A DNA stretch of 64,000 nt, taken from assembly GCA_030789695.1 (NCBI GenBank), contig CM061136.1, positions 135,172,448 to 135,236,447 of the forward strand, read 5' to 3'. A program made the translations under genes and the position numbers. The stretch's first letter is position 1. Each line of letters starts with the position of its first letter. The notes under the pieces were generated by a model, which saw only the letters and a list, made by a program, of their open reading frames with translations, searched no databases and was not told where the DNA came from. Origin of the DNA: Scilla litardierei. Its lineage: Eukaryota; Streptophyta; Magnoliopsida; Asparagales; Asparagaceae. This document shows, piece by piece, positions 1 to 64,000 of the stretch.

Positions 1-74
1 TTTGTTTCCCACATCTAATATTAAAATTCATTTGTATCAAATACAAATGAACTGAGGGCATACATCCCTCAACA
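1..74 (-). repeat. Fragment of a Tork/TAR-like copia LTR
   Basis: Read on the minus strand, this starts TGTTGAGGGATGTATGCCCT and runs off the left edge of the window. It closely resembles the first ~60 bp of the LTR of element B (TGTAGAGGAATATGCCCTCG), including the shared stretch with TTTGTATTTGAT. It is therefore probably the start of an LTR of a related family. No polypurine tract adjoins it on the right, so a solo LTR or a 5' LTR is more likely than a 3' LTR. Confidence 0.55.
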
Positions 75-430
75 TTATGACCACCTATCAAGGGTTACAA
101 AGTCCTAGACTCAAAAAAAGAAAAGCAAGTAATAAAGATATTACATGGATTACAATTTGCTTCTCCTAGAGTCTAAGCCTTCAAGCTTGAGTAGCCTTGA
201 TCTCCCCATCATCTTCCAAGATTTGGCACCACTTGATGAGCTTCCTTTCATCAAGATCCAAGCTTTGGCAATGCTCCTTTTGGTGTCCATCCTTGCACCA
301 AGCTTTTAGTCTCCAAAAAGCTATTTTTCAATTGTTAAACATGAGACTAAAACATTGAGAGTCATTAGAAGCAACATAATATTGTGATCATCATCAAAAC
401 AATATTGGTCTAAAACACCAATACCTAACA
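75..430 (-). repeat. Truncated SIRE-type copia LTR
   Basis: On the minus strand this begins TGTTAGGTATTGGTGTTTTA at base 430 and soon contains TTTTGATGATGAT, as do the starts of the SIRE-type LTRs elsewhere in this window. Only about 356 bp remain before the fragment at 1-74 interrupts it. No coding sequence is visible. The class is inferred from the LTR start alone. Confidence 0.45.
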
Positions 431-1161
431 GGTAAGTCACAACAATTCTAGAAATAAAAATAAAAGCAGTGCACAAGCATGGAAATGAACAGGCTATGGA
501 AAGTAACTATAGGAAGTCATGCAAGTGCAACAAGTAAAGTAAAAGTAGCCATGCATGTAAGTACGATAAGTAAAGTAAAGGTGGCAGTGTAAGCGCGTAC
601 AATAGCATCAACTGTGACTTGACATACATGGCATGGTAGGAACAACAAAAATCATGCAAAGTAGTAACAGAAATAAGACGACAAGTAGTACTATAGTTGT
701 GCAAGTAGTAACTAAACTAGAAACTACGTGACTCAAGCATGAGACTACAGTGTGCAACTATTGAGTCCATCTCTTACTCGGATGTGCTTACCCGAGCATT
801 GCCGACACAGGCAGCATGAGGTGTTTGCCGACACAGGCAGCATGATAAGTTTGCATACACATGTAGCATAAGGTGTTTGCCGACACAGGTAGCATGATAA
901 GTTTACCGACACAGATATCATGATAATTTTACCAATACATGTAGCATGATGAGTTTACCGATATATGTAGCATGATATGTAGATGAACTCCAGTCACTCA
1001 CACATACTCTCAACTATGAGTTACCCCAAAACCCAGTGAAGTGTCAAGTTATGCATTTTTTCCAACGGGGTGTTCCAATATGAGATCTTGACACGAGATT
1101 CCAATATGTTTTTCCAACATGATATTCCACACAACATTTCAAGTAGCATGCAATGAGAAGC
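431..1161 (-). repeat. Outer Tekay/Del-like LTR, first piece
   Basis: Non-coding sequence that carries a 26-bp tandem array. It ends with GAAGC, which is repeated immediately after element A at 18613-18617, so 1161 and 18613 were adjacent before A inserted. The order of parts across the four surviving pieces (26-bp array, AT-rich spacer, purine-rich GC block, AT-rich end) parallels the Tekay-like LTR of element E. The class is inferred from that architecture, not from base-level alignment. Confidence 0.4.
814..978. repeat. 26-bp tandem array
   Basis: Six to seven diverged copies of a unit like CATGATAAGTTTACCGACAC plus six bases. The CAT starts fall at 814, 841, 867, 893, 919, 945 and 971, so the period is 26 bp with one 27-bp step. 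The units adjoin without spacers, so this is not a CRISPR array. Confidence 0.85.
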
Positions 1162-2752
1162 TGACGTGCGTTTATATTTCATATATTTGCGCACGTTTTC
1201 TTCCGTGTTTTTCCGTATTTTACCGCCGTCTTATATTCGTTTTCTCGTGTTTTCTTGTTTTCTTTCACTTTTCCGTGTTTTCTGTATTTTGCAGGAGTTT
1301 ACTGGCATATGGGGCATAAAACGATGATATCATGAGTCCCCGGAGCAACGGGAGGAGTCACGCGTGATCCAGGGGGTCAAACGACAAAGATTGCATCTTT
1401 CAGCCCCTCACCAGATCGGTTGGTCATTATCAACCAATCGGGTGATGCACGCGTGCACCACCCGGACGCAGCTTGGAGCTCACGAGAAGTCACCCGGTCG
1501 GTTCAGTGACCGGGTCAAAAGCCCAAACTCTCTGGAATTCGAAGCTGATTGCCAACCGATCGGGTGACCTTCACCCGATCGGTTCACCTGTAGCTAAATT
1601 TCAAAAGCCAAGACACGAAGATCCAACCGGTCTCCTCACCCGGTCGGCACCAAGATCCAACCGACCTCATCCATGTTTCAACCGACCGGTTCATCCTGAC
1701 CGGGTGAAGTCCCGCATTGCGCTGTGAAAATTTGGAGCAGGTCACCCGATCGGTTGACTTGTCAACCGATCGGGTGATATCTTTTCCTATATATAGAACT
1801 CTAGGTTTTCCAGAAACGGGAGCTTGTTATTTTTTGCTGTTTTCTTCATTTTGTGACGACTGTAATTTCCCAGTTTTTGTAAGTTTTCAGATCTTCGTCA
1901 AACTTTAGTATTATCTTAATTGCTTTACTACCATTGCATTTCTATTGTCTGATCATGATTTTTACGGTCGATTTTTGTTTAGATCGCTTTTTACTAAATA
2001 TGTGTGAGTAGTTCCCAAATCTGGGATTTTGGCGGAAACCCCTCCGTGGGCTCTTCCCGATGCGTCCATAGGTCTAGGAAATCGGTAGGGATTAGGAATC
2101 TAACGATTACGCAGTGTGTTTTATTGTCATTGGCGGGAAAAAGACCGCCTTTGACCGTTGGGCCAAGGGGGAATAAACTTGGCAGTTGACTCCCTAGCCA
2201 TAGCTCACGCCCTTAGCGTAGACGCTGAATCCTAGCGCGCAGGAGCGGCAGGATGAGACGTTGGGAGTTATCGTTGCGAGCTTAGTGCTCCCGGAGTCGA
2301 TCAGTGTTAATGGACACGGGAGTGCCCACTGATCGAACCCGGGAAGTCCGGCGTATCATCCTGGGCACCGACCAGAATATCGGGCCCATGGGACGCCGGT
2401 ACCACTTTCAGAGGCAACGTCTCACCATTAGACCCTAATTCCGATCAATATCCTACCCGTAGGCCGTATCGGCGAGAATCGCACGATGGGGTGGAAACCA
2501 AAGTCCCAGATTTTTCCTTTATATTGTCTATACCTTGCATTCCATTTACCGTGACAACCCATCATTTGATCCGGGCTAGCTCGCCCATGGGGTGATTTTG
2601 ATCCTCTTTGACACAAGCACATCCACGCCTCCCTGAGTTCGACCCCCAAGACACACTACAACACCGTGCGCTTGCGGTTACAAATATTTAAATCTCACGC
2701 CCCCAATCGTATTATTGCACACATCTAGCACGCACAGCCGGGGGGGGCGTCA
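1162..2752 (+). repeat. Element A 5' LTR
   Basis: A 1591-bp terminal repeat, nearly identical to 17024-18612, starting TG and ending CA. U3 carries the element's dyad cluster and a TATATATAG box at about 1788. Transcription probably starts shortly downstream. Confidence 0.95.
1405..1796 (+). promoter_or_regulatory. U3 dyad cluster and TATA box of element A
   Basis: Repeated inverted motifs of the form TCAACCGATCGGGTGA and its complement TCACCCGATCGGTTGA, plus variants with GACCGG in the centre. The last pair (about 1742-1777) is a perfect hairpin-forming arrangement that ends about 10 bp before TATATATAG. The same cluster occurs in the 3' LTR. The enhancer role is inferred from position; repeated short palindromic boxes upstream of TATA are known in the Tnt1 LTR. 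Confidence 0.7.
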
Positions 2753-2759
2753 AGCTTTA

Positions 2760-2777
2760 TGGCGCCGTTGCCGGGGA
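2760..2777 (+). other. Primer-binding site, tRNA-Asp
   Basis: TGGCGCCGTTGCCGGGGA lies seven bases after the 5' LTR. It is an 18-base complement of the 3' end of plant tRNA-Asp as I know it, the usual primer of Athila elements. Confidence 0.93.
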
Positions 2778-2951
2778 GGTAACGTGCTTGTTATTTTAGG
2801 ATTTCATGAACCCTAATGTCTAGCTCACATCCCTACCTCGCGATAATTTTCGCATTCTTCTTTTTCCTTTTTATTTTCTTATTTTTATTTTTATTTTTAT
2901 TTTTATTTCTTATCTTATCTGTTTCTTTCCCACTTTTCTCTTCACAGGTGT

Positions 2952-4354
2952 TTGTTGTTTTTCATGCGCAGGAGTTCAAGAAGTCTCGACGACTTGATCC
3001 CAGTTGATCCAGAGATAAACGCCACCCTAAGGCGTTTGGCCGCCGAGAAGCGAAGAAGAGAGGATCCTGAAGCCATGGGGGAGAACACCCCACCTCACAA
3101 GTCTCTGTTGGAGTACTCGATGCCTTCCATCGAGTCCACCTCCGCCATCCGCGGCCCAAAGCTTCGAGCTCAAACCATCTTTGGTGACGTGGATCCAGCA
3201 GGATCAATTTTCGGGTGCACCCATGGAGAGCCCGATTGAGCATTTAGACTCCTTTTTGGAGAAATGTGACACCTTCCGGATAAACTGTGTCACAACTGAG
3301 GCGATCCGACTGAAGCTGTTCCCCTTTTCCTTGCGAGATAAGGCCAAGCTGTGGCTTAGGGGGAAGGACCCGAATACATTCAACACCTGGGAGAAGCTCT
3401 CAAATGCTTTCCTGACAAAGTTCTTTCCTCCGGGGAAGACCATGAAGCTGAGGAGTGAGATCTACTCCTTCTCCCAGGCCAGCCACGAGTCCTTGCATGA
3501 AGCTTGGACGAGATACAAGGAGATGCAGAGAAGATGTCCCCACCATGAGCTCCCCAAGTGGCAGATCATAAATCTGTTTTATAATGGGTTGAGGGACGAT
3601 TTAAAATCTTCCATAGACGCCGCGGTTGGAGGGTCCTTTATGTCAAGAAGCGAAGAAGATGCCGGGCAGATTCTTGAAAATATGGCATCCAACAATGAAC
3701 GGTGGTGTGACGAGAGAGCCACACCTAGATCTGGGGGGCATCCATAGGGTTGAGGACGTCGACAAATTGTCAAGCAAGTTTGACTTACTGTCGACCCAGA
3801 TCTCCGCATTGATGGTAGGCGTCGGTGGCACCGGTACACAACAGATTGCTGCGGTGGAGTCCGAAGTTTTTGGAGAGTTCGACGGTGGTGACATCTCACC
3901 ACCGTTAGATCAGGCGAGCGCATTATTTTACAATCCTACAGGGAATGCGCCTTTTCCACCACGAACCAACTCCAACCTGGCCTACTCTCCTAACAACCGG
4001 AATCATCCCAACCTTAGCTACCGAGCGCCTTATCAACAGCCGGCTCAGCAACAACAGCAGATATATCAGCCGGCTAGGCCTCAGCAGCAGTTTCAGCAGC
4101 ATCAATTTCAGCAGCAACAACCTCCACAACAATATCAACAGTATGCTCCTAGGAATCAGCAGCTCACCCAGCAGCAATACGGCCAGCAGAGGGCCATTTC
4201 TCCGGTTGATTCCCTCTTGACTCAATACATCGCCAACCAAGAGAAGATAAATCTGAAGCTGGAGATGGGACAAAGAGTCCTCACTTATCAGGTGACCCAG
4301 CTGGGGTTGCAAGTGGCGAACCTTCAGAGACCGCAGAATCTTCTACCGCCATAG
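2952..4354 (+). pseudogene. gag: Element A gag, frameshifted
   Basis: The capsid polyprotein of an Athila-type element. The N-terminal part (from 2952) is in frame 3. The conserved retrotransposon gag domain (about 3190-3720, with an LRDKAKLWL motif and 'FYNGLRDDLK') is in frame 1. The glutamine-rich tail (about 3740-4354) is in frame 2. The second shift falls at a run of six G (3734-3739), and one extra G explains it. A TAG at 4352-4354 then separates gag from the protease part, which continues in the same frame. Two frameshifts and a stop make it unable to give a full product. No zinc knuckle was seen. Confidence 0.85.
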
Positions 4355-4360
4355 CTTGAG

Positions 4361-5082
4361 GTGAACCCAAGGGGGGTAAATCAGACCTTGGCGCTCACGC
4401 ATGAGCATGAGAACGTGTCTGCCATCGTCTTGAGGAACGGAATGCAAATACCTACGAGAGAGCCCCCCAAAGGATCGGAAGCACCGTTGGTCGTGGAACG
4501 ACCAATTGAGAAATTAAATGACGACGGTGCTTCGTCGCCCAAGCCAACTACTCTGGAGGGAGTTCATAGAGAGGAGAAGAAGAAGGATGAGGGAGGAAAC
4601 CTAAGAGTATTCAAGCCCGTTGTGCCTTTCCCACAACGGCTTGCCAAAGCCAAAATCGATGAGAAGTATGGCAAATTCTTTGCCATGGTGAAAGATCTGA
4701 GCATACAAATCCCCTTCCTCGAAGCCATCGAGACAATTCCCTCATATGCCAAATTTCCGAAAGACTTGGTGACACGGGGATCTAGAAAAGAGAAGGTCAT
4801 GTTAACGGCGGAGTGCAGCGCGCTCATTCAGCGCACAAATCCGCCAAAGCTCAAGGACCCAGGAAGTTTCTCCACCCCTTGCTCTATTGGGGAAGTGCAA
4901 ATCCAGAGGGCGCTCGTCGATCTAGGAGCGAGCGTCAGCTTAATGCCCCTATCGTTGTACAAGAGAATAGTGATGAGAGACTTAGAGCCCACCGGCATGA
5001 CATTACAACTTGCTGACCGTTCGGTCAAGTACCCGGTGGGAGTAGTGGACGACCTCCCCGTCGATGTGAGAGGAGTACAAGT
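4361..5082 (+). pseudogene. pro: Element A protease, 5' part
   Basis: Continues the gag frame after the TAG at 4352-4354. It contains an Athila-type aspartic protease with the active-site sequence LVDLGASVSLMPL near residue 187, where the family usually has D-L-G-A-S. It then has 'LQLADRSVKYPVG', typical of the family. The frame is interrupted at 5082 by element B. The last residues of the long open frame past 5083 come from B's LTR and do not belong to the protein. The remainder lies at 13260-13863. Confidence 0.88.
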
Positions 5083-6360
5083 TGTAGAGGAATATGCCCT
5101 CGGATCATTTGTATTTGATGCAAATGAAAATTTAAGCCTAGATAGGGACTAATTTGCATATGATGCAAAAGAGATTAAATGTGTCTTAAATTGTTTAAGA
5201 CTATATTTAATTAAATAAACGCGTTGAAAAGGTTACCTAGATGACGGGATCGTCCCGCTCTAAACGCAGGTTCAAACCGCGTCAAAAACGGAGTCCAAAT
5301 GCACAAGTTATAGCCAAAACAAGTCAGCCCAAACTGTTGGGCTGAAACCAGCGAAAATGGAGGCCCACCAAGCCCGAATTTTCTGGTTAGGGTTTTTTGA
5401 AACCTGGGATTTTCTTGACGGCTACGTTTCTAAGAGAAGCATGACTTTTGGCTAACTTTGGACAATTGTTTGAAGGGTCAAACGGACTCGGATTGACGAG
5501 CCGGTTTTTCCTACGCGTTCACCGTTGAACTCTCTTTGATTTGGTAGGTTGTACCAACATTGAAGCTCAACGGTGAGGGAGTTAAAATTCGAGAAAGTTT
5601 GCCCTTTGTGAAAGGCAAACTAACTTGATTTAATTAATCCCAAATTAATAGTCCCACATCGGATTTTGAGAGAAGGGGAGAGTCCACCGCCTATATTTAG
5701 GGGTCTGCTCTCCTCCTCAAAACTCGTCCCAAGCTCTAGATCTGAGCGGCTCTCAAAAATGTTGGAGCACGCTCGGATCTAAGCTTAAATTAATATTTCT
5801 CCCCTCCCTATAAATTTCTGCCTTACTCCTGAGGGCTCCAGCAAAGCCGCAAAGGAGTTCGGATTCAGATCCGAAATCTTGGCGGAGGTTTCACTCGCGT
5901 GAAACTTTCTGGAGCAAGTGGTTGGCTCGGCGACGAGAAGTTGCTTGGATCGGCGTAAGTGGTTGCTGGAATCGGAGCGGTTCGTGTGGGAAGGGCAATT
6001 GATTGCCTTCGGTAACACTTTTGCTGCAAGGCAAGAGTTACGGGTATGTTGAGTTTTCTCAACTTTAGTTTTAATTAATGTGCATTATTTTATTGCAGTA
6101 GCTATAGTAGTTAATTAGATAGTAGTATCCTCAGGGGTTGGTCTGGACCCAACCCCGGGATAGTAGCATTTTCTTGGCTTGGGTTTTATGCAGATATGGC
6201 TAGTTTATATAAAATGTTTATATAAAAGTTTTTCTCTTTATTTTTCCGCTTCCGCTGCGTTAATTTTGTGCAAGGTTGTCCAACCTTCGCTCTCAAGTAG
6301 GGCGAAGGACGGACAATGCACTAGTCGAAAGAGAGCCCTTGGATCAGATAAAACCCATCA
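5083..6360 (+). repeat. Element B 5' LTR
   Basis: A 1278-bp repeat matching 11932-13254. It contains a conserved purine-rich segment and the motif CCTATATTTAG, where the 3' copy reads CCTATATAAATAG. The TATA box in this copy therefore carries a 2-bp deletion. Confidence 0.95.
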
Positions 6361-6361
6361 T

Positions 6362-6373
6362 TGGTATCAGAGC
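6362..6373 (+). other. Primer-binding site, initiator tRNA-Met
   Basis: TGGTATCAGAGC one base after the 5' LTR, the standard copia primer site. Confidence 0.93.
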
Positions 6374-7140
6374 CAGGCTACATAGACTATCTAAATACTG
6401 CTTTTATGAAATGCATGTTATTAAAACTTGTAGTTAGCCTTGAACTAACTATATGTTGGTTTTCAAATTTTTCGAAAATTGTTTTGAAAACCAAGATTAG
6501 ATCTTTTTAATTATGTGATAATTAATGTCTTTATGTTTCTTTTTGCTTTTATTTGATAATTGCTAAAAGAAAGACTTGTAGGGTTAGCCATTAAAATTCA
6601 TTTAAATCTTTAATCTGATTAAATTTAAATGACTAGCTTTGGCTATGTTTTAAAATGTTGTTCACAATATTTTAAATAACACATCCTAATGAATGATTAG
6701 GATTGTCCCTTGTTTGTTGAAACAATTCTGATGTGATTTATTAAAATCCTATAGTTGATAGGTTTCTAATAAAAGTTATGAAACACATCCTAATAATTTG
6801 GAATTATAGGTTATGACTAGTTGATAGGATTAACTAGTTAAATAAATCATAACAACCAGATTAAATCAATATAACACTTTTTATCATTAGCACTTTCAAT
6901 GGAGAATGGTATGGGTAGGTAGTTAGGGAAGGTGTTGTGGATCGACTCAGCTTTGCTGGGCGCAAGTGATCCTGCCCGGCCCTAACCCTAGTCATGCCCG
7001 CTTGTACCGCAAAGTTGCTGATGATAAAATGTGTTAGCTTTGGTTATATCTAGTCAATGCGTTATAAATCTTGTTAAAGATTAATTCGTATCCCTCCTTG
7101 ATTTTGGAGCTTTGTAACTCAAAGAAAACATTTATAGTTG

Positions 7141-7433
7141 TTGAGTCTCCTCAAGCTATGACATGTTTTTCTTTAAGGAACAAACTCCAACATACATGTG
7201 ATGTAGTCTGGACTTGACCCAAATCGATGTGTCGGGTCTCCTCGAGCATCGATCTAAGTCAAATCTGAACACGAAATCAAGGGTCTGACTAGACCAGTCA
7301 TTATGATTAGTTGAGTCTCCTCAAGATCATAAGTAACTGTAGGTAAGAATCGATAGGGAGTCACATGTGATGTGATTGACTAAGAGTTAGTCTACCAATC
7401 ATGGAACCAATCAACTTGTTGAGTCTCCTCAAG
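7141..7433 (+). repeat. Four spaced copies of a 15-bp dyad in the B leader
   Basis: TTGAGTCTCCTCAAG occurs at 7141, 7311 and 7419, with a variant TCGGGTCTCCTCGAG at 7232. The ends of each copy are complementary (TTGA and TCAA, or TCG and CGA), so short hairpins are possible. The spacing is about 80-108 bp. The stretch 6374-7606 has no other coding signal; a packaging or leader role is a guess. Confidence 0.7.
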
Positions 7434-7606
7434 GTTGTGAGGTTCATGATGATTGGGTCCCTCTTTCACTATATTTTAAGATATTAAAATTCGTTCATTT
7501 CCGAGAATGATCGTAAAATAATGGGAGACCATAGTTAATTAAAAACCATATTAACTATATTATTTTATCATGAATTACACTAAATTCATTCTATGTCTTT
7601 TGCAGC

Positions 7607-7885
7607 ATGAAAACGAATATGAATCTTATCCTGAATAATAAATTGACTGGTTTAAATATTGATTGCTTAGAAAACTTTGGGCTTAACGGAGAGAAGAAAG
7701 GACATATTGATGTCTCGACTTCTAAGGTATTAGTTATACAGAGTATAGTCCTTTCTGTAACTTCTAACGCATGGGTATTGGATACTGGTGCGGGTACTCA
7801 CATTTGTAATTCGTTACAAGGTATGAGCAAATTTAGAAACTTAAGAAAGGACGAGTTCTTCAAGTTGGTAATGGAGCTAATGTAG
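7607..7885 (+). pseudogene. Element B gag-protease remnant
   Basis: It opens with a gag-like N-terminus ('MNLILNNKLTGLN'), and within about 55 residues it reaches the protease active site 'WVLDTGAGTHICNSLQGM'. A normal copia gag has some 200-300 residues, including a zinc knuckle, between these two parts. The central gag has therefore been deleted. The frame then shifts near 7860, and the continuation is read one frame over. Confidence 0.8.
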
Positions 7886-10815
7886 CTGCTAAAGCCGTAG
7901 GAGACCTAAAGCAAACCTTGGCAAACGGTGCCACATTGTTTTTGAAACAATGTTATTATATACCAAATTTTCTATGCAACGTTATTTCCATTTCGGCTTT
8001 GGCCAAAGACGGATATAAATTTACCATTAATGAATCTGTTATGAACATTTTCTTTAATGATAAATTGCTGGGATTTGGAACAATGAATAATGGTGTATAC
8101 ACTCTGTCTAATGACGTTGTGTTAAGTGTTAACACACGAAAACGTAAGGAATCTAGTTTTAATGAAACTTTCATTTGGCACTGTAGACTAGGCCATATCG
8201 GAGAGAAAAGACTTAGCAAGTTGCATAAAGAGGGGTCTCTTGACCTCTCGAATTATGAGTCGTACGACACTTGCGAGTCTTGTCTCAAAGGTAAAATGGC
8301 TAAAACTCCCTTTACGGGTAAAGGGGAAAGAGTTAGTGAACTCTTGGGTCTAGTACATTCTGATGTATGTGGACCAATGTCTACTTTAGCGAAAGGAGGA
8401 TATTCATACTTTGTTACTTTTACTGATAATCACTCTAGGTTCGGACATGTGTTCTTGATGAAGCACAAATCTGATACATTTGAGCGATTCAAAGAGTATC
8501 GTAACGAAGCTGAAAAACAGACGGGCAAAAGTATTAAAATTCTTCGATCTGATCAAGGAGGAGAATACTTGAGCCATGAATTCCTTGCGCATTTAAAAGA
8601 GAATGGGATTCTCTCTCAGATCACTCCTCCTTACACACCTCAACATAATGGTGTGTCAGAGAGAAGGAATCGTACCTTGTTAGACATGGTTCGATCAATG
8701 ATGAGTGACTCTGGGTTACCTATCTCCCTTTGGGGCTATGCCCTAGAAACTGCCACCCATATCCTTAATAGAGTTCCATCTAGATCCGTGCCAATGACAC
8801 CATATGAGATATGGAACGGGAAGAAACCAAACCTTAAGCATATTAAGGTATGGGGTTGTCCTGCGTATGTCAAGAAGCTTAATCCAGATAAACTGGAGGA
8901 TAGGTCTGTTATGTGTAGATTCATAGGATATCCTAGTCACTCGACGGGACACATTTTCTATCACCAGGAACAACAAAAAATTGTTGTGTCCAAACACGCC
9001 ACCTTTCTTGAAAAGGAATTCCTTGTGAAGGAGTCTAACGGCGAGGTAATAGAACTGGACGAAAGTCTAGAGACTGAATCAACACATGAACAGATCACGG
9101 AACCAGTGGGAGAGGCAAAGCCTAATGCTCCTGAAGCAATTATTAGGAAGTCAAATAGGATTCCTCGAGCTCCAGAAAGATACTACGGATTTCTCGTAGA
9201 TGGAGGAGTTGAGGATAGCATCTTAGTTGAAGATGATCCTATTAGCTTCCAAGAAGCAATTCAGAGTAGAGACTCTAAGAAATGGCTGGATGCAATGAAA
9301 TCTGAGATGGATTCCATGCACATTAATAAAGTTTGGACTTTAGAGAATGTGCCCAAGGGAAGTGTTCCTATTGGCTGCAAATGGATCTTCAAAAGGAAGA
9401 TCGGTGCAGATGGAAAAATAGAAACGTACAAGGCTAGACTTGTTGCGAAAGGTTATCGTCAGATTCTAGGTGTAGATTATGACGAAACTTTCTCACCCGT
9501 AGCCATGCACAAATCCATCCGGATTGTACTCGCTATTGCTGCCTATCACAACTACGAAATCTGGCAGATGGATGTAAAAACTGCATTTCTAAATGGTGAT
9601 TTAGAAGAGCATATTTACATGTCTCAGCCGGAAGGTTTCGAAGTCAGTGGGAGCAAAGGAAAAGCGTGTAGACTGCATAGATCCATTTATGGATTGAAGC
9701 AGGCATCCAAGAGCTGGAACATCCGATTTGATAATACGGTCAAAGAGTTTGATTTTATTAAAAATGAAGATGAGCCATGCGTTTATAAGAAAACCAGTGG
9801 AAACAATTTAGTCATCCTCGTACTTTATGTTGATGACATTCTCTTAATAGGTAACAACATACCGATGTTGAAGTCTGTTAAGGATTGGTTATCAACTAAC
9901 TTCTCCATGAAAGATTTGGGAGAAACATCCTACATACTAGGTGTGAAGATCTATAGAGATAGATCTAAAAGGATGCTAGGACTCTCCCAATCTAGGTACA
10001 TTGATACCGTGTTAAAACGGTTTAACATGGAAAACATTAAAGGTGGGTTTATACCCGCAAATCACGGAATAAGTCTTTCCAAGAAGATGTCTCCAAAGAC
10101 TGACTTGGAAAGAGAACGCATGAGCAATATTCCATATGCTTCGGCAGTTGGATCGATCATGTATTCCATGATATGTACCAGACCTGATGTCACTTTTGCA
10201 CTAGGTGCAGTAAGTCGATATCAGTCTAACTATGGAGAAGAACACTGGAAAGCAGTCAAGACGATTCTCAAGTACTTGCGAAGAACAAGAGATCTAGTTT
10301 TGATTTATGGAAGTGATGAACTCAAAATTGAGGGCTTCACGGATTCCAGCTTTCAGAGTGACGTAGATGACAGCAAGTCAATTTCAGGATACATTTTCAC
10401 TCTCAACGGATGTGCAGTGAGCTGGAGGAGTTCAAAGCAAGACACCGTTGCTGATTCAACTATGGAGGCCGAATATATAGCGGCCAATGATGCAGCAAAG
10501 GAAGCTGTCTGGATTAGGAAATTTGTGAGCTAGCTAGGAGTGGTGCCTACTGTTATAGATCCAATACCGTTGTATTGTGATAACAATGCCACATTGAGCT
10601 TGGTCAAAGAACCCAGATTCCACAAGAGATCCAGACACATTCTTCGAAAATATCATTTGATACGTGATATTGAGAAGAGGAAGGACATAGAAATCCTTAG
10701 AGTCTCGTCTGAAGAGAATTTAGCTGATCCATTTACAAAGGCCCTTGCTCGTGATCGTTTGGAGAAACTAATGTGTAAAAGCGGTATGAAATACCATAAA
10801 GAGTGGGCCTTGTAG
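7862..10815 (+). pseudogene. pol: Element B pol: integrase, reverse transcriptase, RNase H
   Basis: Residues are counted from 7918. The GAG-pre-integrase zinc motif includes 'WHCRLGH' (about 87) and 'CESCLKGK' (about 119). The integrase has D149, D212 and E248, which gives the D-D(35)-E spacing. The reverse transcriptase has YVDD at about 636-639. The RNase H part has 'STMEAEYIAA' near 850. A single in-frame TAG at 10531-10533 precedes the last ~90 residues, which continue in the same frame to 10815. With the upstream frameshift, pol is two lesions from open, but gag is missing. It acted in the cytoplasmic particle and in nuclear integration. Confidence 0.93.
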
Positions 10816-11931
10816 TGAGTGGTAGATGCTTATGAGGCACATTGTCCTGAAAAACATCTTATTCATGAATAAAAATAAATTTATTGGTATCAAATTATCT
10901 TTGTGCATTCGTGTCATCTTATATACTTAGATAATTTCCTTAGACTTATAGCAAGGTATACACTTATCTTGATGCCGATCACGATTATGAGAAAGTGTTT
11001 TTTACCGATTGGAGCTTAAAGTCTTAAACTGGTTCGTGGTCATTGATATGTCGAGAAAAGGATATCGACACATCGATAAGACCATTGTGTCTTTGTATTC
11101 ACTATGGATTAGTAACGATGGACTCGTAATCGTTTGACTTGGTGAAGTCAGAAACAAGACGCAGGTGCTCATTAGAGAATGAGTTCACTGAACGACTCAT
11201 AAAAGATTATCATTTGGTTAAACTTAATTTAAAATGTCAATGATAACTTTTTGTGATGATAGGCAAGCTGGTCCTATGACTTGAAGACATTGAACAAACC
11301 TGCATGTGAATGGTGTCACTTAGATCATTTTCCTAGCTTCAAGACTTTACTTGTCGAAAGGATTTTGGTTGGGTGGCATTTGAAGCATGTGAGGGGAGTT
11401 GTGTCTAAGAAAGGATTCGTCTCTCTCATTAAGGAGAGTTAGTGTTGTATGTGTTGGTTCGGTGCTTTAGTGAAAATCTTTGATCAAAGTATGTTGAAAG
11501 AAGTTCAACATGTATTTAACTAAAGACTGATGTAACTGACCGGTTTCAAGTTGGTGGGGTTGACATGTTACCATACCCTAAACTTGAATAAACAACATAG
11601 TCTTGACGAAAGGATTAAAACTGTGGTATTCATCACGGATACAGTCTTGGTAGTCCCGACGATTTTGTCAATGGGTTAAACCACATAATTATGATGCCGA
11701 AACAGGGACGACAACTACTGCTCGTGGTCTCTGCCGTCTAGGGTCTCGAACCCAAACATGTAGTAGGGTCAGGCTGTAGGGTCTCACACAGAGTGCGATC
11801 TTCGTCTAGTAATAGGTAGAAATTAGTTAGGGAGAATAATTTACATTTGATGCAAGGGATAAAATATTACAACAGATGTTTGCAATCATCTCCTGCATTC
11901 GAGATAAATGATCCCGAGTGCAAGTGGGAGA
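10816..11931 (+). other. Element B 3' untranslated region and polypurine tract
   Basis: About 1.1 kb with no ORF of note. It ends with the purine run AAGTGGGAGA (11922-11931) directly against the 3' LTR, which serves as the plus-strand primer. Confidence 0.85.
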
Positions 11932-13254
11932 TGTAGAGGAATATGCCCTCGGATCATTTGTATTTGATGCAAATGAAAATTTAAGCCTAGATAGGGACTA
12001 ATTTGCATATGATGCAAATGAAAATTTAAGCCTAGATAGGGACTAATTTGCATATGATGCAAAAGAGATTAAATGTGTCTTAAATTGTTTAAGACTATAT
12101 TTAATTAAATAAACGCGTTGAAAAGGTTACCTAGATGACGGGATCGTCCCGCTCTAAACGCAGGTTCAAACCGCGTCAAAAACGGAGTCCAAATGCACAA
12201 GTTATAGCCTAAACAAGTCAGCCCAAACTGTTGGGCTGAAACCAGCGAAAATGGAGGCCCACCAAGCCCGAATTTTCTGGTTAGGGTTTTTTGAAACCTG
12301 GGATTTTCTTGACGGCTACGTTTCTAAGAGAAGCATGACTTTTGGCTAACTTTGGACAATTGTTTGAAGGGTCAAACGGACTCGGATTGACGAGCCGTTT
12401 TTCCTACGTGTTCACCGTTGAACCCTCTTTGATTTGGTAGGTTGTACCAACATTGAAGCTCAACGGTGAGGGAGTTAAAATTCGAGAAAGTTTGCCCTTT
12501 GTGAAAGGCAAACTAACTTGATTTAATTAATCCCAAATTAATAGTCCCACATCGGATTTTGAGAGAAGGGGAGAGTCCACCGCCTATATAAATAGGGGTC
12601 TGCTCTCCTCCTCAAAACTCGTCCCAAGCTCTAGATCTGAGCGGCTCTCAAAAATGTTGGAGCACGCTCGGATCTAAGCTTAAATTAATATTTCTCCCCT
12701 CCCTATATATTTCTGCCTTACTCCTGAGGGCTCTAGCAAAGCCGCAAAGGAGTTCGGATTCAGATCCGAAATCTTGGCGGAGGTTTCACTCGCGTGAAAC
12801 TTTCTGGAGCAAGTGGTTGGCTCGGTGACGAGAAGTTGCTTGGATCGGCGTAAGTGGTTGCTGGAATCGGAGCGGTTCGTGCGGGAAGGGCAATTGATTG
12901 CATTCGGTAACACTTTTGCTGCAAGGCAAGAGTTACGGGTATGTTGAGTTTTCTCAACTTTAGTTTTAATTAATGTGCATTATTTTATTGCAGTAGCTAT
13001 AGTAGTTAATTAGATAGTAGTAACCTCAGGGGTTGGTCTGGACCCAACCCCGGGATAGTAGCATTTTCTTGGCTTGGGTTTTATGCAGATAGGGCTAGTT
13101 TATATAAAATGTTTATATAAAGTTTTTCTCTTTATTTTTCCGCTTTCGCTGCGTTAATTTTGTGCATGGTTGTCCAACCTTCGCTCTCAAGTAGGGCGAA
13201 GGACGGACAATGCACTAGTCGAAAGAGAGCCCTTGGATCAGATAAAACCCATCA
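11932..13254 (+). repeat. Element B 3' LTR
   Basis: A 1323-bp copy of the 5' LTR. It is longer mainly because a 45-bp segment containing GCAAATGAAAATTTAAGCC is duplicated in tandem near its start (about 11957-12046). The other differences are scattered substitutions and 1-2 bp indels. Confidence 0.95.
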
Positions 13255-13259
13255 CAAGT

Positions 13260-13863
13260 ACCGGTTGATTTTGTGGTGATGGACATGCCAGAAGACAAGC
13301 ATACCCCTATTATCCTTGGACGACCCTTTATGGCAACCGCCGGAGTTTTGATAGACGTGAAGAATGGGAAGCTTTCCCTCAATGTGGGCCAAGAAAGAGT
13401 CGAATTTGACTTGGGGTTGTCGATGAAGCATCCGAACCCCCCGGACGATCCTAGTATCAGTATGCTGGAGAACGAAGAAGATAGAGCTGTTGAAACAAGT
13501 GCCTGGGAAGTACTCTCGAGGAATCCCCCCGATAGCTTGGGGGACCTTGGAGAGCAAGTTGGCCCCCCAAAGAATGAAGTTGCTAATGAGGCGGCCGCGC
13601 GACGTGTGACCCCTCCCGGATTCCCTAAGGCTCCTCCTACGAGGAGAAAAGGGAAAGAACCCATGGACCTCACCGGTGATGAGGTCCGGATTCTGAAAAA
13701 GATGGTGGTAGACGCCAATTTGAGGGAGAAGCCCCCGGATCCTGTCGACAAAGGGAGGGTAGTTGAGCAAATCTTCTTACAGCCACCGACTACACCAATA
13801 GCCACAACCTCTGGAGTTGAAGAGATGCCGAATTTTGGGCATCACCCATATCGCCCACCATGA
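13260..13863 (+). pseudogene. pro: Element A protease, 3' part and linker
   Basis: The continuation of the protease interrupted at 5082. Removing element B and one CAAGT copy leaves the frame unbroken across the junction. It carries 'IILGRPFMATA', the conserved C-terminal protease motif (ILGRPF), then an acidic, proline-rich linker, and stops with TGA at 13861-13863. In a complete Athila element the reverse transcriptase would follow here. Instead there is non-coding sequence beginning with the conserved 'GGGAGGCAACCCA' (13915-13927), which normally follows pol or gag in these elements. Confidence 0.88.
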
Positions 13864-14835
13864 ACATCATCAACGGGCGTCGAGCTAAACGACGTTAAAC
13901 AAAAGCGCTTCATGGGAGGCAACCCACGCTCTAAACTTTTGTTTCAATTTTTAGGATTATTTTTAACTTTATTTTATCTATTTTTATAAATAAATCCTGC
14001 CGCAAGAACTTCCGTTGTGGAACTTAGGCGATTTGTGGGTTTTTGCAGAAAACAAGGCCCCAACCGATCGGTTGATAACTCAACCGATCGGTTGGGATGT
14101 ATCAGCTAACGGCCATGTCTGCCATTGAATGAACCGACCGGGTGAGGAAAGAAGAGACCGGGTGACTTGGGGAAACTCTCGGGAAAATTTCAGGGATTTG
14201 TCAACCGATCGGGTGACAAGAAGCAAGACCGGTTGAGGGACCGGGTGAGAAACCCTAAACTTTCGGGAAAATGTGTGGAGCGGTCAACCGATCGGGTGAC
14301 AACTCACCCGACCGGTTCACCTGTTGCAACTCTTCAGCCAAAGTTTTCGACCACTAAGTCAACCGATCGGGTGACAACTCACCCGACCGGTTCGACTTAA
14401 ATCCCTATAAATGGCTGCCCCCTGCCCGTTCGATCCGCCCTCGCCCGATTTCGAATCCCAGACCGACGCTTCGACTCCCCCTCTTGCGCCTGACCTCGTT
14501 CTTCCCCTAAATCAACCCCAATCGACCCCCCTCCCTATCCATCTCTCCAACGATTTCTCTCCATCCTACTCGATTTCACCTGCACACAAAACCCTAACTT
14601 TCACCCATTCTCCTCCAATTTCGAAACTTGCTGAAGGGATTGCCACGGCTTCACACGTGCTCCTGTCGAGTAGCATTGGGACGTCTACGAGCAACTATCT
14701 TCATCTCATTTGGGTAAACTCGCTCCTTAGCTCAATTTTTATTTTGCCCTAAATATTTCATCTTGCTCGTTGGCCGTGTTTGTGTGTATTCATCGTCTTT
14801 TGCATACACTCACACACACACACGGCTCTTGCACA
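13864..14835 (+). promoter_or_regulatory. Internal dyad cluster and TATA box of element A
   Basis: Between 14060 and 14395 the U3 dyad of this element recurs, with several copies of TCAACCGATCGGGTGA and paired CACCCGACCGGTT. A TATAAAT box follows at 14406-14412, about 12 bp after the last dyad. The same order and spacing occur in U3 at 1742-1796. The downstream 420 bp would form the leader of a separate transcript for the ORF at 14836. Promoter activity is inferred from this duplication of layout. Confidence 0.6.
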
Positions 14836-15237
14836 ATGCCTCCTCGCCGTGCTAAGCCCACCGACGCCAGCTCTTCCAACCCTAGGCCCACCCGTCGCGC
14901 TCGTCGCACACAATCCCCCTCTCAATCCACCACCACCAATTCATCTACCACCACACGCACCACTTCCCCCGCTTACATTGGCGATGCCGAATTCGGGGTG
15001 TCATTCCAAAACGACGGCCAATCCGACCGATTCGCGGCCATGATCCTCTTAGCTGGACAGGGTGGTCGGATAACTCAGGAGTCCGTCGACCGAGACCTGC
15101 CCTTTCTTCAAAGCTTCATTCGCCACATTCGCACTGACCCACCCGATGTCTCCGAGCTTCACATTCCACCCCCCACCACTACTGGCCCCCAGCACAGGCC
15201 CCCATCACCACCCCCAGAGGGTGGTGCCTCTGCTTGA
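14836..15237 (+). CDS. Short third ORF of element A, function unknown
   Basis: An ORF of 133 residues starting MPPRRAKPTDASSSN. The first half is a basic, serine/threonine-rich, probably disordered segment. Then come about 45 ordered-looking residues ('DRFAAMILLAGQGG') and a proline-rich end. It sits where complete Athila elements have their envelope-position ORF, and the basic start is of that kind. I see no signal peptide or membrane segment, and the product is much shorter than usual, so it is probably truncated. The upstream ATG at 14770 adds 22 residues but is less likely. It is downstream of the internal dyad-TATA module. Confidence 0.45.
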   Translation: MPPRRAKPTDASSSNPRPTRRARRTQSPSQSTTTNSSTTTRTTSPAYIGDAEFGVSFQNDGQSDRFAAMILLAGQGGRITQESVDRDLPFLQSFIRHIRTDPPDVSELHIPPPTTTGPQHRPPSPPPEGGASA

Positions 15238-17023
15238 TATTTTCCCATCCCGCCTTTGTCCCCCTATTTTTAGTGCCCATCTGTCTTTGCAGGGCCCTGC
15301 TTTACCACTGCCAGGGGGAGGACCCATTCACGTCCCAAATCGATTTCTTTTTATTTCTATTTCCTTTCTTTTCTTTTATTGACATCCCCCTTGCATATCC
15401 CTGCACTTTCATGATCACATCATCTTGCTAGCATTGTCATGTCTAGCTTGGGGGAAGTCTATTTTGCTGTGTTGTCGTGTTTTATTTTCTTTGTGTGTGT
15501 GCTTGTTTTATTTTTTGTTTGTCGTGTCATCTTTCTTTCTTTCTTTCTTTCTTTTTCTATTTTTAGGTCGTGTGGTGTGCTTTTTATTTTATATTTCTTA
15601 TTTTCAGTTTCGTATCTGTGTTTTCCATGTTTTTCTTTTCTTTTTTGTGTCGGTGTGTATTCCCCCCATTTTCATTGCCCTCCCGTGCTCACTCTTATTG
15701 CATTGAGGGCAATGCAAGCTTCAGCTTGGGGGAGTCGCACTTTGTGCGTCATTTGAGTCTTTCTTTTTCGTATTTGAGTCGTTTTCCTCCATCTTTTTCT
15801 TTTTCATTTTTCTTTTCTTCTTTTTATCTCTTTCTCCTAGAGATGAACCCTATGATGAATTGCCACAAAATCACACACACCTAGCATAGCATCGATGAAT
15901 ACACTCACTAGCCCTAGGATATCGAGTCCCCCTGCATTTCACGCATCGTGGGTCCACTTAGCTTTTTGTGAGTCGTGTGTCGTGCCTAGCTGTTTGGTGT
16001 GCTTCTGCTTTGTGATTTTACTTTATATACCTGTCCAGGAATGACCCCTAGAATATCACGCTTCGATATGAATAATGCGGTATTTGCTTCTCTTGTCTGT
16101 TTCTGTATGCATGATTATATATATCGTATGCTTCATTTCGCATGTGTCGGGGTTCCAAAATTAAGGACTAGGATAACCCATTAATCCCATGCTCTAATTA
16201 GCGAGAATAGTTTCCTTTGCCCAAGTGTTTAGATTCCGACTTCTTTTTTGTTTTACTTGGTGCAAATCCCCTCGTCGTGTACCGTTCTTCCACTTGGGAG
16301 AGTACACAATTGTATAGCCAAAAACCCAAAAATCCAAAAAAAAGAGAAAAGAAAAGAAAAACCCAAAAAGAAAAGAAAAGAAAAAATTGTATAGCCAAAA
16401 AGCCAAAAAAAAATACAAATACCCAAAACCCAAAAAAATTCCCGTGTGAATATCTTTTCCTGCTTGCCGAGAATAAAGGGAAGGCGAGAATTTGCACCGA
16501 GTGTTCTTCTCCACATCATCTCAACCCCCATCGGTTTCGAAAACACTTGGCTTATGAACTTTTTAGCTATTATCTAGGCTATAGTGGAGTGATTTCCTTA
16601 ACCCTAGTTGTGGAGTCCCCGACGCATGACATGTTTCGATTCTCTCTCTATTCTCGTGCATGCTTGAACTATATATTCACCGCTTTATTCAATTCGAATC
16701 GATATTTGGGTCATTTCCTGGATTTGTGTATATCGAGCTTTATCGCACATCGTATCTAGTGACACCGTCTGCTAGCGCACGACCACACTCACTCGCGCTT
16801 CACCGCGTGGGCCCATGGCACTTGTCTGGACTCGTATTCCTTGGTTTAGTGATGTGATTTGGCATTTGCTTGCTTGATGTGTCGTTTTTCATTTTGTTGG
16901 CCCTGACGGGTGATCTAGAATATAGAGTTTTCTTTTTCTCTCTTTCTCTCTATTTTTCCTCTCCGAGCTCCTACTCTCACTCGTCTTCCTCGAGGACGAG
17001 GAAGAGTTCAGCTTGGGGGATTT
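15238..17023 (+). other. Element A 3' non-coding region with polypurine tracts
   Basis: T-rich and pyrimidine-rich sequence with no supported gene; the ORFs here are low complexity. The primer tract GCTTGGGGGA (17011-17020), four bases before the 3' LTR, is the plus-strand primer. Two more copies of AGCTTGGGGGA lie at 15445-15455 and 15723-15733. An A-rich stretch with CCAAAAA runs occupies 16318-16440. Confidence 0.75.
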
Positions 17024-18612
17024 TGACGTGCGTTTATATTTCATATATTTCCGCACGTTTTCTTCCGTGATTTTCCGTATTTTACCGCCGTCTTATATTT
17101 GTTTTCTTGTGTTTCTTGTTTTCTTTCACTTTTTCGTGTTTCCGTATTTTGTAGGAGTTTACTGGCATATGGGGCATAAAACGATGATATCATGAGTCCC
17201 CGGAGCAACTGGAGGAGTCACGCGTGATCCAGGGGGTCAAACGATGAAGATTGCATCTTTCAGCCCCTCACCCGATCGGTTGGTCATTGTCAACCGATCG
17301 GGTGATGCATGCGTGCACCACCCGAACGCAGCTTGGAGCTCACGAGAAGTCACCCGGTCGGTTCAGTGACCGGGTCAAAAGCCCAAACTCTCTGGAATTC
17401 GAAGCTGATTGCCAACTGATCAGGTGACCTTCACCCGATCGGTTCACCTGTAGCTGAATTTCAAAAGCCAAGACACGAAGATCCAACCGGTCTCCTCACC
17501 CGGTCGACACCAAGATCCAACCGACCGCATCCATGTTTCAACCGACCGGTTCATCCTGACCGGGTGAAGTCCCGCATTGCGCTGTGAAAATTTGGAGCAT
17601 GCCACCCGATCGGTTGACTTGTCAACCGATCGGGTGATATCTTTTCATATATATAGAACCCTAGATTTTCCAGAAACAGGAGCTTGTTATTTTTTGCTGT
17701 TTTCTTCATTTTGTGACGGCTGTAATTTCCCAGTTTTTGTAAGTTTTCAGATCTTTGTCAAACTTTAGTATTATCTTAATTGCTTTACTACCATTGCATT
17801 TCTATTGTCTGATCATGATTTTTACGGTCGATTTCTGTTTAGATCACTTTTTACTAAATATCTGTGAGTAGTTCCCAAATCTGGGATTTTGGCGGAAACC
17901 CCTTCGTGGGCTCTTCCCGATGCATCCATAGGGCTAGGAAATTGATAGGGATTAGGAATCTAACAGTTACGCGGGGTGTTTTATTGTCATCGGCAGGAAA
18001 AATACCGCCTTTGACCGTTGGGCCAAGGGGGAATAAACTTGGCGGTTGACTCCCTAGCCATAGCTCACGCCCTTAGCGTAGACGCCGAATCCTAGCGCGC
18101 GGGAGCGGCAGGATGAGACGTTGGGAGTTATCGTTGCGAGCTTAGTGCTCCCGGAGTCGATCAGTGTTAATGGACACGGGAGTGCCCACTGATCAAACCC
18201 GGGAAGTCTGGCGTATCATCCTGGGCACCGACTGGAATATCGGGCCCATGGGACGCCGGTACCACTTTCAGAGGCAACGTCTCACCATTAGACCCTAATT
18301 CCGATCGCTATCCTACCCGTAGGCCGTATCGGTGAGAATCGCACGATGGGGTGGAAACCAAAGTCCCGGGTTTTTCCTTTATATTGTCTATACCTTGCAT
18401 TCCATTTACCGTGACAACCCATCATTTGATCCGGGCTAGCTCGCCCATGGGGTGATTTTGATCCTCTTTGACACAAGCACATCCACGCCTCCCTGAGTTC
18501 GACCCCCAAGCCACACTACAACACCGTGTGCTTGCGGTTACAAATATTTAAATCTCACGCCCCCGATCGTATTATTGCACACATCTAGCACGCACGGCCG
18601 GGGGGGGCGTCA
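17024..18612 (+). repeat. Element A 3' LTR
   Basis: A 1589-bp copy of the 5' LTR with the same ends, dyad cluster and TATA box. Differences are scattered substitutions. It is followed at once by the target duplication GAAGC. Confidence 0.95.
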
Positions 18613-19362
18613 GAAGCACCAGGCCCAAGTTGGAGTAGATATGCGATACTAGTTGGTCATGCGACACATTAACTTGAACATACTAGCACACTATTCAAAT
18701 TCCTAAATCTAGAATTAAAGTGACTTACAGGTTTCGAGATCGTTGGGGAAGACGAGACTGTAGCTAAAGCTATCAGGGGTGCTCGTGCGCGAGAACTGGT
18801 TCCTGCAAACATAAAATACAAGTAGTTTTAGGTTATTCTATTTTTAAACTATTTTTCTTAATCGTTTTTATTTTTATAATAGCTTAAAATAGGTCAAAAT
18901 ACCTATTAATAATTTTAAACATACTAGATTTGAAGAATATAATTTTATCTAGTGGAGAATAATTTTCTGAAACTTATTAGTAGTTTTTTTAATTTTTAAA
19001 TGCTATAAATCAATTTTCAGAATTTAAAATCAATTAAAAACTAATTTTTGAAATTAAAAATTAACTATCGTAAATGCTCAGTGATTTGTGTATAAAAATA
19101 TACACATCAGAAATTGACATATAATATGTCAAAATTTTACTCTCAACTAGTAGAATACGAAGGTATTATTAATATGTTGGGCTTTACGTGTAGTATGAAA
19201 AATATAAGTATTTTTAGCAAATTTGAATTAAATATTGTAAACTTTCAAAATAAGTACCCGATTCGAATTATTCAGGTTTCTACGCATTCGTGGCGAAGTG
19301 TTGGATTTTCTGGTGGTCTCCTTGTATTTTTCTAATAGGTATATTATTTATTATGAATTTTT
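18613..19362 (-). repeat. Outer Tekay/Del-like LTR, second piece
   Basis: The continuation of the sequence left of 1162. It is mostly AT-rich and non-coding. It is interrupted at 19362 by element C, where five T lie on each side of the insertion. Confidence 0.4.
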
Positions 19363-20802
19363 TGTTGGATCTGGATTTAAGCCTAGAGGGGGTGAATAGG
19401 CTTATAAAAATATTCGTGCAACCCACACGAAATCTCGGGCAGTTAAAGCACAATCAATCAGACGCAGAGTATAGAAAATCAGTCACAGCATGCACATGCG
19501 ATATACACTGGTTCGGTCATCTCAATGACCTACGTCCAGCCCCAAAAGCAATACTAGATTATTAAAGTTAACTAGTACAACATGTAGCTAGAGTACCAAC
19601 TCTACACTCACCTGGCTCTCAGTACCTGCACTCACCAAAGTGCCAAACGATAACAATCCTAGTAAAGCTTTCTCTTGGCTAGTCCCAACTCGCCAAGTCT
19701 CCAAACAGATAATAAAATAATTCTACAATGATCACAACGCCACAATCACAATATAATAGAGTATAAAGTTTAGAATTGCTCAGTTGTGACGGCGTTGGTG
19801 TCTCTGTTGTTCAACACGTGGTCAGAAGCAGTCTAGCATCTAGGAGTCCCCTCTATAGTCACGGTAATGCTCCTTAGTTGCAGATTGGAAGTCACGGCCT
19901 CTGATGTTGATGGAGAGTTGATGTTACGTCTTGCAAGTTGAAGTAGTCAATGTATACCAATTTCCTAGGTTGCGGCAGGAGCAACCTAAACACCAAGTTG
20001 AGGCAGGCTTGGAGGCAAGCAGGCTTGAACGTGAGGCCTCGACAACTACTAATCTTTGGAAAGGGGAATTTTTTGTCAATAATTTCGGGGTGCTTTGGTT
20101 TTTGATCATGAGGTTGTGGCAAGAGAGATTTTTTATTGAAAGGATGAGGTCATGCAATGTCGGCTGCTCTTGGGGTTTTCAAAAAGAAACATGCGGCCAA
20201 GAGCTTGAGGATTTTGCAAAGCTCTTCTTAGTCAATTATTTTGGCTGCTCTTGGGGGTTTCAAAAGGAAACATGCAGCCAAGAGCTTGAGGATTTTGCAA
20301 AGCTGTTTGTCAATTATTTCGGCTGCTCTTCGGGTTTTCAAAAAGAAACGTGCGGCCAAGGGAAAGAAACATAGGTCAAAAGATTGCGACTTTCATGGGG
20401 TTGCGGCATCAAAGAATCAGTTGGGGTTTTCAATTTATTTGGCCGGCCTCCCCTAGCACATATTTGGGTGATGACTTATAAAGGGGTGCCTAGGGTTTTT
20501 GTGCAGCTAGATGTTCATCCAATGGTCAAGGTGAATTCAGCTAGGGAGAGTCCAAGTGCAAGGGTTATGGGTAATGTGTATGAAGTATGGTATAAATTTG
20601 GAAACGGATTTGATCTTAACTCCAATTAACTCACAATCGATTGCATCTCCCTTTTGACTATTTCTCCTTTGTACGTTGACTAAGTCTCTCAATGAGCTAA
20701 TCACAAGCTAGCCATTCCTGAAACACTTAACACACACGTTAAAAATGTTCATACTTGTTTGTTATCATCAAACACGAAGTTCATAAATCGTTGCTACCAA
20801 CA
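19363..20802 (-). repeat. Element C 3' LTR
   Basis: A 1440-bp repeat matching 27533-28979. It carries three direct repeats of about 80-90 bp at 20159-20356. Confidence 0.93.
20159..20356 (-). repeat. Three ~80-90 bp direct repeats in the C LTR
   Basis: Each unit contains GGCTGCTCTTGGGG and, about 20 bp on, GGCCAAGAG or a close variant, followed by CTTGAGGATTTTGC in the first two. The GCTCTTGG and CCAAGAGC arms are complementary, so each unit can fold back. The same triple repeat is in the other LTR at about 28338-28537. Confidence 0.75.
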
Positions 20803-20816
20803 ATCTCCCCCTTTTG
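20803..20816 (-). other. Element C polypurine tract
   Basis: On the minus strand, AAAAGGGGGAGAT lies next to the start of the 3' LTR and is the plus-strand primer. Confidence 0.88.
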
Positions 20817-22047
20817 ATGATGACAAACTAAGAATAAGATTTGAGCGATAAAGTTCCAAATAGTGTGTGTGTGAAAGTGTGATGGTAGAGGATGACATGC
20901 AATGCTATATAATGATGTGCAAACAATGATGTGCAAAGTTAACAATATGCATGCTCCCCCTATATTCATGCTCCTCCTTAATCAAACACTCACATTTTCA
21001 TGAGCATCATGATCATTAATATCAAATACCAATTCACAATGATACCAAGTACCACAATACCAAATCTTACCAAGTTTTTCTCCCCCTTTGGTATCATCAA
21101 AAGTTGAAACACGAAGTCAATACCATATGACATGCAAAAAGAGAGCATTATTAATCATTACCAACAATTGCATGTATACTACCATAGAATAATCAAGTCA
21201 AATCCAATGTTGTTAAATAACTAAGACTTCAACACCAACGTGTAAGTGTGATGATTAAAATTGAAGCACATAAGGAGAATCATTTAAGAAAGCCAACTAA
21301 AAACAATCCACACTTTCCATATAACATTCTATTACCTAGGATTGATTTTCTCCATCTCATTAAAAATGAGTTCAAGATACCACACCCAAAAACATAGCCT
21401 ATGAGGACTCTTAGATGTGGGATGGCATTGCTTGATGAGTAAAAACACCAATGCTAAAGTTTACACATAAAGCTTTTGTTGGATACTCGTGGGTGATACC
21501 GTTGCCAAAGATTGTATCCATTTTCCATACGGAGCAATTATTTTTCTCTTTCATTTTTTATACTTTTAGTAACATTATTTATGCTCAATTTTTTCCATGC
21601 AAGGTATATCATATCTCTTAGATTTTCAGTTAAGTTTTCCTCCTACATTCACATTCCAGACTTCAAAAAATCTCCAAATGTGCAGCAATAATAATACATG
21701 TGGAAGTGAAGATGTAGGTGTAGAAATCAAGTTATTTTCAGTTATTGAACATGCCATGAAAATTTAGAAAGATGAACATGCGCATGTAGCCAAAGCAATA
21801 ATACACCAATTTCTACATAGATATGAAATTCATTCATGAAGATTTCTTTAATGAATCAAAGAGACAGATACACATTTAAGCATCATTTTTTTATTTTTCA
21901 GTTTTTTTTGTTTTTATGCATGAAGTACTAAACCAAACATGAGATGCTATCACACAAAACAAAGAAAATCATCCACAATTAACAATGCAACTACTAGCAC
22001 ACAAACCAGAAAAAGTTTAAGCACACAAGAAAGCATGAAATCCCGTA

Positions 22048-25000
22048 CTAAATTTTATCGATAATACCAAGCTCAAGACGAAGACGACAAATGCGAGCCT
22101 CAACTAAAGGTTTGGTGAATATGTCTACAAGTTGAGATTCTGTGGGAATGAACTCAACAGTACTCACATCCTCTTTAGTGAGGTAATCTTTAAGATAATG
22201 GTGTCTTACATCAATATATTTAGTACGAGAGTGGTGTACGGGATTATTAGAGAGATCTATGGCACTTTTGCTATCATATCTAAGAGGGACTCTTTTAAGA
22301 GCTAGTCCGTAGTCAGATAATGTTTGTATCATCCATAATACTTGAGCACAACAACTGCCTAAGGCATTGTACTCTGCTTCACTAATGGATAATGCAACAC
22401 AATTTTGATTACAGCTTGACCATGAAACTAAAGAGTGTTCTAGCATAAAACAAGTACCACTAGTGCTCTTTCTATCAGTTAAACTTCCCGTATAATCAGC
22501 ATCAGAATAACGCAGTAAATCAAAATTACCACTAGAAGTATACCAAAGGCCTAAAGTAGGTGTACTAATTAGGTACCTAAATATCCTTTTAATGGCTTTT
22601 AAATGGGACTCTTTTGGGTTCGCTTGAAAGCGTGCACACAAGCATACATCAAACATTATATCAGGCCTAGAAGCAGTCAAGTACAACAATATGGATGGCA
22701 GTAATGGCCTGACTCGATTGGCCCGACCCGGCCTGACCCGGTTTTGACCGACCCGCCCCGGCCCGCAGACGGGTCGGGGCAAGCTTGGGCTTCGTATGCG
22801 GCCCGGCCCGCCCCGGTAAACTATAGAAGTTCTTAAAAATCATACTATTTTGATGCGGACCATGCGACTAGTCCATAACCCATAACGCATACTCTGTTCT
22901 ATTGTTCTCCCAATTGAGCCAATTCCCAATTCCAAATTACCATATATATCACAATTTTCCCAATTTTGAAATAAAAATTTTGTTTTGAATTCATAGGGAT
23001 GGTAGTAATGACCTGACTCGATCGGCCCGACCCGACCCGACCCGGACCGGTTTTGGTAAGAAGTTACCCGCCCCGGCCCGGCCCGAGACCCGCCCTGCCC
23101 CGACCCGTAGACGGGACGGGGCAAGCTTGGGTAGTTAAATACCCGCCCCGCCCCGCAATATTGCCATTCCTATACAACAAGGAACCAATCATACCTCGAT
23201 ATAGCTTTTGGTCCACTGCGAATCCTTGTTCATCCTTGTCCATTTTTGTATTGGAACACATCGACGTTCCAATTCCTTTAGACTTCTCCATCCCAAACCT
23301 TTTCAGAAGATCCTTGATGTATTTGGTTTGAGATAGAAAGATGCCTTCCTTTCCTTACTTTACTTGGAACCCAAGAAAATATTTCAGCTCTCCCACAAGG
23401 CTAATCTCAAATTGATCTTGCATGACTTTCTCAAACTTTTGACATAGAAGATCGTTAGTAGCACCATAAATAATATCATCAACATATATTTGCACAATGA
23501 AAAAATCATCAGAATCATGCATCAAGAATAGCGTATTGTCAGCACTCCCCTTTTTAAAACCATCTTCCAATAAATATGTGCTTAGACGGTCATACCAAGC
23601 TCATGGAGCTTGTTTAAGACCATACAAAGCTTTTTCTAATTTATAAACATGGTTTAGAAAATTATGGCTTTCAAAACCTGGGGGTTGCTCAACAAATACC
23701 TCTTCTTTTAGGTAGCCATTAAGAAAAGCATTTTTTACATCCATTTGTTTCAGTTTGAGCTCTTTATAACTTGCAAAAGCTAGCAAGATTCTAATGGACT
23801 CAAGCCTAGCAACTGGTGCAAAAGTGTCATTCACATCAATTCCTTCAATTTGATTATGACCTTTAGCTACCAACCTAGCCTTGTTTCTAATAACACCAGA
23901 TTCATCATACTTATTTTCAAACACCCATTAGTACCAACCACATGATAAGCAGTGGGTCTTGGCACAAGTTTTCAAACATTATTTCTAACAAATTGATTCA
24001 ATTCACGTTGCATGGCCAAAACCCAACTTTCCTCTTCTAAAGCAGTTTCAATGTTTAGGCACTATTTCAGAAATAAAATCACCATAAATACATAGAGCAC
24101 ATAGATTTCTTAAAGAGGAACGTGTGCGAATACCTGCCGTAGGCTCACCTAGAATCAAGTCTGATGGGTGGTTTGGATTGAATCTCAGCTCTCCTCTGGT
24201 AACGGCTTCATCTTGTATTTCTGCCGTGCCAGTTTCAGTCCCCCCTTCTCTTTTAGGTTGCTCCTCATTATTCCTTAGAATGCTTTGTTGTTCTACATTT
24301 TCCTCTTCATCATTCTGCCTGCAATCCAAAGAATTTATATCAGATTCATCAAATTTAACATTTATAGTTTCAATAATAGCAAGGATGCGTTTATTATAAA
24401 TCATGTATGCTCTGCTCCTTGCTGAATATCCCACGAACACTCCCTCATCTGATCTAGATTCAAATGTGCCAAGTTGATCTGTAGTATTTAGTATATAGCA
24501 CATGCATCCAAAAACTCTAAAGTAAGAAACTTTTGGAGTGCTGACATGCCATAGTTCATAAGAAGTTTTATTTAGTATAGGTCTAAGCATAACTCTATTG
24601 CATACATGGCATGCAGTATTAATGGCCTCAGCCCAAAAAGACATAGGCAAACTATATTCATTTAACATACTCCTAGTCATCTCTTTTAATGTACGATTCT
24701 TTCTTTTGACCACCCCATTTTGTTGAGGTGTTCTAGGAGAAGAGAATTCATGTAAAATTCTTTTTCAAGACAAAAATTTTCAAAAATAGCATTTTCAAAC
24801 TCACCTCCATGATCTCTTCTAATTTTTACAGTGGAAGAATTTTTCTAATTAGAAACTTGTATGTAAAAGTTTTGAAAATTGTCAAATGAGTCTGATTTTT
24901 TGGCTAGGAAGTAAACTCATGTATATATAGAGAAATCATCAACCAATACTAAACAATACTTTTTACCTCCTATGCTAGCAATGTCTATGTGACCAAATAG

Positions 25001-25782
25001 ATCCATGTGCACTAATTTCAATATGCGTGTGGTGGCAACTTCAATAATGCTAGAAAAAATAGATCTGGTTTGCTTACCTTTTGTGCATACCGCGCACAAC
25101 TTACCATTCTCATATGTCTGATGTAGTAGTCCTCTTACCAGATTTTTGTTTTCCAGCTTCTTTATCAATCCCATGCTTGCATGTGCTAATCGTCTATGCC
25201 ATATTGTGGCCTCTTCTTCACCTATAAGCAAGCATTTAGAAACAGTTAGTTCTTCAATCATAAGAGTATAAACATTATTCTTTCTATTTGCAGTAATAAT
25301 AGTGTCACATGTGGAGCTATCAATGATTCTACCAAGTTTTGCATCAAATTCAACTTTCATACCTTTGTCGCACAGCTGACTGATAGAAATGAGGTTATGT
25401 TTAAGATTTTCAACCAATAGGACATCTGTAAGCTGAAAGGTGTCATTACCTACAATACCTTTACCAATTACATTGCATTTTCCATTGTCCCCTAAAGTAA
25501 CACTTCCTCCTTCATACTTTGCAAGGCTATGAAACTTTTCGCTATAACCTGTCATGTGTCTTGAGCAGCCAGAGTCTAAGTACCACTCACACCATTGTCC
25601 CTTAGCCGTGCCATGTACCTACACATAGGAAGACCATGATATGTGTGACCTAGGTATCCAAATTGGTTAGTCACAGTACCTTTTGGAACCCAAACTTGTT
25701 TAAATTTAATGTTAGTGTTCATATACTTGCAATTATAATAAGCATGACTAACACCACCACATGTATAACATTTAGCAAACAC
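22048..25782 (-). pseudogene. pol: Element C pol, multiply broken
   Basis: Reading down from 25782: a zinc-finger-like CYTCGGVSHAYYNC (the gag-pol junction); a protease-to-pre-integrase segment (24917-25555) with '[10 protein letters not shown]' and 'WHRRLAHAS'; an integrase core and C-terminus (24048-24713) with 'VKRKNRTLKEMTRSM'; reverse transcriptase parts at 23601-23924 ('[11 protein letters not shown]') and 23355-23570 ('YVDDIIYGATN'); and a C-terminal RNase H (22048-22689) with 'SISEAEYNALG'. These lie in different frames or are separated by stops. The hAT MITE at 22690-23172 splits the 'LYLTASRPD' motif. The gene is dead, and its features are SIRE-like. Confidence 0.9.
22690..23172. 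mobile_element. hAT-type MITE inside element C
   Basis: A 483-bp insertion with an exact 8-bp target duplication TACAACAA (22682-22689 and 23173-23180), the duplication length of hAT transposons. The ends are imperfect inverted repeats, TATGGATGGCAGTAATGG and TAGGAATGGCAATATTGC, close to the hAT-like end TAGGGATGGCAAT. It is rich in CCCGACCCG and GGCCCGCCCC and encodes nothing. Removing it with one duplication restores the pol frame across the site. The left-end sequence recurs inside at 22994, so the element looks like a fused or partly duplicated pair. Confidence 0.9.
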
Positions 25783-25790
25783 ACTTCTTT

Positions 25791-27490
25791 CTACAACAGT
25801 TTCTTTTTGATTTTTTTGTTAATTCTTGGCCTTTCATCAATTTTGTTTCCATAGCTCAAACCACGCCTATTATTACCATGTATCTGATTTCCTAGAATAA
25901 TGTCTAATGAATGCTTTCCAACACCAAATTTTTTAATAGACAATTCAAGATCAGATATTTTAGATTTCAAGTACATGTTCTCATTAACAAGCATGGTACA
26001 CTTACTGATAAAGGCCTTTTTGTTCTCTTCCTCACTTTTTTCTTCAGATTATCCATCTTCTTTTCTAGCTCTTTATTTTCATTGATTAGCATGCAAATCT
26101 TCTCATTTAGCAAATCATTTTCAGTTTCTAAGCTTTATCATGTTTTGTTTAAACATGCTAATATATTTAAGCAAAGTAGAGCAATTAGGGCATTCAGTTT
26201 CAGCAGGCATGCTAGATTTTCCTTTTTTAATGAACAAATTGTAGAATTAAATTCAGCAAGCTTTTCTTTTATTTCATTTCATGTTATAGTTGTCTTACTG
26301 CAGTTCAAAGTTAGCATTTTTAAACTTCTCTACATGGGATTCAAGTAACTAACCAGTTGATTCCAAGCTTTGAATTTCATCTTGCATTTCTTTAAAAGTA
26401 GTCACAAGTTGAGCTTTGGTTAAAGATTTTACCTCATCTAGTTCTCCCATTAGGCAAAGGGAGAAGTGCATAACTTCCTCTTGAGATTCATCCTCGCTAT
26501 CCATATCCCATGTTAGCACTTGAGATTTCCTTTTTTGATCTGCAGCGTTGTTCTTTGATTGTGGGCATTGCTTCGTGAAGTGTCCCTGCTTTTTACATTT
26601 AAAACATATAACAGGATCAGTAGTAGTCTGCTCAGAAAATTTATTTGCAGAATTAAACTTGTTAGAGAAATTAAACCTTTTTAGCATCTCTGATCTCTCA
26701 TTGCTTATTCTGATATATTTCTTGAAGCTTCTCACCAAAAAGCTTCCTCTTCATCTCCATCTTCATCCTCCTTAGCCTGAAGGGCTAGTGCCTTTCAAGT
26801 CTTGATTTCATCTTTCTCTCTAAGTTCAATGCTCTGCAGCTCCAGCTCATGGGACATCAAGCTCCCTATCAGGTTTTCCACTTTCATCTGCGATAAATCC
26901 TTTACTTCCTGAATAGCTATGATTTTCTGACGAAAGGTGCTAGGCATCGCTCTTAAGATCTTTCTGATTTGCTCCAGACTCAAATACGACTTTCCAAGAG
27001 AGGTAGATTTGTAGACGATGTTTGTGAACCTCGCAAACATCTCCTTAATTGACTCTGATGGAAGCATGCGGAAGCATTCATATCCAGTGCTGAGCAATGC
27101 AAGCCTAGACTCCTTCATCTGCGATGTTCCCTCATGAGTCACCTTTAGAGTATGCCAAATTTCCTGCGCAGTTTGACATTAAGATATACAGTTAAACTCA
27201 ACTTTATCTAAAGAACAAATCAGGGCATTCATAACTTTATTATTTAAAGAAAAACGTTTCTTATCATGATCATCCCACTTATCTTCTAGTTTTAGCATAT
27301 CATTATCTTCAATTTTAATAGTGGGATGTTTATAACCTTTTTCTGCAATGCTCCACACATCATAATCAACAACATCTAAGTATATCCTCATCCTAGTTTT
27401 CCAATAAGCAAAATCAACAACGTTAAACTTAGGGGGACGAGAAATAGACTGATCCTCAGCAAAAGCAGAAGCAGACATATTCATAGACAT
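25791..27490 (-). pseudogene. gag: Element C gag, broken
   Basis: It starts with 'MSMNMSASAFAEDQ' at 27490. The gag domain continues through 27179 and, after an in-frame TAA at 27179-27181, through 26795 ('SMKE' and 'EMFARFTNIV' type motifs). A frameshift follows, then a zinc knuckle CFKCKKQGHFTKQC (near 26620-26580) and a charged, coiled-coil-like tail to about 25791. The order and length fit the long SIRE gag. It cannot give a full product. Confidence 0.85.
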
Positions 27491-27517
27491 GGTTAACTAG
27501 GCTAGATCCTCTAAATT

Positions 27518-27530
27518 GGATTTGATACCA
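27518..27530 (-). other. Element C primer-binding site
   Basis: On the minus strand TGGTATCAAATCC lies two bases after the 5' LTR. It matches the initiator tRNA-Met site TGGTATCAGAGC except near its 3' end. Confidence 0.8.
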
Positions 27531-27532
27531 CT

Positions 27533-28979
27533 TATTGGATCTGGATCTAAGCCTAGGGGGTAAATATGCTTATAAAAATATTCGTGCAACCCAAACGAAA
27601 TCTCAGGCAGTTAAAGTACAATCAATCAGATGCAGAGTATAGAAAAGCAGTCACAGCATACACATGCGATATACCTTGGTTCGGTCATCCCAACGACCTA
27701 CGTCCAGCCCCAAAGGCAATACTAGATTATTAAAGTTAACCAGTACAACCTGTAGCTAAAGTACCAACGCTACACTCACCTGGCTCTCAGCACTTGCACT
27801 CACCAAAGTGCCAAATGATAACAATCATAGTAAAGCTTTCTCTTGGCTAGTCCCAACTAGCCAAGTCCCCAAACAGATAATAAAATTGTTCTACAAAGAT
27901 CACAACACCACAATCACAAATATAATAGAGTATAAAGTTTAGAATCACTCAGTTGTGACGGTGTTGGTGTCTCTGTCGTTCAGCATGTGGTCAGAAGTAG
28001 TTTGACATGCAGTAGTCCCCTCTGTAGTCACGACAATGCTCCTTGGTTGTAGAATGGAAGTCACGGCTTCTGATGTTGATGGAGAGTTGATGTTGCAGCT
28101 TGTAATTTGAAGTAGTCAATGTATACCAATTTCTTAGGTTGCGGCAGGAGCAACCTAAACACCAAGTTACGACAGTCTTGGAGGCAAGCAGACTTGAAGT
28201 TCTGAACGTGAGGTGTCGGCAGATACTAATCTTTGGCAATGGGAATTTTTTGTCAATAATTTCGGCTGGCTTTGGTTTTTGATCATGAGATTGCGACAAG
28301 AGAGATTTTTTATTGAAAGGATGAGGTCATGCAATGTCGGCTGCTCTTGGGGGTTTCAAAAAGAAACATGCGACTAAGAGCTTGAGGATTTTGCAAAGCT
28401 CTTCTTAGTCAATTATTTCGGCTGCTCTTGGGGTTTTCAAAAGGAAACATGCTGCCAAGAGCTTGAGGATTTTGCCAAGCTCTCTGTCAATTATTTCAGC
28501 TGCTCTTAGGGTTTTCAAAAAGAAACATGCGGCCAAGAGAAAGAAACATAGGTCAAAAGATTACGGCTTTCATGGGGTTGCGGCATAAAAGAAGTAGCTA
28601 GGGTTTTCAATTTATTTGGTCGGCCTCCCCTGGCACATATTTGGGTGATGACTTATAAAGGGGTGCTTAGGGTTTTTGTGCGGCTAGATGTTCATCCAAT
28701 GGTCAAGGTGAATTCAGCTATGGAGAGTCCAAGTGCAAGGGTGATGGGCAATGTGTATGAAGTATGGAATAGATTTGGAAAAGAATTTGATCTTAACTCC
28801 AATTAACTCACAATTGATTGCATCTCCCTTTTGACTATTTCTCCTTTGTACATTGACTAAGTCTCTCCATGAGCTAATCACAAGCTAGCCATTCCTGAAA
28901 CACTTAACATACACGTTAAAAATGTTCATACTTGTTTGTTATCATCAAGCACGATGTTCATACATCGTTGCTACCAATA
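27533..28979 (-). repeat. Element C 5' LTR
   Basis: A 1447-bp copy of 19363-20802. Both terminal dinucleotides are mutated: on the plus strand it starts TATTGG instead of TGTTGG and ends CCAATA instead of CCAACA. Confidence 0.92.
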
Positions 28980-30669
28980 TTTTTATCCAATTCTAGCTAT
29001 AATATTAATAAATATACGTATATACGTATGTATGTACATGATACATATTCCCACCATATCCTCTGTTTCTCTATCGCATTCTCTTCCCTCACGATTGCAG
29101 AGGGCAGCAACATCGAGTTCGGGGCAGCGACGGACGGCGATGACTCGGGTGACGACGACACGACTGCGAAGGTAAGGAGAGGGTGGTGGTGATGGTGGGG
29201 GAACATCGCAGTGGCTTCGGTGGTGCGGGCAAGCAGGGTGATGTAAAGCTCAGTGAGGCTGATATTGCATTGGGCAGCTTAGGGGGCTGCCGCTGCGGCG
29301 GGCTCTACCGGAGGGAGTCGGTGGCGGGGCGAGCGGCAGGAAGCGACTGCGGTGATGGCAGCTGTCGCAAGGAAGGAGCGAAGCGTCGGAGAGGGCAGCG
29401 GGGGCTGCTTGGGGGTCTTCGGATGTGTTCGTCGGGGCATGTTGGGTTGTAAGCTGTAACGAGCTCGACAACAGGGGTCCTCGATGTTGGGGCTCACTGT
29501 CGGCGAGTATGGGGTGCAGTCGGTGGCCTGGGTGTTAGGCTCAGCTAAAAACAGAGGAGGAGGGGGCTGCTTTGGGGGGTGTCGGCGGAGATTGGTGAGC
29601 GACGGAGGGGAGAGGAGCCCACGCGGAAGGGTGGCACCGTGGGGGGTTGGACGGTTGTCGGAGGGAGGGAGAAGAAGATGGCGGGAGTTGGTTGCATGAG
29701 TCGGGGAGGTTGGAGTGGGGGAGTTATAGGGATATTATGTGTTGGGTTGTGATGGCTGAAGGGAAGAGGGAAGAAGAAGCTATGGTTCGATTCCTTTGAA
29801 GACAGTTAGAGTTTTAACGACAAGTTGAAATTAATGGTAGGGTTATAATTAAAGTGGGGGTCAGCAATAGGTGATGTTGGATCTCAAATAAAATTCGTAG
29901 CGTGAGATTGGATCTGAGGTTGTAATTTTGGCAGGAAGGAGTTGGATCTCACCGCAAAGTATGGATCTAAGTTGAGGGTATCATAATAGAGTTAATGGGT
30001 GTTAATTAGAGTAAATGTAGTTATTAATTACATGCCATATAAATAAATTACAGTAAATTACATGCCATATAAATAAATTACAGTAAATTATTTGCTGCAG
30101 ATTTCAGGCTGTCACATGGTGTAATTCCTTGTTCGAATGGAGAAAGATAAGTGTGAAAAGTTTCAATAAGCTTGAGATGTACATCCTTGATAAGAAAGAC
30201 TGCTTCCGTTTAGTTACATATATTTCATGTAGATGGTTATAATTAGGATTTTGAACTTTTACCTACTATTTGATATTTGCATGTTATGTATGCTAAAATT
30301 CAACATTGGTATTAGAGCCTAAGTTTGTGATCTTTTGCTTGTAATTTGCAAAACAGAGCCATTTTAATGATCTATTTAGTATAATAATTTTTCATGATTG
30401 TAGATCTAATTTTATAATTTTTTTAAAGATCCATCATAGTTGGAAGATTAGATATTGTTAATTGGATCTTTATTTAAAACACTAAAAACAATGATTATAA
30501 TTACAAGTATTTGTAGATAATTATAATTAGGATTTTGCACATTTACGTACTATTTGATATTTGCAAGTTATGTATGCTAAAAATTCAACATTGTTGTCGA
30601 ATCCTAGGTTTTAGAAAAACAACGACAATTTATCCTGATTATAAATTTTTAATAATAACCGATATAGTT
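28980..30669 (-). repeat. Outer Tekay/Del-like LTR, third piece
   Basis: AT-rich start, then a purine-rich GC block at 29090-29700 (GGTGGTGGTGATGGTGGGGG and similar), then AT-rich sequence. The GC block corresponds in kind and orientation to 47700-48560 in the LTR of element E. A 30-bp unit CATGCCATATAAATAAATTA plus ten bases is repeated in tandem at 30031 and 30061. A segment of about 85 bp is duplicated at 30233 and 30518 and may belong to a small unrecognised insertion. No gene is supported; the ORFs in the GC block are compositional. Confidence 0.4.
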
Positions 30670-30832
30670 TGTTGGAAATCAAGAGAATGAGTAACCATGG
30701 CACAAAGCCATGGTTCTCTATTTATTCACAAGAGTAGAATGCCAAGGGACATGGGATACCAAAGGTCCCCATTAGTAAGCTTGATGGGGAGTAATGGGGG
30801 ATAAAATGATTTGGCCTCCCTCATTCATAACA
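30670..30832 (-). repeat. Element I 3' LTR
   Basis: A 163-bp copy of 39427-39600, lacking about 11 bp present there (AGGGGAGGTCAA region). On the minus strand it is preceded by the purine tract ATGGATGGGGGGAG (30833-30846), the plus-strand primer. Confidence 0.93.
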
Positions 30833-31990
30833 CTCCCCCCATCCATCCATTACTTTGGTCTTAGCGGATAATGCTAAGGGGGTGGATACTTCTGGATCCA
30901 GAGTAATCGTGTTTGCCTCGTTAAAATCTTAGCTGTGAAAAACCTAGTGGGAAAAAACCAACAGCTTAAGGAAAAAGAGTGCAACCCACAAATTACACCC
31001 ACTGATCCGTACAAGCCTTATACTTGTAGGTCTTTCAACTTTCATTAGAGGTGGACACTTCAGGGTCCAGAGTTAAATGAGGTTGCCTTATTAAAACCTT
31101 TGGCTATGAAAAACCCAATGGGAAAACCCATAGCTAAGGGAAAAAGAGTACAACTCTACTATCAACCCCCCTGATCTGTACAAGCTTTAGGCTTGCAGAT
31201 CTCCTATGTATTCCTATTCGTCTATACATCCATCATGTTCTGAAAGCAAATACAATCATCACTCATCCATACAAGTTTCACTCATATCTAGCGGCTACTG
31301 GAAAACAGTGGCACTCAGAAGTGCTACGCTCTTCGAAGTTTGGTAGATGACACCACGTATGTATTCTATTACTCAGTCTACACCGTGTCTGCAAAGTACT
31401 CATGGACCTGGATGCATGTATTCTAGATATGTTTTTTAGATGATGTGCTTCTCAGAAGATGTAGACTTTTGGAGGATGATGCGTAGATCTTTAGGAGGTG
31501 GCCGACCATATTTGTGCTTAGTCATCACGATGGTCTGTAAACCTGCATATATGATATTTATTCCTTGGATGCTGATCCTTAACCCTTGAAAGTTGCCCAG
31601 AAGCAGCTTATCCTTGGTCCAGTGGTGCTCTCCAGGACAGCACTGTATCTAGCTAACAGCTTTACTACAGACGTTCTATTAGAGACACGTGCAGTTGGTC
31701 AGATAAAGGAGTGTAACTAGTACACTAGAGCTAAGTTCTTCAGGACCTAGGATGTCCTCCCCCTCTTCCAGCGACTGGAAGGCGTCATAAATAAGCATCC
31801 ATTTTTAATAGATTGCAAATGGACATCTTTCTTCATAAACTCATGGTGTATGAAGAATATGATAGGTATAAAAGGATTACACCATGAAAGTGTTTAATCT
31901 GTAAGTCAGACAATACCTTATTTTGCCTAAGTATTTCATTTCGAATGTATGCGTAAGGCTATCAGATATATCAATGGTCTCTGCAAGAGA

Positions 31991-32353
31991 TCATATTAGA
32001 TTTAAGTCGTCCACATATACGACGACTAATACAAAACATGTCACTGTTCTTTTGATAAAGATACATGGGCAGATTTCATTATTAGGGAATCTTTGTTCAG
32101 CAAGGAATTCGCTAAATCCACATTTTTCGTGATTGCGTAAGATCATATAATGATCTTTGAATGAAGCCTTTATAGAGGAGACGTTCATACGTCTCTTTTT
32201 CATCTCTGGGCGTAGAGTATACCCTTCTGGAAGTTTCATATATATCTCTATATATATGTAGCCGTATAGATATGCAGTCACAACGTCCATGAGCTGCATT
32301 TCTTGGCTTTTCCAGAGACATTTAGGCTTAGTATGAAATAGGAAACTAATCAC
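31991..32353 (-). pseudogene. pol: Element I reverse transcriptase remnant
   Basis: A 120-residue open stretch with 'QLMDVVTAYLYG' and 'YMKLPEGYTL' followed by the catalytic 'VYVDDLNLI'. This is the central copia reverse transcriptase. The flanking parts are frameshifted. No complete RNase H is seen between here and the LTR (30847-31990), which holds only degraded sequence. Confidence 0.85.
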
Positions 32354-32651
32354 ATTTCCTTCATTTCTTATTCTTATGAAAAACCTAACTTATGTTCCAC
32401 AGGTTTTACACATTCATGTGTATGGACTACTGGTCCAAAGACTTTGCTTTTCAAGAGTGAGTCCAGCTCTACTCTTATTACATCGTCCCACTTTGGCCAA
32501 TCTATGCGTTTACGCTATAAAAAAGTGGGTTGAACGTCATCATCGTATTCAGCGACGTGAACGACAATAGCGAAAGCAAAATCGTCGACGACGACTGTGC
32601 TATATCTGTCCAGTACCTCCCCAGTAACTACGTAATATATTGATGTTTCTC

Positions 32652-32927
32652 CTATTGTTTCCTCTGCAGGGAAATCAGGAGGGGAGAGGTCGTTGGTCCG
32701 AGCTCAGCATCCTGTGGAGGGATCATTTTAATATCTCCAGGAATCTTCCTCTTTCGAGGAACTTTATCTTTTGAACCTGGCAGGCGTCCTCCTTTAAATT
32801 GAGGTACAACCAATTCTGCTGTCGGTGAATTGCAACCATATTTTAGGATGTCAATCCTAGCTTGCGTGTTGACAGCAGGGACATGTGAACGAACAATCTT
32901 ATGGTTATCCGTGAATTTATCCGGCAA
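32652..32927 (-). pseudogene. pol: Element I integrase C-terminal and linker remnant
   Basis: About 91 residues with 'PAVNTQARIDI' and the basic 'GRLPGSKDKVPRKRK', a signature of the linker after the integrase in this copia group. It is out of frame with its neighbours. Confidence 0.75.
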
Positions 32928-33264
32928 TTGATGTACTATAGTCTGAATGTGAAGGATCTTCTAGATCTCATCTTCACACAGAAATAGTATGCAAATCATA
33001 GCGAGATTAGGTCTTTTGTGTCCCATGATATGGTCTGAGAAGCTTCAGGCTTCTTTAGACTGCGTGCCTATTTTAATGAGACTTTGCTCATCAAATTCAC
33101 AGTTATCAAGACGTGGTGCTATAGGGACATATATTAGCACATGCAAACACTCTCAAATGAGATATGTTTGGTGGTGAACCATAAGCAAGCTGCATCAGCA
33201 ATAAGATATGGCCACAAGAGAGCCGTATCGTGATAAGTGATGAGGAATGCAGTATGGCATATCC

Positions 33265-33750
33265 CTAAAAATCCACAGGCAACTTGGATTTAACAACGGA
33301 CGTGAAATCCATTGGAGTCTCTTTATCAGAAACTTTGATAACCCATTCTGAGTATGAACATGCTACCGGATGTACAATTTCAATGTCAGTTGCTTGGCAG
33401 TAGTCTTGAAAGACATGTGTAGTGAATTCACCCATATTATCAGCTTTTGAAAAAGCTAGGTTGCGGGTTGACAAAAAGGCACACAGAAGACCATCTAGTA
33501 GATGCATCTATCAGTACAATAAAGTACCGAAATGAGCCATTTGCAGAGTGAATAGGCCCGCAAAGGTCACCATGTATTCTCTAAATGAAGCCAGGAGACT
33601 CTAATCCCACTTTCAAGAGGGAAGGTCTCTCTATAAGTTTTCCCTTGTAACAAAGGGGGACAAGGATACTCAACCTTTTGAAGAATCTTCAAGTTCTTCA
33701 AGGGATTCATTTGATGATGCATCCATCATCACTGATCCAGGTTGACCAAG
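33265..33750 (-). pseudogene. pol: Element I integrase core remnant
   Basis: It includes a segment resembling the DDE core ('NMGEFTTHVFQDYC', where the family has D-N-G-GEF) and upstream fragments of 'KNLKILQKVEYPCPP' type in another frame. The catalytic core is not readable through. The stretch 33751-34219, between it and gag, holds degraded pre-integrase and protease sequence. Confidence 0.7.
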
Positions 33751-34219
33751 TCTATTGTGCCAGAACTGAAAACTCTGGCAATGAAAGGCACTTCTGGTGC
33801 TCAGTCAAGTTGGCTTTTTATAGGATGAATATCTGTAATGATAGGGACCCGACGACGGTCCAATGAATCGTTTGTAGATGGTCTTCTGGTCATCCGTTTT
33901 GACGAGTTATATAAGGATATTCACTATTATTATCCATTGTTTCCAAGGTACATTCGTTTTAAACGAAATATCCTTGAAACTTTGGAGATTCCTATATGAT
34001 TAAGGAGAGAAATTTGCATCTTATAGTCTCGTTGTATGTGGGAGAAATTTTAATGCTTCACTACGGCATTTAAGCACTGTCCATAATATATCACATTTAA
34101 TCTATGTATCAGAATGAATAGAAAAGCTAAATATGCATTCATAAAGTTCCAAAAAGGAAATACAGATGAAGAAAACTAGCATTTAAAATGCAAAGATAAA
34201 AAGCAAATTAAGATAAGGC

Positions 34220-35236
34220 TCAATCGAGCAGATCATCATTTTCGAAGTCTTGTGCAGTGAACTTGGTTAGAGCTTGAATATCTGCCAGGTTTGTTTCATG
34301 GGGAGGCTTCAGGCTTGCCTGATACAGGTCCTGGAGGTGGCGAGGAATGCGACAGTTTCTGGACCAATGTCCAGTTATGCCACATCTATGGCATTTGTCC
34401 TCCCAGTTCTTATTTGGAATTTGTACTGGATCAGTGTTCTTACGCTTCCATATGAAGATTTTCTTCCCCTTGTTGTTGTTGTTCTTGGGTGGTGCTCTTG
34501 CTGGCTTCACTTCAGCTTTCCCTTTGTTCTTTCTAGCCTTCTTCTTGTTTTTCCACTTCTGGGGAGAAACATTGTGGGCTTCAGGGAGAGGGGCCGCACC
34601 AGCAGGGCATAAATTATGAGTGGCAAGTAGTAAGTCTCTATTCTGCTCTGTCCTACGAAGGCAAGAGAGAAAATCAGAGAACTTCATGAAGTTGCGTTCA
34701 CGGTACTGTTGCATGAGGATTGCATCTATCTCGTGAAACGATGTAAATGTTTTTTCCAACATGCGATGCTCCGAGACTTCTTCACCACACAACTTCAAGC
34801 GTGAGGTGATATTATGAAGTGCTGAGTTGTACTCAGCAACGGACTTATAGTCCTGAAGACGGAGATTTTCCCACTTATAACTGGCACGTGGTAGTATGAC
34901 ATCAATTTGATAACTATAACATGCCTCAAGCGTTGTCCACAACTCAAGAGGGTCTTCTACAGTTAAGTATTCGGCCTTTAAGATCCGATTTATGTGTCTC
35001 CTAATATAGATAATGGCTTTCGTCTTATCCATGTCAGAGACAACGGTAGTAGAACTGCCAGCTGTCTGGGCCGCTGCAGGGGCCTTGCTAGCAGTTGTCT
35101 CGGCTGCTGCAGGGGCCAAAATTGAGTGAAGGTGTGCCATTGAACGCAAGTAGAACTTCAGGTTCGCTCGCCAGCTCAGGTAGTTCTTTATTACTGCGTA
35201 AAGGACCTCGAAATCGATGCTAGCCAATTTTTCCAT
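34220..35236 (-). CDS. gag: Element I gag polyprotein
   Basis: An uninterrupted 338-residue capsid protein starting MEKLASIDFEVLYAV. It contains the copia gag (UBN2-like) core with 'LELWTTLEACY', 'LRLQDYKSVAEYNSALHNI' and 'QQYRERNF'. A lysine-rich basic segment follows at about 226-275. A CCHC zinc knuckle CHRCGITGHWSRNC lies at 282-295. The length matches the family. An alanine-rich insert sits near residues 40-62. It is the only open gene of this element, while the pol downstream has decayed. The product would assemble cytoplasmic particles and bind RNA. Confidence 0.9.
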   Translation of the reverse strand: MEKLASIDFEVLYAVIKNYLSWRANLKFYLRSMAHLHSILAPAAAETTASKAPAAAQTAGSSTTVVSDMDKTKAIIYIRRHINRILKAEYLTVEDPLELWTTLEACYSYQIDVILPRASYKWENLRLQDYKSVAEYNSALHNITSRLKLCGEEVSEHRMLEKTFTSFHEIDAILMQQYRERNFMKFSDFLSCLRRTEQNRDLLLATHNLCPAGAAPLPEAHNVSPQKWKNKKKARKNKGKAEVKPARAPPKNNNNKGKKIFIWKRKNTDPVQIPNKNWEDKCHRCGITGHWSRNCRIPRHLQDLYQASLKPPHETNLADIQALTKFTAQDFENDDLLD

Positions 35237-38200
35237 TTATCTATGCAATTGAATATAAATGAATTAATATTTGTGAAAAATAAATTCATGCTAAACAGTC
35301 ATGTGGGGATCGGCCAGATACCCTTAAAATGTCTAAAAGTGTCCGAATACAGTCCATGAAAATGAAATACAAAAGAAATGAAAAAAACAAATTGGAAACC
35401 CATTTTAGATCCCAGCATATTGCAGATTTCATCTTCGTCTTCAATTTGGCTGAGCTCCGGTCTTTTAGCATTTTACATTATAGCCTCACTACAATTCCTC
35501 TCAAAACAAAAAAGAAAAGCGAGGAATATAAAAGAAAGGTGTATCAAAATGGCCGATCCCAAATCACAAGACTGAATTTATTTATAACATCCACACAGTT
35601 TTAAATATGCTACAGGAAAATAATTATTTTACAACATCACAGACATTACAAATTTAATTTAATCACCATCAAACGCAATTTATTTGATAAATATATTAAA
35701 TTTACGTTAAAAAGGTTACTTGGACCACGGGGAAACGTCATTACCCGTTAGGTTAGATAACTAATCTAACGACAGTGCGGTCTCAGGATCCTTGTAATCA
35801 TTAAAACGTAAAAATAATTTTTATCCAATTTTAAATAAAGCGATAAGTAATGAATTACACATCAAATTAAGTAACAAAATTATTACTTGCCACAAATACT
35901 CCAAGAGGAGTTAATCAAACCCAATATCCTCACCCTGATTTTCCCTGATTTTTCTGGATTTTCCCAGAATTTAATCGGTTTTTTTCGATTTTTCCAAATA
36001 TATCTGGAATTTTTAGGGTTTAATTTGGTATTTTATGAATTTAAAATTAAATGGCCTGCAGGCCAGAGGCCTGCGGGTGCCTCAACTCAAATGATGTGAG
36101 AACTACTCCCAAGCGCAGGAGATCGTGCAAGTAATATCCTGGTGAGTCCAGGTATCGAATCCACGGGACAACTGACCTGCAAAACTACGAACGTCAATCT
36201 GTAAAGAGTAATAATACGATGATGACCAACCACCTTTCAAGTATATGCAAATGTATCAAGAGTTTGGAAAAAGAAAAGAAAATCCTACGATATTTACGGT
36301 GACTTCGGTAGGGGTACAAATATGGGGAGTATGTGTTGGGTTTGATTTCGTTAGGGTGTGTGCAACTAATGATTATCAACACCTTTTCTATAACTCAACG
36401 TTTCGTCCGGTCAGGGCACGAGAACGTCGGAAAGTATGGCGATCAAGCGTAAAGAAACGTGCCAAAGAATTAATCACGTGCAACGTCAACTTCATAAGGA
36501 AAATAAACACGCATCACGAATAAGTCCGCAAAGATCAGATTCGTCTCAAGCATGCACACGTCTCCGTATAACATACTCAAACAATAAATGACTAGAAATT
36601 GACGAAGCACGCAACTATACAATTAAAATAGGGCGAAAAGATATAGAAATCAATAATCACGACACCCTAACTACGTCAACACCAACAAATATGAGATGGA
36701 TGTGCTACGGTTGTGAGTTCATTAGGAGTTTATAATCGCTGAAATATCATGTCTTTCATATAACTCAACGTTCACCCGGTCAAGGAGTGAAGGCGTCAGA
36801 AGATGAATCGATAAAAACCAGTCAAAATAGCCGTATACGTATCACTAGCAACAATGATTTCATTAAACGATAAACACAACAATAAGTTCAGATTAGTGAA
36901 CATGAGTTTGCTAGCCTTGTCAGGGCCTAGCCATATGGGATGTAAACAATATCGACAATAAGCAAATACCCAACAAATACGTTGTAGAAATCAATGTTAC
37001 GAGCAATTTTTACATGATAATAGGGCTAAAGACATGAAATTTAGCGACTAAATACTCCTAACTACATCACAACCATAGCACAAGGAGATTAGCCACGCAT
37101 GGTGTAAAGAAAATCAGATTTCATAGCCAAATACATCGTTTTAGTAGCCAAAATACAATGAAATACACCAAATACGGGGTTTAAGTTCAAGAATTTATCA
37201 CCAAATCTCCACTTTAGAACCCAAAACTCCCTTAGAATAGGAAGAATAGCCTCTGGAATTTTTCAGAATTTTTCCCTGGAGAAATACGCACAGTAGCCAC
37301 TCCAAAAGTCCCAAAATACTCCAGAATTACCCCCCAAACCCCTAGAAATACGCGTATATAATAGCATTGTGGGTTTGGGGCGCTTAGCGGGTCGCAACCC
37401 GCATCCAAATGCTTAAAACCCAAACCCAATCAGTCGCCATCGATCTCGGCCGTTGATTACATGCAGGATTGGCTCTCAGATCGCCGCATGGCCTTTACAA
37501 TTCGTGCGCGCCCGAATTCGCTTCGCGTATTTGAGTTCGAATCGGAGATGACCGCAGCCGTCCGATTGAAATCGTGCGCTCGAAAACATGCCACGTCGCC
37601 GCTTCTTTCGCTTCGGGCGGGGAGAATACGATCCGTTGGATCGAAATCCAACGCTCCAGGAACGTCCACGTCGCCCGCAAATTCCTTCGCTCCGCTTCGT
37701 TCGTAGCCTCGACACGGGCCGTTGGATCGGGATCGGACGGTTGAAAACGTGACGCGTCGCCCAAGCGCTGAGGATCGTCGGATGAGGCGGGAGAACGACA
37801 GATTCGCGCCGCGTCATGCGCCAAGATTCGTGCGCTTATTTTCTTTTTTTATTTCTTCTTTTAAATTGTATTCTGCATTCAAAAATTCATAGTAATTAGC
37901 ACAGATCTCAGAAAAATACAAATAAATAGTCGTTGGAATCGTGAGATCGAGACCTTACCATGAAAAATATAAAAATGCAGAAATACTCAATAAGATTTAC
38001 GTTTTGTGCACAAATCAAGTAATTTCTCTAATAAATGATGATATTAAAAATACGAACGTATTAGAGACCAATTAAGCATCTTATGAACACAAAATAGGAC
38101 TAAATAGGGAGTTAAATATGCAAAATTCACTCCAAATCAGCAGGCTGCATGCCCGTTAGCCAAAATACCCATTTTTAATTATCAAATGTGTTAATTACTG

Positions 38201-39426
38201 GGCTTCTGGCCTATCAGGTGAGGTCCTTATCTCTACTTCCCCTTTCCCTAGGGTAAGGAGATAAAAGAGAGAGGGCTGGGAGGGGCAGCCGAAACATCAG
38301 TTAAGCCCCAAGCCGACATAATCAGATCGGCGTTGAGGGGAGATCGAGCGCCCCCCGGACAAACAATTTTTACATTATACTTTCTTTTTGGACAAACAAT
38401 TTTTAAATATCAAAGGGCATGAACAATTTTTAAATCTCAAAGGGCATGAAAAATTTTTAAACAATTCCCTGTCCAAATCTTGTATCAAATTATGTCATTT
38501 AAAGAATGTGGGGAGCACTCCCCCCCGACAGGGAAGCCCATACGACTCATAGCCATCCTGTTTCCATTCAAGCCATCCTGTTTCCGAAGGGGGAGGGGCA
38601 GAGCAGTGCCCCATTCCCCCGTTTTCGATCGTGGCCGGGCCAAGGGGCCGGAGTAGCGCCCCCACCTTTCCGTGTTTCTTGATCATGGCCAGGGGGTGGA
38701 ACAACGCCCCCTTCTCCTTTCCTGATCACGGCCGGGGGCCGGAACAATGCCCCCTTTCTCCTTTCCTGATCACGGTTGGGGGGCCAGAACAGCACCCCCG
38801 CTCCTTTCCCGATGTGAAAAGCTCCCCCGACCGGGGGGGGGGGGTGGCGGCCGTCAACACAAAGCCCCCCCGGGGGGGTGTGTGGCCGTGATCTGAAGGA
38901 CCCCCCCGACGGGGGGTGGCCGGCGACCTGACCCCGATGGCAGGTTGGGAGGCGCTCCGACGGGTAAGGCGGCTCCCACGTCAGGTGGGGCGGTATACAG
39001 ACGGGCAAATGAAAGTGATATAAGTGTTTGAAATTTTTCTAAGCAGTAAATCTGTTTGTTTGTAAAAATTGTTTTTCTTGTGGATATTGCTAAAAATTTA
39101 GTTATAGATAACATAGAAAAACATAAACACAGATTTACCATGCGTAAGCAAAAATTTCGATCTAGGGATTTCTAAGTATTTACCTCTAGATCAAAGATCT
39201 AGGGAAGATCGTTAAAAATAAAGATCCGTAGAATGAATCCCGATGCAGATGTACCGTGGAAATTGCCGCAACGGATCGCTGCAACCAAAGATTCCAAGGG
39301 ATCGAGCTTCAACGTGCAGAAATCACCGCAACGAATCGCCGCAACTAAGATTACTAAACACGGTGAGGATGATTTGAGGGGATAAAAAGGAGAAGCTCAA
39401 GAACGAGAGCTAAAGTGCCGATAACG
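35237..39426 (-). other. Composite long leader of element I
   Basis: About 4.2 kb with no recognised gene, where this family normally has a few hundred bases. The parts next to the LTR (about 39010-39426) and next to gag (35237-35590) look like original leader. Between them lie gypsy-LTR-like sequence (35600-38330, including GAGTCCAGGTATCGAATCC and a region reading AGATCTGTGCTAATTACTAT on the minus strand) and a G/C-homopolymer-rich block (38500-39000). I could not define insertion ends or target duplications. The primer site beside the LTR (minus strand CGTTATCGGCACTTTAGC) is not the usual initiator Met site. Confidence 0.5.
38621..38812. repeat. 44-bp GC-rich tandem repeats
   Basis: About four diverged units built around CCTGATCACGGCCGGGGGCC and CCCCCTTCTCCTTT. 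The best two start at 38721 and 38765, a 44-bp period. The surrounding 38500-39000 also has runs of 7 to 12 G or C. Confidence 0.7.
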
Positions 39427-39600
39427 TGTTGGAAATCAAGAGAATGAGTAACCATGGCACAAAGCCATGGTTCTCTATTTATTCACAATAGTAGAATGCC
39501 AAGGGACATGGGATACCAAAGGTCCTCATTAGTAAGCTTGATGGGGAGTAATGGGGGGATAAAGATGAGGGGAGGTCAAAGGCCTCCCTCATTCATAACA
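39427..39600 (-). repeat. Element I 5' LTR
   Basis: A 174-bp repeat matching 30670-30832, followed at once by target duplication TAGTT. An inner palindrome CCATGGCACAAAGCCATGG is present in both copies. Confidence 0.93.
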
Positions 39601-40130
39601 TAGTTTAAATTTTAGTCTTCATGGATTTATTGTAGATCTAATTATAATCTATGATACGATTTATTGTTTTAATTAGATCTTAAAACTCTAGTGTGTGATC
39701 TATATTTCTTAATTAATTTAAATGGAAAATAGAGTCTGGTAGGGCATTTTATTTTTGTTAAATCAAAAAAATAGTTATTGATCTATATTTCAACTTTAAA
39801 TCCTGTAACGGCCTAAATCCATCAATACATGTTTTTAAGTATAAATGATTTTAACGGTATTTTAAAGGGTAAATTACATAAAAATACCCTTACGTTTGGG
39901 ACATTATTTAGTAAATACCATGAGATTCACTTTGATCAATTTTAATACCCAAACGTTTGGCTATGGTTTCAAGTTGATACCTTTTTTAATTTTTCGTAAA
40001 AAACAATAAATTTGGACGGAAATACCCCTTTCCTCATTCCAGCTAACACACACACACACTCCCCCTCTCTACTTATCCTCACTTTACCGATTCTCTCTCT
40101 CTCTACCAATTCTCTCACTCTCACTCTCCC

Positions 40131-40132
<2 letters not shown>

Positions 40133-40216
<84 letters not shown>
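40133..40216. repeat. (CT)n microsatellite
   Basis: Forty-two uninterrupted CT repeats, with shorter CT runs from 40092. Confidence 0.97.
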
Positions 40217-40218
<2 letters not shown>

Positions 40219-40640
40219 GGGTGTGTATGCATGGGGTGGGTGGGTGCATGGGTGCATGGGTGCATGGGTGGGTGTGAGCATGGGGTGTGTGTGCGCGGAC
40301 ACGCATGTGGTGTGTGTGTGTGCTTGGAGTGGGGGGTGTGTGTGCATAGAGTGTGAGTGTGCATTGGGGTGGGTGGGTGCATGGGTTTGTGTGCATGGAG
40401 GTGGGGGTGTGCGTGGGGTGGGTGTGTGCATGGGTGGGTGGGTTGTGTGCATGGGGTGGGTGTGTGCATGGGTGGGTCGGTGTGTGCATGGGGGTGGGTG
40501 CTTGCATGTGTGTGCGCGCGTGTGCGCGTGCATGGGTGGGGTGGGTTGTGTGCAAGGGGTGTGTGGGTTGGGTGCATGGGGGGGTGTATGTGTGTGCGCG
40601 CTCGCGTGTGTGTGCGTGTGTGTATAGGAGTGTGTGCTTG
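40217..40640. repeat. GT/GGGTG-rich minisatellite
   Basis: About 420 bp of irregular GGGTGGGTGCATGG and GTGTGTGCATG units, strongly G-rich on the plus strand, directly after the CT tract. The ORFs on both strands here are compositional artefacts. Confidence 0.9.
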
Positions 40641-40641
40641 C

Positions 40642-42427
40642 TGTTGAGTATTGGACTTCTCCCTACTTGGTTTTGATGATGAGCAAACATAAACACTTGT
40701 GACTAATCCCCTCCATGCAGTTAATTCATTGCCTAATCAAATCGTGGAGATCATATTGCAATGAATGACACTCAAAGATCAATCAAAGCTCAAATAGTTG
40801 AAGATTGGGTGATCAAGATAACGATAGAAGCTTCAAGGGCTTCAAGATCATTCAAGAGAAAGAAGAGAAGCAATAATACAATGTAAATCTTTTACTCTCT
40901 TGTTTATTTCTCATTAGAATGTAGCCTTGAAGTAGAGTAATGTTGGAGCACTCACACTTCACTCAATATAGCCTAGGAATCCATTAGAGCTCATTTCCTA
41001 GGACTCTAACTTTAAATTCCCTAACTTGTGCATTGGTCTTCTGACAGGCGATTGAAGAACAAATAACGGGCGCATGTCTCCATATAGTTGCCTGATAATT
41101 GTTCTACATCGTCTGTAATGCATATGTTTTGACATGGTATTTTGGGCCATTTATTATTAACTTTCAACAGGTGACTGCATACAAAGTTCAGATGTCTGTC
41201 TAATTCTAGGCGCCTAACTTTGTTCAACAGTCACATGTATCATCTTGCCCAAGTTATTCAGATTTTTCAACTTTCGCACTTGTGTAATCATGCACTTGAT
41301 GTTAGTTTCACATTCGCCTGCGCATGGCACATGCGCCTGTGTATACCACATCAGTCGCATGGCCATCCCTTGCCCAGATCTTTCATTTTGGCAAGATTTG
41401 CACTTATGCACACAGTCGTCTGGCGAAGGTTTCCCAGACGCCTGCTTGTTTTCAGGCGCATGTCTAACCTTCATCAGTCGCCTGTCCTTGCTTCCCAGAA
41501 TTCTTGTGTTTTATTAACATTCACACTTTGCCACTCAGACGCCTATTAGTTTTCAGGCACATGTCCAATCTTCATCAATCGCCTGTCCTACGTGGTAAGT
41601 TACCATTTGAATTTTCCCCTACCCACTGACATAGTGCAGCAGGCGACTGTAGTTTTTTCATCAGTCGCCTGTCCTACCTGTAATATCAATCCGTTGGCTT
41701 TTCTTCCATGGATTTTGATAGGGCTTTTGGGTATTTTCTTTAGGGCTTTGAGAGAACTTATAAAAGGGGTTGCTGGTGTTCTATTGAGAGCTTCTTAGAC
41801 ATTCTTGCATTCATCTCTCAAGCTCAAGTGTTCAAGCTTTCATTCTTTCTTTCAAAGCACTAGAATTATAACTCTAATCTTGTCTTCCAACTAGAACCAA
41901 ATCTGATCCCCTATCTTTGGTGAAGACAACTGCAAGGGCTATTCTCTCTTCTAGGAAGAGATCAACACATTACTCACTTTTCTCCTTCAAGTTCTACTTC
42001 AAGGCATATGTGATTTGTAAGCGTGTAAATTTCATTTTCATAACTTTTGTAAATTGGTTATACTCTCGGTTGTGAGAGTGGTTGCTTGATCCCAAGTTGT
42101 GGGATTCAAGGCCATCAATATCTTGTATTGATTACACTTGTAGGGTTTCTACAAGTGGATTGAAAGGAAAACTCAAGCTAGGGGTTTAGCTTGAGTATCT
42201 GGGTGGTATCCCAGGTGGTAGGGACGAAGGATTACCGGGAACAAGTCGGGTTTGACTTGGGTAATCCGAACCCTTGAACATATTGTGTTTGCTTGTTCAT
42301 TGTTGTTTCACCATAATTCAGCATCTTTGTTGGTTAGGATTTTAATTAGGTGTAATTGTCTTTTTAATTTTATAAACACTATTCAACCCCTCTTCTAGTA
42401 TTTTCCTTATAGCACATAGTCCTTACA
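40642..42427 (+). repeat. Element D 5' LTR
   Basis: TGTTGAGTATTGGACTTC at the start (compare TGTTGAATATTGGACTCC in F), with TTTTGATGATGAGCAAAC soon after, and TCCTTACA at the end before the primer site. It is a single copy in the window, so the ends rest on the F comparison and the primer site. Confidence 0.85.
41042..41765 (+). promoter_or_regulatory. U3 dyad cluster and TATA box of element D
   Basis: Many copies of CAGTCGCCTG and CAGGCGACTG or close variants (for example at 41474, 41640 and 41662), in both orientations. They end about 85 bp before TATAAAA (41759-41765). Enhancer function is inferred. Confidence 0.6.
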
Positions 42428-42429
42428 AT

Positions 42430-42440
42430 TGGTATCAGAG
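42430..42440 (+). other. Element D primer-binding site
   Basis: TGGTATCAGAG two bases after the LTR, complementary to initiator tRNA-Met. Confidence 0.88.
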
Positions 42441-42455
42441 AACATGGTTATAGCT

Positions 42456-44433
42456 ATGGCATCCACCAACAACAATGTCCCTCCACCTACTTCCTACAAC
42501 GATCATGATCGTGCTGGTGCTTCTTTCATCTTTGAAGGACAATCTACGGTTCGTCCTCCGAGCTTCAATGACACGAATTTTGGCTATTGGAAGTGTCGAA
42601 TGGAGACGTTCCTTAGGAGTTCTTCTCCATAGAGAATCCTGCACAAGGAATACGTAGAACCTCCGGAAGAGGACTACGACAAATAGACTCCCACCGAGAA
42701 GTCCGCAGGGTGACAATGCCAAAGCAATGAACGCTTTTCATTGTGCTTTGGATCCCGATGAGTTCAATAAGATATGCACATGTAACAGTGCACATCAAAT
42801 TTGGACTCATCTCATTGTTACCTATGAAGGGACCATCAAGGTAAAATTGTGAAGTTATATGTTGCCATGCAAACCTTCGATATGTTTCAAATGCAAGAAG
42901 ATGAGAACATTGTCTCAATGTATGCTCGCTTCCCTGACATCACCAACGAGCTTGAAGATCTTGGAAAGACATACACAAAACAAGAAAAGGTGAGGAAAAT
43001 CATCATATCAATGACCTCAAAATGTGAAAGAAGAACAATAGCAATTGAAGAGGTCAAAGATATGAAAAGCTACATTGTGGTGAACCTCATCGGTACTCTT
43101 ATGCCATATGAAGTGAGAAGGGAGAACCAATTGAAGATAAAAGGAATGACGAAGCCAATGGAGGCAAAGAAGAAAGCTATAGCATTCAACGCTACTTCTT
43201 CTTCCTCCGATAGTGATGAGTCCGGTGACGAGATGGATTTGGAAGCAATGTCGCTCATGGTGAAGAAGTTCAAACGCTTCTTTCACAAAGATAAATTCCC
43301 ATACAAATCCAAATTCGATTCCACTAAAAATTATTCTTCTCTTTGTTTTAAGTGCAATAAGACGGTGCACATGAAGAAGGATTGCCCAATGCTAAAGAAC
43401 AAGGAGAAGTGGAAAGCACCGAAGTACCACAAGTCCGACAAAAACAAGAAGGATAAGAAGAAAGAACTCGTTGGCACTTTCGATGATTCAAGCGAGGATT
43501 CCTCAAGCGAATCTGAGGATGAGAAAGGCGAGAGCGCACACATGTGCTTCATGGCACGTGAAGATACACTCTCCGATGGGAGATCTAGTGAGAGTGATGA
43601 ACCCGAGGTAACTATAGATGAACTTATAATAGCAAATGAAGAATTATTTTCTAAGTATCATTATCTTATGCTGAAATATATTAAGTCTAAGGAGTTAAAT
43701 GCGAGTAAGTCATCCATGCCATCCATCACCAACAATGACACCTTGTTGAATCACTCACACTTGAGAAAGCTAATTTGGTTTCTCAAAATAGCTCATTGAG
43801 AAATGAGGTCAATTCCCTCAAATCTCAATTAGATCATGTATCTTCTGAAGATAGTGATGATCTTCTATCATAAAACACACAATTGGGTATTGAAAATAAA
43901 TCTCTTAAAACCCAAGTGCACGAGCTCACCATACGTGTGTCCACCTTTGACACTACTATTTCTTCTTTTAAGGAGAAATACGAGCTTATGTCCTCCCAAG
44001 TTAAAAGATTTAACAAAGGAAAAGGACAATTATATGAGTTGCTTTCAAACCAATTTTCGGCCACACATCTGTTGGACTTGGTTATTCGGAAGCAAATGCA
44101 TCCAAATCACACACCTCCTATAGTGGTGTCACTATAGATTTTGTGAGGTCATCCTCCGGTGCATTCAGGAGTAGTGACTAAAACACTTTGAGTAGCAAAC
44201 CTACCAAGAAGGTCATCACTTCACACACTCCCTCTTTTGCTAAGAAACCAACCAAGGGTGGAAATCAAAAGAAGGGACATGCTTTCATGTACACCAACAC
44301 ACACCCACGTAGGAACACTCCTACTACACGTGTGAACACATATGATGATTTTTATACACCACACCCACAGACACATGCAAACCCACACATGAGAAATACT
44401 CATGCACGTGCTTCTACATATTCATATGCTCAT
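42456..44433 (+). pseudogene. gag: Element D gag, broken and truncated
   Basis: It starts 'MASTNNNVPPPTSYND' and reaches a TAG at 42630-42632. A disrupted stretch follows. A 316-residue open part (42849-43799) has the gag core, a zinc knuckle CFKCNKTVHMKKDC and an acidic serine-rich segment. Another part (44188-44433) has 'KKGHAFMYTNTHPRRNT', matching the tail of the F gag. Element H cuts it at 44433 with no homologous sequence beyond. Compared with F, it has a variant knuckle with TV replacing the usual PG. Confidence 0.88.
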
Positions 44434-45915
44434 TGATCACTCCATATTTTACACCTTTTTTCTGCATGTTTGCATGCCGTTTTGATCGCCCATATCGTGT
44501 TTTTCACGATTATTTGACAATATTGCGATACTTTTCACTATTTCTTGTTTTTGTCGTATTTCAGGAAATATGGAGCGATTTGGAGCGATTTTGAGATCAA
44601 TGGGTTTGCAAGCGCTAAGGAGTGTCACACACGGCTCTTTTGAGGGCCATTCAGCGATGGAAGATGAGTGGAAGAAGAAGGGACTTCATAGGAGTAACGA
44701 GGAGGAGAAACGGAGAAGATTGGGCATTTACAGCATGCCATTCGGCCGAGTGGAGCACTCACTCGGCCGAGCAAGACAGCCCACTCGGCCGACCAAAACG
44801 GACACGCAGAAAGAAGAGAATCAGCATGTACTCGGCCGAGTGACGACAGCCCACTCGCCCGAGTAGGAGAGTTCACTCGCCCGAGTGGCACGAGAAATTT
44901 GTCCAGAAAGAGGCAGAGTTACTGGAATCTGTCAGACAATCTGAGAGGCCCCACTCGGCCGAGCATTAAATGCCACTCGGCCAAGTGAACAAAGCCCCTC
45001 GGCCGAGTCACCTACGAGGGCAGACCCTGAGACCCCCTGACTTACTGTTTTCTTACAGGGTCTGTCACTCGGCCGAGTGACTATCTCACTCGGCCGAGTG
45101 AGCCGCTCCGCCTGCTGCGAGAGTTGCGATTTCTGGGCTGCGCATGGGCAGTTTAGTCACGATTTTCTAGACGATTTTAGGGGGTATTTAAACCCAGTTT
45201 TTGCCCTAGTTAGTGGAGCTTTTGGCAGCCTTTTTGAGAGCTTTTTCAGAACTTTTTAGATTATTAGATTTAGACTTTCTATTTTGAAGATTTAAAGGCT
45301 ACTCTTTTTGGATTCTCATTGGATATCATTGGATCTTCATTGGTTTGTCAATTTCCTATCAAAAACTCAATTTTTATTAGCTATTCTCTATTGCAATGAA
45401 TTCTCTTGATATTATTATTGATTTTTCTGAGTATTGCATGATGAATATTGAGTAGTGACATCTTCTTAGGGCGTAGGGATGAACCCTATGGACCCTATTT
45501 CTAAATTGTGATGAATTTGTGAAATTGTTGCTAGAATTGATTAGGGTTAGGTTGGGATTGATTAATTACGGATAGCTAGGAATTCATATCGATTGGGATT
45601 TGCAAGAGATTGGGCTAAAGTTAGGATTTTCAATTGTTAATCTATACCAATATCCGTTTGCAAGAGATTGGACGGATAGGAACTATCACAACCTAGGTCA
45701 TAGCTGGAGTTTGCACGAGAGTGGGCTCGAGATACGATTGAACGATGATGTCGTTCTTCATGCTAGCGGCTTAGGCTAGGGTTTGCAAGAGATTGGGCCA
45801 TATCCTAGGTTTGCTATAGACCAGCAATAGCGAGAGAGCGTGAGCTTGGTTCTACATTTAGTTGCGACTAGTTCACCCACATTCAAGTTTAGCAATGATG
45901 AAACATATGAATCAC
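44434..45915 (+). mobile_element. Element H: Athila-like LTR, left part
   Basis: It begins TGATCACTCCATATTTTACA, inserted into D's gag. It is non-coding, with a dyad cluster, a TATTTAAA box at 45185-45192 and a long AT-rich R/U5-like part with GATGAACCCTATGGACCCTA. It is at least 1482 bp long and is interrupted at 45915 by element E. The class is judged from LTR style; no coding part is present. Confidence 0.6.
44745..45192 (+). promoter_or_regulatory. U3 dyad cluster and TATA-like box of element H
   Basis: About ten copies of CACTCGGCCGAGTG or variants (44743-45103), each centred on the palindrome CTCGGCCGAG. TATTTAAA follows at 45185, about 84 bp after the last copy. Confidence 0.6.
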
Positions 45916-48900
45916 TGTCACGCCCCGCTTCCCATTGTACTTGGGAGCGAGGACGCGAGCGGGCCCGCTTGGGCTGGAGCGGTGAAGCCCCAACCCAATA
46001 AGCGTCTGTGTATGACTACTTGCCAGATTCTTGCTTGCGAACAATCGGAACAACAAATAATGCCATCATTATACTCAACATCCAGATAACATGTACACAA
46101 AGAATTAAGGCCTAGCATGGCCATTACAACAGTTACATGGAATTTTAAATACAACTGAACGATATACAACAAGTATTAAATTTAAGCAAAGCTGCGATGA
46201 GTATGCAGTCTTCCGCAGTGGGTCTTGTGCTCCTGGTATTCATGGTCACCCTCTTCAGTCTCCAAGTGAACTCCTCTGTGAACTCTGCTCAAAACCTAAC
46301 GTATATTTCACAGACAAGGAAATATACGTCAGCGAGGGTCGCTCGGCAAGATTTAAAACGTTAGTAATAAAATGACCCTCGGCAAGATAATAATATGGTT
46401 TATAAAAATATGATTCCAACAAGATGTTATATAGCAGCATAAGGAAGCATGTGAGCATAATGACGTGTAGTGTGCAAAGTAGTGAACATGAGTAGTGTAG
46501 TGTGCAAAGTAGCAGACATGATTGGGTGTAGTGTGTACAACAATGAGTATCACAAGTGTAGTGCGTACAACAATGAGTATAGTAAGTGTAGTGCATAAAG
46601 TAACAAGTGGCAACCATGGCTTTTGTAATGCACGAGGTAAAGGCACGGCATTTGCAATGTACAAAGTAAAACATGATATGAACTTAGTTAACAGTTTATA
46701 CATTCACGATAGTAGTAGAAGTAAACAATAGTGCCAACATGTACTTAATCTAGTGATAAGCCCAGTGTCTGAGGGGGAGGTGACTAGCATTACACCCAAG
46801 TCAACGGGAGCTACCCGTGACTCTCTACTCACCGACCCGGCCAGGTGTCGGTCAAGTTCACCAATAGAGTGTAATCCAGCTTTCCAGCCTCTACTACACT
46901 AGACTACCCCACCCAAAGTGTCCATAAGCCAATCCGTAGTTCAATGTTTACCGTATGACAAACATTCTGTAAATGCCCCACGGGCCCAATATCCGTAATT
47001 GCCCGAAGGCCCAATAATCTGTAATTTTCGGAAGGCCCAATGGTCCGTAATTGCCCGAAGGCCCAATAATCCGTAATTGCCCGAAGGCACAATAGTCCGT
47101 ATTTGCCCAAAGGCACAATGTTCCGTAATTGCCCGAAGGCCCAATATCACAATTCAATAGGGGTGAACGATCCACAATTTAAAGGCACAATAAGCAATGA
47201 GAGGGTTACATGTATGTTATTTCGATAGCACTAACATTTGAGAGCAAAACAACCAAACATGTCACTGAGTCCATTCAGCTTAAGCAGCATACTTACGAGT
47301 TGTTATTAGCAATATTTAGTCGTCCCAGCCACAAAATCTGAGCAATATAGTTAAAAACCTGTGGGTGAAAAATACTTGCCTGAATGGAATGTTTCTGGGT
47401 GACCAGGTGTTAGCAATGGGAGGCGTGTCGTATCTGCAAGATTGGATTTAACATCATGCCCAAATAGTTACTTGGCAACCCTAACATGTGTATACTAACT
47501 TATCCATGCATGTACTAATAATATATAACTATACGTAGCACCTACATGTTAATCATCCATATTAATAAGCCAAATTACGTATATACCTATATAACAGTAA
47601 CTTTGTAAATATGATGTAACCACATATATAATAATAATAATTCATAGTGACACAGTGTAAGTTACTATTCATAGGCACCTATATAACATACTGCAACTAC
47701 CCCGTTGCATGGAAGCAAAGTTCAACGAGGGCGACGTCGGATGGAAGAGAGAAGGCCGGCGTCGTCGGGACGTTGGTGTGCGCTCGCTGGCCGGAGCGGG
47801 AGGCGCTGCGAAAGGGTTGAAGGGAGAGGCCGTCGGAGTGAGGGTCGGAAGTCGAAGCGGCGGTGAGTGAGGGTGTTGTGCGGAAAGGCTTTGAGCGGCC
47901 TCGACGGTGGGGTGCTCGAGGGGCAGATGAGGGCTCGGGCGGGTTCAGGCTAGGACGCGGCTGTCGAAGGTGAACGAAGGGGAGCAGGTCGGAGGGCACG
48001 TTTGCAGGTGAGGTGGACGACGAGCTGAACGGAGGGGGTCGAGGTCGAACAGGGGAGGGGAGGCAGGGGAAGCTATCGGGAGGTCGAGAGGCCGGGGGAG
48101 CTGGGCTTGGGCGAATGGATGGTTGGCTTTGGCTGAGAGGAGGAGACGGTTGTCGGGGAGTCGATGTCGAAAGGGTGGTCGGACAAGGACGTCAGAGCGG
48201 AGGAAGAAGAGGAGGCCGCCGGCTGTTCTTGGCGGCGATCTACGCGTGGACTGGGCGAGCTGCGCGGAAGGCGGGAGGTGGTGGACGGGCGTACAGGGAG
48301 AGCGAGGGCCTGCCGGCGGTTTGGCGATGAGGGCGACGCCGGCGTTGCTTGGAGCTGAGGGTGGTGCTCTCGGTGCTTGGTGGCGGAAGGGAGAAGGCCA
48401 GCGGGTGGAGGTGAGGTGACGGGCGACGGAGAGGGCTTGGGTGTTGATGCGAAGAAGAAGAATAGGGGGCCGTGAGCTGCTCTTGTTGTAGGGTGTAGGG
48501 TTAGAAACAAAGGAACTAGGGTTATTATAATAAGAATAGGGTGAGGGGAGTTTGAAGAGGGGGAAAGCCCATGCAGGTTTCTTTGAGAATTGGGTGGCTG
48601 AGTACACGTAGCTTAGGGTTGTAGGGAAGTAAAAAGAGTGACCTAGGTATATTTTATAAAGGAGAAGTAGGTTTCTAGGAGCATGTGAGATACTGGGGTT
48701 TAGGGGTTTTAAAGTTTTCCTTTTGAGTTAACTAGTGTGCGTGAGTGTCATGTGCTGGGTGCGGCTTACGGTTACAAAAGTGGCTAGGGTTCAAAATTAG
48801 GAAAGGATTTGAAATATTATTAATAGGATTAAAAAGGGGAAATTAGAGCTAATTAAGTATTAGTTTAAATGGGTTGTAATAGGAAAGCTTTGAAAGGAAA

Positions 48901-49434
48901 ATAATAGGTTTAATTGGGAGAATAAAAATTAGTCAATAGGTTTTAATATGAACTAAATAGGAAAGTTATTCAAATGTTTAAAAACAAAACTTAAATTCGA
49001 ATTTGAATTTGAAATGAAAATTAAATCAGATTTTAAGAAGAGTCCCTTAAAAATAACAATGGGTTAGCTAAAATAGGAAATGATTTGAAATCCTCTTAAT
49101 AGAATTTGATTTTAATAGGTTTAATGAAGGGAAATTAATAGGTTTAATTAGGATTTAATTTTGGTAAGTAATTCAAAATAGTTTGCATTTAAAATGGTTT
49201 TAAATTTTGAAATTCAAATTCGAAAATAAAATTTAAACAAAGTATAAAAGATATTTTCAGAATAGTTATATGAAGGTTTTATTTCAGTAGTTTAAAACAA
49301 TGATAATAATAGCTAACATACAAAAGTTAGAAGTGGATACGATACGAGGACAGATACGTCTAACTACGGATACGAGAGAAAAAAATACACGAGAGAAATA
49401 TAGATAAAAGTAACGATAAAAACCGGTAGTTACA
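45916..49434 (-). repeat. Element E 3' LTR
   Basis: A 3519-bp LTR. On the plus strand it starts TGTCACGCCCCGC and ends GGTAGTTACA. It contains a 26-bp tandem array (46992-47147), an AT-rich spacer, a purine-rich GC block (47700-48560) and a long AT-rich end. The ORFs in the GC block on both strands have no recognisable domain and look compositional. Confidence 0.88.
46992..47147. repeat. 26-bp tandem array in the E LTR
   Basis: Six copies of TCCGTAATTGCCCGAAGGCC plus six bases, starting at 46992, 47018, 47044, 47070, 47096 and 47122. The period is exactly 26 bp. Confidence 0.93.
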
Positions 49435-49450
49435 TCCTACCCGCCTTATA
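49435..49450 (-). other. Element E polypurine tract
   Basis: On the minus strand ATAAGGCGGGTAGGA lies directly before the LTR start TGTAACTACCGG. It is preceded by GAGGACGAGATTT, the usual end of Tekay/Del coding sequence. Confidence 0.8.
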
Positions 49451-49522
49451 AAAATCTCGTCCTCGGAATTTCCTAAGTTAGGTAAGATCAAGTGAAGGCC
49501 TAGAAGACGAAGGGTCAGTGTA

Positions 49523-49675
49523 TCAATGAAGGAAGAGACATACCTGACGTTCCTGCTGGACCAGATGGTGCTGAACCTCCAGCATCTCTCTCATGACTCC
49601 AAGCATCTGGCGGATGTCGTCTTCTCCGCCTCCAGCAGCTCCGGATCCCTGTCGAGTGTTACGTCTTCCTGCCAT
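49523..49675 (-). pseudogene. gag: Element E gag N-terminal fragment
   Basis: Fifty residues starting MAGRRNTRQGSGAAGG and including 'MLGVMREMLEVQHHLVQQE', the typical start of a Tekay/Del gag with its N-terminal coiled coil. It then runs into a stop, and the sequence passes straight to the 3' end of the element. The rest of gag and all of pol are absent. The primer site between it and the LTR (minus strand TGGTTTTAGTGGTGG) is a poor match to the initiator Met site. Confidence 0.75.
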
Positions 49676-49799
49676 GTTGCAAACAAACAAAATAAACATT
49701 TGCGTACAAGGTTTATCTAGACAGTCGAGTTAATAATGACATATATATTGTTCCGAGTATTTCGCAGAAGCAAGACCTGCATGGGCCACCACTAAAACC

Positions 49800-50451
49800 A
49801 GTCACGCCCCGCTTCCCATTGTACTTGGGAGCGAGGATGCGAGCGGGCCCGCTTGGGCTAGAGCGGTGAAGCCCCAACCCAATAAGCGTCTGTGTATGAC
49901 TACTTGCCAGGTTCTTGCTTGCGAATAATCAGAACAACAAATAATGCCATCATTATACTCAACATCCAGATAACATGTACACAAAGAATTAAGGCCTAGC
50001 ATGGCCATTACAACAGTTACATGGAATTTTAAATACACCTGAACGATATACAACAAGTATTAAATTTAAGCAAAGCTGTGATGAGTATGCAGTCTTCCGC
50101 AGTGGGTCTTGTGCTCCTGGTATTCATGGTCACCCTCTTCAGTCTCCAAGTGAACTCCTCTGTGAACTCTGCGCAAAACCTAACGTATATTTCACAGACA
50201 AGGAAATATACGTCAGCGAGGGTCGCTCGACAAGATTTAAAACATTAGTAATAAAATGACCCTCGGCAAGATAATAAAATGGTTTATAAAAATATGATTC
50301 CAACAAGATGTTACATAGCAGCATAAGGAAGCATGTGAGCATAATGACGTGTAGTGTGCAAAGTAGTGAACATGAGTAGTGTAGTGTGCAAAGTAGCAGA
50401 CATGATAGGGTGTAGTGTGTACAACAATGAGTATAACAAAGTAGTGCGTAC
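49800..50451 (-). repeat. Element E 5' LTR, interrupted
   Basis: Matches 45916-46567 closely. The expected remaining ~2.9 kb should lie past the right edge of the window, beyond elements G and F. Confidence 0.88.
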
Positions 50452-52137
50452 TGTTGGATCCTGTGGATGGCAAAGAACACTAAAAGGGGGGGTTGAATAG
50501 TGTTGTGCAAATAGTATACTTTTTTGCTCGTTGATGTTAGCACAAATAAAATCCTTCTAATGTTGCCTAAGAAGCCAAGTAGAGTGATTTACGCTTGGTT
50601 CTTAATCAACAAGTTAATCTTATAGAAATCTAAAAGATAAACAATTATGATTACAATCAGATAAGAGATCTTTACACACAGATAGATCTTTACACAGCGG
50701 AATTAAATGTATGATCTTTGTAATATGCAAATGAACAAAGAATTACAAAGATATAATAATAAGAATTGCTTGCAAAGATAAATAATCAAACACAGAGAGA
50801 ATCAAACGCAAACACAAGGATTTTTATCCTGGTTCCCTACAACCCTGGGTACGTCCAGTCCCCGACCAATCCGGTACGAGATTTTCACTATTGCCTTAGC
50901 AATACAAATACCTAACTTCACTCGTTAGGATTTCCAACCACCTAGAACTGTCTAGGATTTACCCTTGCCTCACAACCCGAGGACTTTATGACTGGCAACA
51001 CCTAGACTTGTCTAGTGTTCCAACAATCAACACAATGAGATATTTATCCAATACACCACAATAAATGATGGAGATTCGTTTTTACACCCGATTCTATTGC
51101 CAATCAAAGATAGACAAATTTGTGTAGTGGCTTGATAGAATAAGAGTCTAGATCACATAAAGATACGAGAGAAATTCTTTGTGATCTAGATCTATTGCTT
51201 TTCAAAAATCCTTTAAACAAGATAAAGAGAATAGTAATAAGGATTTTGAAAACGTTTTAGCCAATAAAAAATAAGAGTATGATCTTAAAAGAATTGATAA
51301 GAGAATATTGCAAGATCACAAATAAAATCAAATTGGCTAGAAAGAAATGAGAGCTTTGAATTCAAGAGCGTTTTCACAAGAGATTTTTGATTTTCAATAG
51401 TTGTGTTTTCACAAAAGGATTTAGCTCTTATTTATAGGGAAAAACTGAGATTTGAAATTTGAATTTTCGTTGACTTTTGTCCCAAAAATTACGGAGTAAA
51501 TTGCTCAACGAATTTCAAAATTCAAATTCAAAAACGTCAGAATTTTACAGCTGGTAGTCGACTCCCTCATCTAGGTAGTCGACTCCCAGAGAGTTCCAAG
51601 AATTCTTGACCTGTGTCTGGTAGTCGACTCCCTACTTTTGGTAGTCGACTCCTAGAGGAGTTTTTCCTGCAACTTATCTAGTCAGACAAGTAGTTAACTC
51701 CAGGGTGCGTGGAGTTTCACTACGAAAGTTATAGAGTGACTAGAGAAAGCTCTCTTAAATTATTTTGAAGATAATTTAAAAGTATTTTCGAAATTGTTTG
51801 TGTGTGTGTGTTGTCTATATGATATGGCTTTAACAAATACCCTAAAGAGACACGACACACTCACTATAGACTCAGAACATGTCTTCGGAAGTTTGTTCAA
51901 TTTGGTGAAGCAAAAGCGAGCTTCTCTTTGTGCTTCTTGTTCTTGTTTGAGCTTGAGCTTCATCACTTAAGTTTAGTCATGTTCGTCTTTGTCTTTGAGC
52001 ATTGAAGTGTGCTTCTTTGAGTATGAGTAGAGCTTCACAAATTCTGCACACTTGAGTGTAGTGTAGTTAGTACACTAAGCTTTCATTTGGTGTGCTTATC
52101 ATCAAAATCACTTAGGGGTGGAATTCAATTTCCATCA
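50452..52137 (-). repeat. Element G 3' LTR
   Basis: A 1686-bp LTR. On the minus strand it starts TGATGGAAATTG and ends CAGGATCCAACA. Its right-hand twin shares the terminal ~107 bp. A minus-strand TATAAATA lies at 51429-51436. Confidence 0.9.
51429..51680 (-). promoter_or_regulatory. U3 dyad cluster and TATA box of element G
   Basis: Four copies of GGTAGTCGACTCC(C) at about 51552-51655, in two closely spaced pairs, each centred on GTCGAC. On the minus strand they lie about 115 bp upstream of TATAAATA (51429-51436). A related TAGTTAACTCC is at 51691. Confidence 0.6.
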
Positions 52138-52151
52138 CTCTCCCCCTTTTT
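52138..52151 (-). other. Element G polypurine tract
   Basis: On the minus strand CAAAAAGGGGGAGAG ends at the LTR start. The adjacent CATCATC is shared with element C and is typical of SIRE elements. The stretch 52152-52556 is 3' untranslated. Confidence 0.88.
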
Positions 52152-52556
52152 GATGATGACACCCAAATGAAAAAATGAAGTAAGTTAAAAATGAAAATAC
52201 ATTTAAGTATACTTACTCCCCCTGCTTTGATGCGGTTCTCCCCCTGCATCGAAGCAATACACAAAACAGTATACATATAATGAATTTTTTGTATCTCATG
52301 TCTCATGAATTTTCTCCCCCTTGTCATCAACAAAAAACAAACAAATAATTTAATGACAACACGAATGTGTTTAGGAGGGAAATTCAATTTCTTGTGCCTG
52401 CAAGAGATGTATTAGTTTATACTAGCAGTTGATATATAGCACAGAGATATTGTAGCAAAACACCACATAGAGAGTTATTACAGACCATAGTCTCAAATGA
52501 AATAGTTTTAAGAACCATTGTTTTAAAGAGAACCATTGTTTTAGAGAAGGAAAGAG

Positions 52557-53717
52557 CTAAGAGTGACCGCCATCTTTCTTTAGTTCCTTGATCTCATCAA
52601 GGATCATGGCAAGTGTGTCTTCAGTTATCTTGCTGCTCTTCACAACAAACTCTTTCAGATCGTCCACTTTACGATTGATGTCTTCAAATCCTTGCTTTTG
52701 TGTGATCTTCAACCTTCCAATCTTCTTCAGGAGCATTTCCTGAAGTTCAAGAATGTATGCCGGAACTTCTTCTTCTTCTTCTTCTCCGCTTCCGCTTTCT
52801 TCTTCTCCTTCTTCTTCTGAATCTGAAATAACAACTTTCTTACCTCTCCTTGAGGATGATGATCCTCCTTCGGCAGCAATTTGTTCTTCAGGGACATTTT
52901 CATCAAGGTCATGGTGGAGATTCATTCTCCCAAGTGCATGCACATCAAAAATACGAGCAGGTTCTAGAATAGATGTTTCATGATCCAGTGGCACATTGAA
53001 GCTAATGAATAGCATAGTAAGATAGTGCCCATGAGAAAGAGTGGAGGAGGGTCTATCAGAAGAAGCTGAGGCTAGGATAGAATCCATAATCACTTTGGCC
53101 CAATTAATGCGAATGTTACCTAGGATGGCATAGATACACTTAGCTTGTTTCTCAGATAGGATTGCATGGCTCCCAGACTTTTGAGTTATGTTATAAGACA
53201 ACATATTAGCTAAGATCCTCGCCGGATAGCGAAGATTGCTACATGGAAGTTTGGTTTGAAAGTGTCTACCGGGCAAATACATTCTTTCTAGAATGTTCAC
53301 ATCAGTCATTTCGATTTTGTCAAGAAGCATGCCAGAGTATGGGATTCCTAGGGCTTCTCCTAGGGATTTGACAGTAATAGCAAGTTTGGTGTCAAGGACT
53401 TTTGTTATGAAACGACTTTTAACAAGATCATAGTCCATGTTTGCATAGAATAGATGAACAAGCCTAGGATAGCAGAGGTACACATTTTCAGAAGAAAACA
53501 AGTTTGCTAAGTTTTGAAAATCTAACAGACTGTCAATGCCATAATTGATAACATCATTAAGTTTGACAAATCGTTCATGCAAGATAGGTTTCTTTGAGAT
53601 CTTAACAAATTGCTCATTGGTAGTAGTTTTGAAAAGATAGGGTAAGATAGTCTCTTTTTCAGAATCAATTTCTGTAGTAGTTTTCCTTTTCTTGGAGAAA
53701 ATCCCCTTGATAGGCAT
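52557..53717 (-). CDS. Third ORF of element G, plant transposon protein-like
   Basis: An intact 386-residue ORF starting MPIKGIFSKKRKTTTE. Residues about 40-265 form an ordered domain ('ERFVKLNDVINYGIDSLLDF', 'LCYPRLVHLFYANM', 'SLGEALGIPYSG') that resembles the putative plant transposon protein family, found in the envelope position of SIRE and Athila elements. An acidic serine/glutamate tract (about 297-322) and a C-terminal coiled coil (about 325-386) follow. I see no signal peptide or membrane segment, so an envelope role is not supported. Its survival in an element without pol suggests it is, or recently was, under selection or very young. Confidence 0.8.
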   Translation of the reverse strand: MPIKGIFSKKRKTTTEIDSEKETILPYLFKTTTNEQFVKISKKPILHERFVKLNDVINYGIDSLLDFQNLANLFSSENVYLCYPRLVHLFYANMDYDLVKSRFITKVLDTKLAITVKSLGEALGIPYSGMLLDKIEMTDVNILERMYLPGRHFQTKLPCSNLRYPARILANMLSYNITQKSGSHAILSEKQAKCIYAILGNIRINWAKVIMDSILASASSDRPSSTLSHGHYLTMLFISFNVPLDHETSILEPARIFDVHALGRMNLHHDLDENVPEEQIAAEGGSSSSRRGKKVVISDSEEEGEEESGSGEEEEEEVPAYILELQEMLLKKIGRLKITQKQGFEDINRKVDDLKEFVVKSSKITEDTLAMILDEIKELKKDGGHS

Positions 53718-53813
53718 CTAGATAGAGTATAAGAAAAAAAACAGCATTTTTACACTACTAGATAACCAAGAGAGAAGAAATAATAAAGATCATGAAGTAA
53801 GAAAAAAATTTAC
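53718..53813 (-). other. Possible 96-nt leader intron before the third ORF
   Basis: On the minus strand ACTCAAG/GTAAAT (donor at 53813) is followed by a T-rich stretch ending TATCTAG at 53718, directly before the ATG at 53717. The splice is inferred from the sites alone. Confidence 0.45.
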
Positions 53814-53903
53814 CTTGAGTAACTTGGGAGAAAGATGAGAAAATAGCTCCAAATGACCAAGCACCAAGGTGAAAAATCAAGAGAGGAGGAGGAAGAAGAG
53901 GGG

Positions 53904-54157
53904 TAGTCGGCTACCCTTAGGGTTTCTCTTGGGGTTTTGATGTTTGGATGAAGAGATGGGGAGAAAAGAGGGCCTTTAGATCAAGTTTTGGATGGCTAGG
54001 ATGAGTTTTAGGCTTATTGGATAAGTTGCCTTAGTGGATCTGAACCCATCCACTCAATAGAACCCAATAGGAGTTAGTCAAAAAACAAGACAAGCCCAGA
54101 AATTTACGCACGGGTAGTCGACTCCCTCCTGTAGGTAGTCGACTCCCTGCTGGGTTG
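53904..54157 (-). promoter_or_regulatory. Internal dyad cluster of element G
   Basis: Two copies of GGTAGTCGACTCCCT (54115-54129 and 54137-54151) repeat the U3 motif of this element. A relative, GGGTAGTCGGCTACCC, lies at about 53904-53920. They stand upstream of the pyrimidine-rich leader of the third ORF on the minus strand. No clear TATA box is seen here. Confidence 0.5.
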
Positions 54158-54267
54158 AGTCGTTTTCTCATCCCGGGGAGTTTTTGATCCAGGTTGATTG
54201 TGCTTTCTGAACAAGAAATGTTTTAGGAATAAAACACAATCATATACACATATTACAACACATTTAA

Positions 54268-54270
<3 letters not shown>

Positions 54271-54299
<29 letters not shown>
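54271..54299. repeat. (TG)n microsatellite
   Basis: About fourteen TG repeats in the spacer between gag and the third ORF of element G. Confidence 0.95.
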
Positions 54300-54305
<6 letters not shown>

Positions 54306-54380
54306 ATAATTTAGTTAAAAAAACTTTTGTTCTGATTCAGCCGTTTGACTTCTTGATTTCTCCTCTTTGTTTTTCCTCTT

Positions 54381-56114
54381 TTAGAGTACCTGAAAAAATA
54401 AGCGTTTTATGGTACTCTTTGGTTTTGAGTCCGAGGAGTTAGTCTTTAGGAAGCCAAACCCAATACGGTTTAGTTCCTTCATGAACAACATATTTATAAT
54501 TTTTGTTAAAATGAATTTTTTGAAAACAAAGTCAGTAGCGTACCTTTTTCTTCGCTGATCAGATAATTTCTTTGGTATCCAGATGCTCAAGACATTATCG
54601 TTAGAATGATGCATCCTAGTATGCTTAACTCGTTTCTTGATATGATGTGAATCATAGCCGAGTCCGGTTTTGCTAGATGAAGCTTTTTGATTATCTATTA
54701 TACTATCTAGCTTCCCTTTTCCTTTGTTGAAATTCTCAATAATTTTCATCGTAGCGTCGTATTTATCTTTGACATATACGAGAAGATTATTTAGATTTTC
54801 AACTTTTTCATTTACTAGTGAAATATCTTTTTGCAGAAGATCATTCTTTTCTTTAAGAAGACTATTTTCTTTAATGACTTCTTCTTTTTCTTTAGTATCT
54901 CTTTTAATATTTCTAAGTGTTTTTCTATGTTCTTTAATGAGCTTTTCATGCATTTTGCATAGCTCCTTATATGCTCCCATATAATCCAAGTCTTCATCAT
55001 CGCTTGACGATGACTCATTGTCGCTAGATGAATCATGATGCGAGCTTACCTTGGAGGATGTAGATGCCATGAAGCACATGTGTGCCGTCTCTCTTCTTTC
55101 ATCATTATCTTCTTCTGAGGATTCATCGGATGAAGATTCGTCGCTTTGGTCGAAGGCTGCATAAGCTTCTTTCGTTGGTCATCGGAACTTGTTTCTTACA
55201 TTGTTTCGCCTCTCATTATTGTCTTTGTTCTTCTCACGATCTCTGGAATCACGGTTGTTTCTCTCCAATGGACAGTCTCTCTTGACATGCCCTAGTTTAT
55301 TGCAACCAAAACAAATAATACCGTTAGTGGGTCTAAAAGATCGTTTTCCATACTTACTAGTGATGAACTCTTTAAAGTTCTTTGAGATGAATGCGATATG
55401 GTCTTCTTTGTCCGTGTAGTCGGAATCTTCCTCTTGTGCTTTGAACGCAAGATTCTTCTTCTTTGGATTTTCTTCGATTTTCTTGTCTTCTTCAAGCTCA
55501 ATCTCATATGCCATGAGATTTCCCATTAGTTCTTCGATGGTGAGGTCCTTTACGTTATGGGCTTCTCGAATGGCCGTAGTCTTTCCCTTCCACTCGGGTC
55601 GGAGGGATCTTAGTATCTTCATTACCTGTTCATACTCGGAAAGTTTCTTTCCTAGTCCTGCAAGCTCATTTGTAATATTAGTAAAACGAGTATTCACATC
55701 GGTGATACTCTCTCCTTCTTCCATTTTAAAAGATTCGAACTTTGAATGTAAAACGTTTATGCGAGATTCTTTTACCTTTTCAGTTCCTTTGTCACTTACC
55801 TGAAGAGTATGCCATATTTGATGTGCTGTCTCACATTGGGAGACTCGATTGAACTCATTTCCTGTAACAGCGCAAAACAGAGCATTCATTGCTTTTGCAT
55901 TGAGATTAGCTCTCTTCTTGTCGTCGACAGACCATTTCCCAAACTCAACGTCGGTGGGTGCGATGTACGGGACTTTGGTAATAGTCCAAACTTCAATGTC
56001 TAATGACTCTAGGTGAGTCTTCATTCGGATCTTCCAGCTAGCGTAGTTGGTTCCGTTGAATAGAGGTGGTCGCATGGTATTCAGTCCTTCAGAGTGAAAA
56101 GATGTTGACGCCAT
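54381..56114 (-). pseudogene. gag: Element G gag, one in-frame stop
   Basis: A long SIRE-type capsid polyprotein starting 'MASTSFHSEGLNTMRPP'. It has the gag (UBN2) core at about 25-210 ('YASWKIRMKTHL', 'AHQIWHTLQVS'), a zinc knuckle CFGCNKLGHVKRDC at about 268-281, an acidic serine-rich stretch and a coiled-coil tail with 'KEKEEVIKENSLLKEKND'. One TGA at 55179-55181 divides two open parts that share a frame. Otherwise the 577-codon frame is uninterrupted. The start follows the primer site by 15 bases, so the leader is very short. Confidence 0.9.
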
Positions 56115-56129
56115 CACTTTTGTAGCCTC

Positions 56130-56141
56130 GCTCTGATACCA
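56130..56141 (-). other. Element G primer-binding site
   Basis: On the minus strand TGGTATCAGAGC, two bases from the 5' LTR, complementary to initiator tRNA-Met. Confidence 0.92.
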
Positions 56142-56143
56142 AG

Positions 56144-56263
56144 TGTTGGATCCTGTGAATGGCAAACAACACTAGAAGGGGGGTTGAATAGTGTTGTGCA
56201 AATAGTATACTTTTTTTGCTCGTTGATGTTAGCACAAATAAAATCCTTCTGTAATGACCCTAC
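56144..56263 (-). repeat. Element G 5' LTR stub
   Basis: About 107 bp nearly identical to the left end of the 3' LTR, up to CCTTCT at 56250. The next 13 bases before element F can only loosely be aligned to the LTR. The rest should follow element F beyond the window. Confidence 0.85.
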
Positions 56264-58014
56264 TGTTGAATATTGGACTCCCCGGATTTGGTTTTGATGA
56301 TGAGCAAACATAAATAATCCATGAACTAACAATTTGTGAGCGCAGTTTTGGAGATCGTCGCCAAATTCACGAGAACATTCAAAGCGACATCTCAACACTT
56401 CCCAAAGCTCGTATTCATGTCCAAAGCTTCGTTGAAGCTCTTGCGCCGTTTTGGAAGTTATGAAGAATGAATCGAAGCTCTCGAAGACCGTTTAATAAGG
56501 TTTTATTTATAGTCTTTTAGCTTCGATATATAGAATGTTAAGCCTTGAGTATATCTTACGTTTCTATCTTCATTTCGCTCATTTCGTAGCTCTAGGATTC
56601 TTGCACAAGTTCATTCTAACTTCCTCGAAGCATCGCGCTTCGATTCGGACTTTATTGTGCATGTTAGTTGGTACAAGAAGGAGTACTGACCGACTAGATG
56701 GTGATCTAGTCGGTCGGCAACTCTTCTTGGACCGACTAGTTTGATTCCTTAATTTCTTGGACTTTACTGTTTACAGTTAGTCGGTCTACGTTGACTCACC
56801 GACCGACTAGTTTGTGAACTAGTCGGTCAGTGATGCTTCTTTGACCGACTAGTTGTGGCTTACTGTTCATGCTTAAATTCTCCTAAGTTACTGTTTATCG
56901 TTAGTCGGTCTAAGAATGTTTGGTGACCGACTAGTTGACAATCTAGTCGGTCAACTTTTGTTCTTGGACCAACTAAGTCAACTTGCTTTCAGACTAATTC
57001 ATTTTGCCTCTTAGTCGGTCTACGTTCATTGACTGACCGACTAGTTGTGAAACTAGTCGGTCAGACAGTCTTCTTGGACCGACTAGATTTCTAGGTTTGA
57101 AATTCTATCTCTTCTCAGATCTTCACTTAGTCGGTCCATGCTATGTGACTGACCGACTAGTTGATGAACTAGTCGGTCAGTGATTGTTCTTTGACCGACT
57201 AATTCTCCCAGATTTCTATCCGTTGGAGAATGACCTAACTTGTTTTTATGGGACCCTATAAATACGAACCTAGGTCATTTCTATCTAGGTTAGAGCTGCC
57301 ATTAAGAGATCCATTGAGTTCTAAAGAGATAGCCTTACTCACTCAAATCTAAAGCTCTCTTCCTCACAAGAACCCATTCTCTCTCTCATTCTAGATCTAG
57401 AATCCATCTAGAGAGAAGCTTGTTCTTGGTGAGCTCTTCAAGCTATTGCTTGATCCAAGTCTCCAAATCATTCCTAGGCACCGATTGCTGGTCATTTCCT
57501 TGGTGCTAGGTCTTGGTGACTTCATCTTCCTCAAATCCTTCATTTCACCTATTGGGTAAGAAAAACTCAAGGTATAGGATTTTGTGGTAAGTTTGCTTAT
57601 TTCAATATAACTCATTTATATTGCTTGTTGATTCTCTCGGTTGTGAGAGAAGGTTGTGATCCCGGTTTGTGGGATTCACTTTTGCTATTGCATGTATGAT
57701 TTGATCTTGTGAAGGTTTTTCACAAGATATTCATAGTGGAAATCTTGGGTTATGGTTTCTAACCTAAGTATCCGGAGGGGATCCAGGTGGTTGGGACGTA
57801 GGATCACCGGGAACAAGTCGGGGAGACTTGGGTGGATCCGAACCCATTAACATCGTTTGTTAGCTTTGTTAATTTTGTGTTGTCATTCAATTTAAGCTTC
57901 CGCAAATTGATTTGGTAGTTGTTTGCAATTTAATCTGGAATTATACTCCTTATTATTTTAAAGTACTATTCACCCCCCCTCTAGTACTTGTGCAGTAGCT
58001 GGTAGGGCATTACA
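56264..58014 (+). repeat. Element F 5' LTR
   Basis: 1751 bp from TGTTGAATATTGGACTCC to GGCATTACA. Near the start it has TTTTGATGATGAGCAAAC as in element D. Only one copy is in the window; the right end is set by the primer site. Confidence 0.88.
56688..57264 (+). promoter_or_regulatory. U3 dyad cluster and TATA box of element F
   Basis: About nineteen copies of GACCGACTAG or its complement CTAGTCGGTC (some TTAGTCGGTC). They recur in a fixed layout: GACCGACTAG, eight bases, CTAGTCGGTC, about twelve bases, GACCGACTAG. The first pair can form a 10-bp stem with an 8-nt loop. TATAAATA at 57257-57264 follows the cluster by about 55 bp. Confidence 0.72.
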
Positions 58015-58016
58015 TT

Positions 58017-58029
58017 TGGTATCAGAGCC
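58017..58029 (+). other. Element F primer-binding site
   Basis: TGGTATCAGAGCC two bases after the LTR, complementary to initiator tRNA-Met. Confidence 0.94.
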
Positions 58030-58041
58030 AGATACTCAGCT

Positions 58042-60282
58042 ATGTCTGCCAACGACAACAAGACCGTGCCTCCACCTTCCAACTATGCCACCTTCAGGAA
58101 CCGTGAAGGAGCGTCATCGGTGATGGAAGGACATTCCTCTACGAGGCCTCCATTCTTCAACGGTACCAACTACGGGTACTGGAAGTGCCGGATGGAGACT
58201 TTCCTCTAGAGTGCATCCTTATGGAGGACTACAATGAAGGAATACATCGAACCCAAAGAAGAAGACTTTGAGAAATGGACTACCGCGGAGGTCGCCGCGG
58301 AGGTAAGCAATGCCAAGGCAATGAACGCCTTGCAATGCGCATTGGAGCCCGAGGATTTCAATAAGATATGCACATGTAAGAGTGCATATCAAATTTGGAA
58401 CTCCCTCCTCATACTTCATGAAGGGACGAGTAGGGTAAGAGACTCTAAACTCGTAGTCGTAAACAAAGATTACGAAATGTTTCATATGCAACAGGGCGAG
58501 AAGATGAAAGAATATTACGCTCGCTTCGTTGACATAATAAACGAGTTAGAGGCCCTCGGCAAGTCCTACATTCAAAAGGAGAAGTGCTCAAAGATTATTG
58601 AAGGACTTCCTTCTTCTTGGGAGAAACGTACCTTCGCCATCGAGGAAGGTAATGACATGAATAAATATACCGTTGTTCAACTAATGGGTACTTTGATGTC
58701 ATACGAGGTACGCAAAGATAGCAAGGTGAAGTTACAAGAAAAGATGAAGTCCTATTTGAACCTAGATGCGCCTAAGAAAAAGGCGATTGCATTCAAGGCG
58801 GCTTCATCCACCTCTACCGATGATGAGGACTCGGAAGAAGAAATGGACATGGAATCCATTGCACTCATGGCAAAGAAGTTCAATCGCTTCTTCCGAAAGG
58901 GTAACTTCAAACAAAAATCTAAGTTTACTTCTACTAACGCCTCTCCACCTTTGTGTTTTAAATGCAATAAGCCGGGACACATCAAAGCGGATTGTCCTCA
59001 AAACAAGCAAAAGGAGAAGTGGAAGGCGCCAAAGTTCGACAAGTCAAAGAAGTACAAAAAGGGGTACAAAAAGGGACTTGTCGGAACTACATTCACCGAC
59101 TCCGAGGATTCCTCAAGCGGAGAGTCGGATGATGAGAAAGTGGAGCAAGCGCACATGTGCTTCATGGCAAGAGAGAAGCATGATCAAGGATCCTCCTCTT
59201 CCGATGATAGCGACGACGAAGGCGATGAGGTAACGATGGATGATCTTAGGGATGCTAACTCTCACTTATGGTCTAAATATACAAAATTAGTAAATCGATA
59301 TACTAAAGTAAAAGATGACCTAGCTAGCATTCAAACCTCGCCTAAGACTATCGTCACCAACAACGACACCGTTGTTGAAGAGTTAAGAAATGAGATTGTC
59401 AACCTCAAATCTAAACTTGAACATGTTAGCATTGATGATCTGGAAGAACATAGGATAGCGGATTTAACTTCTCAAAACTCGACTTTGAGTATTGAGAACG
59501 AGAATCTTAAATCTCGTGTTTTTGTGCTCACATCGCAAGTATCCAATTTGGATACTTCTATGCGTTCTCTCAAAGAGAAATATGAGAACACATTGGGCCG
59601 AATTAACAAATTCAACAAAGGTAAGGACCATTTGGATAAAATCCTAAGTGACTTACTTCCGGCCAATCACCACATTGGTTTGGGGTATACGATGGGATGT
59701 CCATCCAAAGCGGCCACTACTTTTGTTAGGCCAACTTCCGGTGACTCTACGAGTGGTAGCAAACACTCTATTGGTAGTTCATCTACCAATGGTGCTTCCA
59801 CCTCGTCCACGCCCTCTTTTGGAAAGAAACCCACTTTGGGTGGATCTCCAAAGAAGGGGCATGCTTATATGTACACCAATACCATGCCACGTAGGAACAC
59901 ACGTCCTACTCCACCATCACACACATATGATGATTTTTATGCAACACATTCTCGGGCACGTGCACACCATGTGAGACACCCTCACGCACGTGTTCCCACA
60001 CATGCATATGTTCACCCACCGCATCATATGAATAATTCTCGTCGTGCACCATTCCATCATGTCCCGTATGCCTATCCACAACATGCATCACGTAGAAATC
60101 AACGTCGCATGCATGCACCCAATAGGATGATGGCTCCCAAAATTTTCACTATTTGGAGCCCAAAGGACACAAGCATGGATGAAAAACAAGTATATATGAA
60201 TGCTTATTTTTCGAATGTTGTGCATAGTAGGAATTATGTGGGGAAGTCTAAGTCCAATTGGACTTGGCTTCCAAAGGTCTAA
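58042..60282 (+). pseudogene. gag: Element F gag, one in-frame stop
   Basis: A 746-codon frame starting 'MSANDNKTVPPPSNY', open except for a TAG at codon 56 (58207-58209). It contains the UBN2-type gag core ('NGTNYGYWKCRMETF', 'AYQIWNSL', 'YYARFVDIINELEALGK'), a zinc knuckle CFKCNKPGHIKADC at about 305-318, a lysine-rich then acidic serine-rich segment, a coiled coil around 420-530, and a histidine-rich basic tail. It ends with TAA 60280-60282. The later ATG at 58234 would give a 682-residue protein lacking the N-terminus. The single stop may be a true lesion or a sequencing difference. Confidence 0.9.
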
Positions 60283-60336
60283 CTCTTGAGGACCCAATGA
60301 CCTTGGGTACCATGATATGAAAGTTTCTATCTTTAG

Positions 60337-63300
60337 GTACTCAAGGAAAAGAAAAAGGAAAGGAGCAACAAATTCAAATTTGGCTCCAAAGGGAATTGGA
60401 TACTCGATAGCGGGTGTTCAAAACACATGACGGGTGACGCTAAATTGCTCTCCGGAATTGTTCCCATTGCAAATGGAAATCGCGTCGTATTCGGAGGCAA
60501 TGAGAGCGGAACCATCGTCGGTGTTGGTAAAGTGGGTAACCCTTCTAAACCCTTAATTAGTGATGTTTATCTAGTTGATGGTTTAAATCATAATCTTATT
60601 TCAATAAGTCAACTTTGTGACAAAGGTTACAAAGTTAGCTTTGCGAAAGGATTGTGTCATATTTCAAATGATAATAATAAATTATTATTTTCCAGCACAC
60701 GCCATAAAGATATTTATATTTTGGATCTTCCTAAGTCATATGAACAATGTCTCGTTGCCAACACAAGTGAACAACACTTATGGCATCGACGCTTTGGACA
60801 TGTGAACTTTGGAACACTTTATAAGCTTTCGAAATTAAATTCCATTAAAGGTTTTCCGAAACTCGTTTTTGAAAAGAAAAGTTTTTGTGATTCTTGTCAA
60901 CGTGGCAAGCTTCCTAAATCTTCATTTAAACCTAAGAAAAGCATTTCTACGAAACGGCCACTAGAGCTATTACATCTAGATTTATTTGGGCCAACTAGAT
61001 TTGCTTCCTTAGGAAATGCAAGATATGGACTAGTCATCGTTGATGATTATTCAAGATTTACATGGGTATTCTTCTTATGCAATAAAAATGAAGCTTTTGA
61101 AAACTTCACAATATTTGTAAAGAAAGTACAAAATCTCATCGGAACCACCATTGTCACTATTCGTAGTGATCATGGGGGTGAATTTGAGAATGAGTCTTTC
61201 TCAAATTTTTGTGATGATCTTGGAATTACTCACACGTTTTCTTTCCCTCGCGCACCTCCTCAAAATGGTGTTGTTGAGAGGAAGAATAGAACGCTTGTGG
61301 AGTGTGCTCGCACTATGCTCGAAGATAGTCAACTTGGCTATCAATTTTGGGCGGAAGCGGTACACACCGCTTGCTATGTGTTTAATAGAATACTTTTGAG
61401 GCCCGGCACCAAACAAACTTGCTATGAATTGTTGTTTGGTAGATTGCCTCAAGTTAAACATTTTCGTGTTTTCGGCGCAAAATGTTTTATTAAAAACACA
61501 TATGATAATTTGGACAAGTTTGATCCGAGATCGGATGAGGGGATATTTGTTGGGTATTCCTCACGTAGCAAAGCCTACCGGATATACAACAAAAGATCCT
61601 CTACGATCGAGGAATCACTTCATGTCTCTTTTAATGAGAATTTTATTACTTCTAGAATTTCAAATGACAATGATTCTATGGATGTTTTATGTGATTCGTT
61701 TGAAAATTCTAAGTCCATTGATTCAATTGATTCTATTGAGACTAACCCGACTAATGAAGTTGTTGAGAATGTGCCTAGTGATCAAGGTATTCCCAAGCGG
61801 CTTCAAACCGTCCGCGACCATCCCCATGAGCAAGTAATTGGCAATATTCATGATAGTGTCAAGACGAGATCGCAAGTCCACCACTTCGCCAATAGTGCCT
61901 TTGTCTCATCAATAGAGCCAAAGAATATAGTTGAAGCGTGCGAAGATAGTGCTTGGATCCTTGCCATGGAGGAGGAACTCATTCAATTCGAGAGGAATGA
62001 GGTATGGGAGCTTGTTCCTTTGCCATCGAAGAACCACACCGTCATAGGGACAAAGTGGATCTTCAAGAACAAATCCGACGAAAATCAAGTCGTCATCCGG
62101 AACAAAGCTCGGTTAGTTGCTCAAGGCTATCGCCAAGAGGAAGGTATCTATTTCGAAGAATCCTTCGCTCCGGTAGCTAGATTAGAATCGATTAGACTTT
62201 TATTATCGTATGCATGCCATAAAAATTTTAAGTTATTTCAAATGGATGTTAAAAGTGCATTTTTAAACGGAGATGTCGTTGAGGAAGTTTACGTTTCTCA
62301 ACCTCCGGGCTTCATAAATGAAAAATTTCCAAATCATGTTTTTAAACTAAAGAAAGCTCTTTATGGTTTGAGACAAGCTCCTCGAGCTTGGTATGATCAC
62401 CTAAAGAATTTTCTTTTGGATTTGAATTTTAAAATGGGCGAAGCCGATTCTACACTTTTTGTTAAGCATGCGAATAATGATATTTTATTAGTTCAAATTT
62501 ATGTTGATGATATCATTTTCGGTGCTACTAACTTCACTCTTTGCGAAGAGTTTTCTAATGTTATGAAGGAACAATTTGAGATGAGCCACATGGGCGAACT
62601 CAAATATTTCTTAGGTCTCCAAATTCGCCAAATGAACGATGCAATCTTCATCCACCAAACGAAGTATACGGTGGAGTTGCTTAAGCGATTTGGAATGGAA
62701 AGTGCTTCCGGGAAAAAGACTCCAATGAGCACGACTACGCATCTTGACAAGGATACGGGCGGTAAGGATGTAGACATTCGTCTATATCGAGGTATGATAG
62801 GTAGTTTACTTTATCTTACCGCAAGTAGGCCCGATATTATGTTTGCCGTATGCATTTGTGCTCGTTATCAGTCTCTACCTAAGGAGTCTCACTTAGTAGC
62901 GGTAAAGCGTATTTTCCGTTATCTAAGTTACACTTTAGATTTTGGATTACTTTATCCGAAATCTAGCACGTATGAGTTAGTCTCATACAGTGATGCCGAT
63001 TATGCGGGATGCAAATCCGACAGGAAAAGTACTAGTGGTACTTGCCATTTTCTAGGAAATTCTCTTGTCTCTTGGTTTTCCAAGAAGCAAAATTCCGTAT
63101 CACTTTCAACCACCGAGGCGGAATATATTGCCGCAGGTGCCGCTTGTGCCCAGGTTCTTTGGATGAGACACACTTTGAAGGATTTTGGTATTCACTGTCA
63201 TACTAGCCCTATCATGGTGGATAACCAAAGTGCTATCTGTCTTTCAAAGAATCCGGTGCACCATTCCCGATCAAAACACATAGATGTCCGACACCATTTC

Positions 63301-63450
63301 TTAGATGATCATGTTGCTAAAAAGGACATCATATTAGTGTACGTTGAAACCCAAAAGCAAATCGCCGATATTTTCACGAAACCCCTAAAGGAGGACTCCT
63401 TTGTGCGGTTGCGTCGAGAATTGGGGATTATGGGTGAATCCGAGATATAG
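60337..63450 (+). CDS. pol: Element F pol polyprotein
   Basis: An open frame of over 1000 codons in the same frame as gag. TAA (60280) and TAG (60334) lie between gag and pol, and the protease site '[13 protein letters not shown]' precedes the first ATG (60427). Expression would therefore need read-through or splicing. Residues counted from 60427: pre-integrase 'HLWHRRFGH' (about 118) and 'CDSCQRGK'; integrase D185, D248 and E284 (35 residues between the last two); reverse transcriptase [11 protein letters not shown] (692-702); RNase H '[11 protein letters not shown]' (about 894-904). It ends 'LGIMGESEI'. The integrase-reverse transcriptase order and the PPGF and FGATN motifs are SIRE-like. 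Confidence 0.94.
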
Positions 63451-64000
63451 GATTCATATTTCATTCAATTATCTTGCATGCTATTCGATTTCGCGATATT
63501 TTGTTCATGCTAGATTAATTGAATTTTTGGGAATTTTATGTGATATATTTGAATTTATGATCGAATTCGTATTTCAATGTCGTATTTAAGATTTCGACGT
63601 TTTATGGGGTAATTTAGATGACTAATGAGAGAGTTTTGATGTTTCATCCAAGTGGTTTGTGAAGAGAAATCAATTATCATTTTTTGGACTCTTCTAGTCG
63701 GTCTAAGTTCATTTGTCAACCGACTAGATGCTCATCTAGTCGGTCAGCAAGTGAACTCAGACCGACTAGATCAAGCTTTTATATAACTCCTATCTTTTTC
63801 TTTCGTTAGTCGGTCATAGTACACTTACCGACCGACTAGATTGAAAACTAGTCGGTCAGTGAATATACTGCGACCGACTAATTCTTGCCCTTGAAATTCA
63901 TCTGTGCCTCTGTTTCGACTTAGTCGGTTCAAGCTCATTGACCGACCGACTAGATCGTGATCTAGTCGGTCAGTGCTTGAACTGTGACCGACTAAGTGGG
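63451..64000 (+). promoter_or_regulatory. Element F 3' region with second dyad cluster
   Basis: AT-rich sequence, then from about 63695 eleven or so copies of GACCGACTAG and CTAGTCGGTC in the same spaced layout as in the LTR, running off the window. No polypurine tract or LTR has been reached. By analogy with A and G the cluster may stand before a third ORF outside the window. Confidence 0.55.

Follow-up and report, generated by a model that had tools for sequence, protein, structure and literature searches.

The window, by which we mean the whole 64,000-nucleotide stretch analysed, carries LTR retrotransposons of nine families, and dyad arrays were found in five of these (elements A, D, F, G and H). 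Judged by its gag (PF03732) and its primer site, element A is a Ty3/gypsy element and not a Sirevirus. Its features are as follows:

1162..2752, plus strand: 5' LTR (TGACG...CGTCA), 1591 bp, 96% to 17024-18612, TSD GAAGC on both sides
1408..1777, plus strand: U3 dyad array, 9 TCAACCGATCGGGTGA-type sites at a loose threshold, several as inverted pairs
1788..1796, plus strand: TATA box TATATATAG, 10 bp past the last U3 site
2760..2776, plus strand: primer binding site TGGCGCCGTTGCCGGGG
3031..3747, plus strand: gag ORF (PF03732, Retrotrans_gag)
4355..5152, plus strand: protease region (PF13650, E 0.0026, below its cut-off)
14060..14394, plus strand: internal dyad array, same motif as in U3, 10 sites at a loose threshold
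14406..14413, plus strand: TATA box TATAAATG, 11 bp past the internal array
14731..15237, plus strand: extra 3' ORF, which follows the internal array
17024..18612, plus strand: 3' LTR, the pair of the 5' LTR
17268..17637, plus strand: U3 array, 3' LTR copy

The U3 array of A begins 246 bp into the LTR. The protease region is split by the nested copia element B, with a continuation seen by eye in the ORF at 13246-13863, and the internal array is an addition to the list of the original prediction. No match to reverse transcriptase (RT) or integrase was found in the seven A ORFs searched, shorter ORFs having been left out. The primer site, which we take to match tRNA-Asp, stands 7 bp after the 1591-bp LTR and would fit A to Athila/Tat (OTA).

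Elements D and F are Sirevirus-type sister families, G is a Sirevirus-type element on the opposite strand, and H is represented by an LTR fragment:

40642..42427, plus strand: D 5' LTR
41045..41671, plus strand: D dyad array, 10 close or 19 loose sites, spacing 18-19 (inner) and 21-22 (outer)
41758..41765, plus strand: D TATA box TTATAAAA
44434..45915, plus strand: H, partial LTR with an uncertain start within 44434-44480, interrupted by element E at 45915
44739..45100, plus strand: H array of near-perfect CACTCGGCCGAGTG palindromes, 11 in all, grouped 3, 3, 3 and 2 at a spacing of 21-23 bp
45185..45192, plus strand: H TATA-like box TATTTAAA, a weak TATA
50452..52137, minus strand: G 3' LTR
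51427..51439, minus strand: G TATA box (minus-strand CCCTATAAATAAG)
51553..51653, minus strand: G U3 array, four GGTAGTCGACTCCC sites as two pairs 21 bp apart
52140..52321, minus strand: G polypurine tracts, four AGGGGGAG
52557..53717, minus strand: G extra 3' ORF (PF20167, putative plant transposon protein)
53902..54147, minus strand: G internal sites ahead of the extra ORF, a pair of GGTAGTCGACTCCC at 21-bp spacing plus a related palindrome
55179..56171, minus strand: G gag ORF (PF14223 and zinc knuckle)
56264..58014, plus strand: F 5' LTR
56664..57202, plus strand: F U3 array, 5 units, each with four half-sites (GACCGACTAG/CTAGTCGGTC) in a fixed 24-18-24 geometry
57257..57264, plus strand: F TATA box TATAAATA
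58210..60282, plus strand: F gag ORF (PF14223, zinc knuckle)
60337..63450, plus strand: F pol ORF (integrase core, RVT_2)
63694..63995, plus strand: F second array, after pol, 3 further units of geometry 24-18-24, at the window end

No pol was seen between the gag ORF and the internal sites of G, and no TATA was seen by eye at these sites. The arrays begin 484 bp into the LTR in G and about 264 bp in H (its LTR start being uncertain); no coding part of H lies within the window, and H is therefore placed in no lineage here.

We scanned the whole window on both strands for each motif, allowing at most one mismatch, and all matches of the five motifs except one fell in their own element. The D motif had 10/10 matches within 41045-41671, the G motif 6/6 in 51553-51653 and 54113-54147, the H motif 18/18 in 44739-45100 (each palindrome being scored on both strands), and the A motif 13/13 position-calls inside element A, in both U3 arrays and the internal array, while 29 of the 30 F matches lay in 56664-57202 and 63694-63995, with a single stray at 18649. 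A de novo search independent of the motifs first proposed (best 10-mer, at most one mismatch, either strand; 12 LTR copies of nine families, with 60 dinucleotide shuffles per LTR) gave best counts of 9 in A, 10 in D, 19 in F and 11 in H against shuffle maxima of 4, so that none of the 60 shuffles reached any of them. In G the best 10-mer had 4 copies, equalled by 16/60 shuffles, and the best 14-mer also had 4 copies, against a shuffle maximum of 2 (0/60). A cruder 8-mer scan flagged 60 of 635 windows; several simple repeats and the arrays of A, F and H are among these 60, those of D and G are not. In the de novo test the C and E LTRs had ordinary tandem repeats and the B and I LTRs nothing above chance. 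The dyad arrays of A, D, F, G and H are thereby confirmed as real, and the original prediction of a family-specific array upstream of TATA in each of five elements is borne out.

The TATA-like boxes predicted at 1788, 41759, 57257, 51436 (minus) and 45185 are all there, at a distance of 10 to 116 bp from the end of the array. In this one sampled window five of nine families carry arrays, close before TATA; the refuting outcome, with most families lacking arrays or arrays falling at random with respect to TATA, is not seen here. Other parts of the prediction need amendment. Sites occur in both orientations in general, but the close sites of G all share one. The description as CpG dyads suits D and F, the two in which CpG observed/expected is enriched in the array over the remaining LTR (0.68/0.22 and 0.95/0.71), but not A (1.04/1.10), G (0.49/0.58) or H (0.87/0.83). 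Between the two LTRs of A, CpG positions (232/1589) hold 30 of 59 substitutions, 27 of the 30 being transitions, and this decay is spread over the whole LTR and not confined to the array.

The spacing between dyad axes tends towards 20-22 bp, significantly so in D, F and H only. Neighbour distances of 18-24 bp make up 13/18 in D, 15/19 and 9/11 in the two F arrays and 7/10 in H, which random placement reached 0, 0 and 0, and 1 times per 5000; in A (776 and 803/5000) and G (694/5000) this spacing is within chance. The array units are related by duplication, which inflates these spacing statistics. Such axes, about two DNA turns apart, would fit dimeric factors sitting on one helix face. A competing account, unlikely in our estimate, holds that what is maintained or generated is a hairpin and not a bound site: quasi-palindromic units of 36-76 bp would be created and "corrected" as RT switches templates on folded U3 RNA or cDNA, and would then be multiplied by unequal exchange. 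The arrays would thus be mainly a product of mutation, and promoter effects would be secondary. It draws on the spacer arms of D and F, which also match within units (of 14 positions, 7.6 within units, 6.8 between and 5.3 with shuffled letters in F; 6.6, 4.6 and 4.8 in D). Arms match better within units than between them, the observed value being reached by 3/120 permutations in D, 16/720 in A and 2037/40320 in F, and the longest matching arm runs by 1/120 in D and 334/40320 in F. The 36-pair F unit is 84.7% paired and falls to 16-40% when slid, and F array windows give the six lowest fold z-scores among 639 windows (mean -1.45, sd 1.98); D array windows are modest (-2.4 to -4.7) and one window in the A internal array scores +0.9. 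Against the hairpin account, the 24-18-24 geometry holds in 8/8 F units despite diverged spacers (the six between-unit linkers have six lengths), which together with the constant place before TATA suggests constraint. Moreover, conservation is far higher in the core sites than in the arms, two of five F covariation measures are within shuffles (198/500 and 120/500), the RNAalifold covariation term is -0.03, and the B and I LTRs have no arrays.

Hallmarks of Sireviruses, a Ty1/copia genus, are seen in D, F and G, which on this basis appear to belong there. The Sirevirus 5' LTR/PBS junction is CA/ATTGG/TATCAGAGC, and multiple AGGGGGAG polypurine tracts precede the 3' LTR, with AT/TG at the junction. 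The junctions of D (CA-ATTGG-TATCAGAGA), F (CA-TTTGG-TATCAGAGC) and G (CA-CTTGG-TATCAGAGC) have one difference each from this form; G, with its four tracts, has AG/TG, and the 3' ends of D and F lie beyond the window. Close to the 3' end of the LTR, a pattern search found the C-rich integrase signal in F (CCCCCCCTCTAGT) and D (CCCCTCTTCTAGT); in G it was missed by the pattern and seen by eye (CCCCCCTTCTAGT and CCCCCCCTTTTAGT). Among the three, RT lies within the window in F only. Element C is a Sirevirus by its PPT/LTR junction (three AGGGGGAG tracts, exact AT/TG), and the junction of B is CA-TTGG-TATCAGAGC. The arrays do span Ty3/gypsy (A, by gag) and Ty1/copia (D, F and G) as predicted, but D, F and G, with the hallmarks of a single genus, are not "unrelated lineages".

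For the most part, what was observed is already known as a hallmark of Sireviruses. The available text of PMC2829016 (2010) describes Sirevirus U3 dyad motifs before TATA, and again as a second cluster ahead of the extra 3' gene; this "repeated motif" (RM) is family-specific, occurs many times within the LTR from a few hundred bp onwards, was presented as particular to Sireviruses in comparison with 30 classic Ty1/copia elements, and was proposed to be regulatory. It is given as at least 8 copies per element, with a CGG-CCG core in 12/13 published motifs, an LTR offset of 200-400 bp, a place upstream of TATA, and an array that forms a CpG island. Here, the LTR alone holds at least 8 copies in A, D, F and H (9, 10, 19 and 11), and G falls below with 4 in the LTR and 2 internal ones at up to one mismatch. 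By eye the core is present in A, F and H and absent from D and G. The start lies within 200-400 bp in A, about so in H, and in F, at 403 bp in D, and somewhat beyond in G. In A and G a second cluster precedes the extra 3' ORF; in F a second cluster follows pol, the window ending before any such gene, and D and H are truncated.

We give about 60% to the reading, made from the sequence, that these are U3 cis-regulatory arrays of the Sirevirus RM type. In its favour we count the excess over shuffles, the nearness to TATA, the second arrays in A, G and F, the Sirevirus junctions and C-rich signals of D, F and G, the matching array offsets of D and F, the spacing in D, F and H, the better match of arms within units, the low fold z-scores of F and the CpG substitutions between the A LTRs. 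Counting against it are the cores missing by eye in D and G, the six close sites of G, the chance-level spacing in A and G and the relation of units by duplication, the CpG enrichment confined to D and F, the LTR-wide CpG decay, and the modest folds of D with the one positive window of A; in addition, the Sirevirus-type C has no dyad array (its LTR has 81-bp tandem repeats, with no dyad axis found in the test used), and the internal copy in G has no TATA by eye. Most likely the arrays would be U3 enhancers that also fold and attract methylation. Each family would present its own dyad site in many copies, some hundreds of bp inside the LTR and just before TATA; a second set stands ahead of the extra 3' ORF region in A and G, and probably in F, and may serve a transcript of its own. 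Since the genomic RNA carries U3 at its 3' end, inverted units could fold there as hairpins, through which they would become targets of small RNAs and methylation. Retention of the motif for promoter use together with its turnover for escape, an arms race, would make it private to each family.

The arrangement extends outside Sireviruses in A and possibly in H; A would behave as an RM element without being a Sirevirus. Shared history in place of convergence has a slim chance as the explanation: one ancestral Sirevirus array, with A and H gaining theirs by recombination or transfer from another LTR, followed by motif drift. The motifs were predicted to differ each time, and they do except that D (CAGTCG), F (TAGTCG) and G (TAGTCG) have AGTCG in common by eye, which this history would explain. 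It would also suit the D and F arrays, which share a four-half-site plan at nearly identical offsets (403 and 400 bp) with different motifs; these LTRs align at their ends alone (88% over 52 columns, 71% over 375), with one 17-bp match elsewhere (E 0.38). A gypsy LTR has been proposed to have taken a motif from a copia LTR (PMC11302176, available part). Nevertheless, the LTRs of A and H have no plus-strand match to those of B, C, D, E, F and G at E 0.01.

The private motif reappears ahead of the extra ORF in both A and G and downstream of pol in F, which invites a further account, quite improbable to us, in which the arrays are private sites for a DNA-binding protein encoded by the extra 3' ORF, a VANC-like auto-regulator or anti-silencing factor, with site and protein changing together. 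VANC, as far as PMC5735166 is available, targets family-specific short motifs, often in non-coding tandem arrays, that vary among relatives, and the SIRE extra ORFs form 19 groups that resemble one another little or not at all (PMC6317226, available part). Against such a factor, no DNA-binding domain was found: the G ORF matches PF20167 only (the predicted model of its product is of low confidence, mean pLDDT 39.6), and the A ORF has no family match above cut-off. Four Sireviruses lacking ENV also keep their LTR arrays (PMC2829016, available text). Bolder still, and a long shot, is that two superfamilies arrived at one plan, with private dyads whose axes lie at whole helical-turn multiples, before TATA and a second gene, read by a co-evolving element-encoded factor that activates or un-silences its own family alone, as a retrotransposon counterpart of VANC.

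If the plan is common to Sireviruses and gypsy elements, large plant retrotransposons would repeatedly use private dyad arrays to drive their transcription under host silencing. The A internal array is a candidate second promoter for the debated extra 3' ORFs, and a simple genome-wide test would set the spacing of dyad axes and the covariation inside units against position in the LTR.

Among known systems, the Athila/Calypso/Diaspora group of Ty3/gypsy uses a tRNA-Asp primer and resembles A in a tRNA-Asp site a few bp after a long LTR and in gag-protease order (PMC1142308, available part); the words "palindrom" and "inverted repeat" are absent from its text, and A shows no RT or integrase match in the ORFs searched. 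The VANDAL/VANC targets of Arabidopsis are likewise arrays of element-private short motifs that change fast between relatives, but they belong to DNA transposons, have one orientation and a demonstrated binding protein (PMC5735166, available part). Maize Sirevirus LTRs share a palindrome-rich, highly variable regulatory region, and their palindromes are small-RNA hotspots (Bousios et al., 2016, via the available parts of PMC5311732 and PMC10760457), small RNAs having been mapped there. Closest is the Sirevirus RM, with its family-specific dyads before TATA and second cluster upstream of the extra 3' gene. Beyond the features reported in the available text of PMC2829016, we find an array in the Ty3/gypsy element A, its internal repeat before a TATA of its own, different motifs at the same offset in D and F, the tendency to a 20-22 bp spacing of dyad axes (significant in D, F and H), and within-unit covariation, the arms matching better within units than between them.

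The window was found to be a nest of plant LTR retrotransposons, in which nine LTR families (A to I) were delimited.

1162-18612: A, Ty3/gypsy, TSD GAAGC/GAAGC
5083-13254: B, copia, nested in A, TSD CAAGT
19362-28977, minus strand: C, copia
about 30670-39600: I, copia with a short LTR
from 40642: D, copia
ending at 45915: H, LTR fragment within D
45916-50451: E, no Pfam match in the 2 ORFs searched
50452 to about 56250, minus strand: G, copia
56264 onward, running past the window end: F, copia

Pfam searches matched copia domains in B, C, F, and I, gag PF14223 in D, F, and G, gag PF03732 in A, and PF20167 in the extra ORF of G; at 54160-56171 in G, gag is followed by internal sites and this extra ORF, with no pol seen in between. 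Two scans of IMG/VR confirmed no relatives. B is inserted in the protease region of A and has an LTR pair 98.5% identical. The LTR of E (about 652 bp, pair 97.5% identical) ends in 30-bp tandem repeats (GTGTAGTG), and the right end of E adjoins the LTR of G. Other repeats were seen directly upstream of A (799-980; a 26-bp tandem repeat CCGACACAGGTAGCATGATAAGTTTA, 6.8 copies) and at 40092-40594, where a long stretch of TC and irregular tandem repeats of GGGTGTGTGCA end immediately before the D LTR. A GC-rich patch inside C (22689-23160), in which CCGACCCG recurs and two blocks (22689-22765 and 22993-23080) are related, may be a separate small insertion.

Five elements (A, D, F, G, and H) carry an array, i.e., many copies of the element's own short palindromic or inverted-repeat motif in U3. 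The original prediction that these motifs are private and precede a TATA-like box was borne out: at one mismatch or fewer, the position-calls confined to their own element were 13/13 for A, 10/10 for D, 29/30 for F, 6/6 for G, and 18/18 for H, and the array lies upstream of the box in all five, with gaps of 10 (A), 54 (F), 84 (H), 87 (D), and 116 bp (G). In a de novo test that ignored the predicted motifs, the commonest 10-mer of each LTR was compared with 60 shuffles each. The LTR bounds used in it differed from the final ones by 1-5 bases in D and F, fell 24 bases inside B, and were guessed for H. The counts of 9 (A), 10 (D), 19 (F), and 11 copies (H) against shuffle maxima of 4 rule out chance or low complexity as the source of these four arrays. 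For G, the 4 copies found were within chance (reached by 16/60 shuffles), and it is by the 14-mer test only (4 copies against a shuffle maximum of 2; 0/60) that chance or low complexity is ruled out. An 8-mer scan left the D and G arrays unflagged. Nor are arrays common to every LTR, as B and I showed no repetition beyond chance in the 10-mer test (3 and 2 copies) and C and E carry other tandem repeats. The 4 copies of E (0/60 shuffles) come from its 30-bp tandem repeat; the 4 copies of C were reached by 4/60 and 10/60 shuffles for its two LTRs, and in the 14-mer test its 4 copies against a shuffle maximum of 2 (0/60) are owing to 81-bp tandem units, with B and E inside the shuffle range (16/60 and 6/60). 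A search for long dyad axes (at least 12 of 18 pairs) returned 4 in the LTR array and 4 in the internal array of A, 4 in H, and 8 and 7 in the two arrays of F, as well as 2 in D and 2 and 2 in the two arrays of G, which barely exceed their own shuffle maxima of 1; the control stretches (B, C, E, U5 of A, and U5 of F) gave 1, 0, 1, 0, and 0 axes, and shuffles never gave more than 3.

Judged from their LTR sequences, D and F are sister families. Their LTRs are 88% alike over the first 52 columns and 71% over the last 375, with just a 17-bp match at E 0.38 in the middle, and the array lies at an offset of 403 into the LTR in D and 400 in F. The position of the array is conserved and the motif is altered. 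The second array of F is not a recent copy of the LTR one, being 67-72% identical to it, the same as the units among themselves.

The arrays have a regular geometry. The F unit consists of four half-sites at 24-18-24 in 8/8 units, with spacers that agree at only about half of their positions (mean pairwise identity 0.48-0.54) and six between-unit linkers of six lengths. Half-sites of D are spaced 18-19 (inner) and 21-22 (outer), and arithmetic from site spacing places the dyad axes 20-21 bp apart in D and F. Palindromes of H stand 21-23 bp apart in groups of 3, 3, 3, and 2, and paired sites are spaced 21 bp in G and 19-22 bp in A. From the axis search, 9/11 axis distances below 30 bp fall at 10-10.5 or 21 (six of these nine from F, none from D), the remaining two being 23 and 25. 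Compared with random placement, the 18-24 bp spacing class is strong in D, F, and H but falls short of significance in A and G, in statistics that are inflated by unit duplication.

Arms of the same unit match better than arms across units, the observed value being reached by 3/120 permutations in D (three of the twenty sites, 41106, 41289, and 41514, fell below the site threshold and were placed by spacing, and the last pair, 41640 and 41662, was omitted), 16/720 in A (six inverted pairs only, of which two, 14284 and 14359, are near-duplicates), and 2037/40320 in F. By column counts, 84.7% of the F cells are paired, which 5/500 shuffles reach; the covariation score is reached by 14/500 and the cells changed on both sides by 18/500. 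Pairs changed on both sides (198/500) and pair types (120/500) were within the F shuffles, and the RNAalifold covariation term is -0.03. Since a single dyad origin followed by copying would not favour same-unit matching, we consider with moderate confidence that the units are either under selection as dyads or repeatedly re-made.

The arrays would probably act as enhancers in U3 to which dimeric factors bind. Within the F half-site lies ACCGAC, the core sequence of the drought/cold-responsive element that DREB factors recognise. A bolder alternative is that a factor encoded by the element itself might read the array, for which the VANC targets, as far as described in the available parts of PMC5735166 and PMC10398659, serve as a model; however, no DNA-binding domain was found for such a factor, and the structure model of the G extra ORF was unusable (mean pLDDT 39.6). 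Besides an enhancer role, hairpins may form in the transcribed U3 and attract small RNAs, and a palindrome hairpin region attracting small RNAs is described for maize Sireviruses (2016 work, as cited in passages of PMC5311732 and PMC10760457). The fold scan agrees with this proposal in part: among 639 windows (mean z-score -1.45, sd 1.98), the six lowest are all F array windows, the next two (8901 and 15601) lie outside arrays, the D array windows are modest (-2.4 to -4.7), and one window of the A internal array stands at +0.9.

In the LTR pair of A, 30/59 substitutions are at CpG positions (232/1589 positions) and 27/30 of these are transitions, which is the pattern left by decay of methylated CpG. 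The array part holds 12 substitutions in 370 positions, 6 at CpG. The CpG share was 3/15 in B (106/1252 positions), 21/111 in C (84/1437), and 5/15 in E (48/651); across these four pairs, CpG decay is specific neither to the array nor to array-bearing LTRs.

D, F, and G show Sirevirus hallmarks as defined in the accessible text of Bousios et al. 2010 (PMC2829016). According to that text, 13/21 Sireviruses have "repeated motifs" that are palindromic, differ from element to element, share a CGG-CCG core in 12/13 cases, and begin 200-400 bp from the LTR start, ahead of a conserved TATA box; further copies lie upstream of the envelope-like gene in elements having that gene. The pattern is thus already published for three of the five array elements. 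The original prediction of unrelated lineages fails for D, F, and G, all in the Sirevirus group, and stands for A. The exact polypurine/LTR junction of C marks it, too, as a Sirevirus; C has 81-bp tandem repeats but yielded no dyad axis, so that 3/4 Sireviruses of the window have an array. By eye, C LTR 20157-20385 holds about 2.5 of these units, each with spaced arms GCTCTTGG...CCAAGAGC, which are not CpG dyads and have no clear TATA downstream.

A is not a Sirevirus, having a gypsy-type gag, the primer site TGGCGCCGTTGCCGGGG, and an LTR of 1591 bp. The best of the 94 gag relatives listed is an uncharacterised Arctium protein (58% identity). Going by its sequence, A looks non-autonomous, since the seven ORFs searched gave gag and a weak protease match and neither RT nor integrase. 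Its second array (14060-14394) is followed by TATAAAT 11 bp past the last site (10 bp in the LTR counterpart), and 14060-14413, upstream of the extra 3' ORF, is a possible internal promoter for that ORF. The internal and LTR array regions have diverged to a single match (74% over 102 columns only), which rules out a recent LTR copy. On the plus strand no LTR of B-G matched A or H at E 0.01, and homology between them was rejected; the best E between A and H is 0.05. As H, an LTR fragment without a coding part in the window, could be assigned to no lineage, it is A by itself that extends the arrays to two superfamilies.

In the titles, abstract openings, and passages retrieved from the open-licence literature, no report of the same arrays in gypsy elements was found. 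Retand elements, as far as described in PMC11963269, are a poor fit for A: their extra ORFs are antisense, and their LTRs measure 315-1194 bp against 1591 bp. The accessible text of PMC2829016 terms the motifs Sirevirus-specific and absent from the classic Ty1/copia elements of its set (n=30), with which the array-less copia elements B and I agree. In essence, the shared array offset of D and F under different motifs, the spacing geometry, and the closer match of arms in the same unit go beyond what that text describes, as does the full array plan, second array included, in the Ty3/gypsy element A.
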